Assembly (NCBI GenBank): GCA_947623455.1
Contig: OX392538.1
Coordinates: forward strand, 6,882,001-6,946,000
Reading direction: 5' to 3'
DNA length: 64,000 bases
Origin: Mimachlamys varia
Lineage: Eukaryota > Mollusca > Bivalvia > Pectinida > Pectinidae
The position numbers and the translations under genes were made by a program. Positions 1 through 64,000 of the stretch are shown here, piece by piece. Below the pieces are notes generated by a model that did not search any database, was not told the DNA's origin, and saw nothing but the letters and a program-made list of their open reading frames with translations. Every line of letters begins with the position of its first letter. Position 1 is the first letter of the stretch.

Positions 1-27
1 ATAGACGTAGGACAGCAGCTTATACTG
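1..27 (+). CDS. Integrin alpha, partial exon (end of propeller blade 1)
   Basis: The window appears to open inside an exon. Read in phase 0 the first 27 nt give IDVGQQLIL, followed by CTG|GTAAGT. Joined to the next exon this reads ...QQLIL-VCGHRW, which fits the strand that precedes the C-x-H-R-W motif at the end of integrin alpha blade 1. The call rests on the donor, the matching phase and this fit. Only nine residues are visible, so it is tentative. Confidence 0.6.
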
Positions 28-660
28 GTAAGTTTACAGGTCCCTGTGTTATACTGGTAAGTTTTCAGGTCCCTGTGTTATACTGTTAAGTTGTCAGGTC
101 CCTGTGTTATACTGTTAAGTTTTCAGGTCCCTGTGTTATACTGGTAAGTTTTCAGGTCCCTGTGTTATACTGGTAAGTTTTCAGGTCCCTGTGTTATACT
201 GTTAAGTTGTCAGGTCCCTGTGTTATACTGTTAAGTTTTCAGGTCCCTGTGTTAAACTGGTCAGTTTTCAGGCCCCTGTGTTACACTGGTAAATTTTCAG
301 ACCCCTGTATTGTACTGGTTAATTTTCAGGCCCATGTACATGTATTACACTGGTAAATTTTCAGGCCCCTGTGTTGCACTGGTAAATTTTCTGGCCCTAA
401 GTGTTGCACTGGTAAATTTTCAGGCCCTTGTATTGCATTTGTAAATTTTCAGACCCCTGTGTTACACTGGTAAAATTTCAGGCCCTTGTGTTACACTAGT
501 AAATTTTCAGGCCCCTGTGTTGTACTGGTAAATTTTCAGGCCCCTGTGTTGTACTGGTAAATTTTCAGGTCCATGTGTTCCAAGTACTGGTAAATTTTCA
601 GGCCCCTAGGCCTGTGTTCAAGTACTGGTAAATTTTCAGGTCCAAGTGTTATACTGGAAA
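28..660 (+). repeat. 29-bp minisatellite starting at the splice donor
   Basis: About 21 tandem copies begin at the first intron base. The unit reads GTAAGTTTTCAG, then GTCCCTGTG, then TTATACTG, so each copy carries the end of the upstream exon (TTATACTG) joined to a donor-like GTAAGT. Copies diverge steadily towards 660, with changes such as TTGTACTG and GTAAATTTTCAG. The unit also holds an acceptor-like TTTTCAG upstream of the next donor-like site. Its sequence resembles the 36-bp array at 9040-9800. Confidence 0.9.
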
Positions 661-899
661 TTTTTCAGGCATATGTTAATTGTATTAGATCTGTAAAGTG
701 ATTTGGAGTAGCTGATGTTAACTACATAGGGTACGTGCTATATCAAATTGTATATTTATTCATTTTATCTATTTATCAAATGTTCTATGTTTGTATGTGT
801 AAACTGAAATAATTCATGAGCAGCTTGAAACAATCTGTTTTTACCACTTTTTTAAAAACACAGACAATAGTGAATTAAACTTCATCTATTTGTCATCAG
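661..899 (+). other. Unique intron remainder and acceptor
   Basis: AT-rich single-copy intron sequence links the end of the 29-bp array to the acceptor TTTGTCATCAG at 889-899. I see no other element in it. Confidence 0.7.
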
Positions 900-1082
900 G
901 TATGTGGACATCGCTGGATGAGTGCTGATTACAACATGAACGGGATTTGTGTAGAATTAGGACGGGACTTTGCACAGATACGTGCTCGAAAATATCTGGT
1001 GGACCCAAATATGCAGACCGTCAATGATACCCTGATCTACAGTATTGGTGCTATGGGCATGTCATGTGCCTACGCCCCCACG
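900..1082 (+). CDS. Integrin alpha exon: propeller blade 2 (VCGHRW)
   Basis: This exon encodes 61 residues in phase 0-0, opening VCGHRWMSADYN and closing GMGMSC-type residues then AYAPT (read: GAMGMSCAYAPT). C-G-H-R-W is the conserved integrin alpha motif that follows blade 1. The cysteine near the end sits 15 residues before GAPG in the next exon, the spacing expected for integrin alpha chains, so the first donor (CCCACG|GTAAGT at 1083) is the one that makes a normal protein. The last 59 nt of this exon are the source of the array that follows. Confidence 0.92.
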
Positions 1083-4000
1083 GTAAGTCTATGATACCCT
1101 GATTTACAGTATTGGTGCTATGGGAATGTCATGTGCCTACGCCCCCACAGTAAGTCTATGATACCTTGATCTACAGTATTGTTGGTGCTATGGGCATGTC
1201 ATGTGCCTACGCCCCCACAGTAAGTCTATGATACCCTGATCTACAGTATTGGTGCTATGGGCATGTCATGTGCCTACGCCCCCACAGTAAGTCTATGATA
1301 CCCTGATCTACAGTATTGTTGGTGCTATGGGCATGTCATGTGCCTACGCCCCCACAGTAAGTCTATGATACCCTGATCTACAGTATTGGTGCTATGGGCA
1401 TGTCATGTGTCTACGCCCCCAAGGTTAGTCTATGATTCCCTGATCAACAGTATTGGTGCTATGGGCATGTCATGTGCATACGCCCCCAAGGTTAGTCTAT
1501 GATTCCCTGAACTATAGTATTGGTGCTATGGGCATGTCATGTGCCTACGCCCCCAAGTTTAGTCTATGATTCCCTGATCTACAGTATTGGTGCTATGGGC
1601 ATGTCATGTGCCTACGCCCCCACAGTAAGTCTATGATACCCTGATCTACAGTATTGGTGCTATGGGCATGTCATGTGCCTACTTCCCCACAATAAGTCTA
1701 TGATACCCTGATCTACAGTATTGTTAGTGCTATGGGCATGTCATGTGCCTACGCCCCCAAGGTTAGTGTATGATTCCCTGAACTATAGTATTGGTGCTAT
1801 GGGCATGTCATGTGCCTACGCCCCCACAGTAAGTCTATGATACCCTGATCTACAGTATTGGTGCTATGGGCATGTCATGTGCCTACGCCCCCACGGTAAG
1901 TCTATGATACCCTGATTTACAGTATTGGTGCTATGGGAATGTCATGTGCCTACGCCCCCACAGTAAGTCTATGATACCTTGATCTACAGTATTGTTGGTG
2001 CTATGGGCATGTCATGTGCCTACGCCCCCACAGTAAGTCTATGATACCCTGATCTACAGTATTGTTGGTGCTATGGGCATGTCATGTGCCTACGCCCCCA
2101 CAGTAAGTCTATGATACCCTGATCTACAGTATTGGTGCTATGGGCATGTCATGTGTCTACGCCCCCAAGGTTAGTCTATGATTCCCTGATCTACAGTATT
2201 GGTGCTATGGGCATGTCATGTGCATACGCCCCCAAGGTTAGTCTATGATTCCCTGAACTATAGTATTGGTGCTATGGGCATGTCATGTGCCTACGCCCCC
2301 AAGTTTAGTCTATGATTCCCTGATCTACAGTATTGGTGCTATGGGCATGTCATGTGCCTACGCCCCCACAGTAAGTCTATGATACCCTGATCTACAGTAT
2401 TGGTGCTATGGGCATGTCATGTGCCTACTTCCCCACGATAAGTCTATGATACCCTGATCTACAGTATTGTTAGTGCTATGGGCATGTCATGTGCCTACGC
2501 CCCCAAGGTTAGTGTATGATTCCCTGAACTATAGTATTGGTGCTATGGGCATGTCATGTGCCTACGCCCCCACAGTAAGTCTATGATACCCTGATCTACA
2601 GTATTGGTGCTATGGGCATGTCATGTGCCTACGCCCCCACAGTAAGTCTATGATACCCTGATTTACAGTATTGGTGCTATGGGAATGTCATGTGCCTACG
2701 CCCCCACAGTAAGTCTATGATACCTTGATCTACAGTATTGTTGGTGCTATGGGCATGTCATGTGCCTACGCCCCCACAGTAAGTCTATGATACCCTGATC
2801 TACAGTATTGGTGCTATGGGCATGCCATGTGCCTACGTCCCCACAGTAAGTCTATGATACCCTGATCTACAGTATTGGTGCTATGGGCATGTCATGTGCC
2901 TACGCCCCCACGGTAAGTCTATGATACCCTGATTTACAGTATTGGTGCTATGGGCATGTCATGTGCCTATGCCCCCACAGTAAGTCTATGATACCCTGAT
3001 CTACACTATTGGTGCTACGGGCATGTCATGTGCCTACACCCCACAGTAAGACTATGATACCCTGATCTACAGTATTGGTGCTATGGGCATGTCATGTGCT
3101 TACGCCCCCACAGTAAGTCTATGATACCCTGATCTACAGTATTGTTGGTGCTATGGGCATGTCATGTGCCTACTTCCCCACGATAAGTCTATGATACCTT
3201 GATCTACAGTATTGTTAGTGCTATGGGCATGTCATGTGCCTACGCCCCCAAGGTTAGTGTATGATTCCCTGAACTATATTATTGGTGCTATCGGCATGTC
3301 ATGTGCCTACGCCCCCACAGTAAGTCTATGATACCCTGATCTACAGTATTGGTGCTATGGGCATGTCATGTGCCTACGCCCCCACAGTAAGTCTATGATA
3401 CCCTGATCTACAGTATTGGTGCTATGGGCATGTCATGTGCCTACGCCCCCAAGGTTAGTCTATGATACCCTGATCTACAGTATTGGTGCTATGGGCATGT
3501 CATGTGCCTACGCTCCCACAGTTAGTCTATGATTCCCTGATCTACAGTATTGGTGCTATGGGCATGTCGTGTACCTATACGCCCCCACAGTAAGTCTATG
3601 ATGCCCTGATCTACAGTATTGGTGCTATGGGCATGTCATGTGCCTACGCCCCCACAGTAAGTCTATGATACCCTGATCTACAGTATTGGTGCTATGGGCA
3701 TGTCATGTGTCTACGCCCCCAAGGTTAGTCTATGATTCCCTGATCTACAGTATTGGTGCTATGGGCATGTCATGTGCATACGCCCCCAAGGTTAGTCTAT
3801 GATTCTCTGAACTATAGTATTGGTGCTATGGGCATGTCATGTGCCTACGCCCCCACGGTAAGTCTATGATTCCCTGATCTACAGTATTGGTGCTATGGGC
3901 ATGTCATGTGCCTACGCCCCCACAGTAAGTCTATGATACCCTGATCTACAGTATTGGTGCTATGGGCATGTCATGTGCCTACTTCCCCACGATAAGTCTA

Positions 4001-7000
4001 TGATACCCTGATCTACAGTATTGTTAGTGCTATGGGCATGTCATGTGCCTACGCCCCCAAGGTTAGTGTATGATTCCCTGAACTATAGTATTGGTGCTAT
4101 GGGCATGTCATGTGCATACGCCCCCACAGTAAGTCTATGATACCCTTATCTACAGTATTGGTGCTATGGGCATGTCATGTGCCTACTTCCCCACGGTAAG
4201 TCTATGATACCCTGATTTACAGTATTGGTGCTATGGGAATGTCATGTGCCTACGCCCCCACAGTAAGTCTATGATACCTTGATCTACAGTATTGTTGGTG
4301 CTATGGGCATGTCATGTGCCTACGCCCCCACAGTAAGTCTATGATACCCTGATCTACAGTATTGTTGGTGCTATGGGCATGCCATGTGCCTACGTCCCCA
4401 CAGTAAGTCTATGATACCCTGATCTACAGTATTGGTGCTATGGGCATGTCATGTGCCTACGCCCCCACGGTAAGTCTATGATACCCTGATTTACAGTATT
4501 GGTGCTATGGGCATGTCATGTGCCTATGCCCCCACAGTAAGTCTATGATACCCTGATCTACACTATTGGTGCTACGGGCATGTCATGTGCCTACGCCCCC
4601 ACAGTAAGTCTATGATACCCTGATCTACACTATTGGTGCTATGGGCATGTCATGTGCCTACGCCCCCACAGTAAGTCTATGATACCCTGATCTACAGTAT
4701 TGGTGCTATGAGCATGTCATGTGCCTATGCCCCACAGTAAGTCTATGATACCCTGATCTACAGTATTGTTGGTGCTATGGGCATGCCATATGCCTACGCC
4801 CCCACAGTAAGTCTATGATACCCTGATCTACAGTATTGGTGCTATGGGCATGTCATGTGCCTACGCCCCCAAGGTTAGTCTATGATTCCCTGATCTACAG
4901 TATTGGTGCTATGGGCATGTCATGTGCATACGCCCCCAAGGTTAGTGTATGATTCCCTGAACTATAGTATTTGTGCAATGGGCATGTCATGTGCCTACGC
5001 CCCCAAGGTTAGTCTATGATTTCCTGATCTACAGTATTGGTGCTATGAGCATGTCATGTGCCTAAGCCCCCACAGTAAGTCTATGATACCCTGATCTACA
5101 GTATTGGTGCTATGGGCATGTCATGTGCCTACTTCCCCACGGTAAGTCTATGATACCCTGATCTACAGTATTGTTGGTGCTATGGGCATGTCATGTGCCT
5201 ACGCCCCCAAGGTTAGTCTATGATTCCCTGATCTACAGTATTGGTGCTATGGGCATGTCATGTGCCTACGCCCCCACAGTAAGTCTATGATACCCTGATC
5301 TACAGTATTGTTGGTGCTATGGGCATGTCATGTGCCTACGCCCCCACAGTAAGTCTATGATACCCTGATCTACAGTATTGGTGCTATGGGCATGTCATGT
5401 GCCTACGCCCCCAAGGTTAGTCTATGATACCCTGATCTACAGTATTGGTGCTATGGGCATGTCATGTGCCTACGCTCCCACAGTTAGTCTATGATTCCCT
5501 GATCTACAGTATTGGTGCTATGGGCATGTCGTGTACCTATACGCCCCCACAGTAAGTCTATGATGCCCTGATCTACAGTATTGGTGCTATGGGCATGTCA
5601 TGTGCCTATGCCCCCACAGTAAGTCTATGATACCCTGATCTAGTACAGTATTGGTGCTATGGGCATGTCATGTGTCTACGCCCCCAAGGTTAGTCTATGA
5701 TTCCCTGATCTACAGTATTGGTGCTATGGGCATGTCATGTGCATACGCCCCCAAGGTTAGTCTATGATTCCCTGAACTATAGTATTGGTGCTATGGGCAT
5801 GTCATGTGCCTACGCCCCCAAGTTTAGTCTATGATTCCCTGATTTACAGTATTGGTGCTATGGGAATGTCATGTGCCTACGCCCCCACAGTAAGTCTATG
5901 ATACCCTGATCTACAGTATTGTTGGTGCTATGGGCATGCCATGTGCCTACGTCCCCACAGTAAGTCTATGATACCCTGATCTACAGTATTGGTGCTATGG
6001 GCATGTCATGTGCCTACGCCCCCACGGTAAGTCTATGATACCCTGATTTACAGTATTGGTGCTATGGGCATGTCATGTGCCTATGCCCCCACAGTAAGTC
6101 TATGATACCCTGATCTACACTATTGGTGCTACGGGCATGTCATGTGCCTACGCCCCCACAGTAAGTCTATGATACCCTGATCTACAGTATTGGTGCTATG
6201 GGCATGTCATGTGTCTACGCCCCCACAGTAAGTCTATGATACCCTGATCTACAGTATTGTTGGTGCTATGGGCATGTCATGTGCCTACGCCCCCACAGTA
6301 AGTCTATGATACCCTGATCTACAGTATTGGTGCTATGGGCATGTCATGTGCCTACGCCCCCAAGGTTAGTCTATGATACCCTGATCTACAGTATTGGTGC
6401 TATGGGCATGTCATGTGCCTACGCTCCCACAGTTAGTCTATGATTCCCTGATCTACAGTATTGGTGCTATGGGCATGTCGTGTACCTATACGCCCCCACA
6501 GTAAGTCTATGATGCCCTGATCTACAGTATTGGTGCTATGGGCATGTCATGTGCCTATGCCCCAACGGTAAGTCTATGATACCCTGATCTAGTACAGTAT
6601 TGGTGCTATGGGCATGTCATGTGTCTACGCCCCCAAGGTTAGTCTATGATTCCCTGATCTACAGTATTGGTGCTATGGGCATGTCATGTGCATACGCCCC
6701 CAAGGTTAGTCTATGATTCCCTGAACTATAGTATTGGTGCTATGGGCATGTCATGTGCCTACGCCCCCAAGTTTAGTCTATGATTCCCTGATCTACAGTA
6801 TTGGTGCTATGGGCATGTCATGTGCCTACGCCCCCACAGTAAGTCTATGATACCCTGATCTACATTATTGGTGCTATGGGCATGTCATGTGCCTACTTCC
6901 CCACGATAAGTCTATGATACCCTGATCTACAGTATTGTTAGTGCTATGGGCATGTCATGTGCCTACGCCCCCAAGGTTAGTGTATGATTCCCTGAACTAT

Positions 7001-8855
7001 AGTATTGGTGCTATGGGCATGTCATGTGCCTACGCCCCCACAGTAAGTCTATGATACCCTGATCTACAGTATTGGTGCTATGGGAATGTCATGTGCCTAC
7101 GCCCCCACAGTAAGTCTATGATACCTTGATCTACAGTATTGTTGGTGCTATGGGCATGTCATGTGCTTACGTCCCCACAGTAAGTCTATGATACCCTGAT
7201 CTACAGTATTGTTGGTGCTATGGGCATGTCATGTGCCTACGCCCCCACGGTAAGTCTATGATACCCTGATTTACAGTATTGGTGCTATGGGCATGTCATG
7301 TGCCTACGTCCCCACAGTAAGTCTATGATACCCTGATCTACAGTATTGGTGCTATGGGCATGTCATGTGCCTACGCCCCCACGGTAAGTCTATGATACCC
7401 TGATTTACAGTATTGGTGCTATGGGCATGTCATGTGCCTATGCCCCCACAGTAAGTCTATGATACCCTGATCTACACTATTGGTGCTACGGGCATGTCAT
7501 GTGCCTACACCCCCACAGTAAGTCTATGATACCCTGATCTACACTATTGGTGCTATGGGCATGTCATGTGCCTACGCCCCCACAGTAAGTCTATGATACC
7601 CTGATCTACACTATTGGTGCTATGGGCATGTCATGTGCCTACGCCCCCACAGTAAGTCTATGATACCCTGATCTACAGTATTGGTGCTATGGGCATGTCA
7701 TGTGCCTATGCCCCCACAGTAAGTCTATGATACCCTGATCTACAGTATTGTTGGTGCTATGGGCATGTCATGTGCCTATGCCCCCACAGTAAGTCTATGA
7801 TACCCTGATCTACAGTATTGGTGCTATGGGCATGTCATGAGCCTACGCCCCCAAGGTTAGTCTATGATTCCCTGATCTACAGTATTGGTGCTATGGGCAT
7901 GTCATGTGCATACGCCCCCAAGGTTAGTGTATGATTCCCTGAACTATAGTATTGGTGCAATGGGCATGTCATGTGCCTACGCCCCCAAGGTTAGTCTATG
8001 ATTTCCTGATCTACAGTATTGGTGCTATGAGCATGTCATGTGCCTAAGCCCCCACAGTAAGTCTATGATACCCTGATCTACAGTATTGGTGCTATGGGCA
8101 TGTCATGTTCCTACTTCCCCACGGTAAGTCTATGATACCCTGATCTACAGTATTGTTGGTGCTATGGGCATGTCATGTGCCTACGCCCCCAAGGTTAGTC
8201 TATGATTCCCTGATCTACAGTATTGGTGCTATGGGCATGTCATGTGCCTACGCCCCCAAGGTTAGTCTATGATACCCTGATCTACAGTATTGGTGCTATG
8301 GGCATGTCATGTGCCTACGCTCCCACAGTTAGTCTATGATTCCCTGATCTACAGTATTGGTGCTATGGGCATGTCGTGTACCTATACGCCCCCACAGTAA
8401 GTCTATGATGCCCTGATCTACAGTATTGGTGCTATGGGCATGTCATGTGCCTATGCCCCAACGGTAAGTCTATGATACCCTGATCTAGTACAGTATTGGT
8501 GCTATGGGCATGTCGTGTGCCTATACGCCCCCACAGTAAGTCTATGATACCCTGATCTACAGTATTGTTGGTGCTATGGGCATGTCATGTGCCTACGCCC
8601 CCACGGTAAGTCTATGATACCCTTATCTACAGTATTGGTGCTATGGGCATGTCATGTGCCTATGCCCCAACGGTAAGTCTATGATTCCCTGATCTACAGT
8701 ATTGGTGCTATGGTCATGTCATATGTGCCTACGCCCCCACAGTTAGTCTATGATACCCTGATCTACAGTATTGGTGCTATGGGCCTGTCATGTGCCTACG
8801 CCCCCACAGTAAGTCTATGATACCCTGATCTACAGTATTGGTGCTACGGGCATAC
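1083..8855 (+). repeat. 67/70-bp minisatellite made of exon end plus splice donor
   Basis: Roughly 115 head-to-tail copies fill 7.8 kb, starting at intron base 1. The unit is GTAAGTCT (first 8 nt of the intron) followed by a copy of exon positions 1024-1082 (ATGATACCCTGATCTACAG... to ...GCCTACGCCCCCAC). The 70-bp variant has a 3-bp insertion (TATTGTTGGTG instead of TATTGGTG). Donor-like sites are mostly CAG|TAAGTC, CGG|TAAGTC or AAG|GTTAGT variants. Blocks of about 12 units recur, for example the TTTACAG/GGGAATG variant near 1083 and again near 1892, so whole blocks have been copied. Read on from the exon, the frame meets a stop within four codons (GTA AGT CTA TGA), so use of a later donor would truncate the protein. 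Confidence 0.97.
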
Positions 8856-9039
8856 AGAACTTTGAGCTGAAAAGTTGTGGTAGATTGGTAATAGTAATTA
8901 CCACTACATTAAAGTGTTATGTGTATTTTTAAATTCTGTAAAGCCAAAATCAATGTAGAAATTACTTTGTTTTGGTAGAACTGTAGATTTGTACATCACA
9001 TTGGTAGGCAGAAAATTGGTCTGAAAAGCGGTAGACTAG

Positions 9040-9800
9040 TTCTTGATCTGGTAAGAATCTACAGGCCCCTGTGGGTTCTTGTTCTGTTAAGATTCTACAG
9101 GTCCCTGTGGGTTCTTGTTCTGGTGAGTATCTACAGGCCCCTGTGAGTTCTTGTTCTGGTGAGAATCTACAGACCCCTGTGGGTTCTTGTTCTGTTCAGA
9201 TTTTACAGGCCCCTGTGGATCTTGTTCTGGTGAGAATCTACAGGTCCCTGTGGGTTCTTGTTCTGGTGAGAATGTACAGGCCCTTGTGGGTTCTTGTTCT
9301 GTTCAGATTCTACAGGTCCCTGTGCCTTCTTGTTCTGGTGAGAATCTACAGGTCCCTGTGGGTTCTTGTTCTGGTGAGAATCTACAGGTCCCTGTGGGTT
9401 GTTGTTCTGGTGAGCATGTACAGAACCCCTGCAGGTTCTTGTTCTGGTGAGAATCTACAGGCCCCTGTGGGTTCTTGTTCTGGTGAGAATCTACAGGCCC
9501 CTGTGGGTTCTTGTTTTGGTGAGAATCAACAGGTCCCTGTGGGTTCTTGTTCTGGTTAGAATCTACAGATCCCTGTGGGTTTTTGTTCTGGTGAGCATGT
9601 ACACAGCCCCTGTGGATCTTGTTCTGGTGAGAATCTACAGGCCCCTGTGGGTTCTTGTTCTGGTCAGAATCTACAGGCCCCTGTGGATCTTGTTCTGGTG
9701 AGAATCTACAGGTCCCTGTGGAATCTTGTTCTGGTGAGCATGTACAGGCCCCTGTTACGTACGTGGGTTTTTGTTCTGGTGAGAATCTCCAGGCCCCTGT
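9040..9800 (+). repeat. 36-bp minisatellite with donor- and acceptor-like motifs
   Basis: About 21 copies of a unit reading GTGAGAATCTACAG, GCCCCTGTGG, GTTCTTGTTCTG lie near the 3' end of the same intron as the 67-bp array. Each unit has CTG|GTGAGAA (donor-like) and ATCTACAG|G (acceptor-like). The unit aligns loosely with the 29-bp array at 28-660 through GTAAG, CAGGTCCCTGTG and the terminal TCT/ACTG, suggesting shared ancestry. Open frames here on both strands are a consequence of the 36-bp period, which is a multiple of three. Confidence 0.93.
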
Positions 9801-10019
9801 GGTCATACATTGACATTTACTGGTTTATCATTTTAGCCTTTAAGAAACTATCATATATTTTCATATAGACATAGATCCTAGAAGAAGTTCTTATTGATAC
9901 ACTTGGGTTTACAGGTATGGATAGTGACCACTGACCACACTACTGATGTCTATATAGTTAATTCCTGTGACAGAACCATCATTTATTAACCTAACAATCA
10001 CTTTTTCTTTAATTTTTAG

Positions 10020-10077
10020 GGAAAATCAAGACTCATTGAGAAGGCTATTGGTGCCCCAGGAATATATGAAGCTACAG
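10020..10077 (+). CDS. Integrin alpha exon: GAPGIYEATG
   Basis: The exon follows the acceptor CTTTAATTTTTAG and ends GCTACAG|GTATTG. It is 58 nt (phase 0 in, phase 1 out) and encodes GKSRLIEKAIGAPGIYEAT plus one base. The G-A-P-G-x-Y motif is a typical FG-GAP blade ending. Its junctions are in phase with the exons at 900 and 11532, across introns holding an array on one side and a mobile element on the other. Confidence 0.9.
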
Positions 10078-10298
10078 GTATTGTATACATGTTTATCACA
10101 CTGTATAAGATTTCCCTCAAATTTCCACTTCAAATTATTCTCACAATAAAAGTTGCAATATTTGGTTGACATTCTGTGTGTTGCTAGGTAGCAGTGGTCT
10201 ATATGAAAACATCCACTGAGATTTTGTTTTTACAGTTATAGCATATATACATGTACCAGTCTGTATCCAAATGAAATGTTCACAGATTTTTTTTGTTT

Positions 10299-10329
10299 GG
10301 TCAGATAGAAATGTTCATGGACAGTTTTT
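10299..10329 (+). repeat. 31-bp direct repeat, left copy
   Basis: This segment (GGTCAGATAGAAATG ... ACAGTTTTT) is repeated without change at 11486-11516, immediately on the other side of the 1.15-kb element. It is either an unusually long target duplication or a rearrangement product. Confidence 0.9.
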
Positions 10330-11485
10330 ATACGCCCATCAAAAATGACGGGACGTATTATGGTATGGCGTTGTCCGTCTGTCCGTCGTAAACTGTTGTT
10401 TTGTCCGGAGATCTTCTCCTACAGTTTTCAACCGATTTCTTTCAAACTTGGTCGGCTTCACCACCATGACATGAAGTTGTGTTTTCCTGAAAGACAGTTT
10501 GATTTGACAATATTTACAAGAGTTATGGCCCTTTTGGATGCAATTTCGGGCATTATGTAGAAAACGTCAGAACATTTTTGTGTTTTCTTCAATTCCTCTA
10601 AAATTTGGTATGGTACTTCGAAAAGTAATAATGTTTAACATAAATTACGGGTTTTGTTGAGTTATTTAAACTTTTCGCGTAACAGCATTGCATAGTTGGA
10701 TAAAGGCACATGTAGAAAATGCATTTCTGTTGTAAACTGTTGTTTTGTCCGGAGATCTTCTCCTACAGTTTTCAACCTATATCTTTCAAACTTGGTAGGC
10801 TTAATTATCATGACAAGAAGTTGTGTTTTCCTGAATGACAGTTCAATTAGACAATATTTACAAGAGTTATGGCCCTTTGAAACTTCATATCTGATGCAAT
10901 TTCGGGTATATGTAGAAATTGTCAGAACTTTTTTGTATCTTCTTTAATTCCTCTAAAATTTGGTATGGTACTTCAAAAAGCTTTAATATTAAACATATAT
11001 TACGGGTTTTGTTGAGTTATTTCAACTTTTTGCGAAACAGCATATTTGAAACAGCAAAATATAGGCATTATGTAGAAAATGCATTTCTGTCGAAAACTGT
11101 TGTTTTGTCCGGAGATCTTCTCCTACAGTTTTCAACTGATATCTTTCAAACTTGGTAGGCATAATCAACATGACATGAAGTTGAGTTTTCCTGAATGACA
11201 GTTCAATTAGATAATATTAACAAGAGTTATGGCCCTTTGAAACTTCATATGTAATGCAATTTAGGCATTATGTAGAAAGTGTTAGAACTTTTTTGTATCT
11301 TCAATTCCTCTAAAATTTGGTATGGTACTTCGAAAAGCTATAATATTTAACATATATTACTGGTTTTGTTGAGTTATTTCAACTTTTCGCTTAACAGCAA
11401 TTTTTTTGTTTCCATACAATTATACTTCCGATAGAATGCAACGGGCGTATCATGCCTCCGCTTGCGGTGCTCTTGTTATTTCAGT
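10330..11485 (+). mobile_element. Non-autonomous element with three ~350-bp internal repeats
   Basis: The element opens ATACGCCCATCAAAAATGAC, has a GTCCGTCTGTCCGTC tract, then three copies of a 344-360-bp unit (marked by TGTTTTGTCCGGAGATCTTC at 10397, 10741 and 11101), and closes ATGCCTCCGCTTGCGGTGCT then CTTGTTA. It codes for no recognisable transposase. A rearranged relative lies at 32328-33110. It lies inside an intron and is bordered by perfect 31-bp direct repeats. The class is uncertain, since neither clear terminal inverted repeats nor a poly-A tail is present. Confidence 0.8.
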
Positions 11486-11516
11486 GGTCAGATAGAAATG
11501 TTCATGGACAGTTTTT
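11486..11516 (+). repeat. 31-bp direct repeat, right copy
   Basis: It is identical to 10299-10329 across all 31 positions and ends 16 nt before the next exon (which starts at 11532). Confidence 0.9.
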
Positions 11517-11531
11517 GATTTGGTCTGACAG

Positions 11532-11704
11532 GAGGAGTGGTGAAGCGCACAGACATTGATCAGACTACTAATGTGGTGCACTTTCCGAATCTGAGGCAGA
11601 CTGAGGCCCAGCTGTATGGGTATGCAGTGACATATGGGAAGCTGTACGGAGGTGACGACTACAACATGATCACAGGCGGCCCTCGGGACTCCATGACAGG
11701 CCAG
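11532..11704 (+). CDS. Integrin alpha exon: propeller blades 3-4
   Basis: The exon is 173 nt (phase 1 in, 0 out) and encodes GGVVKRTDIDQTT ... LYGYAVTYGKLYGGDDYNMI ... TGGPRDSMTGQ. G-Y-A-V with a following T-G-G-P-R is a diverged FG-GAP blade. The borders are GACAG|GAGG and GGCCAG|GTAACA. It joins the previous exon as EATG-GVVKRT, a normal propeller turn. Confidence 0.93.
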
Positions 11705-12030
11705 GTAACAATTCGTAATTAGAAGTGAAGTGAAAAACGAGGCTTTAGAATTTCGATTGAGATAACAAAATTTATTTCGCAATTTCAGCAGAAACACTAA
11801 ACCTGTCCTTGATATCTCACCTTGTGTCTCTACAACCCTGGTATGTTATATAGCAAAACTGAAACAAAATGATCAGCCAATGACAGAAATAGGATAGAAA
11901 TATTGTCAAAAAATGCTGCACATCACATGTATTTCATAAAAATCTTATTGTGGGGCAACCTTATTCAGTTCTCATTGGATCTCTGTTCTAAGACATTTTT
12001 TCCTTGTGTACTTACATTTTATTTTCACAG

Positions 12031-12093
12031 GTCAAGATCCTGAAGAATAAGGCCAATAACTTTGATTTAAAACAACAAATCCCAGGAGAACAG
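12031..12093 (+). CDS. Integrin alpha exon: short 63-nt propeller exon
   Basis: This 21-codon exon, phase 0-0, encodes VKILKNKANNFDLKQQIPGE then Q. It forms the outer strand of one blade and leads into the GSYFG of the next exon, so the junction reads GEQ-VGSYFG, a well conserved integrin alpha feature. The borders are TTTTCACAG|GTC and GAACAG|GTACAT. Confidence 0.9.
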
Positions 12094-12534
12094 GTACATT
12101 TTACTCCTTTAATACATCTATGAAATTCAAGAAATCAAAACGCCGTAGTATTATACAGATAATAGAAGCTGTTGGCAAACAAAATGAAATGGTAGATTTT
12201 ACTTACTAGACTTTATTTAAGAACTAACTTTCTATTTTGTTTAGGTTATCGGGGGGATAACTACAATGGAAAACGGGTAAATTCAATAACCGTTATGTAT
12301 AATTTACTAATTTACCTGCCAAAAAATGCTGCACATCACATGTATTTCATAAAAATCTTATTGTGGGGTGACATTCAGTTCTCATTGGATGTCTTGTTCT
12401 AACACATTTTTTAAGTTTATCCTTATATTTACAGTATCTTTCTGTGAAATGTTCGTAACTATTTTGTTCATTATAGTCCAATCTTCGGACAGAGATTTCA
12501 TTTCAAAACTAATAAAAGTGGGAATGGTTCAATA

Positions 12535-12760
12535 AATGTAACAGCGTGAAATTTGCAAGCTCCGCCCACGTTTATTGTTGGTGACGTCACACAATTGTGT
12601 TTCAAACTGTAGGATTTGCATAGCTCCGCCCATATGTATTGTTGTCGATGTCATAGAAATTTGTCACGTGTTTGAGTACAGTTATGCGGTGATAATGATA
12701 GTCTGTTGAACGATGGTTATCGAGTGAATGTCAGTGTAGACTGTAAATATTTATGGTTAA
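12535..12760 (+). repeat. Dispersed repeat, copy 1 (related to 60541-60775)
   Basis: Shared blocks include GTAACAGC near the start, CTCCGCCCA and ATTGTTG, GACGTCA or GACATCA, TTTGCATAGCTCCGCC, and TTATCGAGTGAATGTCAGTG followed by TAGACTGTAAATATTT. The same order of blocks is found about 48 kb away at 60541-60775. The first half looks like a twofold repeat of a GCTCCGCCCA...ATTGTTG...GACGTCA module. The element class is not recognised. Confidence 0.75.
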
Positions 12761-12827
12761 CTTCATATAATTATATAATATATAAAACATGTGATAAGAT
12801 CTGCTTGCATTGAAAAAGATATATAAA

Positions 12828-13016
12828 AAAAAAATCAGACTTTGCCACAAGGCCTTTCTGCGTTCTCAGGCTTCTTCAGGCAGACTCTATTATATTTGAT
12901 ATATGAGATATGTATATAAAAAGGAACCTAATGAGTTTTCCTTATGAAGGTAAATATAAAAAAGAACAAAAAACAGAGACTTTGTCGCAAGGCCTTTCTG
13001 ACTTCCCAGGCTTCAT
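12828..13016 (+). repeat. Two copies of a short dispersed repeat (AAGGCCTTTCTG)
   Basis: Copies at about 12835-12892 and 12965-13016 share an A-rich start, then ACTTTGCCACAAGGCCTTTC or ACTTTGTCGCAAGGCCTTTC, then CAGGCTTC. A third copy lies at 59326-59395. The A-rich start may be a retroposon tail read in reverse, but that is inference. Confidence 0.7.
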
Positions 13017-13069
13017 ATATAATACATTGTTACTGGTAATAATGTATGACTGGTAATATTGTATGATAG

Positions 13070-13234
13070 GTTGGGAGTTACTTTGGATCAGCCCTTGCCA
13101 CAACCCCTTTAGAGGCCGGAGAGCCTGAGTACCTGCTGATCGGAGCACCTATGTATGCCGGCTACGACAGGAACAACTGGAGAACCGTGGAAGAGATCGG
13201 CAAAGTTTACGTTTATAAATATGACGCTGCTGAT
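13070..13234 (+). CDS. Integrin alpha exon: propeller blade 5 (GSYFG...LLIGAPMY)
   Basis: This 55-codon exon, phase 0-0, encodes VGSYFGSALATTPLEAGEPE, YLLIGAPMYAGYDRN and EEIGKVYVYKYDAAD. F-G-S-A-L and L-L-I-G-A-P are the FG and GAP halves of one blade, and G-K-V-Y-V-Y is its outer strand. The calcium loop is altered: EAGEPEY stands where a DxDxDG loop usually sits, so this blade may not bind calcium. The borders are ATGATAG|GTT and GCTGAT|GTAAGA. Confidence 0.94.
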
Positions 13235-13532
13235 GTAAGAATTTTTCAAATTCTAACATGAATTGATTGAAAATGTTAAAACCGAAATAGGTTTGGTAAA
13301 AGGAATTTGGTTTTTATGAGATGATTTCCATTTTACATACTTTTGTATGTTACTACCTGCTTGATCAGACAAAGCATTTTTACACATAGATATTCTAATC
13401 AGTTGGTAAATACACAGCCTCACTTTGATGAAGAGGTCAAGGTCTTCCACAGCTGAATGAAGGTTTGATAACCACTAATGTTTCATTGGAAAACTCTCTG
13501 ACAACTGAAATGTTACTCTCATTTATTTACAG

Positions 13533-13638
13533 GGACAGATGGTGCAGACACAAACATTAGTCGGGAGTCGGTCGGAAGGATCACGATTTGGGATGGCCAT
13601 TTCAGGCCTCAATGACATTAATGGGGATAGTTACTATG
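13533..13638 (+). CDS. Integrin alpha exon: blade 6, first half with calcium loop
   Basis: The exon is 106 nt (phase 0 in, 1 out) and encodes GQMVQTQTLVGSRSEG, SRFGMAISGL and NDINGDSYY. The loop D-I-N-G-D-S-Y-Y-D, whose last D is completed by the next exon, matches the integrin calcium-binding pattern D-x-N-x-D-x-x-x-D. The borders are TTTACAG|GGA and TACTATG|GTAAAT. Confidence 0.94.
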
Positions 13639-13795
13639 GTAAATCTTTGTGTCATCTATAAATAGTGTTACGGTATAACCTGTCTAAACCTAAATTCACA
13701 AGGACAACTTTTTATTGATGTAAAGATTACTTTACACAACCAACATATTTTTTGTTTAACAAGTTGTGTTTACACGAATTCCTTTCCCACTCCAG

Positions 13796-13975
13796 ATATC
13801 GCTGTTGGTGCTCCGTACGAGGACGAAGGTCATGGAATCGTTTACATCTACAACGGCTATCAAGGAGGATTCTGGCCCATTGAGACACAGAGGATACAAG
13901 GGAGAGAATTAAACTTGTTGACATTCGGAGCTGCTATCTCTAAACCTTTCCTGTACAACAATGATAATTACCACG
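13796..13975 (+). CDS. Integrin alpha exon: blades 6-7 (DIAVGAPYED...ISKPFLYNNDNYH)
   Basis: The exon is 180 nt (phase 1 in, 1 out) and encodes DIAVGAPYEDEGHGIVYIYN, GYQGGFWPIETQRIQGRE and FGAAISKPFLYNNDNYH. It finishes blade 6 (A-V-G-A-P) and starts blade 7 with its N-N-D-N-Y-H loop. The annotated donor CCACG|GTAAGG at 13976 joins in phase to ATACACTGATTGGAGC at 20544, giving NYH-GDTLIGAF as expected for blade 7. Its last 50 nt are the template of the following array. Confidence 0.94.
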
Positions 13976-16900
13976 GTAAGGTCGGGGGCTATCTCTAAAC
14001 CTTTCCTGTACAACAATGATAATTACCACGGTAAGGTTGGGGGTGCTATCTCTAAACCTTTCCTGTACAACAATGATAATTACCACGGTAAGGTCAGAGT
14101 CGCTATCTCTAAACCTTTCCTGTACAACAATGATAATTACCACAGTAAGGTCGGAGGCGCTATCTCTAAACCTTTCCTGTACAACAATGATAATTACCAC
14201 GGTAAGGTCGGAGCAGCTATCTCTAAACCTTTCCTGTACAACAATGATAATTACCACGGTAAGGTCGGAGCCGCTATCTCTAAACCTTTCCTGTACAACA
14301 ATGATAATTACCACGGTAAGGTCAGAGTCGCTATCTCTAAACCTTTCCTGTACAACAATGATAATTACCACGGTAAGGTTGGGGGTGCTATCTCTAAACC
14401 TTTCCTGTACAACAATGATAATTACCATTGTAAGGTCGGAGTCGCTATCTCTAAACCTTTCCTGTACAACAATGATAATTACCACGGTAAGGTTGGAGTC
14501 GCTATCTCTAAACCTTTCCTGTACAACAATGATAATTACCAGGGTAAGGTCAGAGGTGCTATCTCTAAACCTTTCCTGTACAACAATGATAATTACCACG
14601 GTAAGGTCGGGGGCTATCTCTAAACCTTTCCTGTACAACAATGATAATTACCACGGTAAGGTCGGAGCCGCTATCTCTAAGCCTTTCCTGTACAACAATG
14701 ATAATTACCACGGTAAAGTCGGAGCCGCTATCTCTAAACCTTTCCTGTACAACAATGATAATTACCACGGTAAGGTTGGGGGTGCTATCTCTAAACCTTT
14801 CCTGTACAACAATGATAATTACCATTGTAAGGTCGGAGTCGCTATCTCTAAACCTTTCCTGTACAACAATGATAATTACCACGGTAAGGTTGGAGTCGCT
14901 ATCTCTAAACCTTTCCTGTACAACAATGATAATTACCAGGGTAAGGTCAGAGGTGCTATCTCTAAACCTTTCCTGTACAACAATGATAATTACCACGGTA
15001 AGGTCGGAGCCGCTATCTCTAAACCTTTCCTTTACAACAATGATAATTACCACGGTAAGGTCGGAGCCGCTATCTCTAAACCTTTCCTGTACAACAATGA
15101 TAATTACCACGGTAAAGTCGGAGCCGCTATCTCTAAACCTTTCCTGTACAACAATGATAATTACCACGGTAAGGTCGGAGCTGCTATCTCTAAACCTTTC
15201 CTGTACAACAATGATAATTACCACGGTAAGGTCGGAGCCGTTATCTCTAAACCTTTCCTTTACAACAATGATAATTACCACGGTAAGGTCGGAGTCGCTA
15301 TCTCTAAACCTTTCCTGTACAACAGTGATAATTACCACGGTAAGGTCGGAGCCGTTATCTCTAAACCTTTCCTGTACAACAATGATAATTACCTCGGTAA
15401 GGTCGGGGCTATCTCTAAACCTTTCCTGTACAACAATGATAATTACCATTGTAAGGTCGGAGTCGCTATCTCTAAACCTTTCCTGTACAACAATGATAAT
15501 TACCACGGTAAGGTCGGAGCCGCTATCTCTAAACCTTTCCTGTACAACAATGATAATTACCACAGTAAGGTCGGAGGTGCTATCTCTAAACCTTTCCTGT
15601 ACAACAATGATAATTACCATGGTAAGGTCGGAGCCGTTATCTCTAAACCTTTCCTGTACAACAATGATAATTACCACGGTAAGGTCGGAGCCGTTATCTC
15701 TAAACCTTTCCTTTACAACAATGATAATTACCACGGTAAGGTCGGAGTCGCTATCTCTAAACCTTTCCTGTACAACAGTGATAATTACCACGGTAAGGTC
15801 GGAGCCGTTATCTCTAAACCTTTCCTGTACAACAATGATAATTACCTCGGTAAGGTCGGGGCTATCTCTAAACCTTTCCTGTACAACAATGATAATTACC
15901 ATTGTAAGGTCGGAGTCGCTATCTCTAAACCTTTCCTGTACAACAATGATAATTACCACGGTAAGGTCGGAGCCGCTATCTCTAAACCTTTCCTGTACAA
16001 CAATGATAATTACCACAGTAAGGTCGGAGGTGCTATCTCTAAACCTTTCCTGTACAACAATGATAATTACCATGGTAAGGTCGGAGCCGTTATCTCTAAA
16101 CCTTTCCTGTACAACAATGATAATTACCACGGTAAGGTCGGAGCCGCTATCTCTAAACCTTTCCTGTACAACAATGATAATTACCACGGTAAGGTCGGAG
16201 CTGCTATCTCTAAACCTTTCCTGTACAACAATGATAATTACCACGGTAAGGTCGGTGGCTATCTCTAAACCTTTCCTGTACAACAATGATAATTACCACG
16301 GTAAGGTCGGAGCCGTTATCTCTAAACCTTTCCTGTACAACAATGATAATTACCACGGTAAGGTCGGGGGCTATCTCTAAACCTTTCCTGTACAACAATG
16401 ATAATTACCATTGTAAGGTCGGAGTCGCTATCTCTAAACCTTTCCTGTACAACAATGATAATTACCACGGTAAGGTTGGAGTCGCTATCTCTAAACCTTT
16501 CCTGTACAACAATGATAATTACCAGGGTAAGGTCGGAGGTGCTATCTCTAAACCTTTCCTGTACAACAATGATAATTACCACGGTAAGGTCGGGGGCTAT
16601 CTCTAAACCTTTCCTGTACAACAATGATAATTACCACGGTAAGGTCGGAGCCGCTATCTCTAAACCTTTCCTGTACAACAATGATAATTACCACGGTAAA
16701 GTCGGAGCCGCTATCTCTAAACCTTTCCTGTACAACAATGATAATTACCACGGTAAGGTCATAGTCGCTATCTCTAAACCTTTCCTGTACAACAGTGATA
16801 ATTACCACGGTAAGGTCATAGTCGCTATCTCTAAACCTTTCCTGTACAACAATGATAATTTCCACAGTAAGGTCGGAGTTGCTATCTCTAAACCTTTCCT

Positions 16901-19400
16901 GTACAACAATGATAATTACCACTGTAAGGTCGGAGCCGCTATCTCTAAACCTTTCCTGTACAACAATGATAATTACCACGGTAAGGTCGGAGCCGCTATC
17001 TCTAAACCTTTCCTTTACAACAATGATAATTACCACGGTAAGGTCGGGGGCTATCTCTAAACCTTTCCTGTACAACAATGATAATTACCATTGTAAGGTC
17101 GGAGTCGCTATCTCTAAACCTTTCCTGTACAACAATGATAATTACCACGGTAAGGTCGGAGCTGTTATCTCTAAACCTTTCCTGTACAACAATGATAATT
17201 ACCACAGTAAGGTCGGAGCCTTTATCTCTAAACCTTTCCTGTACAACAATGATAATTACCACGGTAAGGTCGGAGCTGCTATCTCTAAACCTTTCCTGTA
17301 CAACAATGATAATTACCACGGTAAGGTCGGAGCCGTTATCTCTAAACCTTTCCTGTACAACAATGATAATTACCACGGTAAGGTCAGAGTCGCTATCTCT
17401 AAACCTTTCCTGTACAGCAGTGATAATTACCACGGTAAGGTCGGAGCCGTTATCTCTAAACCTTTCCTGTACAACAATGATAATTACCTCGGTAAGGTCG
17501 GGGCTATCTCTAAACCTTTCCTGTACAACAATGATAATTACCATTGTAAGGTCGGAGTCGCTATCTCTAAACCTTTCCTGTACAACAATGATAATTACCA
17601 CGGTAAGGTCGGAGCCGCTATCTCTAAACCTTTCCTGTACAACAATGATAATTACCACAGTAAGGTCGGAGGTGCTATCTCTAAACCTTTCCTGTACAAC
17701 AATGATAATTACCACGGTAAGGTCGGAGCCGTTATCTCTAAACCTTTCCTGTACAACAATGATAATTACCACGGTAAGGTCGGGGGCTATCTCTAAACCT
17801 TTCCTGTACAACAATGATGATTACCACGGTAAGGTCGGAGCTGCTATCTCTAAACCTTTCCTGTACAACAATGATAATTACCACGGTAAGGTCGGTGGCT
17901 ATCTCTAAACCTTTCCTGTACAACAATGATAATTACCACGGTAAGGTCGGAGCCGTTATCTCTAAACCTTTCCTGTACAACAATGATAATTACCACGGTA
18001 AGGTCGGGGGCTATCTCTAAACCTTTCCTGTACAACAATGATAATGACCACGGTAAGGTCGAAGCCGTTATCTCTAAACCTTTCCTTTACAACAATGATA
18101 ATTACCACGGTAAGGTCGGGGGCTATCTCTAAACCTTTCCTGTACAACAATGATAATTACCACGGTAAGGTCGGAGCCGTTATCTCTAAACCTTTCCTGT
18201 ACAACAATGATAATTACCACGGTAAGGTCGGGGGCTATCTCTATACCTTTTCTGTACAACAATGATAATTACCACGGTAAGGTCGGAGCCGTTATCTCTA
18301 AACCTTTCCTGTACAACAATGATAATTACCACGGTAAGGTCGGAGCCGCTATCTCTAAACCTTTCCTGTACAACAATGATAATTACCACAGTAAGGTCGG
18401 AGGTGCTATCTCTAAACCTTTCCTGTACAACAATGATAATTACCACGGTAAGGTCGGAGCCGTTATCTCTAAACCTTTCCTGTACAACAATGATAATTAC
18501 CACGGTAAGGTCGGGGGCTATCTCTAAACCTTTCCTGTACAACAATGATAATTACCACGGTAAGGTCGGAGCTGCTATCTCTAAACCTTTCCTGTACAAC
18601 AATGATAATTACCACGGTAAGGTCGGTGGCTATCTCTAAACCTTTCCTGTACAACAATGATAATTACCACGGTAAAGTCGGAGCCGTTATCTCTAAACCT
18701 TTCCTGTACAACAATGATAATTACCACGGTAAGGTCGGGGGCTATCTCTAAACCTTTCCTGTACAACAATGATAATTACCACGGTAAGGTCGGAGCCGTT
18801 ATCTCTAAACCTTTCCTTTACAACAATGATAATTACCACGGTAAGGTCGGGGGCTATCTCTAAACCTTTCCTGTACAACAATGATAATTACCACGGTAAG
18901 GTCGGGGGCTATCTCTAAACCTTTCCTGTACAACAATGATAATTACCACGGTAAGGTCGGGGGCTATCTCTAAACCTTTCCTGTACAACAATGATAATTA
19001 CCACGGTAAGGTCGGGGGCTATCTCTATACCTTTCCTGTACAACAATGATAATTACCACGGTAAGGTCGGGGGCTATCTCTAAACCTTTCCTGTACTACA
19101 ATGATAATTACCACGGTAAGGTCGGAGCTGTTATCTCTAAACCTTTCCTGTACAACAATGATAATTACCACGGTAAGGTCGGAGCCGTTATCTCTAAACC
19201 TTTCCTGTACAACAATGATAATTACCACAGTAAGGTTGGAGCCGCTATATCTAAACCTTTCCTGTACAACAGTGATAATTACCATGGTAAGGTCGGAGCC
19301 GCTATCTCTAAACCTTTCCTGTACAACAATGATAATTACCACAGTAAGGTCGGAGCGGCTATCTCTAAACTTTTCCTGTACAACAATGATAATTACCACG
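13976..19400 (+). repeat. 55/57-bp minisatellite made of exon end plus splice donor
   Basis: About 96 tandem copies begin at intron base 1. The unit is GTAAGGT from the intron plus a copy of exon positions 13926-13975 (CGGAGCTGCTATCTCTAAAC ... GATAATTACCACG). Full units are 57 bp (19 codons), and short units with GTCGGGGGCTATC are 55 bp. Blocks of eight units recur at 453-bp spacing, marked by AACAGTG at 15321 and 15774. Nearly every unit carries CACG|GTAAGG. Long frames on both strands (up to 750 codons) are an artefact of the 57-bp period. From the exon, the frame stops at TAA in the first short unit. Confidence 0.97.
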
Positions 19401-19429
19401 TTACATTTCAAAAGTAGCAATAACTGACG

Positions 19430-19515
19430 TCCATCTTGAGTCTGTCAACTTGTCCTTTAAACAACTTCTGCTGAAATACCGAAAGCCTAGAAACATGATA
19501 TTTTGCTGGGAGTTA
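19430..19515 (+). mobile_element. Fragment of the 145-bp-repeat element family
   Basis: The string TTTAAACAACTTCTGCTGAA, then ATACCGAAAGCC, TAGAAACATGATATTTTGCT and GGGAGTT match the repeat unit found at 38683-42048 and 51941-53741. Only about half a unit is left. Confidence 0.7.
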
Positions 19516-19530
19516 TCATGGAACACATAG

Positions 19531-20019
19531 TACCGTAATTTCCTGCATATTACCCGCACCGGGGTAGAGCCCACGGGAAGTAAATTTAGGCGTTTTTGTG
19601 TCTTTTGTAAAATAAATTCCAGATAACTCGCACTGGCAGATTGCGCACGTGTTATACGTCAAATGTATACCTAGTGAGTACAAGTGTACTTTGTATGTGA
19701 CTTTGTGATTTATTGTTTTGAATGTTGGAATTCAGAGACATATGATGAAAATACTGTGTTGATTTTGTAAATAATTTATATGTTTATGAGTATAATTAAA
19801 GCTATATATAAACTTATCAATGATATATTTTGTTTATAAATAGCATAGATCTACATGTTGATAAAAGTGGAAACATTAAACAACGTAAAGCCCACATTTT
19901 TTTTTAATAATTTGGTAGAAAAATCCACAGATAGTCCGTACTGGCAGATAGCCTGCACTAGACATCTGCGGATGTAAAAAATCATAGAGCACGCAGGCAA
20001 TATGCAGGAAAGTATGGTA
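19531..20019. mobile_element. MITE-like element with ~27-bp inverted ends
   Basis: The left end TACCGTAATTTCCTGCATAT is mirrored by ATATGCAGGAAAGTATGGTA at the right end, with GCCCGCA/TGCGGGC-type sequence inside. The element is 489 bp with no coding capacity, so it is probably a non-autonomous DNA transposon. The match between the ends is imperfect and I could not fix the target duplication. Confidence 0.65.
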
Positions 20020-20111
20020 GCTGATTGAGCTGATAGGGGCAAAAGTGATGATTTACCTCAAACGATAAATTATTTTAATAAAGTATTAGGAATAAGATTC
20101 ATGAATGATTT

Positions 20112-20486
20112 ATACTGAGTTTGTTTTGTACACAAAAAGGAATTGAAAACGTCCAAATGTACTCTAATACTTCAGGTAGACAGAGGGATGGGTAAGATGT
20201 TTACCCATTCCGCCCCTTAGCATCCAATAAGGGGCGGAATGGGTAAACATCTTACCCGTCCCTCTGTCTACCTGTAGGATTAGAGCACATTTGGACAAAA
20301 TATCATGCTGCGTTTTTGACAGCTGACTTCTCTAACTCGCTCTATTTTGGGTAGTGACCTGATTTCAGCAGTCATAACACGGACACTTGGCTAATGTTTT
20401 CTTTGCTTGACAAAGGAAACAGACTTTTTCGAAAGCTTGCAAATTAACTTTTCAATTACTGTTTGTGTACAAAACGAACTCAGTAT
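20112..20486. mobile_element. Fold-back MITE with long palindrome
   Basis: The outer arms ATACTGAGTTTGTTTTGTAC and GTACAAAACGAACTCAGTAT are inverted copies. Inside them a near-perfect palindrome spans about 20151-20295: GGTAGACAGAGGGATGGGTA ... CCGCCCCTTA, a loop of about 10 nt, then the inverse. The right arm is interrupted by about 165 bp of unrelated sequence after TTTGGAC, so the structure is lopsided. No coding sequence is present. Confidence 0.8.
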
Positions 20487-20543
20487 ATATTTCAATTAAG
20501 AGTGAATAATTACAGGTATATTGATATGTTTAATGTATTACAG

Positions 20544-20729
20544 ATACACTGATTGGAGCTTTTATGTCTGATAAGGCTGTGTTGATTTACTCCAAACCAA
20601 CCATCAACATGAAGGTCACTCTGACAGTGGGTGCCACGGTAACTAATGACATCATCAGACAGGATACAGAAACTTTCACCATAGAGGTGTGCTTCTCCTA
20701 CCAGGGACAGGATCTCCCAAACGAAGCTG
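20544..20729 (+). CDS. Integrin alpha exon: end of blade 7 and start of thigh domain
   Basis: The exon is 186 nt (phase 1 in, 1 out) and encodes DTLIGAFMSDKAVLIYSKPT, then INMKVTLTVGATVTND, IIRQDTETFTIEV, CFSYQGQDLPNEA. G-A-F-x-S-D-x-A-V-L-x-x-S-x-P is the signature that closes the propeller and leads into the thigh Ig-like domain. The C-F-S-Y-Q-G strand is typical of the thigh domain. The borders are TATTACAG|ATAC and GAAGCTG|GTGGGT. Confidence 0.95.
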
Positions 20730-21466
20730 GTGGGTACACAACCTTAATGGCTCGTGTGGTACTTGTCTCTAAAATATGAAATAAGATTATAATATTATAT
20801 GGCCAAAAAAAAAATATGTATGTTTTAGGTATTTCGACTGACCCTATACCGCCAACCCTAGCTGCTTGATCACCATCTTGCATCTAAGGTTAATATATGA
20901 GCCTGGCAAAACTCACAGCAACTCAATACAATGTGCTTCCTTCCTGTTCTGGGAGTCTGACCTTGTTCTAGACAACCTAATAGCCACTGAAATGTGTGGA
21001 AATGTATTGTAAAAATTTGAAATGAAGCAAAGAATCAATTTACAAAGAATTTTTTTTAAAAATTAACATAATTCACCTACCAACCTACACTATTGTTTTC
21101 AGGCATGCTACCTGAAACATTCCTCTCTCACCATCAAAAGAGAGATATCAGAAGGCTGTAGTGCCTTATTGTAGTTACTATAGGTATAACAAGTCATTGA
21201 TTAATATATGGATGGCATCATATGATGTCAAACATTTTTTTCACCAAACAACTTCAGCCAATCATAATTTTAAATTTCATTTACGGTGCAAAACAGTATG
21301 GTATAGGTAATCACTTTTTTTGTTGTTTCTATTTTAATTTACTTGGTATGACCTAAAGAAAGTCCAGCATTTGGGGAATTCTAACCCTCTATCAGTGATA
21401 GATTGCAATCAGTTTGTTTGTATTTTCACTCGTTACATAATGTTGATTGTATTTCACGTTTTTCAG

Positions 21467-21621
21467 TTGTGGAGTTTATGATAGATATTGACACCAACTC
21501 AACAGGGAAACGTCGCCGAGTCGTACTGGAAAGTGGGAGTTACAATGTCAGTGGCAGCAAAATTGTACAGAAGGCATTACAGCAAACCTGTTTCCTCCCT
21601 CCTTATACTGTCCTAGTACAG
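21467..21621 (+). CDS. Integrin alpha exon: thigh domain (VVEFMIDIDTNSTGKRRR)
   Basis: The exon is 155 nt (phase 1 in, 0 out) and encodes VVEFMIDIDTNSTGKRRRVV, LESGSYNVSGSKIVQ, KALQQTCFLPPYTVLVQ. It carries the thigh motif of a basic R-R-R-V stretch followed by a cysteine. Using the first donor (GTACAG|GTGAGT at 21622), the cysteine is 13 residues before DLFVPL in the next exon, the natural spacing. The last 29 nt seed the 36-bp array. N-x-S/T sites at DTNST and YNVS are possible glycosylation sites. Confidence 0.93.
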
Positions 21622-24600
21622 GTGAGTGTCCTACCTCCTTATACTGTCCTAGTACAGGTGAGTGTCCTACCTCCTTATACTGCCCTAGTACAGGTGAGTG
21701 TCCTACCTCCTTATACTGTCCTAGTACAGGTGAGTGTCCTACCTCCTTAAACTGTCCTGGTGCAGGTGAGTGTCCTACCTCCTTATACTGTCCCAGAACA
21801 GGTGAGTGTCCTACCTCCTTATACTGTCCTAGTACAGGTGAGTGTCCTACCTCCTTATACTGTCCTAGTACAGGTGAGTGTCCTACCTCCTTAAACTGTC
21901 CTGGTGCAGGTGAGTGTCCTACCTCCCTATACTGTCCCAGAACAGGTGAGTGTCCTACCTCCTTATACTGTCCCAGAACAGGTGAGTGTCCTACCTCCTT
22001 ATACTGTCCTAGTACAGGTGAGTGTCCTACCTCCCTATACTGTTCTAGTACAGGTGAGTGTCCTACCTCCTTATACTGTCCTAGTACAGGTGAGTGTCCT
22101 ACCTCCTTATACTGTCCTAGTACAGGTGAGTGTCCTACCTCCTTATACTGTCCTAGTACAGGTGAGTGTCCTACCTCCTTAAACTGTCCTGGTGCAGGTG
22201 AGTGTCCTACCTCCTTATACTGTCCTAGTACAGGTGAGTGTCCTACCTCCTTAAACTGTCCTGGTGCAGGTGAGTGTCCTACCTCCCTATACTGTCCTAG
22301 TACAGGTGAGTGTCCTAACTCCATGTACTGTCCTAGTAGAGGTGAGTGTCCTACCTCCCTTTACTGTCCTAGAACAGGTGAGTGTCCTACCTCCCTATAC
22401 TGTTCTAGTACAGGTGAGTGTCCTACCTCCCTATACTGTTCTAGTACAGGTGAGTGTCCTACCTCCTTATACTGTCCTAGTACAGGTGAGTGTCCTACCT
22501 CCTTAAACTGTCCTGGTGCAGGTGAGTGTCCTACCTCCTTATACTGTCCCAGAACAGGTGAGTGTCCTACCTCCTTATACTGTCCTAGTACAGGTGAGTG
22601 TCCTACCTCCTTATACTGTCCTAGTACAGGTGAGTGTCCTACCTCCTTAAACTGTCCTGGTGCAGGTGAGTGTCCTACCTCCCTATACTGTCCCAGAACA
22701 GGTGAGTGTCCTACCTCCTTATACTGTCCCAGAACAGGTGAGTGTCCTACCTCCTTATACTGTCCTAGTACAGGTGAGTGTCCTACCTCCCTATACTGTT
22801 CTAGTACAGGTGAGTGTCCTACCTCCTTATACTGTCCTAGTACAGGTGAGTGTCCTACCTCCTTATACTGTCCTAGTACAGGTGAGTGTCCTACCTCCTT
22901 ATACTGTCCTAGTACAGGTGAGTGTCCTACCTCCTTAAACTGTCCTGGTGCAGGTGAGTGTCCTACCTCCTTATACTGTCCTAGTACAGGTGAGTGTCCT
23001 ACCTCCTTAAACTGTCCTGGTGCAGGTGAGTGTCCTACCTCCCTATACTGTCCTAGTACAGGTGAGTGTCCTAACTCCATGTACTGTCCTAGTAGAGGTG
23101 AGTGTCCTACCTCCCTTTACTGTCCTAGAACAGGTGAGTGTCCTACCTCCCTATACTGTTCTAGTACAGGTGAGTGTCCTACCTCCCTATACTGTTCTAG
23201 TATAGGTGGGTGTCCTACCTCCCTTTACTGTCCTAGTACAGGTGAGTGTTCTACCTCCTTATACTGTTCTAGTACAGGTGAGTGTCCTACCTCCTTATAC
23301 TGTTCTAGTACAGGTGAGTGTCCTACCTCCCTATACTGTCCTAGTACAGGTGAGTGTTCTACCTCCCTATACTGTTCTAGTACAGGTGAGTGTCCTACCT
23401 CCCTATACTGTTCTAGTACAGGTGAGTGTCATACCTCCCTATACTGTCCTAGTGCAGGTGACTGTCCTACCTCCTTATACTGTCCTAGTACAGGTGAGTG
23501 TCCTACCTCCCTATACTGTCCTAGTACAGGTGAGTGACCTACCTCCCTATACTGTCTTAGTACAGGTGAGTGTTCTACCTCCCTATACTGTCCTAGTACA
23601 GGTGAGTGTTCTACCTCCCTATACTGTCCTAGTGCAGGTGAGTGTCCTACCTCCCTATACTGTCCTAGTGCAGGTGAGTGACCTACCTCCCTATACTGTC
23701 CTAGTACAGGTGAGTGTTCTACCTCCCTTTACTGTCCTAGTACAGGTGAGTGTTCTACCTCCCTATACTGTCCTAGTACAGGTGAGTGTTCTACCTCCTT
23801 ATACTGTCCTAGTACAGGTGAGTGTCCTACCTCCTTATACTGTCCTAGTACAGGTGAGTGTCCTACCTCCTTAAACTGTCCTGGTACAGGTGAGTGTCCT
23901 ACCTCCCTATACTGTCCTAGTACAGGTGAGTGTCCTACCTCCCTATACTGTCCTAGTACAGGTGAGTGTCCTACCTCCCTATACTGTTCTAGTACAGGTG
24001 AGTGTCCTACCTCCCTATACTGTTCTAGTACAGGTGAGTGTCCTACCTCCCTATACTGTTCTAGTACAGGTGAGTGTCCTACCTCCCTATACTGTCCTAG
24101 TACAGGTGAGTGTCCTACCTCCCTATACTGTTCTAGTACAGGTGAGTGTCCTACCTCCCTATACTGTCCTAGTACAGGTGAGTGTTCTACCTCCCTATAC
24201 TGTCCTAGTACAGGTGAGTGTCCTACCTCCCTATACTGTTCTAGTACAGGTGAGTGTCCTACCTCCCTATACTGTTCTAGTACAGGTGAGTGTCCTACCT
24301 CCCTATACTGTCCTAGTACAGGTGAGTGTCCTACCTCCCTATACTGTTCTAGTACAGGTGAGTGTCCTACCTCCCTATACTGTCCTAGTACAGGTGAGTG
24401 TCCTACCTCACTATACTGTCTTAGTACAGGTGAGTGTCCTACCTCCTTATACTGTTCTAGTACAGGTGAGTTTCCTACCTCCCTATACTGTTCTAGTACA
24501 GGTGAGTGTCCTACCTCCCTATACTGTCCTAGTACAGGTGAGTGTCCTACCTCCTTATACTGTTCTAGTACAGGTGAGTGTCCTACCTCACTATACTGTT

Positions 24601-25005
24601 CTAGTACAGGTGAGTGACCTACCTCTCAGTACTGTCCTAGTACAGGTGAGTGTCCTACCTCCCTTTACTGTCCTAGTACAGGTGAGTGTCCTACCTCCTT
24701 ATACTGTCCTAGTACAGGTGAGTGACCTACCTTCCTATACTGTCCTAGTACAGGTGAGTGTCCTACCTCCTTATACTGTCCTAGTACAGGTGAGTGTCCT
24801 ACCTCCCTTTACTGTCCTAGTACAGGTGAGTGTCCTACCTCCTTATACTGTCCTAGTACAGGTGAGTGACCTATCTCTCGATACTGTCCTAGTACATGTG
24901 AGTGTCCTACCTCCCTTTACTGTCCCAGTACAGGTGAGTGACCTACCTTCCTATACTGTCCTAGTACAGGTGAGTGACCTACCTCTCAGTACTGTCCTAG
25001 TACAA
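21622..25005 (+). repeat. 36-bp minisatellite made of exon end plus splice donor
   Basis: About 94 copies start at intron base 1. The unit is GTGAGTG plus TCCTACCTCCTTATACTGTC and CTAGTACAG, the last 29 nt being a slightly changed copy of the exon end. Every unit holds a near-ideal donor, CAG|GTGAGT. The period is 12 codons and the intron starts in phase 0, so units read VSVLPPYTVLVQ in frame until a CTTAAACTG variant gives TAA at 21748. A 756-bp block of 21 units is duplicated (21904 onward versus 22660 onward). Long frames on both strands here are not independent genes. Confidence 0.97.
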
Positions 25006-25191
25006 TTCAGCAATGATGCTATCCAGAAAATGTTATTCAATAGTTTCTATGTGTCAAGATAAAACATGAAGGGAAATAGACTTTAGTTAATTCATGAAAG
25101 TAAAGAACAATTGTGAATTGAAATCTTACAATATGACGTACCTTTTAATCTATTAGAATATTGTTTACAATCATTATGATTTTTGTTACAG

Positions 25192-25344
25192 TCCCGTACA
25201 GACCTTTTTGTGCCGTTAGTATTTTCCACTACCTACAAAATCAGAAACGACACTGTCGGTACGTGTTCAAACAACGTTTGTCCAACTGTGAATACATTCA
25301 ATGGCGCCCAGGCTAACCCCACTATAACTGGATTTAACAAGGAG
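25192..25344 (+). CDS. Integrin alpha exon: thigh domain (DLFVPLVFSTTYKIR)
   Basis: This 51-codon exon, phase 0-0, encodes SRTDLFVPLVFSTTYKIRND, TVGTCSNNVCPTVNTFN, GAQANPTITGFNKE. The P-L-x-F-x-x-x-Y strand and the trailing P-T-I...-N-K-E are characteristic of the thigh domain before calf-1. The borders are TTTTGTTACAG|TCCC and AAGGAG|GTAAGT. Confidence 0.93.
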
Positions 25345-25980
25345 GTAAGTGTGGATTAAAGGGTTACACTAAATCTATAGTGTTCTACAGCTACCAATAT
25401 CCTGTCGACTAAACTATGCTATAAATACTCCTTTTTAAAATTCATGCCATGAATAAGTTACAGTATATCGGGCATTTTACAAGTATTTCTTATTTTTGTG
25501 AATTTAATGACCCTATAAACTAAAATCCCCAAAAATAAAATCATAAAATTGTATAGTTTATTACATATACACTATACGTCCTTTCACACACTCATATTAA
25601 CTTGTACCCAAACACCTCCTTTGTTTTGAGCACTTCTGGGGAACATAAATAAAATTAAATGCAACTAAAAGCTGACCCGTGATTTTACACTATTGGTGCT
25701 TTAGCTGCACGCAGGGCTTTGATATTGAACATCCATGCTTGGCATGGTTTATATAATTTGGGTTTTTGGTTTTTTTTTCATTTCCTCAGAAACAATGATT
25801 GCAAAATAGAAATCGTAGAAAATGCAAATGGTCGAGATGACAATTTTCACAAAATTGCATATCGCAAGAATAACCCAATACATGGTATTATAAATATACC
25901 AATGCCTAGATGCCATTTGATTCTGTTGACATCAATGGACAGTTTGATGTCTGACTGAATGTTCGTTTTTGCTGTTACAG

Positions 25981-26441
25981 TTGACGTTACAGAGACCGGG
26001 ATGTGGAGACGACAATATTTGTGAGGCAGATGTTGATGTCAGTGCTAAAGTTAAATTCACCAATCCAGATACAGACCTGATTGTCGGAGAGAATGCCAAG
26101 TTTGAGCTGGATGTTCAAATGGTAAATAATGGCATGGACTGGGCATATGCACCCTCTGCAGAAATTACAGTGCCGGAGTACATCGACTTTGTCAAGTCCG
26201 AGCCATCAGACATTGCATGTTACAAAAACTCGGCCACATTGCTGGTGTGTCAGGTCGTTGATCCTCTGAAATGGAAGGAAGGCAAATATTTCAACGTGAA
26301 GTTTGATGCCTCAAGAGCTCCGGTACAGAACTTCGTAATCAGCGTAAATGGACAGACAATCAGCTCCGACACTAACCCCTCAAACAACCGAAAAGACATA
26401 ACTGTCAGTGTGAGGTCAAAGGTCAATAAGGAGTTCAGAGG
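25981..26441 (+). CDS. Integrin alpha exon: calf-1 domain
   Basis: This is the largest internal exon, at 461 nt (phase 0 in, 2 out). It encodes LTLQRPGCGDDNICEADVDV, SAKVKFTNPDTDLIVGENAK, FELDVQMVNNGMDWAYAPSA, EITVPEYIDFV ... IACYKNSATLLVCQVVDPLK ... NRKDITVSVRSKVNKEFRG. C-G-x-D-x-x-C-x-A-D-L/V is the conserved thigh-to-calf hinge cysteine motif, and V-N-N-G-M-D-W-A-Y is the calf-1 Ig-like strand. The donor is AGAGG|GTAAGA. Confidence 0.95.
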
Positions 26442-26715
26442 GTAAGAACACGTTTAGATTTTATTTCTAATTTCAGACAGAACACAAAGGACTCCCAAAC
26501 AGATTTTCTATATTACAGAACTAAAATAGTTATGTTGCCGATTCTTTATTGAGACATTCTTATGCTGAAGCATGCATTTTGTACTCAATCAAGTCTGATT
26601 TCTTGTTCCCGTGATGGAATAATACTAAGAGCAGTATGTTTTGTCGAATGATTTGGAATTTAAAAAAAAAATTTTTGAACAGTTTTAGTGAGTTACAAGC
26701 TTGTTTATGTCATAG

Positions 26716-29700
26716 AACCATTGACCATTACACTATCATAGAACCAGGGAAATGTTGTTGACCGTTACACTATCATAGAACCAGGGAAATATTGTTGACC
26801 ATTACACTATCATAGAACCAGGAAAATGTTGTTGACCGTTACACTATCACAGAACCAGGGAAATGTTGTTGACCGTTACACTATCACAGAACCAGGGAAA
26901 TGTTGTTGACCGTTACACTATCACAGAACCAGGGAAATATTGTTGACCATTACACTATCATAGAACCAGGGAAATATTGTTGACCATTACACTATCATAG
27001 AACCAGGGAAATATTGTTGACCATTACACTATCATAGAACCAGGAAAATGTTGTTGACCGTTACACTATCATAGAACCAGGGAAATGTTGTTGACCGTTA
27101 CACTATCATAGAACCAGGGAAATGCTGTTGACCGTTACACTATCACAGAACCAGGGAAATGTTGTTGACCGTTACACTATCATAGAACCAGGGAAATGTT
27201 GTTGACCGTTACACTATCATAGAACCAGGGAAATATTGTTGACCGTTACACTATCACAGAACCAGGGAAATGTTGTTGACTGTTACACTATCATAGAACC
27301 AGGGAAATGTTGTTGACCGTTACACTATCATAGAACCAGGGAAATGTTGTTGACCGTTACACTATCATAGAACCAGGGAAATGTTGTTGACCGTTACACT
27401 ATCATAGAACCAGGGAAATATTGTTGACCGTTACACTATCACAGAACCAGGGAAATGTTGTTGACCGTTACACTATCATAGAACCAGGGAAATGTTGTTG
27501 ACCGTTACACTATCATAGAACCAGGGAAATATTGTTGACCGTTACACTATCACAGAACCAGGGAAATGTTGTTGACCGTTACACTATCATAGAACCAGGA
27601 AAATGTTGTTGACCGTTACACTATCATAGAACCAGGGAAATGTTGTTGACCGTTACACTATCACAGAACCAGGGAAATGTTGTTGACTGTTACACTATCA
27701 TAGAACCAGGGAAGTGTTGTTGACCGTTACACTATCATAGAACCAGGGAAATGTTGTTGACTGTTACACTATCATAGAACCAGGGAAATGTTGTTGACCG
27801 TTACACTATCATAGAACCAGGGAAATGTTGTTGACCGTTACACTATCATAGAACCAAGGAAATGTTGTTGACCGTTACACTATCACAGAACCAGGGAAAT
27901 GTTGTTGACCGTTACACAATCATAGAACCAGGGAAATGTTGTTGACTGTTACACTATCATAGAACCAGGGAAATGTTGTTGACCGTTACACAATCATAGA
28001 ACCAGGGAAGTGTTGTTGACCGTTACACTATCATAGAACCAGGGAAATGTTGTTGACTGTTACACTATCATAGAACCAGGGAAGTGTTGTTGACCGTTAC
28101 ACTATCATAGAACCAGGGAAATGTTGTTGACTGTTACACAATCATAGAACCAGGGAAGTGTTGTTGACCGTTACACTATCATAGAACCAGGGAAATGTTG
28201 TTGACTGTTACACTATCATAGAACCAGGGAAATGTTGTTGACCGTTACACTATCATAGAACCAGGGAAATGTTGTTGACTGTTACACTATCATAGAACCA
28301 GGGAAATGTTGTTGACTGTTACACTATCATAGAACCAGGGAAATGTTGTTGACCGTTACACTATCATAGAACCAGGGAAATGTTGTTGACTGTTACACTA
28401 TCATAGAACCAGGGAAGTGTTGTTGACCGTTACACTATCATAGAACCAGGGAAATGTTGTTGACCGTTACACTATCATAGAACCAGGGAAATGTTGTTGA
28501 CTGTTACACTATCATAGAACCAGGGAAGTGTTGTTGACCGTTACACTATCATAGAACCAGGGAAATGTTGTTGACCGTTACACAATCATAGAACCAGGGA
28601 AATGTTGTTGACCATTACACTATCATAGAACCAGGGAAATGTTGTTGACTGTTACACTATCATAGAACCAGGGAAATATTGTTGACCGTTACACTATCAT
28701 AGAACCAGGGAAATGTTGTTGACTGTTACACTATCATAGAACCAGGGAAGTGTTGTTGACCGTTACACTATCATAGAACCAGGGAAATGTTGTTGACTGT
28801 TACACTATCATAGAACCAGGGAAATGTTGTTGACCGTTACACTATCACAGAACCAGGGAAGTGTTGTTGACCGTTACACTATCATAGAACCAGGGAAATG
28901 TTGTTGACCGTTACACAATCATAGAACCAGGGAAATGTTGTTGACCGTTACACAATCATAGAACCAGGGAAATGTTGTTGACTGTTACACTATCATAGAA
29001 CCAGGGAAATGTTGTTGACCGTTACACTATCATAGAACCAGGGAAATGTTGTTGACCGTTACACTATCATAGAACCAGGGAAATGTTGTTGACCGTTACA
29101 CTATCATAGAACCAGGGAAATGTTGTTGACCGTTACACTATCATAGAACCAGGGAAATGTTGTTGACCGTTACACAATCATAGAACCAGGGAAATGTTGT
29201 TGACCGTTACACAATCATAGAACCAGGGAAATGTTGTTGACCGTTACACTATCATAGAACCAAGGAAATGTTGTTGACCGTTACACTATCATAGAACCAA
29301 GGAAATGTTGTTGACCGTTACACTATCATAGAACCAAGGAAATGTTGTTGACCGTTACACTATCATAGAACCAAGGAAATGTTGTTGACCGTTACACTAT
29401 CATAGAACCAGGGAAATGTTGTTGACCGTTACACTATCATAGAACCAGGGAAATGTTGTTGACAGTTACACTATCACAGAACCAGGGAAATGTTGTTGAC
29501 CGTTACACTATCATAGAACCAGGGAAATGTTGTTGACCGTTACACTATCATAGAACCAGGGAAATGTTGTTGACCGTTACACTATCATAGAACCAGGGAA
29601 ATGTTGTTGACCGTTACACTATCATAGAACCAGGGAAATATTGTTGACCATTACACTATCATAGAACCAGGAAAATGTTGTTGACCGTTACACTATCATA

Positions 29701-30104
29701 GAACCAAGAAATGTTGTTGACCAATACACTATCATAGAACCAGGAAAATGTTGTTGACCATTACACTATCATAGAACCAGGAAAATGTTGTTGACCGTTA
29801 CACTATCATAGAACCAGGGAAATGTTGTTGACCGTTACACTATCATAGAACCAGGGAAATGTTGTTGACCGTTACACTATCATAGAACCAAGGAAATGTT
29901 GTTGACCGTTACACTATCATAGAACCAGGGAAATGTTGTTGACCGTTACACTATCATAGAACCAGGGAAATGTTGTTGACCGTTACACTATCATAGAACC
30001 AGGGAAATGTTGTTGACCGTTACACTATCATAGAACCAGGGAAATGTTGTTGACCGTTACACTATCATAGAACCAAGGAAATGTTGTTGACCGTTACACT
30101 ATCA
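26716..30104 (+). repeat. 37-bp intronic minisatellite
   Basis: About 91 copies of a unit reading GACCGTTACACTATCATAGA, ACCAGGGAAATGTTGTT. Unlike three of the other intron arrays it starts about 275 bp inside the intron, carries no donor-like GTRAGT and has no match to the flanking exons. Sequence variants include CATAGA/CACAGA, CGTT/TGTT/CATT and CAGGG/CAAGG. It is very homogeneous, suggesting recent expansion. Confidence 0.97.
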
Positions 30105-30303
30105 ACTTTATGAAATACTTTCTTGTCTGGTAAATGTGACAGTGTATTTTACGCTTGTCATTGTAAATCTATAACATCCATCAACATTAAACTAGTTGTG
30201 ATATATGTGTAACATTCACAAGTCCTCATCTTAGCAGGATGGACATTATTTTGTTACTGTAAGTTGCTCTATAGTTATAACTGGTTTACTTTTCTATTCC
30301 CAG

Positions 30304-30481
30304 AGATTCGTTTCCAGAGATTTATGTTACCAAAGGAGAAACTGGTATGATGGCTGTCGCTCATAAATTTGACTTTGAAAACAAAGGACCCAGTGCTCTG
30401 ACCTCAGAAACCAAATTTGTCGCTAAATTTCCTTTCCTTCGAATCAACAGTGAAGACTTATTTGTACTTCAACAGTTTATT
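30304..30481 (+). CDS. Integrin alpha exon: calf-1/calf-2 (FPEIYVTKGETG)
   Basis: The exon is 178 nt (phase 2 in, 0 out) and encodes DSFPEIYVTKGETGMMAVAH, KFDFENKGPSALTSETKFVA, KFPFLRINSEDLFVLQQFI. H-x-F-x-x-x-N-x-G-P-S is the conserved calf-2 entry strand. The borders are TATTCCCAG|AGATTC and TTTATT|GTAAGT. Confidence 0.94.
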
Positions 30482-31166
30482 GTAAGTAGACATTTTTGCT
30501 GACTGTAGTTGTCAAAGTCAGTTTCATTTCCTATAAGTGGAAATACCTGATGGCGATGTTACTCTGTGGCTACAATATATTACTGAGAGCTATTATTTTC
30601 AAAGTTAATGCAAAAATTGGAATATAGAACCAACAGCTTGAAACTATAGTGTTGAGTGAAATATCTGTCAGCATTTGTGAAATTCATATATATATATATC
30701 AGCTTTGCGAAGATTAGATATAGACGCAATTATTCATGAGTCTTCAAATAGATTCAGGATTATTGCTACATGTATTGAACTCCAATCAGGATAATTGCTG
30801 TTGAATTAGGATTAAATATATTGCTATTCATTTGAATGAAATTGAGATAGAGGTCTTCTGTTAAAACGTTTTGCTGCTTTAGTAGACGCCATTGGTAGCT
30901 GCCTGTATTCATTCGCTCATTTGCTCGCATATATTCCCAAACTTGTAACACAATTTGTAACATGCCAAATGTTTCCCTGCCCCTTTTCTCTGGTAACAAC
31001 TTATAAATTTCATTATTTATTTTCCTCCCTTAGAAACATCATTAAGTTTGTTGAATCAAGCTTAAGTATCCAATATATGTATAACACTTAATAAAAAGGG
31101 TCTATGTTTTGTATTGGCGGTTGTCATGGTGACCAGTAAGGTAAACTTTTTGTCCGTGACTTACAG

Positions 31167-31187
31167 GTGACCACTCAGCTGGACAAG
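31167..31187 (+). CDS. Possible 21-nt microexon VTTQLDK
   Basis: GACTTACAG precedes GTGACCACTCAGCTGGACAA followed by G|GTAACT. Seven codons with phase 0 on both sides would slot between ...VLQQFI and VVNVSS without changing the frame. The borders are acceptable but the segment is tiny, so this could be chance. RNA evidence would decide whether it is constitutive, alternative or unused. Confidence 0.35.
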
Positions 31188-31238
31188 GTAACTTGGTGTA
31201 GTGACCTCCCCTGCTTTAGTCTAACCACAGTGGTACTT

Positions 31239-31720
31239 AATGTAGTGTCATATTCAACGTAACAATGTAGCAAGTTATGTCAACTTTCTAGACGTGTCAT
31301 ATTCAACATAACAAATTAAAGAGTTATGTCACGTAATTAGTCGTGTCATATTCAACGTAACAAATTAAAGAGTTATGTCACGTAATTAGTCGTGTCATAT
31401 TCAACGAAACAAATTAAAGAGTTAGGTCAGTCACGTAATTAGTCGTGTCATATTCAACATGACATGTACTGTGTCATATCCAATGTAGCGAGTGGGTTGT
31501 GTCATATTCAATGTAGCGAGTGGGTTGTGTCATATTCAATGTAATGATGTGTCGTTCAACATAATAACACACTTGTATTCAACATAGAAATGTGTCATAT
31601 TCAACATAATGGTAAGTCAAATCATTGTAAAATATGCCATATTCAATGTAACAACATGTCAGTCATATTCAATGTTATTACATGTCAAATTCAGTGTAAC
31701 GACATGTCATATTCAATGTA
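31239..31720 (+). repeat. Degenerate tandem repeat (GTGTCATATTCAACGTAAC)
   Basis: Units of 30-50 bp begin GTGTCATATTCAACGTAACA or similar. The first three, about 31295-31450, are near-identical 49-55-bp copies with AAATTAAAGAGTTATGTCAC. Later copies are shorter and more diverged. Confidence 0.8.
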
Positions 31721-32327
31721 TGCAGGTCTGTCTCCAACATCAAGATGTACTCAAAATGTCGGATTTTCAAATGTGAATACGAAATATATCATCTTTTAGA
31801 TATATTGTTTATCTTGATTTCAGTAAATATTTAGTAGTTATAAGTTTTGATACTACATGGTTACAACTAAACATGATTACATCTTCTACAATATTGAAAC
31901 ATTTTGTAAACAAATCTGAATTTTTCATGGTACTGAAGAAATTAACGTTGCCATGAAAATTGCCCTTAAACTATCAGCAGAGATACAATAATACAGAAAC
32001 TATGTACATTACCATACAACAAGGTACAGATTCTACATATATAATGTATACTGTACACAATTCAAGTTGCTCAAATTATCTTGATACGTTGAATATGATA
32101 CTACATAATATGATTTTTTCAGTGCACCATTTTCAGTGCACCAGTAAGTGTACAAAAGATGCTTTGGACCAGCATCTAAGCACAGTGCAAATCCCTTCCT
32201 TTTATGTGTATTTGATGTTGTATTGTGTTGATTATTCAGAGAATGAAGTTCCTGGAGAGATTTTTTTAATTTTTCATCATTGTTACCTGTAACACATTAA
32301 CATAGTCTGAGATAGCTGATTGTCTTC

Positions 32328-33110
32328 TTTTTATACACCCTTCAAAAATGACGTGACACATTATGGTATGGCATTGTCCGTACGAACATCTGTAATAAAC
32401 TTTTATTTGTCCAGAGATCTCCTCCTACTGTTTTCGACCACAACAATACAATAATCTTTATTTAACGTTGCATATATTATACAAATATATGAGAGCTATT
32501 ATCGCGACAAAACCAATTTCTTTCAAACTTGCTAGGCTTGACCACCATGACATGAAGTTGTGTTTTCCTAAACGACAGTTTGATTCTACAATATTCACTA
32601 GAGTTATGGCCCATTGCGATATATATATAGGCATTTATATGTAGAAAATGCATTTCTATTGTAAACTGTTGTTTGTAGGGTTAAAAACTGCAGGAGGTTT
32701 CCGGAAAAACAACAGTTTACAACAGAAATGCATTTTTTACATAATGCCTATATCTAACTATGAAATGCTGTTACGCAAAAAGTTGAAATTACTCAACAAA
32801 ACCTATGATGTATGTTACATATTATAGCTTTTTGAAGTACCACACCAAATTTTAGAGAGATTGAAGAAAACACAAAAAAATCCTGACGTTTTCTACATGC
32901 CCGAACTGTCATCAGATACGAAGTTCTAAAGGGCCATAACTCTAGTAAATATTGTCGAATCAAACTGTCATTAAGGAAAACACAACTTCATATCATGATG
33001 ATTAAGCCTACCAAGTTTGTAAGATATTGATTTAAAACTGTAGAAGAAGATCTCCGATACAACGTGCGCATCATGCCTCCGCCTGTGGTGCTCTTATTAA
33101 GAATATGATG
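32328..33110. mobile_element. Rearranged relative of the 10.3-kb element, inverted halves
   Basis: The start TATACACCCTTCAAAAATGA and the end ATCATGCCTCCGCCTGTGGT match the ends of the element at 10330-11485. The first internal repeat is in direct orientation and the second is inverted, meeting at a fold-back near 32640-32750 (GAAAATGCATTTCTATTGTA against TACAACAGAAATGCATTTTT). About 75 bp, including AATACAATAATCTTTATTTA at 32445-32464, is inserted in the first half. Confidence 0.75.
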
Positions 33111-33477
33111 GGGTGTAGATAGGGAGAATGGGATTCTCCAGCAGCTCTTCTAATACAGTTTTTGCACTAAATTTGTTTTGCACTTCACCCAATGTTTTTT
33201 TTTAATCCCAGACCTTGTTAACTAATTTTCACCCTGCCAGTTTTACACATGGCTCACATTCTCTCTAGATCTCCACCAAACCATATCTTTTAAACAGGAG
33301 CAGCTATATCTCAGGCTGATAATAATGATGTCGGGAGAAAGGGCTGTTACATTTAGACACATGCACTTCTTGTTGAAATCGAAGTGTAAGGCCAACAATT
33401 TGTGGGACTTTTGACTATCAAGATCATTGATCTGGCAAAGTTGATTGTGGTGTACGGTGGCGAAAGGGTTTAATTCT

Positions 33478-34893
33478 TCCCAGTAGAACTGGTAGGGAGT
33501 AGCTAGTATTCCAGCAGAACTGGTAGGGAGTAGCTAGTATTCCAGCAGAACCAGTAGGGAGTAGCTAGTATTCCAGCAGAACCGGAAGGGAGTAGCTAGT
33601 ATTCCAGCAGAACCAGTAGGGAGTAGCTAGTATTCCAGCAGAACCGGTAGGGAGTAACTAGTATTCCAGCAGAACCGGTAGGGAGTAACTAGTATTCCAG
33701 CAGAACCGGTAGGGAGTCGCTAATATTCCAGCAGAACCGGTAGGGAGTCGCTAGTATTCCAGCAGAACCAGTAGGGAGTAGCTAGTATTCCAGCAGAACC
33801 GGAAGGGAGTAGCTAGTATTCCAGCAGAACCAGTAGGGAGTAGCTAGTATTCCAGCAGAACCGGTAGGGAGTAACTAGTATTCCAGCAGAACCGGTAGGG
33901 AGTAACTAGTATTCCAGCAGAACCGGTAGGGAGTTGCTAATATTCCAGCAGAACCGGTAGGGAGTCGCTAATATTCCAGCAGATCTGGTAGGGAGTAGCT
34001 AGTATTCCAGCAGAACCAGTAGGGAGTAGCTAGTATTCCAGCAGAACCGGTAGGGAGTAGCTAGTATTCCAGCAGAACCGGTAGGGAGTCGCTAATATTC
34101 CAGTAGAACTGGTAGGAAGTAGCTAGTATTCCAGCAGAACCGGTAGGGAGTAGCTAGTATTCCAGCAGAACCGGTAGGGAGTAGCTAGTATTCCAGCAGA
34201 ACTGGTAGGGAGTAGCTAGTATTCCAGCAGAACCGGTAGGGTGTAACTAGTATTCCAGCAGAACCGGTAGGGTGTAGCTAGTATTCCAGCAGAACTGGTA
34301 GGGTGTAGCTAGTATTCCAGCAGAACCGGTAGGGAGTAGCTAGTATTCGAGCAGAACCGGTAGGGAGTAGCTAGTATTCGAGCAGAACCAGTAGGGAGTA
34401 GCTAGTATTCGAGCAGAACCGGTAGGGAGTCGCTAGTATTCCAGCAGAACCAGTAGGGAGTAGCTAGTATTCCAGCAGAACCGATAGGGAGTAGCTAGTA
34501 TTCCAGCAGAACCGGTAGGGAGTCGCTAGTATTCCAGCAGAACCGGTAGGGAGTAGCTAGTATTCCAGCAGAACCGGTAGGGAGTATAGTATTCCAGCAG
34601 AACTGGTAGGGAGTAGCTAGTATTCCAGCAGAACCGGTAGGGAGTCGCTAGTATTCCAGCAGAACTGGTAGGGAGTTAAGCTAGTATTCGAGCAGAGCCG
34701 GTAGGGAGTTAAGGTAGTATTCCAGCAGAACCGATAGGGAGTAGCTGGTATATTGCAGCAGAACTGGTAGGGAGTAGCTAGTATTCCAGCAGAACCGGTA
34801 GGGAGTAGCTAGTATTCCAACAGAACTGGTAGGGAGTTAAGCTAGTATTTCAGTAGAACCGGTAGGGAGTAGCTAGTATTCCAGCAGAGTGAT
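33478..34893 (+). repeat. 31-bp intronic minisatellite
   Basis: About 46 copies of CTAGTATTCCAGCAGAACCG, GTAGGGAGTAG. Variants include AACTGG, AACCAG, GAGTCGC and TTCGAGC. Near the end, units with an extra TTA (GAGTTAAGCTAG) appear. It contains TTCCAG and GGTAGGG, which resemble weak splice borders, but no relation to the neighbouring exons is visible. Confidence 0.96.
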
Positions 34894-35442
34894 ACATTCC
34901 TCTGCTGGGGGATAGTGTCGTCAAGTGTATCTAGTAGTTTTCCATTTTGATGAGTCTTAAATGAGGTGGTCACTCCAATTGAGTAAAGAAACTTACAAAC
35001 ATGCAATGCTCATCTAGAGATATATTCACGTCATGATCAGACGTCAATAGAAACTTATAACACAGCTCAACTACATCGTCAGGGCCAGCACATTTTGCCA
35101 TTCTGTGCTAACTGTGGCAAATACAATAAATACTAAAAGTCCTAACTGTTAACTCTTTTGATCAAATCATGTCTGCAATTTAGTAAATGTTGTGAAAAAT
35201 TTGGTGTTTCTGTTGGACATATTTTCACAAGTAAAATATTTAGTTTAGTAATTTGATATTTGAATACATAGATGTAGTGCTTTCTGCATGCTCCTTTGTT
35301 AACAGTAGAAATCTAGATTTTATGGGACATTTTCCCTTTAACAATAGATGTTTTAGTTTTCTGCTTTAGTAGTTTTATTTATCAAACTGTCTAATATTTG
35401 TTGTGAACTGCTTGTTTATTTCATTGAACATTTTTATTTTTT

Positions 35443-35700
35443 AGCTCACCTGGCCTGAAGGGCCAAGTTAGCTTATGTGATGGTGCAGTGTCCGTCACCT
35501 TTTTCCTTTAAACAACTTCTTCTAAAATACTGAAAGTCCTAGTGACATGAAATTTGGCTGGTAGCTTTCTTGTATTTAGACATCAGGGGAATCTTCTAGA
35601 AGTGATTTTCTGGGGTGGAATTTAATTTCAGCTCACATGGCCTGAAGTTCATTTAAATGTCTTCTATAACCAAAAGGTCCAGGGGTTCTGCTACTAGGCC
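35443..35700 (+). mobile_element. Truncated copy of the 145-bp-repeat element
   Basis: It opens AGCTCACCTGGCCTGAAGGG, then CCAAGTTAGCTTATGTGATG and TTTTCCTTTAAACAACTTCT, matching the 5' part of the elements at 38683 and 51941. It lacks the tandem 145-bp units and the usual 3' end. A second partial start, AGCTCACATGGCCTGAAG, occurs at 35632. Confidence 0.8.
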
Positions 35701-36341
35701 ACCCAAAAAATATGTCTATACATATGATTAACAAATTTCAGTACAGGATATGACATTCCTTATATGGTATATTATAACAGGGTTTGTTCACTTTGTAATT
35801 ATAAATCATTTATTGCTGATGCCAAATCACATCTTCTGAAGACAGAATTCTTGATTAGCACAAAGTTTGGCTGTGTATATCTAGCTTAGTCTTATCCCAA
35901 AATCGAGGTCAATTTGACATTAATACAAAATCATTAAAAATCACCCAGATACCAAACAATCAAACATTCTGTATATATATGGGGGAGAAAATGTTTGACA
36001 AACTTTTAAGCTCATGAACAGTTTTAAAAAGGTATTTAAAGAAAGTATCAAACAAACAGCAATATATTTGAAAAAAAATAATTGAGTATATGATGTGAAT
36101 ATATTTTCAAACTTATTCCAAATGATATGAAATGGTTAATACATGCAAATAAATATAGGGGTCATCTGGTGGTGTATAAATAGGCTGCTGCAGACTTTCA
36201 TCTCATTAAGACATTGTTCTAGTTGAAATCAACTTGTTTCATAATTATGTAAATTGAATGAAATTTAAACAAATCCATTGATATATAATGTAGATATTAC
36301 TATAGATGCAAATGATTAAGTTATATTGCACTTCTCTGTAG

Positions 36342-36506
36342 GTTGTGAATGTGTCGAGTGCGGTAAATACCTCGGTGCGGTGTTGGGTGAGTAAAGGTGA
36401 CGTAAGGGACTACATGAAAGTGTCCAGTCAGACCAGCGAGGGGGTGGTCAGTCACAGCTTCAACATCCAGGACGCCTTCAACTTCAAGGTCAACTCAATC
36501 AACAAG
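36342..36506 (+). CDS. Integrin alpha exon: calf-2 (VVNVSSAVNTSVRCWVSKG)
   Basis: This 55-codon exon, phase 0-0, encodes VVNVSSAVNTSVRCWVSKGD, VRDYMKVSSQTSEGVVS, HSFNIQDAFNFKVNSINK. It has a calf-2-like strand pattern with one cysteine and several N-x-S/T sites (NVS, NTS). The borders are CTCTGTAG|GTTG and AACAAG|GTAATG. Confidence 0.9.
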
Positions 36507-36822
36507 GTAATGCATAGAGATTCTAGTTCACTTCAGATGTAACACAACATTTGATCGGTCAACAAAAATAATTTATGACATTATGATTCCAATATACATA
36601 TGTACCGGCCTCTACATATTACAAAACACTGTAATTATAAGGCTTTCTCCAAAAATTTCCTTATATCTCGACAATGAAATCTGATATTTCACAAATACAA
36701 TAAATATTTTGGTATATTTTGCAAGTGTATAATATTACATGGAGGAATTATTATGAAGAATATTCCACCATTCTTCCATGTTAGTGTTATCTCACCAGCA
36801 AGGTTATGTCTGAATTGTACAG

Positions 36823-36942
36823 GACTGTGGCACTGATGCCTGCGACTCCTTCACTTGTGGTGTGTCTCCAATACTGGCTGGATTTGCCGTCTCCATGACG
36901 ATGAACTTTACCCTCAATCAGGACACGTTGGCCAAAGTTCAG
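36823..36942 (+). CDS. Integrin alpha exon: calf-2 cysteine cluster
   Basis: This 40-codon exon, phase 0-0, encodes DCGTDACDSFTCGVSPILAG, FAVSMTMNFTLNQDTLAKVQ. Three closely spaced cysteines followed by a hydrophobic beta strand match the conserved cysteine-rich part of calf-2. The borders are TTGTACAG|GACT and GTTCAG|GTAAAA. Confidence 0.92.
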
Positions 36943-37751
36943 GTAAAAGACAACACCTGTACACAATGTATGATGACTTAACTCTTTGCCTGCGGCTGGC
37001 GGAGCTGACCGCCGCCCAGACATTTCTTACCGTCAGCCACTGCAGGTGGGAGTTCCATTCTCAGAAGTTCCTTTTTTTTCTAAATATAAGCCTTACATCA
37101 CTACCCACAATTCCTTAGCCTACTTTCCGGCAATAACAAAGACGGATTCCATGCTTTCTACAGCATGATTCTCGTTGTTTTACGATCAAATTTTACTGAT
37201 ATATAATGGGATTTTTGGCTGGGCATGTGTCAGCAGGGCTAATTTTCATCCATTTAACCAATGGTATGATATAAATTTAAATGTTATAGACTTCTGAGAG
37301 TATTTTTATCTGACAGATCATCTGAGATGATGTCAATAATGTATTGATATGTAAGTGGAAAAAATGGAAATACGTCGTAAATTTGAAATAAAAGTGGGTT
37401 TTTTTCAAAAATTACTCAGTGCCTGGGTCTGGGGAGATAACTCCATTACTTAGCAGGCAAAGAGTTAAAATAAGAATTTGTTCTGTTTTTTAATGGAGGG
37501 TTTTTAGGTAACATATTAAGCAACATATATCAATATTTATTCAGCTTATTTAATCATTTTAAGCCAAAAGTTTATATGAGTGAAATAGTTTATAAAATAT
37601 TTTGTCTTGTACGTGTACTTTTAACTTTTTAATAAAAAATAAATATTTTGTCATTGTGAACAATTTTAACAAATACTTTTGCATGTTGCTGCATGTAAAT
37701 GTTTTATGTTTCACTAAAAACACACAAGATACCACATTCTAGAATCTTTAT

Positions 37752-38682
37752 TATACCCCCCCGCAACGAAGTTAGGGGGGGTATACTGGAATCAGCTTGT
37801 CTGTCCGTCTGTCTGTCCGTCTGTCCGTAGAAAAATGTTGTCCGGACAACTCCTCCTAAACTACTGGATCGATTTCAATAAAACTTGGCAGTATTGTTGG
37901 GGACCATGTGTAGATGTGCATGCAGGGTTTCGTTTGTCAAAATTTTGGTTGCCATGGTAACCAGGTCACTATACACAGGTTTCCATAATAAAATGTTGTC
38001 CGGACAACTCCTCCTAAACTACTGGATCGATTTCAATAAAACTTGGCAGTATTGTTGGGGACCATGTGTAGATGTGCATGCAGAGTTTCGTTTGTCAAAA
38101 TTTTGGTTGCCATGGTAACCAGGTCACTATACACAGGTTTCCGTAATAACGTGTTGTCCGGACAACTTCCTATAAACCACTGGATCGAGTTTAATGAAAC
38201 TTGGCAGTATTGTTGGGGACCATGTGTAGATGTGCACTCAGAGTTTTGTTTGTCAAAATTTTGGTTGCCATGGTAACCAGGTCACTATACACAGGTTTCC
38301 ATGATAATGTGTTGTCCAGACAACTCCTCCTAAACTACTGGATCAATTTCAGTGAAACTTGGTAGTATTGTTGGGGACCATGTATAGATTTGCATACAGG
38401 GTTTCGTTTGTCAAAATTTTGGTTGCCATGGTAATGAGGTGACTATACACAGGTTTCCGTAATAACATGATGTCTGGACAACTTCTTCTAAACTACTGGG
38501 TCATTTTCAATGAAACTTCGCAGTAAGTAATGTTGAGGATTACTATACACAGGTTAAAATACTTTCTTTATTCATTCAGTGAGTTTCACAAGTTGAAACA
38601 TACATATGCATCCACATTGTTGATATGAAATCTACACTGTAATGTATGTAAGACCAAAGGTGCCTTCTTTGTTTTTGTTTTT
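37752..38682 (+). mobile_element. Outer element, 5' part, with ~4 copies of a 158-bp unit
   Basis: It opens TATACCCCCCCGCAACGAAG and TTAGGGGGGGTATACTGGAA, followed by GTCTGTCCGTC-rich sequence. Tandem 158-bp units (marked by ATGTTGTCCGGACAACTCCT and TTGGTTGCCATGGTAACCAG) follow. The matching 3' end is at about 42125-42206 (GCGGGGGGGTATTAGTCAGC), so the element was split by the insertion of the next feature. Confidence 0.75.
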
Positions 38683-41600
38683 AGCTCACCTGGCCCGAAG
38701 GGCCAAGTGAGCTTATGTGATGGTGCAGCGTCCGTCGTCCGTCCGTCAGTCAGTCCGTCCGTCCGTCCGTCCGTCCGTCCTGCGTCCGTCAACTTTTTCC
38801 TTTAAACGACTTCTTCTAAAATACTGAAAGGCCCAGTGACATGAAATTTGGCTGGTAGATTTCTTGGAAGGAGCTGAACAAAGTTTGCGAAAAAAAATCA
38901 CTTTGACCTAATTTCAAGGTCACAGGGGTCAAAAATGTCGAAACCTTCAAACAACTTCTTCTAAAATACCGTCAGGCATAGAGACTTCATATTTGACCAG
39001 TAGCTTCCTTAGATGAAGCCAAATAAAGTTTGCGAAAAGAAATGACCTTGACCAATATTCAAGGTCACCGTGAGGTTAAATCTATTTTAACCTTTAAACG
39101 ACTTCTTCTGAAATACCAAAAGCCCTAGAAGCATGATATTTGGCTGAAAGGTTCCTTGGATGAAGCCCGACAAAGTTTGCGAAAAGAAATGACCCTGACC
39201 TATATTCAAGGTCACAGGGGTCAAATCTGTTAAAACCTTTAAACGACTTCTTCTGAAATACCAAAAGCCCTAGAAGAATGATATTTGGCTGAAAGGTTCC
39301 TTGGATGAAGCCCAACAAAGTTTGCGAAAAGAAATGACCTTGACCTATATACAAGGTCACAGGGGTCAAATCTGTTAAAACATTTAAACGACTTCTTCTG
39401 AAATACCAAAAGCCCTAGAAGCATGATATTTGGCTGAAAGGTTCCTTGGATAAAGCCCGACAAAGTTTGCGAAAAGAAATGACCTTGACTTATATTCAAG
39501 GTCACAGGGGTCAAATCTGTTAAAACCTTTAAACGACTTCTCCTGAAATACCAAAAGCCCTAGAAGCATAATATTTGGCTGAAAGGTTCCTTGGATGAAG
39601 CCGGACAAAGTTTGCGAAAAGAAATGACCTTGACCTATATTAAAGGTCACAGGGGTAAAATCTGTTAAAACATTTAAACGACTTCTTCTGAAATACCAAA
39701 AGCCCTAGAAGCATGATATTTGGCTGAAAGGTTCCTTGGATGAAGCCGGACAAAGTTTGCGAAAAGAAATGACCTTGACCTTTATTCAAGGTCACAGGGG
39801 TCAAATGTGTTAAAACCTTTAAACGACTTCTTCTGAAATACCAAAAGCCCTAGAAGCATGATATTTGGCTGAAAGGTTCCTTGGATGAAGCCGGACAAAG
39901 TTTGCAAAAAGAAATGACCTTGACCTATATTCAAGGTCACAGGAGTCAAATCTGTTAAAACCTTTAAACGACTTCTTCTGAAATACCAAAAGCCCTAGAA
40001 GCATGATATTTGGCTGAAAGGTTCCTTGGATGAAGCCCGACAAAGTTTGCGAAAAGAAATGACCTTGACCTTTATTCAAGGTCACAGGGGTCAAATGTGT
40101 TAAGACCTTTAAACGACTTCTTCTGAAATACCAAAAGCCCTAGAAGCATGATATTTGGCTGAAAGGTTCCTTGGATGAAGCCCGACAAAGTTTGCGAAAA
40201 GAAATGACCTTGACCTATATTCAAGGTCACAGGGGTCAAATCTATTAAAACCTTTAAACAACTTCTTCTGAAATACCAAAAGCCCTAGAAGCATGATATT
40301 TCGCTGAAAGGTTCCTTGGATGAAGCCCGACAAAGTTTGCGAAAAGAAATGACCTTGACCTTTATTCAAGGTCACAGGGGTCAAATGTGTTAAAACCTTT
40401 AAACGACTTCTTCTGAAATACCAAAAGCCCTAGAAGCATGAAATTTGGCTGAAAGGTTCCTTGGATGAAGCCGGACAAAGTTTGCGAAAAGAAATGACCT
40501 TGACTTATATTCAATGTCACAGGGGTCAAATGTGTTAAAACCTTTAAACGACTTCTTCTGAAATACCAAAAGCCCTAGAAGCATGATATTTCGCTGAACG
40601 GTTCCTTGGATGAAGCCTGACAAAGTTTGCAAAAAGAAATGACCTTGACCTATATTCAAGGTCACAGGAGTCAAATGTGTTAAAACATTTAAACGACTTC
40701 TTCTGAAATACCAAAAGCCCTAGAAGCATGATATTTGGCTGAAAGGTTCCTTGGATGAAGCCCGACAAAGTTTGGGAAAAGAAATGACCTTGACCTTTAT
40801 TCAAGGTCACAGGGGTCAAATGTGTTAAAACCTTTAAACCACTTCTTCTGAAATACCAAAAGCCCTAGAAGCATGATATTTGGCTGAAAGGTTCCTTGGA
40901 TGAAGCCCGACAAAGTTTGCGAAAAGAAATGACCCTGACCTATATTCAAGGTCACAGGAGTCAAATCTGTTGAAACCTGCAAACGACTTCTTCTGAAATA
41001 CCAAAAGCCCTGGAAGCATGATATTTGGCTGAAAGTTTCCTTAGATAAAGCCTGACAAAGTTTGTGAAAAGAAATGACCTTGACCTATATTCAAGGTCAC
41101 AGGAGTCAAATGTGTTAAAACCTTTAAACGACTTCTTCTGAAATACCAAAAGCCCTAGAAGCATGATATTTGGCTGAAAGGTTCCTTGGATGAAGCCCGA
41201 CAAAGTTTGCGAAAAGAAATGACCTTGACCTTTATTCAAGGTCACAGGGGTCAAATGTGTTAAAACCTTTAAACGACTTCTTCTGAAATACCAAAAGCCC
41301 TAGAAGCATGATATTTGGCTGAAAGGTTCCTTGGATGAAGCCCGACAAAGTTTGCGAAAAGAAATGACCCTGACCTATATTCAAGGTCACAGGAGTCAAA
41401 TCTGTTGAAACCTGCAAACGACTTCTTCTGAAATACCAAAAGCCCTGGAAGCATGATATTTGGCTGAAAGTTTCCTTAGATAAAGCCTGACAAAGTTTGG
41501 GAAAAGAAATGACCTTGACCTATATTCAATGTCACAGGGGTCAAATCTTTTAAAACATTTAAACGACTTCTCCTGAAATACCAAAAGCCCTAGAAGCATG

Positions 41601-42048
41601 ATATTTAGCTGAATTGTTCCTTGAATGAAGCCTGACAAAGTTTGCAAAAAGAAATGACCTTGACCTATATTCAAGGTCACAGGGGTAAAATCTGTTAAAA
41701 CATTCAAACAACTTCTTCTGAAGTACCAAAAGCCCTAGAAGCATGAAATTTGGCTGAAAGGTTTCTTGGATGAAGCCTGACAAAGTTTGCAAAAAGAAAT
41801 GACCTTGATCTTGATTTGCCTAGAGACATGATATTTGGCTGGTAGCGTCCTGGGATGAAGCCAAACAAAATTTGAAAATGAAAATGATGTTGTCTTATAA
41901 GATCACAGGGGTAAAATATGTTTAAATCTTAAGATGTTCTTCTAAATGTCTTACATTAAAAGATTTTAGGGGACTTTAGGGTTACACTATAATATAAGTC
42001 AGAGATTGATACCAGGTGAGCGATGCAGGCCCATTGGGCCTCTTGTTT
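38683..42048 (+). mobile_element. Non-autonomous element with ~19 tandem 145-bp units (nested)
   Basis: The 5' end AGCTCACCTGGCCCGAAGGG is followed by CCAAGTGAGCTTATGTGATG and a GTCCGTCC tract. About 19 units of 145 bp occupy 39080-41810. The 3' end is CCAGGTGAGCGATGCAGGCC, CATTGGGCCTCTTGTTT. Each unit includes TGACCTTGACC and TCAAGGTCACAGGGGTCA. No transposase is encoded. The staggered 91-codon antisense frames are simply the same unit read in successive frames. It interrupts the element starting at 37752. Confidence 0.88.
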
Positions 42049-42124
42049 AGATATGCGGTGATACATAGTAATATAAAATAATACATTATATAATGCATGT
42101 TATATACAACTTGTACTACATCAT

Positions 42125-42206
42125 GTTTTTTTCAAAAACATGTCAGACACCTCTAATAAGAGGTAGCGGGGGGGTATTAGTCAGCCATCGGCTTACAGTT
42201 CTAGTT
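42125..42206 (+). mobile_element. Outer element, 3' end
   Basis: TAATAAGAGGTAGCGGGGGG, GTATTAGTCAGCCATCGGCT and TACAGTTCTAGTTT form the likely 3' terminus of the element that starts at 37752. Its G-run mirrors the C-run of the 5' end. Confidence 0.6.
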
Positions 42207-42944
42207 TGGTATTGAATGAGAGCTTGTATTTCTGTAAACAAAATATAAACAACATGAGATAGGAACGTGACATGTTAATTACTAGATCAAAATTGATAGA
42301 AATTCTCAAAAATCATAAAGCATTGTCCTTGAAACATGCAACACTAGATATATAAGTTACCGGTAATGAAATGAGACCAAGCACATGCACACTATATATA
42401 TCATTAGCACTAAAAATAGAATACAAACCTACAGACACTAAAGACAATAGCATGCAGACTTGTTGAACATAAGTACTAAAATCAATATAGGAAAGTGAAG
42501 GTACGATGGACTGGGAGGTAGTTAATCGTGAAAATCCAGATGAACATGCCGTGGATACAAGTGTTTACAAGTCAGAGCAGTCTCACTAAAAGTCCATATA
42601 ACGTGTGTGTAAGACACTGAGCCCAACAACAAGGTTTTTTCGATAAACCGAGATCTCTATTAAAAAATAAGATAATCAAAAGAATATCTGAGTTGGGCTC
42701 GCTGTTTTCCGCACACACTGAAAGTTAAGGCGTGAGACAACTAATAATATTAGCATATAAGCTTACTATAACTTAACAGCAATACATAAAACTACATTTG
42801 TCATGCATGAAACGCTAATATTATGTATGTTGTTTTGTTGTTACATGGTATCCTGTATGGAACAGTGAAGAATAAAACCACCATTTAATGGTAGGAAAAT
42901 GCTGTGACGTTTGTCTTATTCCTGATTTTGTATTTGTGTTGTAG

Positions 42945-43055
42945 GCCAGTGTTAACGACGTGCTGAAGGAGGTGAAGATCTCATCTCTAGTGACCGTTGA
43001 TTATCCGAAAGACCTGGCTTTGTTGGAACAGGAGGAAGGATCTGACACACAACTG
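42945..43055 (+). CDS. Integrin alpha exon: calf-2, membrane-proximal
   Basis: This 37-codon exon, phase 0-0, encodes ASVNDVLKEVKISSLVTVDY, PKDLALLEQEEGSDTQL. The V-x-I-S-S-x-V-x-V strand is the penultimate calf-2 strand. The borders are TGTTGTAG|GCC and CAACTG|GTAAAA. Confidence 0.92.
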
Positions 43056-43600
43056 GTAAAACATGTACAGTACACTCCTCTTTATATCATGTTGCATTTG
43101 TCAGACAAAAACATGACATTAACATGAATGTGACATTAAGAGAAACATGTTTTTCCACTAAATCTAGTGCATTTCCAACCTCCATAACTAAAAGTAAAGT
43201 ATTCAATGTACATATGAAGATGTTTCAATCAATAGATAACATTATTTCATCAAAAAAAACATTTTTTTGGTGTATTTTTTTATTTTCTATGCAATATTTC
43301 TTAGTCGTATCTGAAATCAATGGAAATGACATCATTTTCTGGATATTTTATGTGATCGGTTTGGAAAGCATGATATTAAGAGTAATTCACCTCAAAATAC
43401 ATATTAACCAAATAAATTTTCATAGATTATATAGAGGGAAAAATGGTGCTTTGGAAAAACATGATATAAAGAGGAATGTGATATTAACAGGAGTGATATT
43501 AAGTGGAGTCCGCTGTACTACTGTTGCTGGGTTAAAGTTTGTACTGTTACAGTTATACTCAGATTGGATTTGCATAGCTGTTGTGGAAAATCTGTTCTGT

Positions 43601-43784
43601 GATTGGCTGTTACAACTGACAAAATTGTAATATGATAGCTACAATTGGCTTACCTCCAAGTTTGCTCTGATTGGCTATTACTGCCAAGGAAGATAGTCAG
43701 TGTTGTCTGATTGGCTAGTCAGTGGTGATAGTAGCCTGTGATTGGCTAGTCATGATTATTGATGGTGTCAAACAGTGATTGGCT
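43601..43784 (-). promoter_or_regulatory. Cluster of reverse CCAAT boxes in intron
   Basis: GATTGGCT (reverse AGCCAATC, the NF-Y core) occurs at 43601, 43669, 43709, 43740 and 43777, with a sixth ATTGGCT at 43644. The last three sit in a weak repeat with GATTGGCTAGTCA. The cluster lies in the intron just before the transmembrane exon. Function as a control element is inference, and a decayed tandem repeat is equally possible. Confidence 0.35.
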
Positions 43785-43914
43785 AGACACTTATGATATC
43801 ATATATAGTCAGTCCACAATACATTTCAGCTAACATTGGTCGCAACACCGATGTAATTCGGTGTCTGTATCGACGTAAAACTCGTAACTAACTAACTAAC
43901 ATTTCTGCTTACAG

Positions 43915-44034
43915 GCAACCCTAACTGTTCTACCTAACAAACCGATTGAGGAAAGTGTTCCATGGTGGGTCATCTTCCTAAGCATCCTAGGTGCTGTCAT
44001 CCTCATCTGCCTCATCATCCTAATGTTCTGGAAG
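43915..44034 (+). CDS. Integrin alpha exon: transmembrane helix
   Basis: This 40-codon exon, phase 0-0, encodes ATLTVLPNKPIEESVP, then WWVIFLSILGAVILICLI and ILMFWK. The run of about 23 hydrophobic residues after P-W-W is the single transmembrane helix with an extracellular N-terminal side. The next exon supplies CGFFKR directly after FWK, as expected at the inner membrane face. The borders are TGCTTACAG|GCA and TGGAAG|GTTTGT. Confidence 0.96.
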
Positions 44035-44070
44035 GTTTGTATATGTAATTTATAAATCATACCCTACAAT

Positions 44071-44520
44071 CACAGGCACTTGTGGCCAGGAGAATAACCA
44101 TCTATATATAGATAATATAGTGAAATATGAATAATTAAAAACATATAAAACTCAATTTTCCAATTTTCTTTTTAAAGTTATTAATCATAATAAAAATGAT
44201 TGCTGAATTTCAGCTTCATACATCAAGCTTTAAAATTTCACACAAAAAAATTGACTATCAGACACTGAAAAGAGAGAAGGATAATGCAACTCGGTGGCAG
44301 AAAATACCTTGGGCACGTTACAAAACGGCCAAAAAAACTTACTTTCCATTTTGACATACTAGAACAGCTTCCATCCATTCCCTTTATATTTCCCTGGGTT
44401 AGGATTTGATGATATAAGTTGAAAAAATTTTGTTTTCAAATTTTGTTTTAATTATTCATATTTCGCTATATTATCTATATAAAGGTGGTTATTCTCCTGG
44501 CCACTATTTAAGTGCCTGTG
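44071..44520. mobile_element. 450-bp MITE with ~70-bp TIRs and 8-bp target duplication
   Basis: The left end CACAGGCACTTGTGGCCAGG and the right end ...GGCCACTATTTAAGTGCCTGTG (shown in part) are inverted copies that continue for about 70 bp (AGAATAACCA, TATATAGATAATATAG, AAATATGAATAATTAAAA). The flanks CCTACAAT (44063-44070) and TCTACAAT (44521-44528) match at 7 of 8 positions. An 8-bp duplication is usual for hAT elements, so a non-autonomous hAT is likely (inference). Confidence 0.85.
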
Positions 44521-44873
44521 TCTACAATATCAAGCTTTCGATGGATCAGTAATGATTGGTTTGGCTTGTGTCCGATGTAAAAGTTCGGTAAAGCTTGTGA
44601 TGATTCAGTGTTCTAATTTATAGACACTGTACTACATTACAGAAAAGAAAAAAAAGACAATTGCAATTGAATGTAAATTTACAAAATTAAAACAGGCAAC
44701 ACTTCCACCTTCACATAAGTTTTGTACTGTGTGTTAACAAGCAGCATTACATTTACTTTCATGTTGAAGGCCACATTGATCTGCGAAGAGTATTAACAGC
44801 CATATAGCTACTGTCAATGTACCTATTTGGGCCCAATTTAAACAGATTAGCATAATGATAAATTGACGCACTC

Positions 44874-45123
44874 ACAGTATACTATAAACCGACATATTTC
44901 CGCGTGAGATTAATTTTCGCGTGCTTCACGAGTGTATAAAGTTCGCAAAAAATCATCACCGCTGAATAGTTTCAATAAGAGGTATGCCAACTGTAGGAGT
45001 ACTGTATTGTAGATAGGATTTACAACCGTATCAATCGCGAAATTAAATCACTGCGAAATAGTCGTTTCATATGAAAACGCAAAATTGAACACCACGAAAA
45101 TAAGTTGGTTAACAGTATGCTGT
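44874..45123. mobile_element. 250-bp MITE-like element with imperfect inverted ends
   Basis: ACAGTATACTATAAACCGAC at the left is mirrored by GTTGGTTAACAGTATGCTGT at the right, with matches interrupted by a few changes. The inside is rich in CGCGAAA and TTTCGCG words and has no coding potential. Confidence 0.55.
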
Positions 45124-45398
45124 AGAAAGCAATTTTCACAAACTGTAATCAGTGCAATCATATCGTAGCGAAATTCTTTCAGCGGGAAAATTGCTGAAAT
45201 AAGATTACCTCTAAAATATGAACATTTACATTATTATTGGTGATACCTTGTTAGAAAGCCGTAAATATTTCAAATGAAACTGTAATAGAACCGGTGCAAG
45301 CTTATAACCTTTAGTGATTTATTTACTCCTGGTCACACTATGGAGCATCAAATGTGTTGTTTTGGCACTATCAAGACTCTGTTCCTTGTTTTCAATAG

Positions 45399-45668
45399 TG
45401 CGGATTTTTCAAGAGGCAGCGTCCACAAAAGCCAGAGGCTGTTGTATTAATAGACACAGAGGGAGTGGCAGTCGCAGGTGATGGAGTTCCTGTTGAAAAA
45501 TCAGATTTAGCGGAACCTATGGAGAAAGAACATCCTGTTGGCGGGGAGCCTACTAATGGAGCAGTAACCAGTGAAAAAGAGGCTGCTGCCGAAACGATCG
45601 ACGAAACAAAAAGACTGGTTGAAAACAGTGGTTCAGACAAAGTAACATGGGACAGCAATAAAGTGTAA
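45399..45668 (+). CDS. Integrin alpha terminal exon: GFFKR and long cytoplasmic tail
   Basis: The exon starts in phase 0 after TTTTCAATAG and encodes CGFFKRQRPQKPEAVVLIDT, EGVAVAGDGVPVEKSDLAEP, MEKEHPVGGEPTNGAVTSEK, EAAAETIDETKRLVENSGSD, KVTWDSNKV, then TAA at 45666. G-F-F-K-R is the near-invariant integrin alpha motif that contacts the beta tail. The 89-residue segment is acidic and rich in E, A, V and P, and is much longer than the usual tail of about 20-50 residues. Its low-complexity look suggests a disordered tail. Confidence 0.97.
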   Translation, partial: CGFFKRQRPQKPEAVVLIDTEGVAVAGDGVPVEKSDLAEPMEKEHPVGGEPTNGAVTSEKEAAAETIDETKRLVENSGSDKVTWDSNKV

Positions 45669-46250
45669 CGGTCAGAGAACCAAAGAGCATCTCACCTTAA
45701 AGATCAGATAGATTACATAGGATGGTCATATAAATATGGAGCAATAATGCAAAGTTTGTACATGTAGGCCATGTCAAAGGTTGTAGATCATGATCATGCC
45801 AATGTTTGAAGGTCATGTCAAACTTTGTATATCATGGTCATGCCATCGTTTGTAGGTCATGTCAGAGTGTGTAGATCATGATTATGTCAAAGTTTGTAGG
45901 TCATGGTCATGCCAACGTTTGAAGGTCATGTCAGAGTGTGTAGATCATTCCAAGGTTAAGTGAACTTGACATGCTATATCCGACCCATGGTGAAGATCTG
46001 TTTCCAAGAAACAGATATATTTCAGAGATTACATCTCTGTTAAAACTCAGTTTTGTTGAGGATAAGGACCAGTTAAAAGATCTACAAAAGGTGTTTGACA
46101 TCAAATCAGAAAGAAAAAGAAACCTTGGTATCATTACATTTAAGAGAACAACATAAATCAACACATTGGGGTAAGAGTATGTATGTAACAATCCCTCAAC
46201 ACACTAATGTATCAAAATACGTTTTAGATAACAGGAAACAGGTTAACCTT
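45669..46250 (+). other. Likely start of 3' UTR with ~45-bp imperfect repeats
   Basis: After the stop codon, 45735-45960 holds four or five diverged units with GTAGATCATGATCATGCCAA, GTTTGAAGGTCATGTCA or similar. No new reading frame of note follows. This is probably 3' UTR, as it is downstream of the stop with no border in sight. Confidence 0.6.
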
Positions 46251-46711
46251 GCCCTCTTAATTACAGCCAAGTAACAGTTTAACTTTGCCCTCGTTATTAG
46301 TCAGGTTAACAGTTGAAATTTTCCCTCTTAATTACAGCCAGGTTAACAGTTGAACTTTGCCCTCTTGATTACAGCCAAGTTAACAGTTGAACTTTGCCCT
46401 TTTTATTACAGCCAAGTAACAGTTTAACTTTCCCTCGTTATTAGTCAGGTTAACAGTTGAAATTTACCCTCTTAATTACAGCCAGGTTAACAGTTGAACT
46501 TTGCCCTCTTGATTACAGCCAAGTTAACAGTTGAACTTTGCCCTTTTTATTACAGCCAAGTAACAGTTTAACTTTCCCTCGTTATTAGTCAGGTTAACAG
46601 TTGAAATTTACCCTCTTAATTACAGCCAGGTTAACAGTTGAACTTTGCCCTCTTGATTACAGCCAAGTTAACAGTTGAACTTTGCTCTCTTAATTACAGC
46701 TAAGTTAACTG
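46251..46711 (+). repeat. 37-bp tandem repeat with acceptor-like motif
   Basis: About 12 units of TTAACAGTTGAACTTTGCCC, TCTTGATTACAGCCAAG. Three-unit blocks recur. Each unit holds a pyrimidine tract followed by ATTACAG|CC, resembling a 3' splice site. It lies downstream of the stop codon. Confidence 0.88.
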
Positions 46712-47243
46712 TATCATATTTCGCCTTACCAAGTGAGGACAAATCATCATGACCTATATTTAGTAGATCACATGATAACATATTGGAAGGCTATTGGATA
46801 ACTATCATGTTTGGTGTAGATGTCTGCCTTCCTCGGCCTGTGGGAAAAAGTAGTATAATGTAAGAGTTGTGACCCTTCTTGTAGGGGGCGCTGTGAAATC
46901 TACATTCATTGTTGACCGTTGACAAAGAAACTGTCAAATGACACTAGGTGATGTATTTAATCTTGTAGGTCCCTTGCCCTCTGAAACAGTTCTGTTATTG
47001 TGTTGTCTTGAGAGATATATTGCCCAATTTTACCTCCTCAGGCAACTGTTCCCTCAGGAAAGGGACATAACACAGTATGGGCCAATTATGTTGGAAAATG
47101 GCGAACATTATACTGGGCACATTTTCCTTGTATACAAAAAAAATACTATCATCGTAAAAGCAGTAAATAATTTGTGGAGGTAGAAGTGTTAATTATGCCA
47201 TGAATTTAAAATGTCAATTTAGATTATGCATTAATTTTTTTGT

Positions 47244-47366
47244 AATAAATGTCTGTCTTTACGATACATGTGTATACGATCTCGGTGGAAGCTTGGCTGT
47301 AATATAAAAACGGGGGCCTTTAGTACAGCTAGGCATTTCTGTAGATCGTACTTACATTCCAATAAA
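47244..47366 (+). terminator. Candidate polyadenylation signals AATAAA
   Basis: AATAAA occurs at 47244-47249 and 47361-47366, about 1.6 kb after the stop. Either could end the transcript. Other AATAAA words occur further on (for example at 51911), so the choice needs 3' RNA ends. Confidence 0.3.
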
Positions 47367-47369
47367 TGT

Positions 47370-48950
47370 GGGCACTTTTTACTATACCTTTGTATAGGCA
47401 TCATTTACACCTCATTTTGTCTTAAGGTATGGTGAGATTTGAACACTAAGAGATAATGATAGCCAGTACAATTCACCTTGTCTGATCACCATCTCTCAAA
47501 GGTACAATCAATGTGTCGGTGTTGAATGTATTGAAGATTTTTATATCATATTATAATATGCATGTTACAAAATATTTATACTATTATACTATTTAATTGT
47601 ATTGTTGGATGCTATACATAGTCTGTCGGTGTTGTAAGTAATTTTATCAACACTAGGGGGAGCTCCATGCATGATATTAGAGAGTTCCAACCATATATGA
47701 TTGTCTTCTTGGACAGCGAACTCAAGTCTTTTCACAGAAAGGACACTAAACGATCCTCAAATCGTAGGTAGCTATTTACTAAAATGTGCTCATATATTTT
47801 CGTTTAGCTCAATAATAAATATTTATCATCCTAGTTCATTTTAACTACCGTAGATGTTAGGTCCTTAACATAGAACAAGTACATTTACCCATTTAAGTTA
47901 AAGTATGCAGTACATTGTTTTGTTTGCTACAAATTTATGTTTCCTCATTTATATATCATTGTGTTTATTTCTAAACATGTTTGTCACACATGTGTATGTG
48001 CCTGTTTGGAATCATGGTTCTCAGAGTTAACTTATTAAAGTAAAGAAATTAAATCTAAAACACCATTGAAAGTTTTGCGATTCGGAAATTTGCCACCTTT
48101 ACGTCTTTAATGGAAAAACCAGATGGCAGAATCACCTTTTACAAAAATTATAAAAATAAATTCAACAATGCAAGATTAATTACCGCTCATCTTTAAAATA
48201 TTTTATGGCCTTTTATTATACTGATCAAATTTCACTTTTATGAATAAACTACAAACTATATATTAGCAATCATCAGATAATAACATGGATCATTTATTTT
48301 GTTATCCTGTAATGTGACTGAGCAGAGTATTGACTATTGGGTAGTTTAATAATGTTTTTAGTCATTCTTATTATAATATTAACCCTGCTTATATGTACTA
48401 CAATGTATTTGATATGCAGCATCACATGAAAACCCATTTTTAATAAAACATATCTTTTTCTATATATATATGTCCCATTACTTATATTGTATAACACCTT
48501 CCATTATATATTTTTATCCCATTTATACATTGCTTTTCTATACATATTCCATCCCAGTGTTATGTGTCGTTACATATAATTATGTGTTTACGTTCTTCCA
48601 GCTGGTGTACATTGTTTGTTTATTTCACTTGAGGAGTACTATATATACATATTCATTTTATTTAGTTTTTGGCCTTTGATATAAAACAATTGCTAAATTT
48701 TGAGTGCATTGTAAAGCATTCTATAGACTCCTGCAATGGAAATTAACTTTAAAATCAAGTCATTTTATTGTAATTTCTAAATATTTTGGATTAACTTTTT
48801 AAAGTGTAAAATCAAATCTGAATTATGTATTGTCTTTTTAAGTCCTAATCAGGACAAAAAGTCAATTAGAGGTCAATGGAATTGTGATCCCGACGTAAAT
48901 TTAGATTATATTATTGGCAGAAACATGTTAGAGTATCCAGTTTGATTCAC
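47370..48950. other. AT-rich flank with no recognised element
   Basis: Short frames on either strand lack codon structure or family features. I see no gene, RNA or clear repeat here. Confidence 0.6.
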
Positions 48951-48956
48951 ATATTT

Positions 48957-49345
48957 GCTCATCATATAGATATGATCACCCAGCTATAATACACAGCTCT
49001 CCCTCATTATTATAAGGCAGACTTCCTTACTTTAACAAGAGTTTACTTAAATTATCTCCCTCAAAAGTTTACTTATCTACCTTGAAACCCGCTCATCCTT
49101 ACCCAAACTCCCACAAACTTCAAATATACATCCTGTTGTCAAATTATCTCTTAGTTACTGCAGAGTTTGTGTAATGATCATAGCAGTTATCATATATGGG
49201 TTAATTAAGATATAATTACCCAGCTATAATACACAGCTCTCCCTAATTATGAGGAAAACTCCTATGCTTAAACAAAAGTTTTATACTTACCTCCCTTACC
49301 TTTTACTTATCTCCCTTGAAACTCACTTATTCTAGTCCAAACTGC
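48957..49345 (+). repeat. Twofold diverged duplication
   Basis: ACCCAGCTATAATACACAGC and TCTCCCT occur at about 48979 and 49218. The following text, with CTTACTTTAACA/ATGCTTAAACA, TTATCTCCCT and GAAACCCGCTCATCC or GAAACTCACTTATTC, is shared in order. Each copy is about 170 bp. Confidence 0.75.
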
Positions 49346-50084
49346 AGGTTTAATTTGTTTTAATCAAATGAATGCTTTTGGGACTTATTTTGATAGATTT
49401 AAATGGATTCAATTGAGAAGAAAAGTTTCAGTCCTATTTCAAGCATTGGAAATGTAGAATGAAGGAGGTCTTTATTGGAAATGTGAAAAATTTTACTTTA
49501 AATTTGAAAGAATTAATTTGTTCAGATTATAATTATGAATATAAATGTTCATTAAAGTGTTTGTGAAAGTCATGAATGTATAAGTTGAGACGACACACTT
49601 TTGAACACTTTATAGCCAATTCCTAAAATTAGCATTTCAGTAATACAAAAATATCCTTGTACATGTGTACAAATAAAGAAGGTGAAATTCAAAACCTTAG
49701 AGCGGGGTCCAAATATGGGCCTGGTAAACACTGATCTAAACCTAGACCGAAACAAAATGTACTTTACTTTCCCTTTTATATAAAATTGCACATAATTTTG
49801 CATAATATGTTAATTTTTCTGATTTTTCATTAAACCGCTTATATGTATATACTATTTTACTATTTAATCTACATAAAGAAATCAATATGTACAGTATATT
49901 TGCAGTTAGCTTAAACTAATTGTTGTGTATATACTTGCACTTTCAGTATAATCAATGACCTTCATTGTACAAACAGAGAAACCTGATTTATTTTGTAAAA
50001 ACAAGATGAAATTTAACGTCTATAAAATATGTCATTCTGAGCAGGGTTGTCCAACTGACCATGTTTAACTTTAGTGAATATTCT

Positions 50085-50310
50085 TGTCATCTAGTAGTTC
50101 CTTCCTCCAGTCATTTACTTTAGCGATCTCCTTAAGTCCTTCCCTTCAGTGATCTTCTTGAAGTCATTTTCTTGAGCGATACTCTCAAATAAGTCCCTTT
50201 AACGATGCTCCCGTGTCATTAATATATGCTAGTTATATGTTAGTTATGTACTCAAATGACTTCCTTCAGTAATCCCTTTAAATGATCCCGTACCGAAGTC
50301 CAATCTTCTA
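50085..50310 (+). repeat. Degenerate ~37-bp repeat
   Basis: Words such as TTTAGCGATCTCCTTAAGTC, TTCAGTGATCTTCTTGAAGT and TTGAGCGATACTCTCAAAT recur at 35-40-bp spacing. The copies are old and diverged. Confidence 0.55.
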
Positions 50311-50712
50311 GTCATCTAAATGTTTATCAGATCTCTCCTGTCCTTTACATGATAATACAGAGATTTTGTACAGAAATCTTTGACCTATTCTCTCCACTCG
50401 TTTACTACACTTAATGGGGCCTATACGTTCCACCATTGCGTTACGCTAGGATCAGTGACTTCAGTTTCGTGAAGAGTTAGTTACATCACTTGATAGGGTC
50501 GGTGGCTGTACAAAAAGATTTCATGTAAAGATTTCTATTTTCCACCTTTCATTTAGAGTGGAGAATTCTACTTTCCACACTATAAGTGCCTGTTCAACAG
50601 GTTTCAGGGAGAGAGAGTTACGTTTCCTGCCCTTGAATACATCAATAGGGTCTGTGCCTTTTTTTGCTGGCAGGGAATTTCTTAACTGAAAATAAAAACT
50701 GGTTGAGTTACT

Positions 50713-51452
50713 TAGTGTTATAGTCGACTGGGATATAATGATCCTGTAAGTCTTAGCTAACATCACTCCTTGGTTTGGTACGTATTATTTTACCTAGTGT
50801 TATAGTCAACTGGGATATAATGATCCTGTAAGTCTTAGTTAACATCACTCCTTGGTTTGGTACGTATTATTTTACCTAGTGTTATAGTTGACTGGGATAT
50901 AATGATCCTGTAAGTCTTAGTTAACATCACTCCTTGGTTTGGTACGTATTATTTTACCTAGTGTTAAAGTCGACTGGGATATAATGATCCTGTAAGTCTT
51001 AGTTAACATCACTCCTTGGTTTGGTACGTATTATTTTACCTAGTGTTATAGTTGACTGGGATATAATGATCCTGTGAGTCTTAGCTAACATCACTCCTTG
51101 GTTTGGTACGTATTATTTTACCTAGTGTTATAGTCGGTCGACTGGGATATAATGATCCTGTAAGTCTTAGCTAACATCACTCCTTGGTTTGGTACGTATT
51201 ATTTTACCTAGTGTTATAGTTGACTGGGATATAATGATCCTGTGAGTCTTAGTTAACATCACTCCTTGGTTTGGTACGTATTATTTTACCTAGTGTTATA
51301 GTCGACTGGGATATAATGATTCCCTAAGTCTTAGCTAACATCACTCCTTGGTTTGGTACGTATTATTTTACCTAGTGTTATAGTCGACTGGGATATAATG
51401 ATCCTGTAAGTCTTAGTTAACGTCACTCCTTGGTTTGGTACGCATTATTTTA
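50713..51452 (+). repeat. 82-bp minisatellite (9 copies)
   Basis: The unit reads TAGTGTTATAGTCGACTGGG, ATATAATGATCCTGTAAGTC, TTAGTTAACATCACTCCTTG, GTTTGGTACGTATTATTTTA, CC. Copies differ at few sites (for example GTCGAC/GTTGAC and a GTCG insertion at 51133). It includes a donor-like CTGTAAGTC but lies outside any exon seen. Confidence 0.95.
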
Positions 51453-51940
51453 GTACTTATTAAGTTTTCGTTATTGTTAATTGATTATGACTGGTTAAAA
51501 TCATGGTTAAAAATCTGCTTCAAAGAAATATGTTCTTTGCAACTGTGTTCAATAGTTTAATAAATAAAAATTAACTCATTGAAAGAAATCTTGGTATGAA
51601 TATATATCTCATATTACTGGAAAACGTATCTTTATGTAGCAGCGCTAGCATGTAACATCAGTTTCTGTTTTTATTTTTCTATATTTTCTGTTATTCGTCA
51701 ATTTCCATAGGAAAATTTCATGATTTTTAAGTGCTTTTTGCCGAAGTTGTGTGTGTGGTGATATCATGGAATATTTGTAACATGTTTAAAACATGATGTA
51801 TTTAATGTGTTTTCTGGGACAGGTCAACATTTTACTGTGAGAATGAATACTTTGTGTGAGTGGGTATTTTTAAGTACAGTTATGTAGCTATCTGTTACAA
51901 ATGAATGTTTAATAAACCAATTGTATTTATCATTGTCATT

Positions 51941-53741
51941 AGCTCACCTGGCCCGAAGGGCCAAGTGAGCTTATGTGATGGTGCAGCGTCCGTCGTCCGT
52001 CCGTCCGTCCTGCGTCCGTCAACTTTTTCCTTTAAACGACTTCTTCTAAAATACTGAAAGGCCCAGTGACATGAAATTTAGCTGGTAGATTTCTTGAAAG
52101 GAGCTGAACAAAGTTTGCGAAAAAAAATCACTTTGACCTAATTTCAAGGTCACAGCGGTCAAAAATGTTGAAACCTTCAAACAACTTCATCTAAAATACC
52201 GTCAGGCATAGAGACTTCATATTTGACCAGTAGCTTCCTTAGATGAAGCCAAATAAAGTTTGCGAAAAGAAATGACCTTGACCAATATTCAAGGTCACCG
52301 TGAGGTTAAATCTATTTTAACCTTTAAACGACTTCTTCTGAAATACCAAAAGCCCTAGAAACATGATATTTGGCTGAAATGTCCCTTGGATGAAGCCCGA
52401 CAAAGTTTGCGAAAAGAAATGACCTTGACTTATATTCAAGGTCACAGGGGTCAAATCTGTTAAAACCTTTAAACGACTTCTTCTGAAATACCAAAATCCC
52501 TAGAAGCATGATATTTGGCTGAAAGGTTCCTTGGATGAAGCCTGACAAAGTTTGCGAAAAGAAATGACCTTGACCTATATTCAAGGTCACAGGGGTCAAA
52601 TCTGTTAAAACCTTTAAACGACTTCTTCTGAAATACCAAAAGCCCTAGAAGCATGATATTTGGCTGAAAGGTTCCTTGGATGAAGCCCGACAGAGTTTGC
52701 GAAAAGAAATGACCTTGACTTATATTCAAGGTCACAGTGGTCAAATCTGTTAAAACCTTTAAACGACTTCTTCTGAAATACCAAAAGCCCTAGAAGTATG
52801 ATATTTGGCTGAAAGGTTCCTTGGATGAAGCCCAACAAAGTTTGCGAAAAGAAATGACCTTGACCTATATTCAAGGTCACAGGGGTCAAATCTGTTAAAA
52901 CCTTTAAACGACTTCTTCTGAAATACCAAAAGCCCTAGAAGCATGATATTTGGCTGAAAGGTTCCTTGAATGAAGCCCGACAAAGTTTGCGAAAAGAAAT
53001 GACCTTGACCTATAATCAAGGTCACAGGAGTCAAATCTGTTAAAATCTTTAAACGACTTCTTCTGAAATACCAAAAGCCCTACAAACATGATATTTGGCT
53101 GAAATGTCCCTTGGATGAAGCCCGACAAAGTTTGCGAAAAGAAATGACCTTGACCTATATTCAAGGTCACAGGGGTCAAATCGGTTAAAACCTTTAAACG
53201 ACTTCTTCTGAAATACCAAAAGCCCTAGAAGCATGATATTTGGCTGAAAGGTTCCTTGGATGAAGCCCGACAGAGTTTGCGAAAAGAAATGACCTTGACT
53301 TATATTCAAGGTCACAGGGGTCAAATCTGTTAAAACCTTTAAACGACTTCTTCTGAAATACCAAAAGCCCTAGAAGTATGATATTTGGCTGAAAGGTTCC
53401 TTGGATGAAGCCCAACAAAGTTTGCGAAAAGAAATGACCTTGACCTATATTCAAGGTCACAGGGGTCAAATCTGTTAAAACCTTTAAACGACTTCTTCTG
53501 AAATACCAAAAGCCCTAGAAGCATGATATTTGGCTGAAAGGTTCCTTGGATGAAGCCCGACAAAGTTTGCGAAAAGAAATGACCCTGACCTGTATTCAAG
53601 GTCACAGGAGTCAAATCTGTTAAAACCTTTAAATGACTTCTTCTGAAATACCAAAAGCCCTAGAAGCATGATATTTGGCTGAAAGGTTCCTTGGATGAAG
53701 CCCGACAAAGTTTGCGAAAAGAAATGACCTTGACCTATATT
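51941..53741 (+). mobile_element. Second 145-bp-repeat element, 3'-truncated, ~10 units
   Basis: The 5' end AGCTCACCTGGCCCGAAGGG and the first 380 bp closely follow the copy at 38683. About 10 units of 145 bp run to 53741, where the sequence breaks off in GACCTATATT without the CTTGTTT terminus. Units are more alike within this copy than would be expected from old divergence, suggesting local homogenisation. Confidence 0.88.
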
Positions 53742-54807
53742 TATTGTTCTTATGTCTGTTGTATGGCTTAGAACCTAATTGATCCGGTATCCAAATTTCT
53801 TTTCCTTTATCTCAAAAATGACTAAGAAGAGAAAGTTCACATGGATATTGATTCCTAGAGAAGGTATTTGTATAACAATGCTTTAAAAAAAACGCAAATA
53901 CTGTGAAAAATAAATTTGACAGGTAAAAGGGAGTGTTTTATTGCTTACCTGAAATACTGCTTACTTAAATTGTCGCTATGGTCTCAGTTTGTATGATCAA
54001 GTTAATTTCTTGTTAGAAATGACTGTCAACACTGCCAAATCATTTGTATAGTCACATGTGGTCCGAGATCACATCCTCATCGTAATATATAAAGTTTGGA
54101 TATACATTATGTCAGCTAGCTTCTGACTTTAACTTCTGCAACATCTTAGGTGTAAATAAAACTTAGTGTACTGTACATGTAGATGCTTGTTGATTTAATT
54201 GTTATAATTAATTTTAGCATATTTTTAACTTTGTTGAAACGTACTGTTTTCAACCTAAGAAGTGCACTGCAAACACAAAAGGGGTGGGTTTTATAAAATT
54301 ATGAACAGGGAAAATTTTCTATTTGAAAACTAAAAAATAAAATGTGTTTTCATTTCATATCTGTGGAAAAGAGTAACCAAAAGACTGGAGATTGTATTGG
54401 CTGATCAAAGAGGTGAAGAATTTTTCGATAGGTTTTAAATAAATTTGAAAAAATGTGGTAGGGGGGGGGGCTTATATAGGGGCAGTTACACTTTTAAGTT
54501 TGAATACAGTACTTTGCATATCAGATTATATATTTTATGTACATGTAGATTTAGTAACTTGCCATATACAAATTTGAAAACTATACACATGGTGAGTCAA
54601 TTGATTCATAATTCCAGATTTTCACCTTACCATCATGATAGGTGAATTTCCATGCTTTGAATTTAAAAGAATTCTAGATAATACCATCATAGATGGCATT
54701 ATTGAGATTTGGCATTATTAAAGAAAAATATTAAGTTATCATCAGTTTTAAATTTGACCCAAAATTTCCCAGGGATAAGTGAAGAAATATGTACTGGTAT
54801 TTGTTTT
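53742..54807. other. Flank with no recognised element
   Basis: AT-rich sequence with a G10 run near 54462-54471. No gene or clear repeat is visible. Confidence 0.55.
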
Positions 54808-55412
54808 TAGGTCACCCTGAGACAAACTCTTGAGTGACGTATTGCATTTGTCTTTTGTCCGTTGGCGTCTATCATAAACAATTTATATTTTCTACTTATT
54901 CTGAATAACCGAAAGGTAAGAGAAATGATTGCATTAAGGGCCAGTATCATGCTAGGATGAAGGGCTACCAAGTTTGTTCAAATAAAAGACCTTGGAAGTA
55001 TGTCAAGGTCACCTATTTGAAAAGGTGTCAAAATGTGTAAAAAAAAGTCTTTCAATGATTCAATATATTAAAAATCTTCAAACAACTTCTTCTCAGCAAA
55101 TAAAAGGCCCAGGGCACTGATATCAAGCCTGCATCACGCTGGGATGAAGGACTTCCAGGTTTGTTCAAATAAATGACCTTGACCCACTTTCAAGTTCATA
55201 AGGGTCGAATATGTAAATTTTTCAAAAAACATTTTCTCAATAGCTTAAAGGCCCAGGGTATGGATATTAGGCCTGTAGCATATATTGTTGAAGGGCTCCC
55301 ACCCTAACCCTAAACAAGAATAACTTTGACCATTTTGAAGGTCACAAGGGCTAAAATTGTTACTCAATTTGAAAAATGCAGGTGATTGTTAAGGCCTGTG
55401 GGCCTCTTGTTT
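54808..55412 (+). mobile_element. Diverged relative of the 145-bp-repeat element
   Basis: It starts TAGGTCACCCTGAGACAAAC, has TCTTTTGTCCGTTGGCG, then diverged units with CAAACAACTTCTTCTCAGCA, GGGATGAAGG, TTTGTTCAAATAA and GACCTTGACCCA, and ends AAGGCCTGTGGGCCTCTTGT then TT. The general plan matches the element at 38683 but the sequence is only loosely alike. Confidence 0.75.
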
Positions 55413-56489
55413 ATCTACCGGTATGTACAGTTTCTGGTTTTTTTTTACAAATCTAAATCTGCTAAATATGTCTATTTGCTAGTTGTTTTAAAATTGTGTT
55501 AAGTTTTTTGATAAGAAAGTTTATTTGTTATTGTTCAATAGTGGATACTTTTTACTCAACGTAGGGCTTAAAACAACTGTTCTTGTTATAAAAGTGATTG
55601 TGTTATAAATCAAGGTGTAACTATCATAAAATATTACAACGAAATCCTAGATCCATTTACCCGGTAAAGATTTATCACTTATGTATGGATTACTTAGTGG
55701 ATTTATGTAGAGGATTAGTACATTGTAATGTGAGTTTACTAGTATAAAATGTGCTGCTCACTGACAACAGAATAAAAAGAATAGGATGTTAATTCTGTTC
55801 CAAGTCTTACTGTTAATCCCTTATAAAATTAATAAATGAACTGTCATTGTATGTATATTAATACTATAGCTGAGACTTACATGTGTGCATACGAGTGTAC
55901 AGTCAAGGATCGTTGAAAACATGGTGTATGTACATGTATACAATTTCACCATCATGGGAGAGTGAAGATGAATTAAAATGAAAACTTCATCTGTTGTAAA
56001 AATTGAACCCAGAAAACAAATTTCATGCACATTTTTGTAATCTTTGTTTAATGTATGCTTGAAAAAGTGCAGCACAAATGGATATTGTAAGTTTGATTTT
56101 AACAATATTTGAGGCGATAATCTGACTACATTTGTATTATATCTCGCTCTACCGCAGGTATAACATTGTTGTAATAAGTGTGCTTATAATGATACTGTAT
56201 ATTACATGTATGACATGATATCAACATTGTTTGTTAAAACAATTCTGTGCCATACACATCTGTAATAATAAGCATTTTAAAATTAAATCTTGTTTGTTTT
56301 GCTTCCAAACACCTGACTGAAAAAGAAATTGACAAGAAAATCTTAAGATCAGAACAATAGTTATTTGCACTCAAAACTGGTGATACAGGGAAATTATGAC
56401 TTATAGAGAGAACCTTACAATGTTCTTGCAAGGTGAAAGATGACATGTGTTCTTGCGGAAAGATATCTAATGCCTCTTTATAAATCTAG
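55413..56489. other. Flank with no recognised element
   Basis: AT-rich, single-copy in this window. Short frames on both strands show no family features. Confidence 0.55.
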
Positions 56490-57115
56490 TTTAAGTTCAA
56501 ACTTTGTCAAAATCTGGAAGTAAGAGCTGGGGTAAAAATAACACCAATATTTCAAAAACAATATTTGCTCTATCCAAAGAAGTTCTTGACCAAATACTTA
56601 TCTCTAGGCCTTTCGCTATTTCAAGAGAATTTTTGAAGTTTTTGAAAACCTTAACAGTACCCTATTACCATGCCATTTTTGTTTGCATTTACTTTGCTTT
56701 CTTCCACAAAAGCTACCAGCCAAATCCATGTCTCTATCAGAAGGCGTTTGAAAGTTTTCAAATATTTGACCCTATGACCTTGAAAGTGGATCAAAGTTAT
56801 TTTCCTGTGCAAAGCATGTTTGACTTCGTCCAATGAATCTATTAGCCACATATCGTGTCTTTAAATGTTCACAAATTTGACCCTGGAAACATGTCATGGT
56901 CATTTTAATATCACTTGCTACCTTCCAATGAAGTACGCCGCCAATTGTCATGTCCCGGGGCATTTCAGTATTCCAGAAGAAATTGTTCAAATGTTTTGAC
57001 ATATTTGACCTTAAAGGTGTGTCAAACTTTGTTCCACTCTTTCCATGGAAGCCGCCATGTCTCTGTGCCTGAAGGTTTTTAAAACTTTGACCCCTTGGAC
57101 CTTGAACCAAACTTT
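56490..57115 (+). repeat. Old, diverged ~120-130-bp tandem repeat
   Basis: Phrases such as TTTGACCCTATGACCTTGAA, TTTGACCCTGGAAACATGTC, ATTTGACCTTAAAGGTGTGT and CTTTGACCCCTTGGACCTTG recur at about 120-bp spacing, each followed by CAAAGTT/CAAACTT and CCATGGAAG/CCAATGAA. Probably a decayed element of the same general type as those at 54808 and 38683. Confidence 0.55.
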
Positions 57116-57149
57116 GTTTAGTTCCATCGAAGGTGGATGGATACCAGTC

Positions 57150-57545
57150 CTATTGGGACAAAACAGCCGTAAAATTCAGTCCAAGAAGACAAAACAGCTG
57201 TATGGTTCAGTCAAAAACGGAATTTAAGAAACAGCTGAATGGTTCAGTCCAAGAAGGACGAAACAGCTGTATGGTTCAGTCCAAGAAGGACGAAACAGTT
57301 GTATGGTTCAGTCCAAGAAGGACGAAATAGCTGTATGGTTCAGTTCAATAAGGACAAAACAGCTGAATTGTTCAGTCCATCAATGACTAAACAGCTGTAT
57401 GATTTAATCATGTAAGGAGAGTTCAGTCCAAAAAAGACGATAACTGTTTATGGTTCAGTCATATGAGGAAAAAACAGTTATATGATTCAGCCCTATAAAA
57501 ATTAAACAGCTGTATGGTTCAGTCCAAGAATGCATAAACAGAAAC
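57150..57545 (+). repeat. ~33-bp diverged minisatellite
   Basis: About 11 units of GACGAAACAGCTGTATGGTT, CAGTCCAAGAAG. The central units are near-identical and the outer ones diverged (AACAGTTATATGATTCAG). Confidence 0.88.
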
Positions 57546-58719
57546 TTGTATGAGGATGGAACAGTCATGGAGTAGTCATCGGAATAAAGGAAATAGCTGC
57601 GCGTTGCAGTCATGTAAGGGAAAAATCAGAGAATACCATAGCGTCAATAAAACCATAATCCGAACTCAAAAATGATTAAATTAGAAGGAAAATAGAAACA
57701 AAGGAAAGATTTACATGGAGAACCTCGTAAAAGTACAAGAGAATAAGACCAGGTGTTCAGGAAGAGTAAGCGTCTTCTGCTTCATCGACGACACCCGTCA
57801 TGTAAATCTTGGTCACATCCAAGTAAGCATCAAGTCCTCAAAATGATAACCAAGTCACCATTGTCAATCACAACAATTTAACACTAATAAGCAAACTCAG
57901 AAACGTCCAACTTCATATCACACAAAGTTACCAAATATTTCTCGATGAGATCAAGATGGCGACCATAAAACTTACCGATATCAACTTGCATCTTTCGAAA
58001 CCCTGTGCCGCAAGTTTGTTTGTCAGCAGTTGAAATCTATCACGAAAATTTCGATATTCAGAGGAAGCCCTAGAAAAATAAATCAACTGAGACATGTAAA
58101 CACCATAAGATGGAGAAGCCGGGGTGTTACTATCAAGAAAGAGAAAGTTAACGATCGGAAAATCGAAATCGTCACGTTTTTCCCACAGCTATTATGACCA
58201 TTGAGGGGGCATTTTGATCGAAAATTGATCTTAACCCCCCAAATGTGTAAAATTACTCTAAACAGCCTATTTTAGGTCCAAAACTAGCTGTAACAAATTC
58301 TCAGGTCCCTGTGGTTTTTCCTACAGCTTATTAGTAAGTTGCCCGTGTTGGTCATAGTCATAATCAGAGTTGGTCTATAAGCAGCCGTATAATGTAGTCT
58401 TAGGAGGACGAGGCAGTGGTATGGTTCACTCCTTTAATGACGAAAACGGTTGACCGTCCAGTCTAAGGACCTAAAAAGTTGCATTGAGCAGTCCCAGAAC
58501 CTACAATATACATATACATAACGGTCGTTATCATATTACTTTATGATATGAATAAAATTAATGTACCTGTACCCAAATCATCGATACGCATATCAGATAA
58601 TTATCAATGTTCTTTTTCATACCATAACAAGTTTCAGGAATGTTTGTTCATAAAAAAAAGAATACTGTCCAAAATCAACAGAATTAAGTTCTTAAATGTT
58701 TGCGTCACATTTCGGTGAC
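57546..58719. other. Flank with no recognised element
   Basis: No gene, RNA or clear repeat is seen. A few short words of the 33-bp repeat (GGACGA, TATGGTTCA) recur near 58407-58440. Confidence 0.5.
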
Positions 58720-59310
58720 TATATTTTTAAGCTAAAAAGATTTTCACTGATCCTTACGGACGAATAGTATTCAGCATCGTACCAAATGTAAGTGAACTAT
58801 CTTTATTTTGCATTGTATTTACAACTTTTTTAAATGAATTTTCCTGACTTTTTTATGGGCGAATTTTTTATCATGCTTGGTCATTTTGTACAGAAATATC
58901 CATATGTTCTTCTCGTCATATTTATGTTATTTCCCGTTGTGTACTTCTGGAGTAATCCAAATTTATCTGCGCTGTTAACTTCTCTGTGACGCCATTTTTA
59001 TGTATAACGCTGCTAAAATGACGTAAAAATGTTGATCCAAAATTGGATGTAATTAATAAATTATGATTTCCTGGTCATACAAAACGGAAAACATTGAAAC
59101 TTTTAAGTGACGAATCAGAACAAAATTCTCCATAAGTATACAATTTTTTTATTAATAAAGATCCGTAAAAAAAAGCCAGGAAAATTAATTGAAGTGTTGG
59201 AAACATTTGGAATAGATAGTAAAATAAAGAACGTTGGACCACCTTTGGCACGGGACTGTTATAATCGTCCGTAAGGATCAGTGGAAACTATTTTTTAAGT
59301 TAAATATACA
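58720..59310. mobile_element. ~590-bp MITE-like element
   Basis: ACTGATCCTTACGGACGA at 58748 is perfectly inverted as TCGTCCGTAAGGATCAGT at about 59266. The arms extend outward with mismatches (TATTTTTAAGCTAAAAAGAT against the inverse of CTATTTTTTAAGTTAAATAT). No coding capacity. The outer limits are approximate. Confidence 0.55.
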
Positions 59311-59325
59311 TTCATGTATAAAAAA

Positions 59326-59395
59326 AAAAAGAACAAAAAACAAAGACTTTGCCGGAAGGCCTTTCTGCCCTTTCAGGCTTCTTCAGGCGGACTCA
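59326..59395 (+). repeat. Third copy of the AAGGCCTTTCTG repeat
   Basis: AAAGAACAAAAAACAAAGAC, TTTGCCGGAAGGCCTTTCTG, CCCTTTCAGGCTTCTTCAGG, CGGACT matches the two copies at 12828-13016 closely, including the A-rich start. Confidence 0.75.
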
Positions 59396-59581
59396 TTCAT
59401 GTATATATATTCAAAGTTGGGGGCTCTGTTTAAGTTTCTTCTCAAAGCTAGAGGTAGTTTAATAGATAGAATTTTGAAAATGATATCCAAATAAATAGCG
59501 TCCAAAGACACGTGAATCAGGAAAATTTTGTTTTGGTTAAATCATTATTATGACATTTGAATTGTCCATGTGACAATTATT

Positions 59582-59602
59582 CAGCAGCAGCAGCAGCAGC
59601 AG
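59582..59602 (+). repeat. (CAG)7 microsatellite
   Basis: Seven CAG triplets in non-coding sequence. Confidence 0.9.
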
Positions 59603-59713
59603 CCGGTGAAGCTTTTATACAATTTAAAATTTCATAAAAGTAAAATCAAATGAAAACTATATGCATAGTTATATAAATACTGAATCATTGCAAAGCATGA
59701 ATTTAAGACTATT

Positions 59714-59808
59714 GGGCCGTTTTTCCGACAAGTAATCCCGTTTTGAATACTGTTCCGATTTTGGACAAGTAATCCCGTTTTTGAATACTGTTCCGATTTG
59801 GGTACAGT
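59714..59808 (+). repeat. Twofold ~46-bp tandem repeat
   Basis: GACAAGTAATCCCGTTTTGA and ATACTGTTCCGATTT occur twice in a row with one T difference. Confidence 0.85.
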
Positions 59809-59857
59809 GATTTAAAAATATATAAATATTGAACATTATTTTTCAAAAATGAATATG

Positions 59858-60251
59858 TTAAAGGCCCAATATACGTAATTTCAGGGAAATTTTCGTGACT
59901 CTGAAAAATTATGAAAAAAAATCCAGTTGATAACCATGCAAAAATAAGCCTAAGACGAAGTAAACCTGAGCGGTAACTTACAAGAAACTCTTGACAAAAA
60001 AAATCTAAAGAATTGAAAATAATTCAGGTGGGGCCCACTTCAACAACAAACCGAAGGTAGAAGACGGTTCGAAATTAACGCGTGTTTACAAATAGGGTGT
60101 TTCAACTGCTGCTGTACCGGTTGCCGCGAAGGAATTTATCTTGGATATTGCTGATATCAGTTAATCTTAAAAAAATCTATAAATATAAAAAGTTATTAGG
60201 CTTGATTTTCGCTTCAAGTTTTGCCAAAAGTTACGTATATTGGGCCTTTAA
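59858..60251. mobile_element. 394-bp MITE with perfect 21-bp inverted ends bounded by TTAA
   Basis: The first 21 bp (TTAAAGGCCCAATATACGTA, A) are the exact inverse of 60231-60251. Both ends fall on TTAA, the target used by piggyBac-type transposases, so a piggyBac-like non-autonomous element is possible (inference). No protein is encoded. Confidence 0.8.
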
Positions 60252-60540
60252 TACGAGTATGCGTGATTCCATGATAAAGGGAAAATGATTGTTTTTTTGC
60301 CTTTTGGTTTTATATGAATAATGTGATTATAAGTAACTGTCCTTTTTTATGTTCTAACTTATGCAATTGCAATTCGTCTAAATTAATTCCAATATTTACA
60401 TTTTCACTGCACAGAGATTAGATACATTTATTGGGCCTAATTGATGTTAATTAAGGATTAACCTTTGATTTTGTTTAGTTTTTGAAATCATAAATCCAAT
60501 GGAGCACGAGGTAAATTGTGTAAACGTTTCTTAAAAAAGG

Positions 60541-60775
60541 TTCAATACAAGTAACAGCATTCAGTTTACGTCAGCCGTGGTTAACTCCGCCCATGTCCAT
60601 TGTTGATGACATCATATAAATGTGACTCGAACTGGATAATTTGCATAGCTCCGCCACATTTATTTTTATCGACGTCTTAGAAATTTGGAACGTTCTCAAG
60701 TAAAGTTTTGGAAAATAACTCTAGTTTGCAGTACACTGGTTATCGAGTGAATGTCAGTGTAGACTGTAAATATTT
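60541..60775 (+). repeat. Dispersed repeat, copy 2 (related to 12535-12760)
   Basis: It shares the block order GTAACAGCATT, CTCCGCCCATG, ATTGTTGATGACATCA, TTTGCATAGCTCCGCC, CGACGTCTTAGAAATTTG, TTATCGAGTGAATGTCAGTG and TAGACTGTAAATATTT with copy 1. The copies differ by many substitutions and small gaps. Confidence 0.75.
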
Positions 60776-61689
60776 CCCAATAACTTGCAGTGGGACAACA
60801 TGACGTCCCCATGCTAATGATGACCTACATGTTGCGTTGGAGGAGGTTGCACGTAACAAGCCGTCAATTTGTGACTTTTCTTTGTCTGGATTTGCCTTTA
60901 TATGTATATTTCTACTTTAGTTGTATGTTGTTTAACAAAAACTGCAGCACATATGAATTGTCTTTCATGCATAACCAACATATTAATTAGCGCACCATTC
61001 AATAGGCTTATATAAATGAGAGCCAATGTATATGTAACACATCGAGGAATGTCAAAAACATGACAACCAATCATTAAAATGGCTTGCGTTGATAAAAGCA
61101 TATATCAAAATAGTGTGATTTATGATACAAATTTATGAGTATAGAGACGTTGATAAATATTTTTATATTCGTTATCAAGGTCTGATAAGTTTCATCTTAC
61201 GAACCAAGTCGGATAATTTTTTTCTGTAATAATATTGTTTTAATTCTAGTCTGATCATTTTGTGTTATATATGAAAATGAATGCAAATATGATGCATATG
61301 AATATGACTATATATAATTATAGGACTACTGTAAATTGGAGATATAAAGTAAAAGACTGCATATATGCGCATAGTCAACCAACAGTATCAAACAGCTGAG
61401 CGGCCCTCACTGGAACCCTAGTAATCACAATAACCCTTTATCTTTTCGTCTGTTCGTCGACCTATTTAAGCTAAATCATCTTCTTGACATCTTGATTTCT
61501 TTTCTTGTTATTTATCACTTTGGGATTTATATTATCCCAATTGATAGGATATTAAATCCATGCACAATCTGTGTGCCTCGAAGTCGGTCCTTATACTACA
61601 TGTACGTATACACTCTAATAAAACAGTTTCTGTGCCACACTGTATAATTACTTACTTATAGTTACTTATAGTTGGTTTCCAGTCAGGAA
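60776..61689. other. Flank with no recognised element
   Basis: AT-rich sequence. No gene or repeat is recognised. Confidence 0.5.
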
Positions 61690-61995
61690 TTATACTTCCT
61701 CTTCACCGGACTCAATGATTGATTGGATATTGTTTCTGTCACTTCCTATCTTTCTGTTTGTAATAGTTGTAATAGTAGCCCTGTAGTTATAGTATAGTTC
61801 TTTGTTTTTCCATAGTTTGTCTAGTCTATTTTTGAATGTGTTCGTATTTGGGGAACTTGCTATTTCTTCTGGTAGGTTATTCCACACTTTACAAACTCGA
61901 TGGGAGAAGAAATTTCTTCTGAGACTTGTTTTGGCTCTCTGTGGATATATCTTTTTGGAGTTTGTCCTAGAACTAGAAAATAATATCGTTTTGAT
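61690..61995 (-). pseudogene. Non-LTR retrotransposon ORF2 C-terminal remnant
   Basis: On the minus strand the frame reads LRRNFFSHRVCKVWNNLPEE, IASSPNTNTFKNRLDKLWKN and ends EEEV before a stop. The pattern R-N-F-F-x-x-R-V-x-x-x-W-N-x-L-P-x-x-(I/V)...-F-K-x-x-L-D-x-x-W is the familiar C-terminal tail of LINE-type reverse transcriptases. The rest of the reverse transcriptase is missing, so this is a 5'-truncated dead copy, the common fate of such elements. Confidence 0.8.
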
Positions 61996-62109
61996 TTCAT
62001 AATCAGCATTTTAATCACGAAGTGTAGGCCTTAGCCTGTACATTTAAAAAGTATCTTCTCAAAATCATTAATCATTTTTTTTTAAAATCAATCTGGATAT
62101 GGATCTGGA

Positions 62110-62335
62110 TTTATACGACTCTAGAGACCAATATTGGCTTAGCGAGTCGGGAGAGAGAGTGCTGCGCCTGGTACAGGCCTATAGTCGTACTTCAGGAGGG
62201 CTGAGTTGAACCCTTCTGTATTGTCCATATGAACAAGTGAATCGTCCAGAATATTCCAATCGGCCACTGTCCTCACGAAAAATGAGTTTTTCTTTTGGTT
62301 TGTTTTACAGGTTACAATTTTATTGACGCTTCCAC
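62110..62335 (-). pseudogene. Second retrotransposon C-terminal remnant
   Basis: The minus strand reads NQKKNSFFVRTVADWNILDD, SLVHMDNTEGFNSALLKYDY, RPVPGAALSPDS. N-S-F-F-x-R-T-x-x-D-W-N and F-x-S-A-L-x-x-Y are typical of another LINE-type tail, different from the one at 61690. The frame breaks upstream near 62330, and a basic RRRIKPRKFTKLRTRF stretch in another frame at about 62350-62400 suggests a frameshift. Confidence 0.65.
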
Positions 62336-62419
62336 AATATTAGAAGAGACGTAGAATCTAGTCCGTAATTTCGTAAATTTCCTTGGCTTGATTCGTCGCC
62401 TGCGTTGTTTCTCTGGTAT

Positions 62420-63300
62420 CAAGCTTTAAGTATGATGATGGATCTAGTTCTTTGTCCTAGTAAATCATAGGTACAAGAACATTTCCGAGTCATCATCAAT
62501 TATAAACAGAATAATAAGAAGTCACTGTATGATATATGAATTTCTGAAACAATCAATCTCTGAATCCATCAAAATAATATTGTGTTGTGCCACCTGTAGC
62601 ATGTAGCTTATATTACCTCCCTTTTCTTTGTAACTCTTCTAAACAATAATGACGTCACAGTTCCTTTGACCAATCAAAATTGTCCAAACAACACTGTGCC
62701 AATATTTCGCGCGAATTGCTGAAGAAGGGGAAATCTACATGTGGTAAGTTGTAGATGGAAATGGACTCTTGTGTTTTGATTTGATATTTTGTATGATTTA
62801 TTCAGTTAGCACATGTGTACAATACGAATTTTCACCCACAATTTCTTCCGTGTTTTAACGTTTCGATCACACAGGAAGGAAATCTGACACAATTTGGATC
62901 TCTCACATGAGTGGTTTTTGTAGGACTGCTAGATCACAAAGTTTACGCTACTGTAATATCTGCAAAGTAATCATGATTTTACATTCAACGTAAATTAGCC
63001 ATTTTGGTTTAGATTCATCGTTACTCTTGAAATGTTATTCTAGTGTATGTCGCAAGCGTTTTGCTGTCGTTTAACACGGGAATTGGGGCAGCAGTGTCAG
63101 TGTATAGTCATCGTTTTCTTCTAGTATATAGATATTGCCTCCGAATGACATGCAATGTATACATTTAGCATACCACATTTACTCCTACATGAAGAGATAC
63201 AGTCAACGAAACATATCCCTATATTATTATTAGCCTTAATAACGAAATCGGGGTGTTAGACACAATATGTACAAGGTACCTGAAAAGTTATCAACAAGAT
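62420..63300. other. Flank with no recognised element
   Basis: No coding frame, RNA or clear repeat is seen. ATTTCGCGCGAATTGC at 62703 is a short GC palindrome in otherwise AT-rich sequence. Confidence 0.5.
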
Positions 63301-63310
63301 GTGAAACAGG

Positions 63311-63405
63311 TGAGGAAAAATGCAAAGCCAGACCAGGGTTCGAACCAGGGACTTTCCGAACGCTAGACAAACGGTCACTGTGCACAGGTCACTGTTTAAG
63401 CTGTG
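63311..63405 (-). mobile_element. tRNA-like SINE fragment
   Basis: On the minus strand GGTTCGAACCCTGGTCTGGC contains a perfect tRNA B-box (GGTTCGAACC), preceded by GTCTAGCGTTCGGAAAGTCC, resembling the anticodon and T-arm side of a tRNA. No complete cloverleaf with acceptor stem could be drawn, so it is more likely a tRNA-derived SINE piece than a working tRNA gene. Confidence 0.5.
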
Positions 63406-63427
63406 TTTTATAATATAAAACATTTTT

Positions 63428-63792
63428 GATCACATGTAAATTAAATAGCAATGGAAAGAACAGATATTTTTCTACTAACCTACACATTTAATGAAGTCAC
63501 AGGAGGTCGTAAACTAACTGTTGCCACACATTTCTAAAAAAATAACCAGTTTCCTGACATCTGTTTGAAAATGGCCGCGCGTCGCGAGATCCCGCGAGAA
63601 TTTCATTTGACCTTAGGTATATTTGATCACGTGACGTGAGGCGGCGGCCATTTTCAAACAGATGCCAGAAAACTGGTTATTTTTAGAAATAGATGGCGAA
63701 AGTTAGTTAGCGACCTCCTGTAACTTGAGTAAAGGCGTAGGTTAGTTGAAAAATATCTGTTCTTTCCATTGATACTTTATTTGCATGTGATC
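63428..63792. mobile_element. 365-bp fold-back element with ~150-bp arms
   Basis: The left arm GATCACATGTAAATTAAATA, GCAATGGAAAGAACAGATAT ... ATCTGTTTGAAAATGGCC is mirrored by GGCCATTTTCAAACAGAT ... ATATCTGTTCTTTCCATTGA ... ATTTGCATGTGATC, with scattered mismatches. The centre holds CGCGCGTCGCGAGATCCCGC and GATCACGTGACGTG. No coding capacity. It lies between two copies of the tRNA-like repeat. Confidence 0.85.
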
Positions 63793-63947
63793 GAATCCAC
63801 TTTTTAACTAAGGAGGAATTCTGACTCTCGCACCCGTCAGTCGTCAAAATTTTTAGCGGGTCAAAGAGTCAGAACCCTTCGGACTACCCCTTGTTAAGTA
63901 TGCACCCAGTACTAGAAACAAGTTTTGGTCACCGGCACCAAATGTAA

Positions 63948-64000
63948 CAGGAGAGGAAAAATGCACGGCCAGACTGGGATTGGAACGTGGGACCTTCCAA
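63948..64000 (-). mobile_element. Second tRNA-like SINE fragment, cut by window end
   Basis: GAGGAAAAATGCACGGCCAG, ACTGGGATTGGAACGTGGGA, CCTTCC parallels GAGGAAAAATGCAAAGCCAG, ACCAGGGTTCGAACCAGGGA, CTTTCC at 63312. The B-box is mutated (GATTGGAACG). Confidence 0.55.

What the first reader, a model, noticed from the sequence alone, without database searches (positions are those of the whole stretch)
1..25005. Minisatellites that copy the exon-intron junction: splice donors in tandem in four introns of one gene
Seen directly: after the exons ending at 27, 1082, 13975 and 21621 the intron becomes a tandem array at its first base. In three cases the unit is the last 59, 50 or 29 nt of the exon plus the first 8, 7 or 7 nt of the intron. 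In the fourth only about 8 nt of exon is evident. The true 5' splice site is thus repeated about 21, 115, 96 and 94 times. Known background: tandem duplication across an AGGT site is a proposed route of intron gain. Inference: either duplications that span the junction are tolerated because an intact donor always remains, or a local process targets donor sites. Four separate events in one gene argue against simple chance.
Basis: partly seen in the sequence, partly recalled or inferred. Interest (0 to 1): 0.88.

Follow-up and report, generated by a model that had tools for sequence, protein, structure and literature searches.

The report
Minisatellites straddling exon-intron boundaries
In one integrin gene of a minisatellite-rich animal genome, the ends of several exons together with their splice sites have been copied about a hundred times into the following intron, a known but rarely described kind of repeat that probably survives because the first copy of the splice site still works.

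Summary
Window 1-45668 carries most of an integrin alpha gene. At three donors (exons ending 1082, 13975, 21621) the exon tail plus a few intron bases is repeated about 116, 97 and 95 times. The array in intron 1 shares only 8 nt with its exon and belongs to a family found on other chromosomes, so it is not a clear junction copy. Over all four arrays GT is intact in 313 of 323 extra donors, but donor columns are better conserved than the rest of the unit in only one. The arrays are non-coding. An acceptor-side array lies just upstream. Three or four of 72 myosin exons have comparable donor arrays. The genome is full of minisatellites (35 arrays, 17% of 160 kb), and GTAAGT is not unusual in tandem triples (second of four same-composition hexamers). 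This matches amphioxus 'mirages' (PMC3087553). Best reading: ordinary minisatellite birth across splice junctions, tolerated because the exon-proximal site remains. Donor targeting is not supported, though array-bearing donors are stronger than average.

The parts
1..45668 (+). 3' part of an integrin alpha gene; 19 exons in view (E1 1-27, its start upstream of the window; E2 900-1082, E3 10020-10077, E4 11532-11704, E5 12031-12093, E6 13070-13234, E7 13533-13638, E8 13796-13975, E9 20544-20729, E10 21467-21621, E11 25192-25344, E12 25981-26441, E13 30304-30481, E14 31167-31232 (3' end uncertain), E15 36342-36506, E16 36823-36942, E17 42945-43055, E18 43915-44034, E19 45399-45668)
1020..8853 (+). 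array A2: 67-bp unit (59-63 nt of exon 2 tail + 4-8 nt of intron), 115.6 copies; GT kept at 110 of 115 positions including the authentic one
13925..19400 (+). array A3: 57-bp unit (exon 8 tail + donor), 96.9 copies; GT kept at 96 of 96 including the authentic one
21593..25004 (+). array A4: 36-bp unit (29 nt of exon 10 tail + 7 nt of intron), 94.8 copies; GT kept at 94 of 94 including the authentic one
20..669 (+). array A1: 29-bp unit covering the exon 1 donor, 21.7 copies; only 8 nt of exon shared; core CAGGYCCCTGTGTTA belongs to a dispersed minisatellite family; GT kept at 17 of 22 including the authentic one
9039..9800 (+). second array of the A1-type family, inside intron 2 (TRF end 9755, pattern matches to 9801), unit core CTGGTGAGAATCTACAGGCCCCTGTG; not at an exon
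1083..1088 (+). authentic donor of exon 2 (ACG|gtaagt), first of the tandem series
13976..13981 (+). authentic donor of exon 8 (ACG|gtaagg), first of the tandem series
21622..21627 (+). authentic donor of exon 10 (CAG|gtgagt), first of the tandem series

Best explanation
These are 'mirage' minisatellites: a short tandem duplication arose across an exon-intron boundary, and unequal exchange or slippage then grew it to about a hundred copies. It is tolerated because the exon-proximal copy of the splice site stays intact and everything beyond it is removed with the intron. Shown: position, unit make-up, copy number in this assembly, donor retention, in-frame stops just past each authentic donor, block duplications inside the arrays, similar arrays at other exons of the genome, and a minisatellite-rich background. 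Inferred: that the exon-proximal donor is the one used, that seeding was helped by short matches between donor and exon, and that no function is involved.
For: Junction 24-mers recur 112, 96 and 94 times at three of 18 donors. The unit equals exon tail plus donor. Stops in the exon frame lie 10, 21 and 127 nt past donors 2, 8 and 10 (31 nt for donor 1), so most downstream donors would break the protein. Donor columns are no better conserved than the rest in A1-A3 (P 0.71-0.76; A4 P 0.027), so copies look passively homogenised. Block duplications inside arrays, longest exact repeats 349, 509 and 762 bp. Similar donor arrays at 4 of 72 myosin exons (L046, L063, L055, L075) and an acceptor-side array at the exon before E1. 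35 arrays in 160 kb of arbitrary stretches. Published precedent with normal splicing: amphioxus mirages (passages of PMC3087553, and PMC3902484). Short matches at the breakpoint: GTC in A2, AAGTA in L075, imperfect GT.TCCT in A4; none evident in A3.
Against: No RNA was available, so use of the first donor is not shown; in A4, 88 of 93 extra donors score at least as well as the authentic one. Tolerance alone does not explain why array-bearing donors are among the strongest: ranks 1, 3, 4 and 5 of 18 in this gene (scores; one-sided P about 0.002 with A1, 0.013 without, counted by hand), and in myosins P = 0.006 or 0.026 (with L099 added and unresolved donors dropped), abutting cases counted as array-bearing in both. 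It also does not explain why the intron share of A2 and A4 is only 4-8 nt. L075 stays open in frame and could be coding.
Confidence: 0.76

Rival explanations
1. A process targets splice donors (for example template switching or repair at donor DNA or at U1-bound nascent RNA), so duplications arise preferentially at strong donors.
For: Donors with arrays are stronger than others in this gene (scores) and in myosins (MWU P = 0.006, 0.026). Of 90 donors examined (18 + 72) 6-7 have clear arrays; of 90 acceptors only L087, a weak case; the one clear acceptor array (E0) lies upstream of the window. Five of 12 array units in this window beat shuffles for a donor motif at P < 0.05.
Against: Genome-wide tandem GTAAGT triples (151,206) lie between same-composition hexamers TGTAGA (167,088) and AGATGT (101,661), TGAATG having 31,907. 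Donor motifs not enriched in 35 arrays elsewhere. Automated edge test P = 0.24. L063 and L055 have longer intron parts (about 17 and 49 nt of 33- and 73-bp units) and A3 and L046 up to 12 nt.
Confidence: 0.1
2. The arrays do something: a string of donors recruits U1 snRNP, protecting a long intron from premature polyadenylation or aiding its definition.
For: GT intact in 313 of 323 extra donors over the four arrays.
Against: Donor columns are not better conserved than neighbours in three of four arrays; most A2 donors are weaker than the authentic one (14 of 114 equal or better). The donor-less array at 26721-30104 is about as long as A4.
Confidence: 0.07
3. Assembly error has inflated or created the arrays.
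For: Exact internal repeats of up to 762 bp in A4 could reflect mis-stitching; copy numbers are therefore uncertain.
Against: Units differ (61, 43 and 34 distinct sequences among 116, 97 and 95 in A2, A3 and A4); the same architecture appears at unrelated loci.
Confidence: 0.05
4. Downstream donors are used, giving length-variable or truncated integrin isoforms, as downstream repeat units are in human IFI6.
For: A4 units are 36 nt and the frame is open for the first three extra donors (stop at 127 nt); equal donor strength; IFI6 precedent (PMC4526556 passage).
Against: In A2 and A3 a stop lies 10 and 21 nt past the authentic donor, and one A1 unit (29 nt) shifts the frame.
Confidence: 0.1

Closest known systems
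Amphioxus 'mirage' minisatellites (Adh3, globins BflGb6 and BflGb9; also TnC and PGBD5)
   Same: [quoted passage not shown] PMC3902484 passages)
Human IFI6 (G1P3) minisatellite with multiple splice donor sites (Turri et al. 1995)
   Same: Minisatellite at an exon-intron junction whose units carry donors
   Different: Downstream units are used there and give isoforms (PMC4526556 introduction passage); no such evidence here. Original paper not held; its title was seen in reference lists only
Intron gain by tandem duplication of AGGT segments (Rogers model; ATP2A1; potato RdRp)
   Same: Tandem duplication carrying splice signals (PMC4974935, passages seen)
   Different: There the duplicate supplies both splice sites of a new intron; here the acceptor lies 0.2-1.2 kb beyond the array (A1 230 bp, A2 1.2 kb, A3 1.1 kb, A4 0.2 kb)

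Membership tests
mirage minisatellite | repeat unit spans an exon-intron boundary and includes exon sequence | tested here: met
   A2, A3 and A4. A1 only 8 nt, so not clear
mirage minisatellite | many units keep the splice signal | tested here: met
   GT in 110/115, 96/96 and 94/94 positions
mirage minisatellite | either boundary can be affected | tested here: met
   acceptor-side array at L009 8337-8710, ten matches of the ACAG|GATTTTGATTGG-type junction, the authentic one included
mirage minisatellite | regular splicing not disturbed | not testable with these tools
   no RNA data; a continuous integrin frame results if the first donor is used
mirage minisatellite | length instability between haplotypes or cells | not testable with these tools
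   single assembly; internal block duplications are consistent
mirage minisatellite | described in cephalochordates | tested here: inconclusive
   organism unnamed; 975 Mb in 71 contigs, about twice amphioxus by recollection
intron gain by AGGT duplication | duplicate supplies both splice sites of a newly gained intron | tested here: not met
   acceptors of introns 1, 2, 8 and 10 (900, 10020, 20544, 25192) lie outside the arrays; whether these introns are new was not testable
IFI6-type minisatellite | downstream units used as alternative donors | not testable with these tools
   no RNA data

The most novel reading that the evidence does not exclude
Strong splice donors are themselves hot spots for tandem duplication in this genome: a donor pairs with a donor-like stretch in the exon upstream (GTC, AAGTA, GT.TCCT), seeding arrays whose intron share is only the donor itself, so that several per cent of strong donors come to lie at the head of a minisatellite and act as a standing source of exon-length change and intron gain.
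Probability: 0.12. Interest if true: 0.75.

Novelty: new member of a known kind. Interest (0 to 1): 0.46.

Why it matters
The mirages I found described are in amphioxus, with few copies where a number was given. Here three arrays of about 100 copies sit in one gene, and 3-4 of 72 exons of an unrelated gene family show the same thing, so junction-spanning minisatellites may be a regular feature of minisatellite-rich animal genomes. They give natural constructs with about a hundred near-identical 5' splice sites in cis, in which the rule for choosing among equal donors can be read from RNA, and they offer raw material for exon extension and intron gain.

Tried and rejected
Rejected: (a) translated repeats: stops in the exon frame at 10-127 nt past each authentic donor; in A4 observed allele types syn/non/stop 7/19/2 against 32/73/3 possible. 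(b) Selection on donor copies: not seen in A1-A3; weak in A4. (c) Donor enrichment genome-wide: the 4.7-fold excess of GTAAGT over its reversed control looked striking, but a second search gave AGATGT and TGTAGA counts on both sides of it, so the excess reflects one low control. Only these three control hexamers were counted genome-wide. (d) A1 as a junction duplication: its family is dispersed. (e) 'Donors only': contradicted by the acceptor array. (f) L057 and L099 (myosin) share 6 and 3 nt with their exons and count only as abutting; L087 is a weak acceptor case. A BLAST script for other unit copies in the window printed nothing, although searches found one A1-type copy at 58295, so that null is worthless. 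One scan of viral contigs for the A4 unit: 0 matches. Rfam: 0 matches in the window.

Counts and omissions: of 74 myosin exon places, 60 were fetched and 12 more analysed; 2 were not analysed (one only partly fetched, one inside L075). Some of the 72 hits have stops inside, and in 11 the donor was not resolved. One search stopped on an error and was rerun. In one search the donor of L055 was set 5 nt too early, so its exon match is 19-24 nt. The donor matrix is recalled, not taken from a call. Comparison with related species was not possible: the protein database is off and no relatives of this genome are held. Papers: six searches failed; those answered are. No claim is made that this is unpublished in this species.
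Full report
What the sequence shows. The window lies at C12:6882001-6946000 of a 975,302,275-base genome in 71 contigs. Window 1-45668, + strand, carries the 3' part of an integrin alpha gene. Nineteen exons with GT-AG borders splice to one open frame. Pfam finds integrin Ig-like domains 1 and 2 and an FG-GAP repeat; the best solved-structure match is integrin alpha-4, E = 4.6e-47, its alignment running across the exon 1/2, 8/9 and 10/11 joins; the CGFFKR tail matches PF00357. The exon borders at issue are therefore donors by homology, although no RNA was seen. Exon 14's 3' end is uncertain.

The arrays. TRF finds arrays at 20-669, 1020-8853, 13925-19400 and 21593-25004 with units of 29, 67, 57 and 36 bp and 21.7, 115.6, 96.9 and 94.8 copies. 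The 24-mer across the donor recurs in the window (at least 18 of 24 matching) 112, 96 and 94 times for exons 2, 8 and 10. It recurs 0 times for the other 15 donors; of 18 acceptors 17 have none and one has a single distant match. The match between exon and first intron unit covers at least 63 nt for A2 (four mismatches), 43 for A3's first, shorter, unit and 29 for A4, but only 8 for A1. The array thus begins inside the exon; that it seems to begin at intron base 1 is what any junction-spanning duplication gives.

Array 1 is different. Its unit core is shared with the array at 9039-9800 in intron 2, with one stretch at 58295, and with places on C7, C10, C11, C14 and C15 (30 matches listed, 2 of them the window itself). 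The arrays read in L003 and L008 carry CAGGYCCCTGTGTTA cores, L003 on the other strand (consensus units, reversed by eye). The TTATAC shared with exon 1 may therefore belong to a dispersed family, and I count three clear junction arrays, not four.

State of the copies. GT is intact at 17 of 22, 110 of 115, 96 of 96 and 94 of 94 donor positions, the authentic one included. Equal or better than the authentic donor are 3 of 21, 14 of 114, 68 of 95 and 88 of 93 extra copies. Donor columns are not better conserved than the rest of the unit in A1, A2 and A3 (P 0.73, 0.76, 0.71); in A4 they are (P 0.027). The exon frame meets a stop 31, 10, 21 and 127 nt past the authentic donors, so the arrays do not code and most downstream donors would break the protein. 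Arrays contain exact internal repeats of 349, 509 and 762 bp (A2, A3, A4), as expected of growth by block duplication; exact copy numbers depend on the assembly.

Outside the finding's coordinates. The exon before E1 (L009 8698-8822, window -1302 to -1178; ILIGAPRGN) has an acceptor-side array immediately upstream: 35-bp units carrying TTTTACAG|GATTTTGATTGG, 10.7 copies by TRF, ten junction-like matches by pattern with the authentic one included. A 26-bp array with CAG|GTGTGT units starts about 7 nt past its donor. So both boundaries can be affected.

Other genes. A Pfam myosin-head search gave 74 exon places. I examined 72. Clear donor-junction arrays: L046 (LLDKIVQ|gtaagt, at least 32 nt of exon), L063 (EQQILQ|gtgagt, 16 nt), L055 (DEECK|gtaagg, 19-24 nt, 2.6 copies) and L075 (RILE, 73 nt, frame stays open so possibly coding). 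The L046 and L063 arrays fill at least another 796 and 799 of the next 800 bases. L057 and L099 abut donors with 6 and 3 nt of exon; L087 is a weak acceptor case. Four of the six donor cases (L046, L057, L063, L075) sit at the intron after the P-loop exon of different myosin loci (peptides; 'P-loop' recalled); I did not count how many such exons the sample holds.

Is it more than chance? Placing the gene's ten arrays at random gives 0.53-0.57 donor-spanning arrays; at least four has P = 0.0012 and at least three 0.011-0.015; no acceptor-spanning array, as in the window, has P = 0.52-0.55. But the gene was chosen for this feature. The less biased checks are weaker: in 72 myosin exons an automated edge test gave 3 donor-straddling arrays (L055, L063, L099) against 1.7 expected, P = 0.24, and 1 acceptor against 1.8; it misses L046, L057 and L075. 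Background is high: 35 arrays covering 27,465 of 160,000 bases in 16 arbitrary stretches, with strong donor motifs in 2 units against 1.9 in shuffles. In this window 5 of 12 array units, four of them A1, A3, A4 and the A1-type array at 9039, beat shuffles at P < 0.05. Tandem triples of GTAAGT number 80,479 + 70,727 genome-wide against 14,724 + 17,183 for the reversed hexamer, but AGATGT gives 49,493 + 52,168 and TGTAGA 83,136 + 83,952. GTAAGT is second of four, so there is no sign that donors attract arrays genome-wide; these counts are of matches, not of arrays. In the 160 kb sample GTAAGT ranks 40th of 90 such hexamers, with a single triple.

What is left over. Array-bearing donors are strong: ranks 1, 3, 4 and 5 of 18 in this gene (scores; 7 of 3060 rank sets as extreme, counted by hand; without A1, 11 of 816). 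In myosins P = 0.006 (five cases) or 0.026 (six cases, unresolved donors dropped), abutting cases included; the other exons' donors were picked by script and some are doubtful. The scoring matrix is recalled. A2, A4 and L075 have only 2-8 nt of intron in the unit, with short donor-exon matches at the breakpoint; L063 and L055 have more. These could reflect survivorship, since a strong first donor tolerates competitors, or seeding through donor-like exon sequence.

Comparison with what is known. Ebner et al. 2010 (PMC3087553; [quoted passage not shown] PMC3902484 (passages) adds PGBD5 and TnC. Human IFI6 has a minisatellite with multiple splice donors whose downstream units are used (PMC4526556 passage; the original not held). 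The AGGT intron-gain model (PMC4974935 passages) differs: here the acceptors lie outside the arrays. The finding is thus a large-scale member of the mirage kind.

Verdict. A real, well-described observation; three clear arrays and one look-alike; a known kind of repeat on an unusual scale; most likely a by-product of a minisatellite-rich genome, tolerated by splicing.

Noticed in passing
L009 8337-8710 (window -1663 to -1290): Acceptor-side mirage: intron tail plus first 12 nt of an upstream integrin exon repeated about ten times.
   Followed up: yes
L009 8829-9560 (window -1171 to -440): 26-bp array with CAG|GTGTGT units starting about 7 nt into the intron of the same exon.
   Followed up: partly
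L046, L057, L063, L075: Four myosin loci have arrays at or next to the donor of what looks like the homologous intron after the P-loop exon.
   Followed up: partly
window 26721-30104: 37-bp array, 91.5 copies, in the integrin intron after exon 12, without donor motif.
   Followed up: no
window 33480-34888: 31-bp array, 45 copies, with donor-like CCG|GTAGGG in the consensus unit, deep inside an intron.
   Followed up: partly
window 31245-31458: 49-bp repeat starting just after the uncertain end of exon 14; possibly another donor-adjacent array.
   Followed up: partly
window 38799-41808, 52029-53741; L009 4652-6352: 145-bp repeat family (CCTTTAAACGACTTCTTCTGAAATACC...) in at least three places in and near this gene; looks like tandem repeats inside a mobile element.
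   Followed up: no
L024 569-1133: Apparent coding exon with a 21-bp repeat, followed by an array starting about 14 nt into the next intron.
   Followed up: partly
L018 6474-8105: 55-bp array, 30 copies, with CAG|GTGGGT in the consensus, starting about 46 nt past a possible exon donor.
   Followed up: partly
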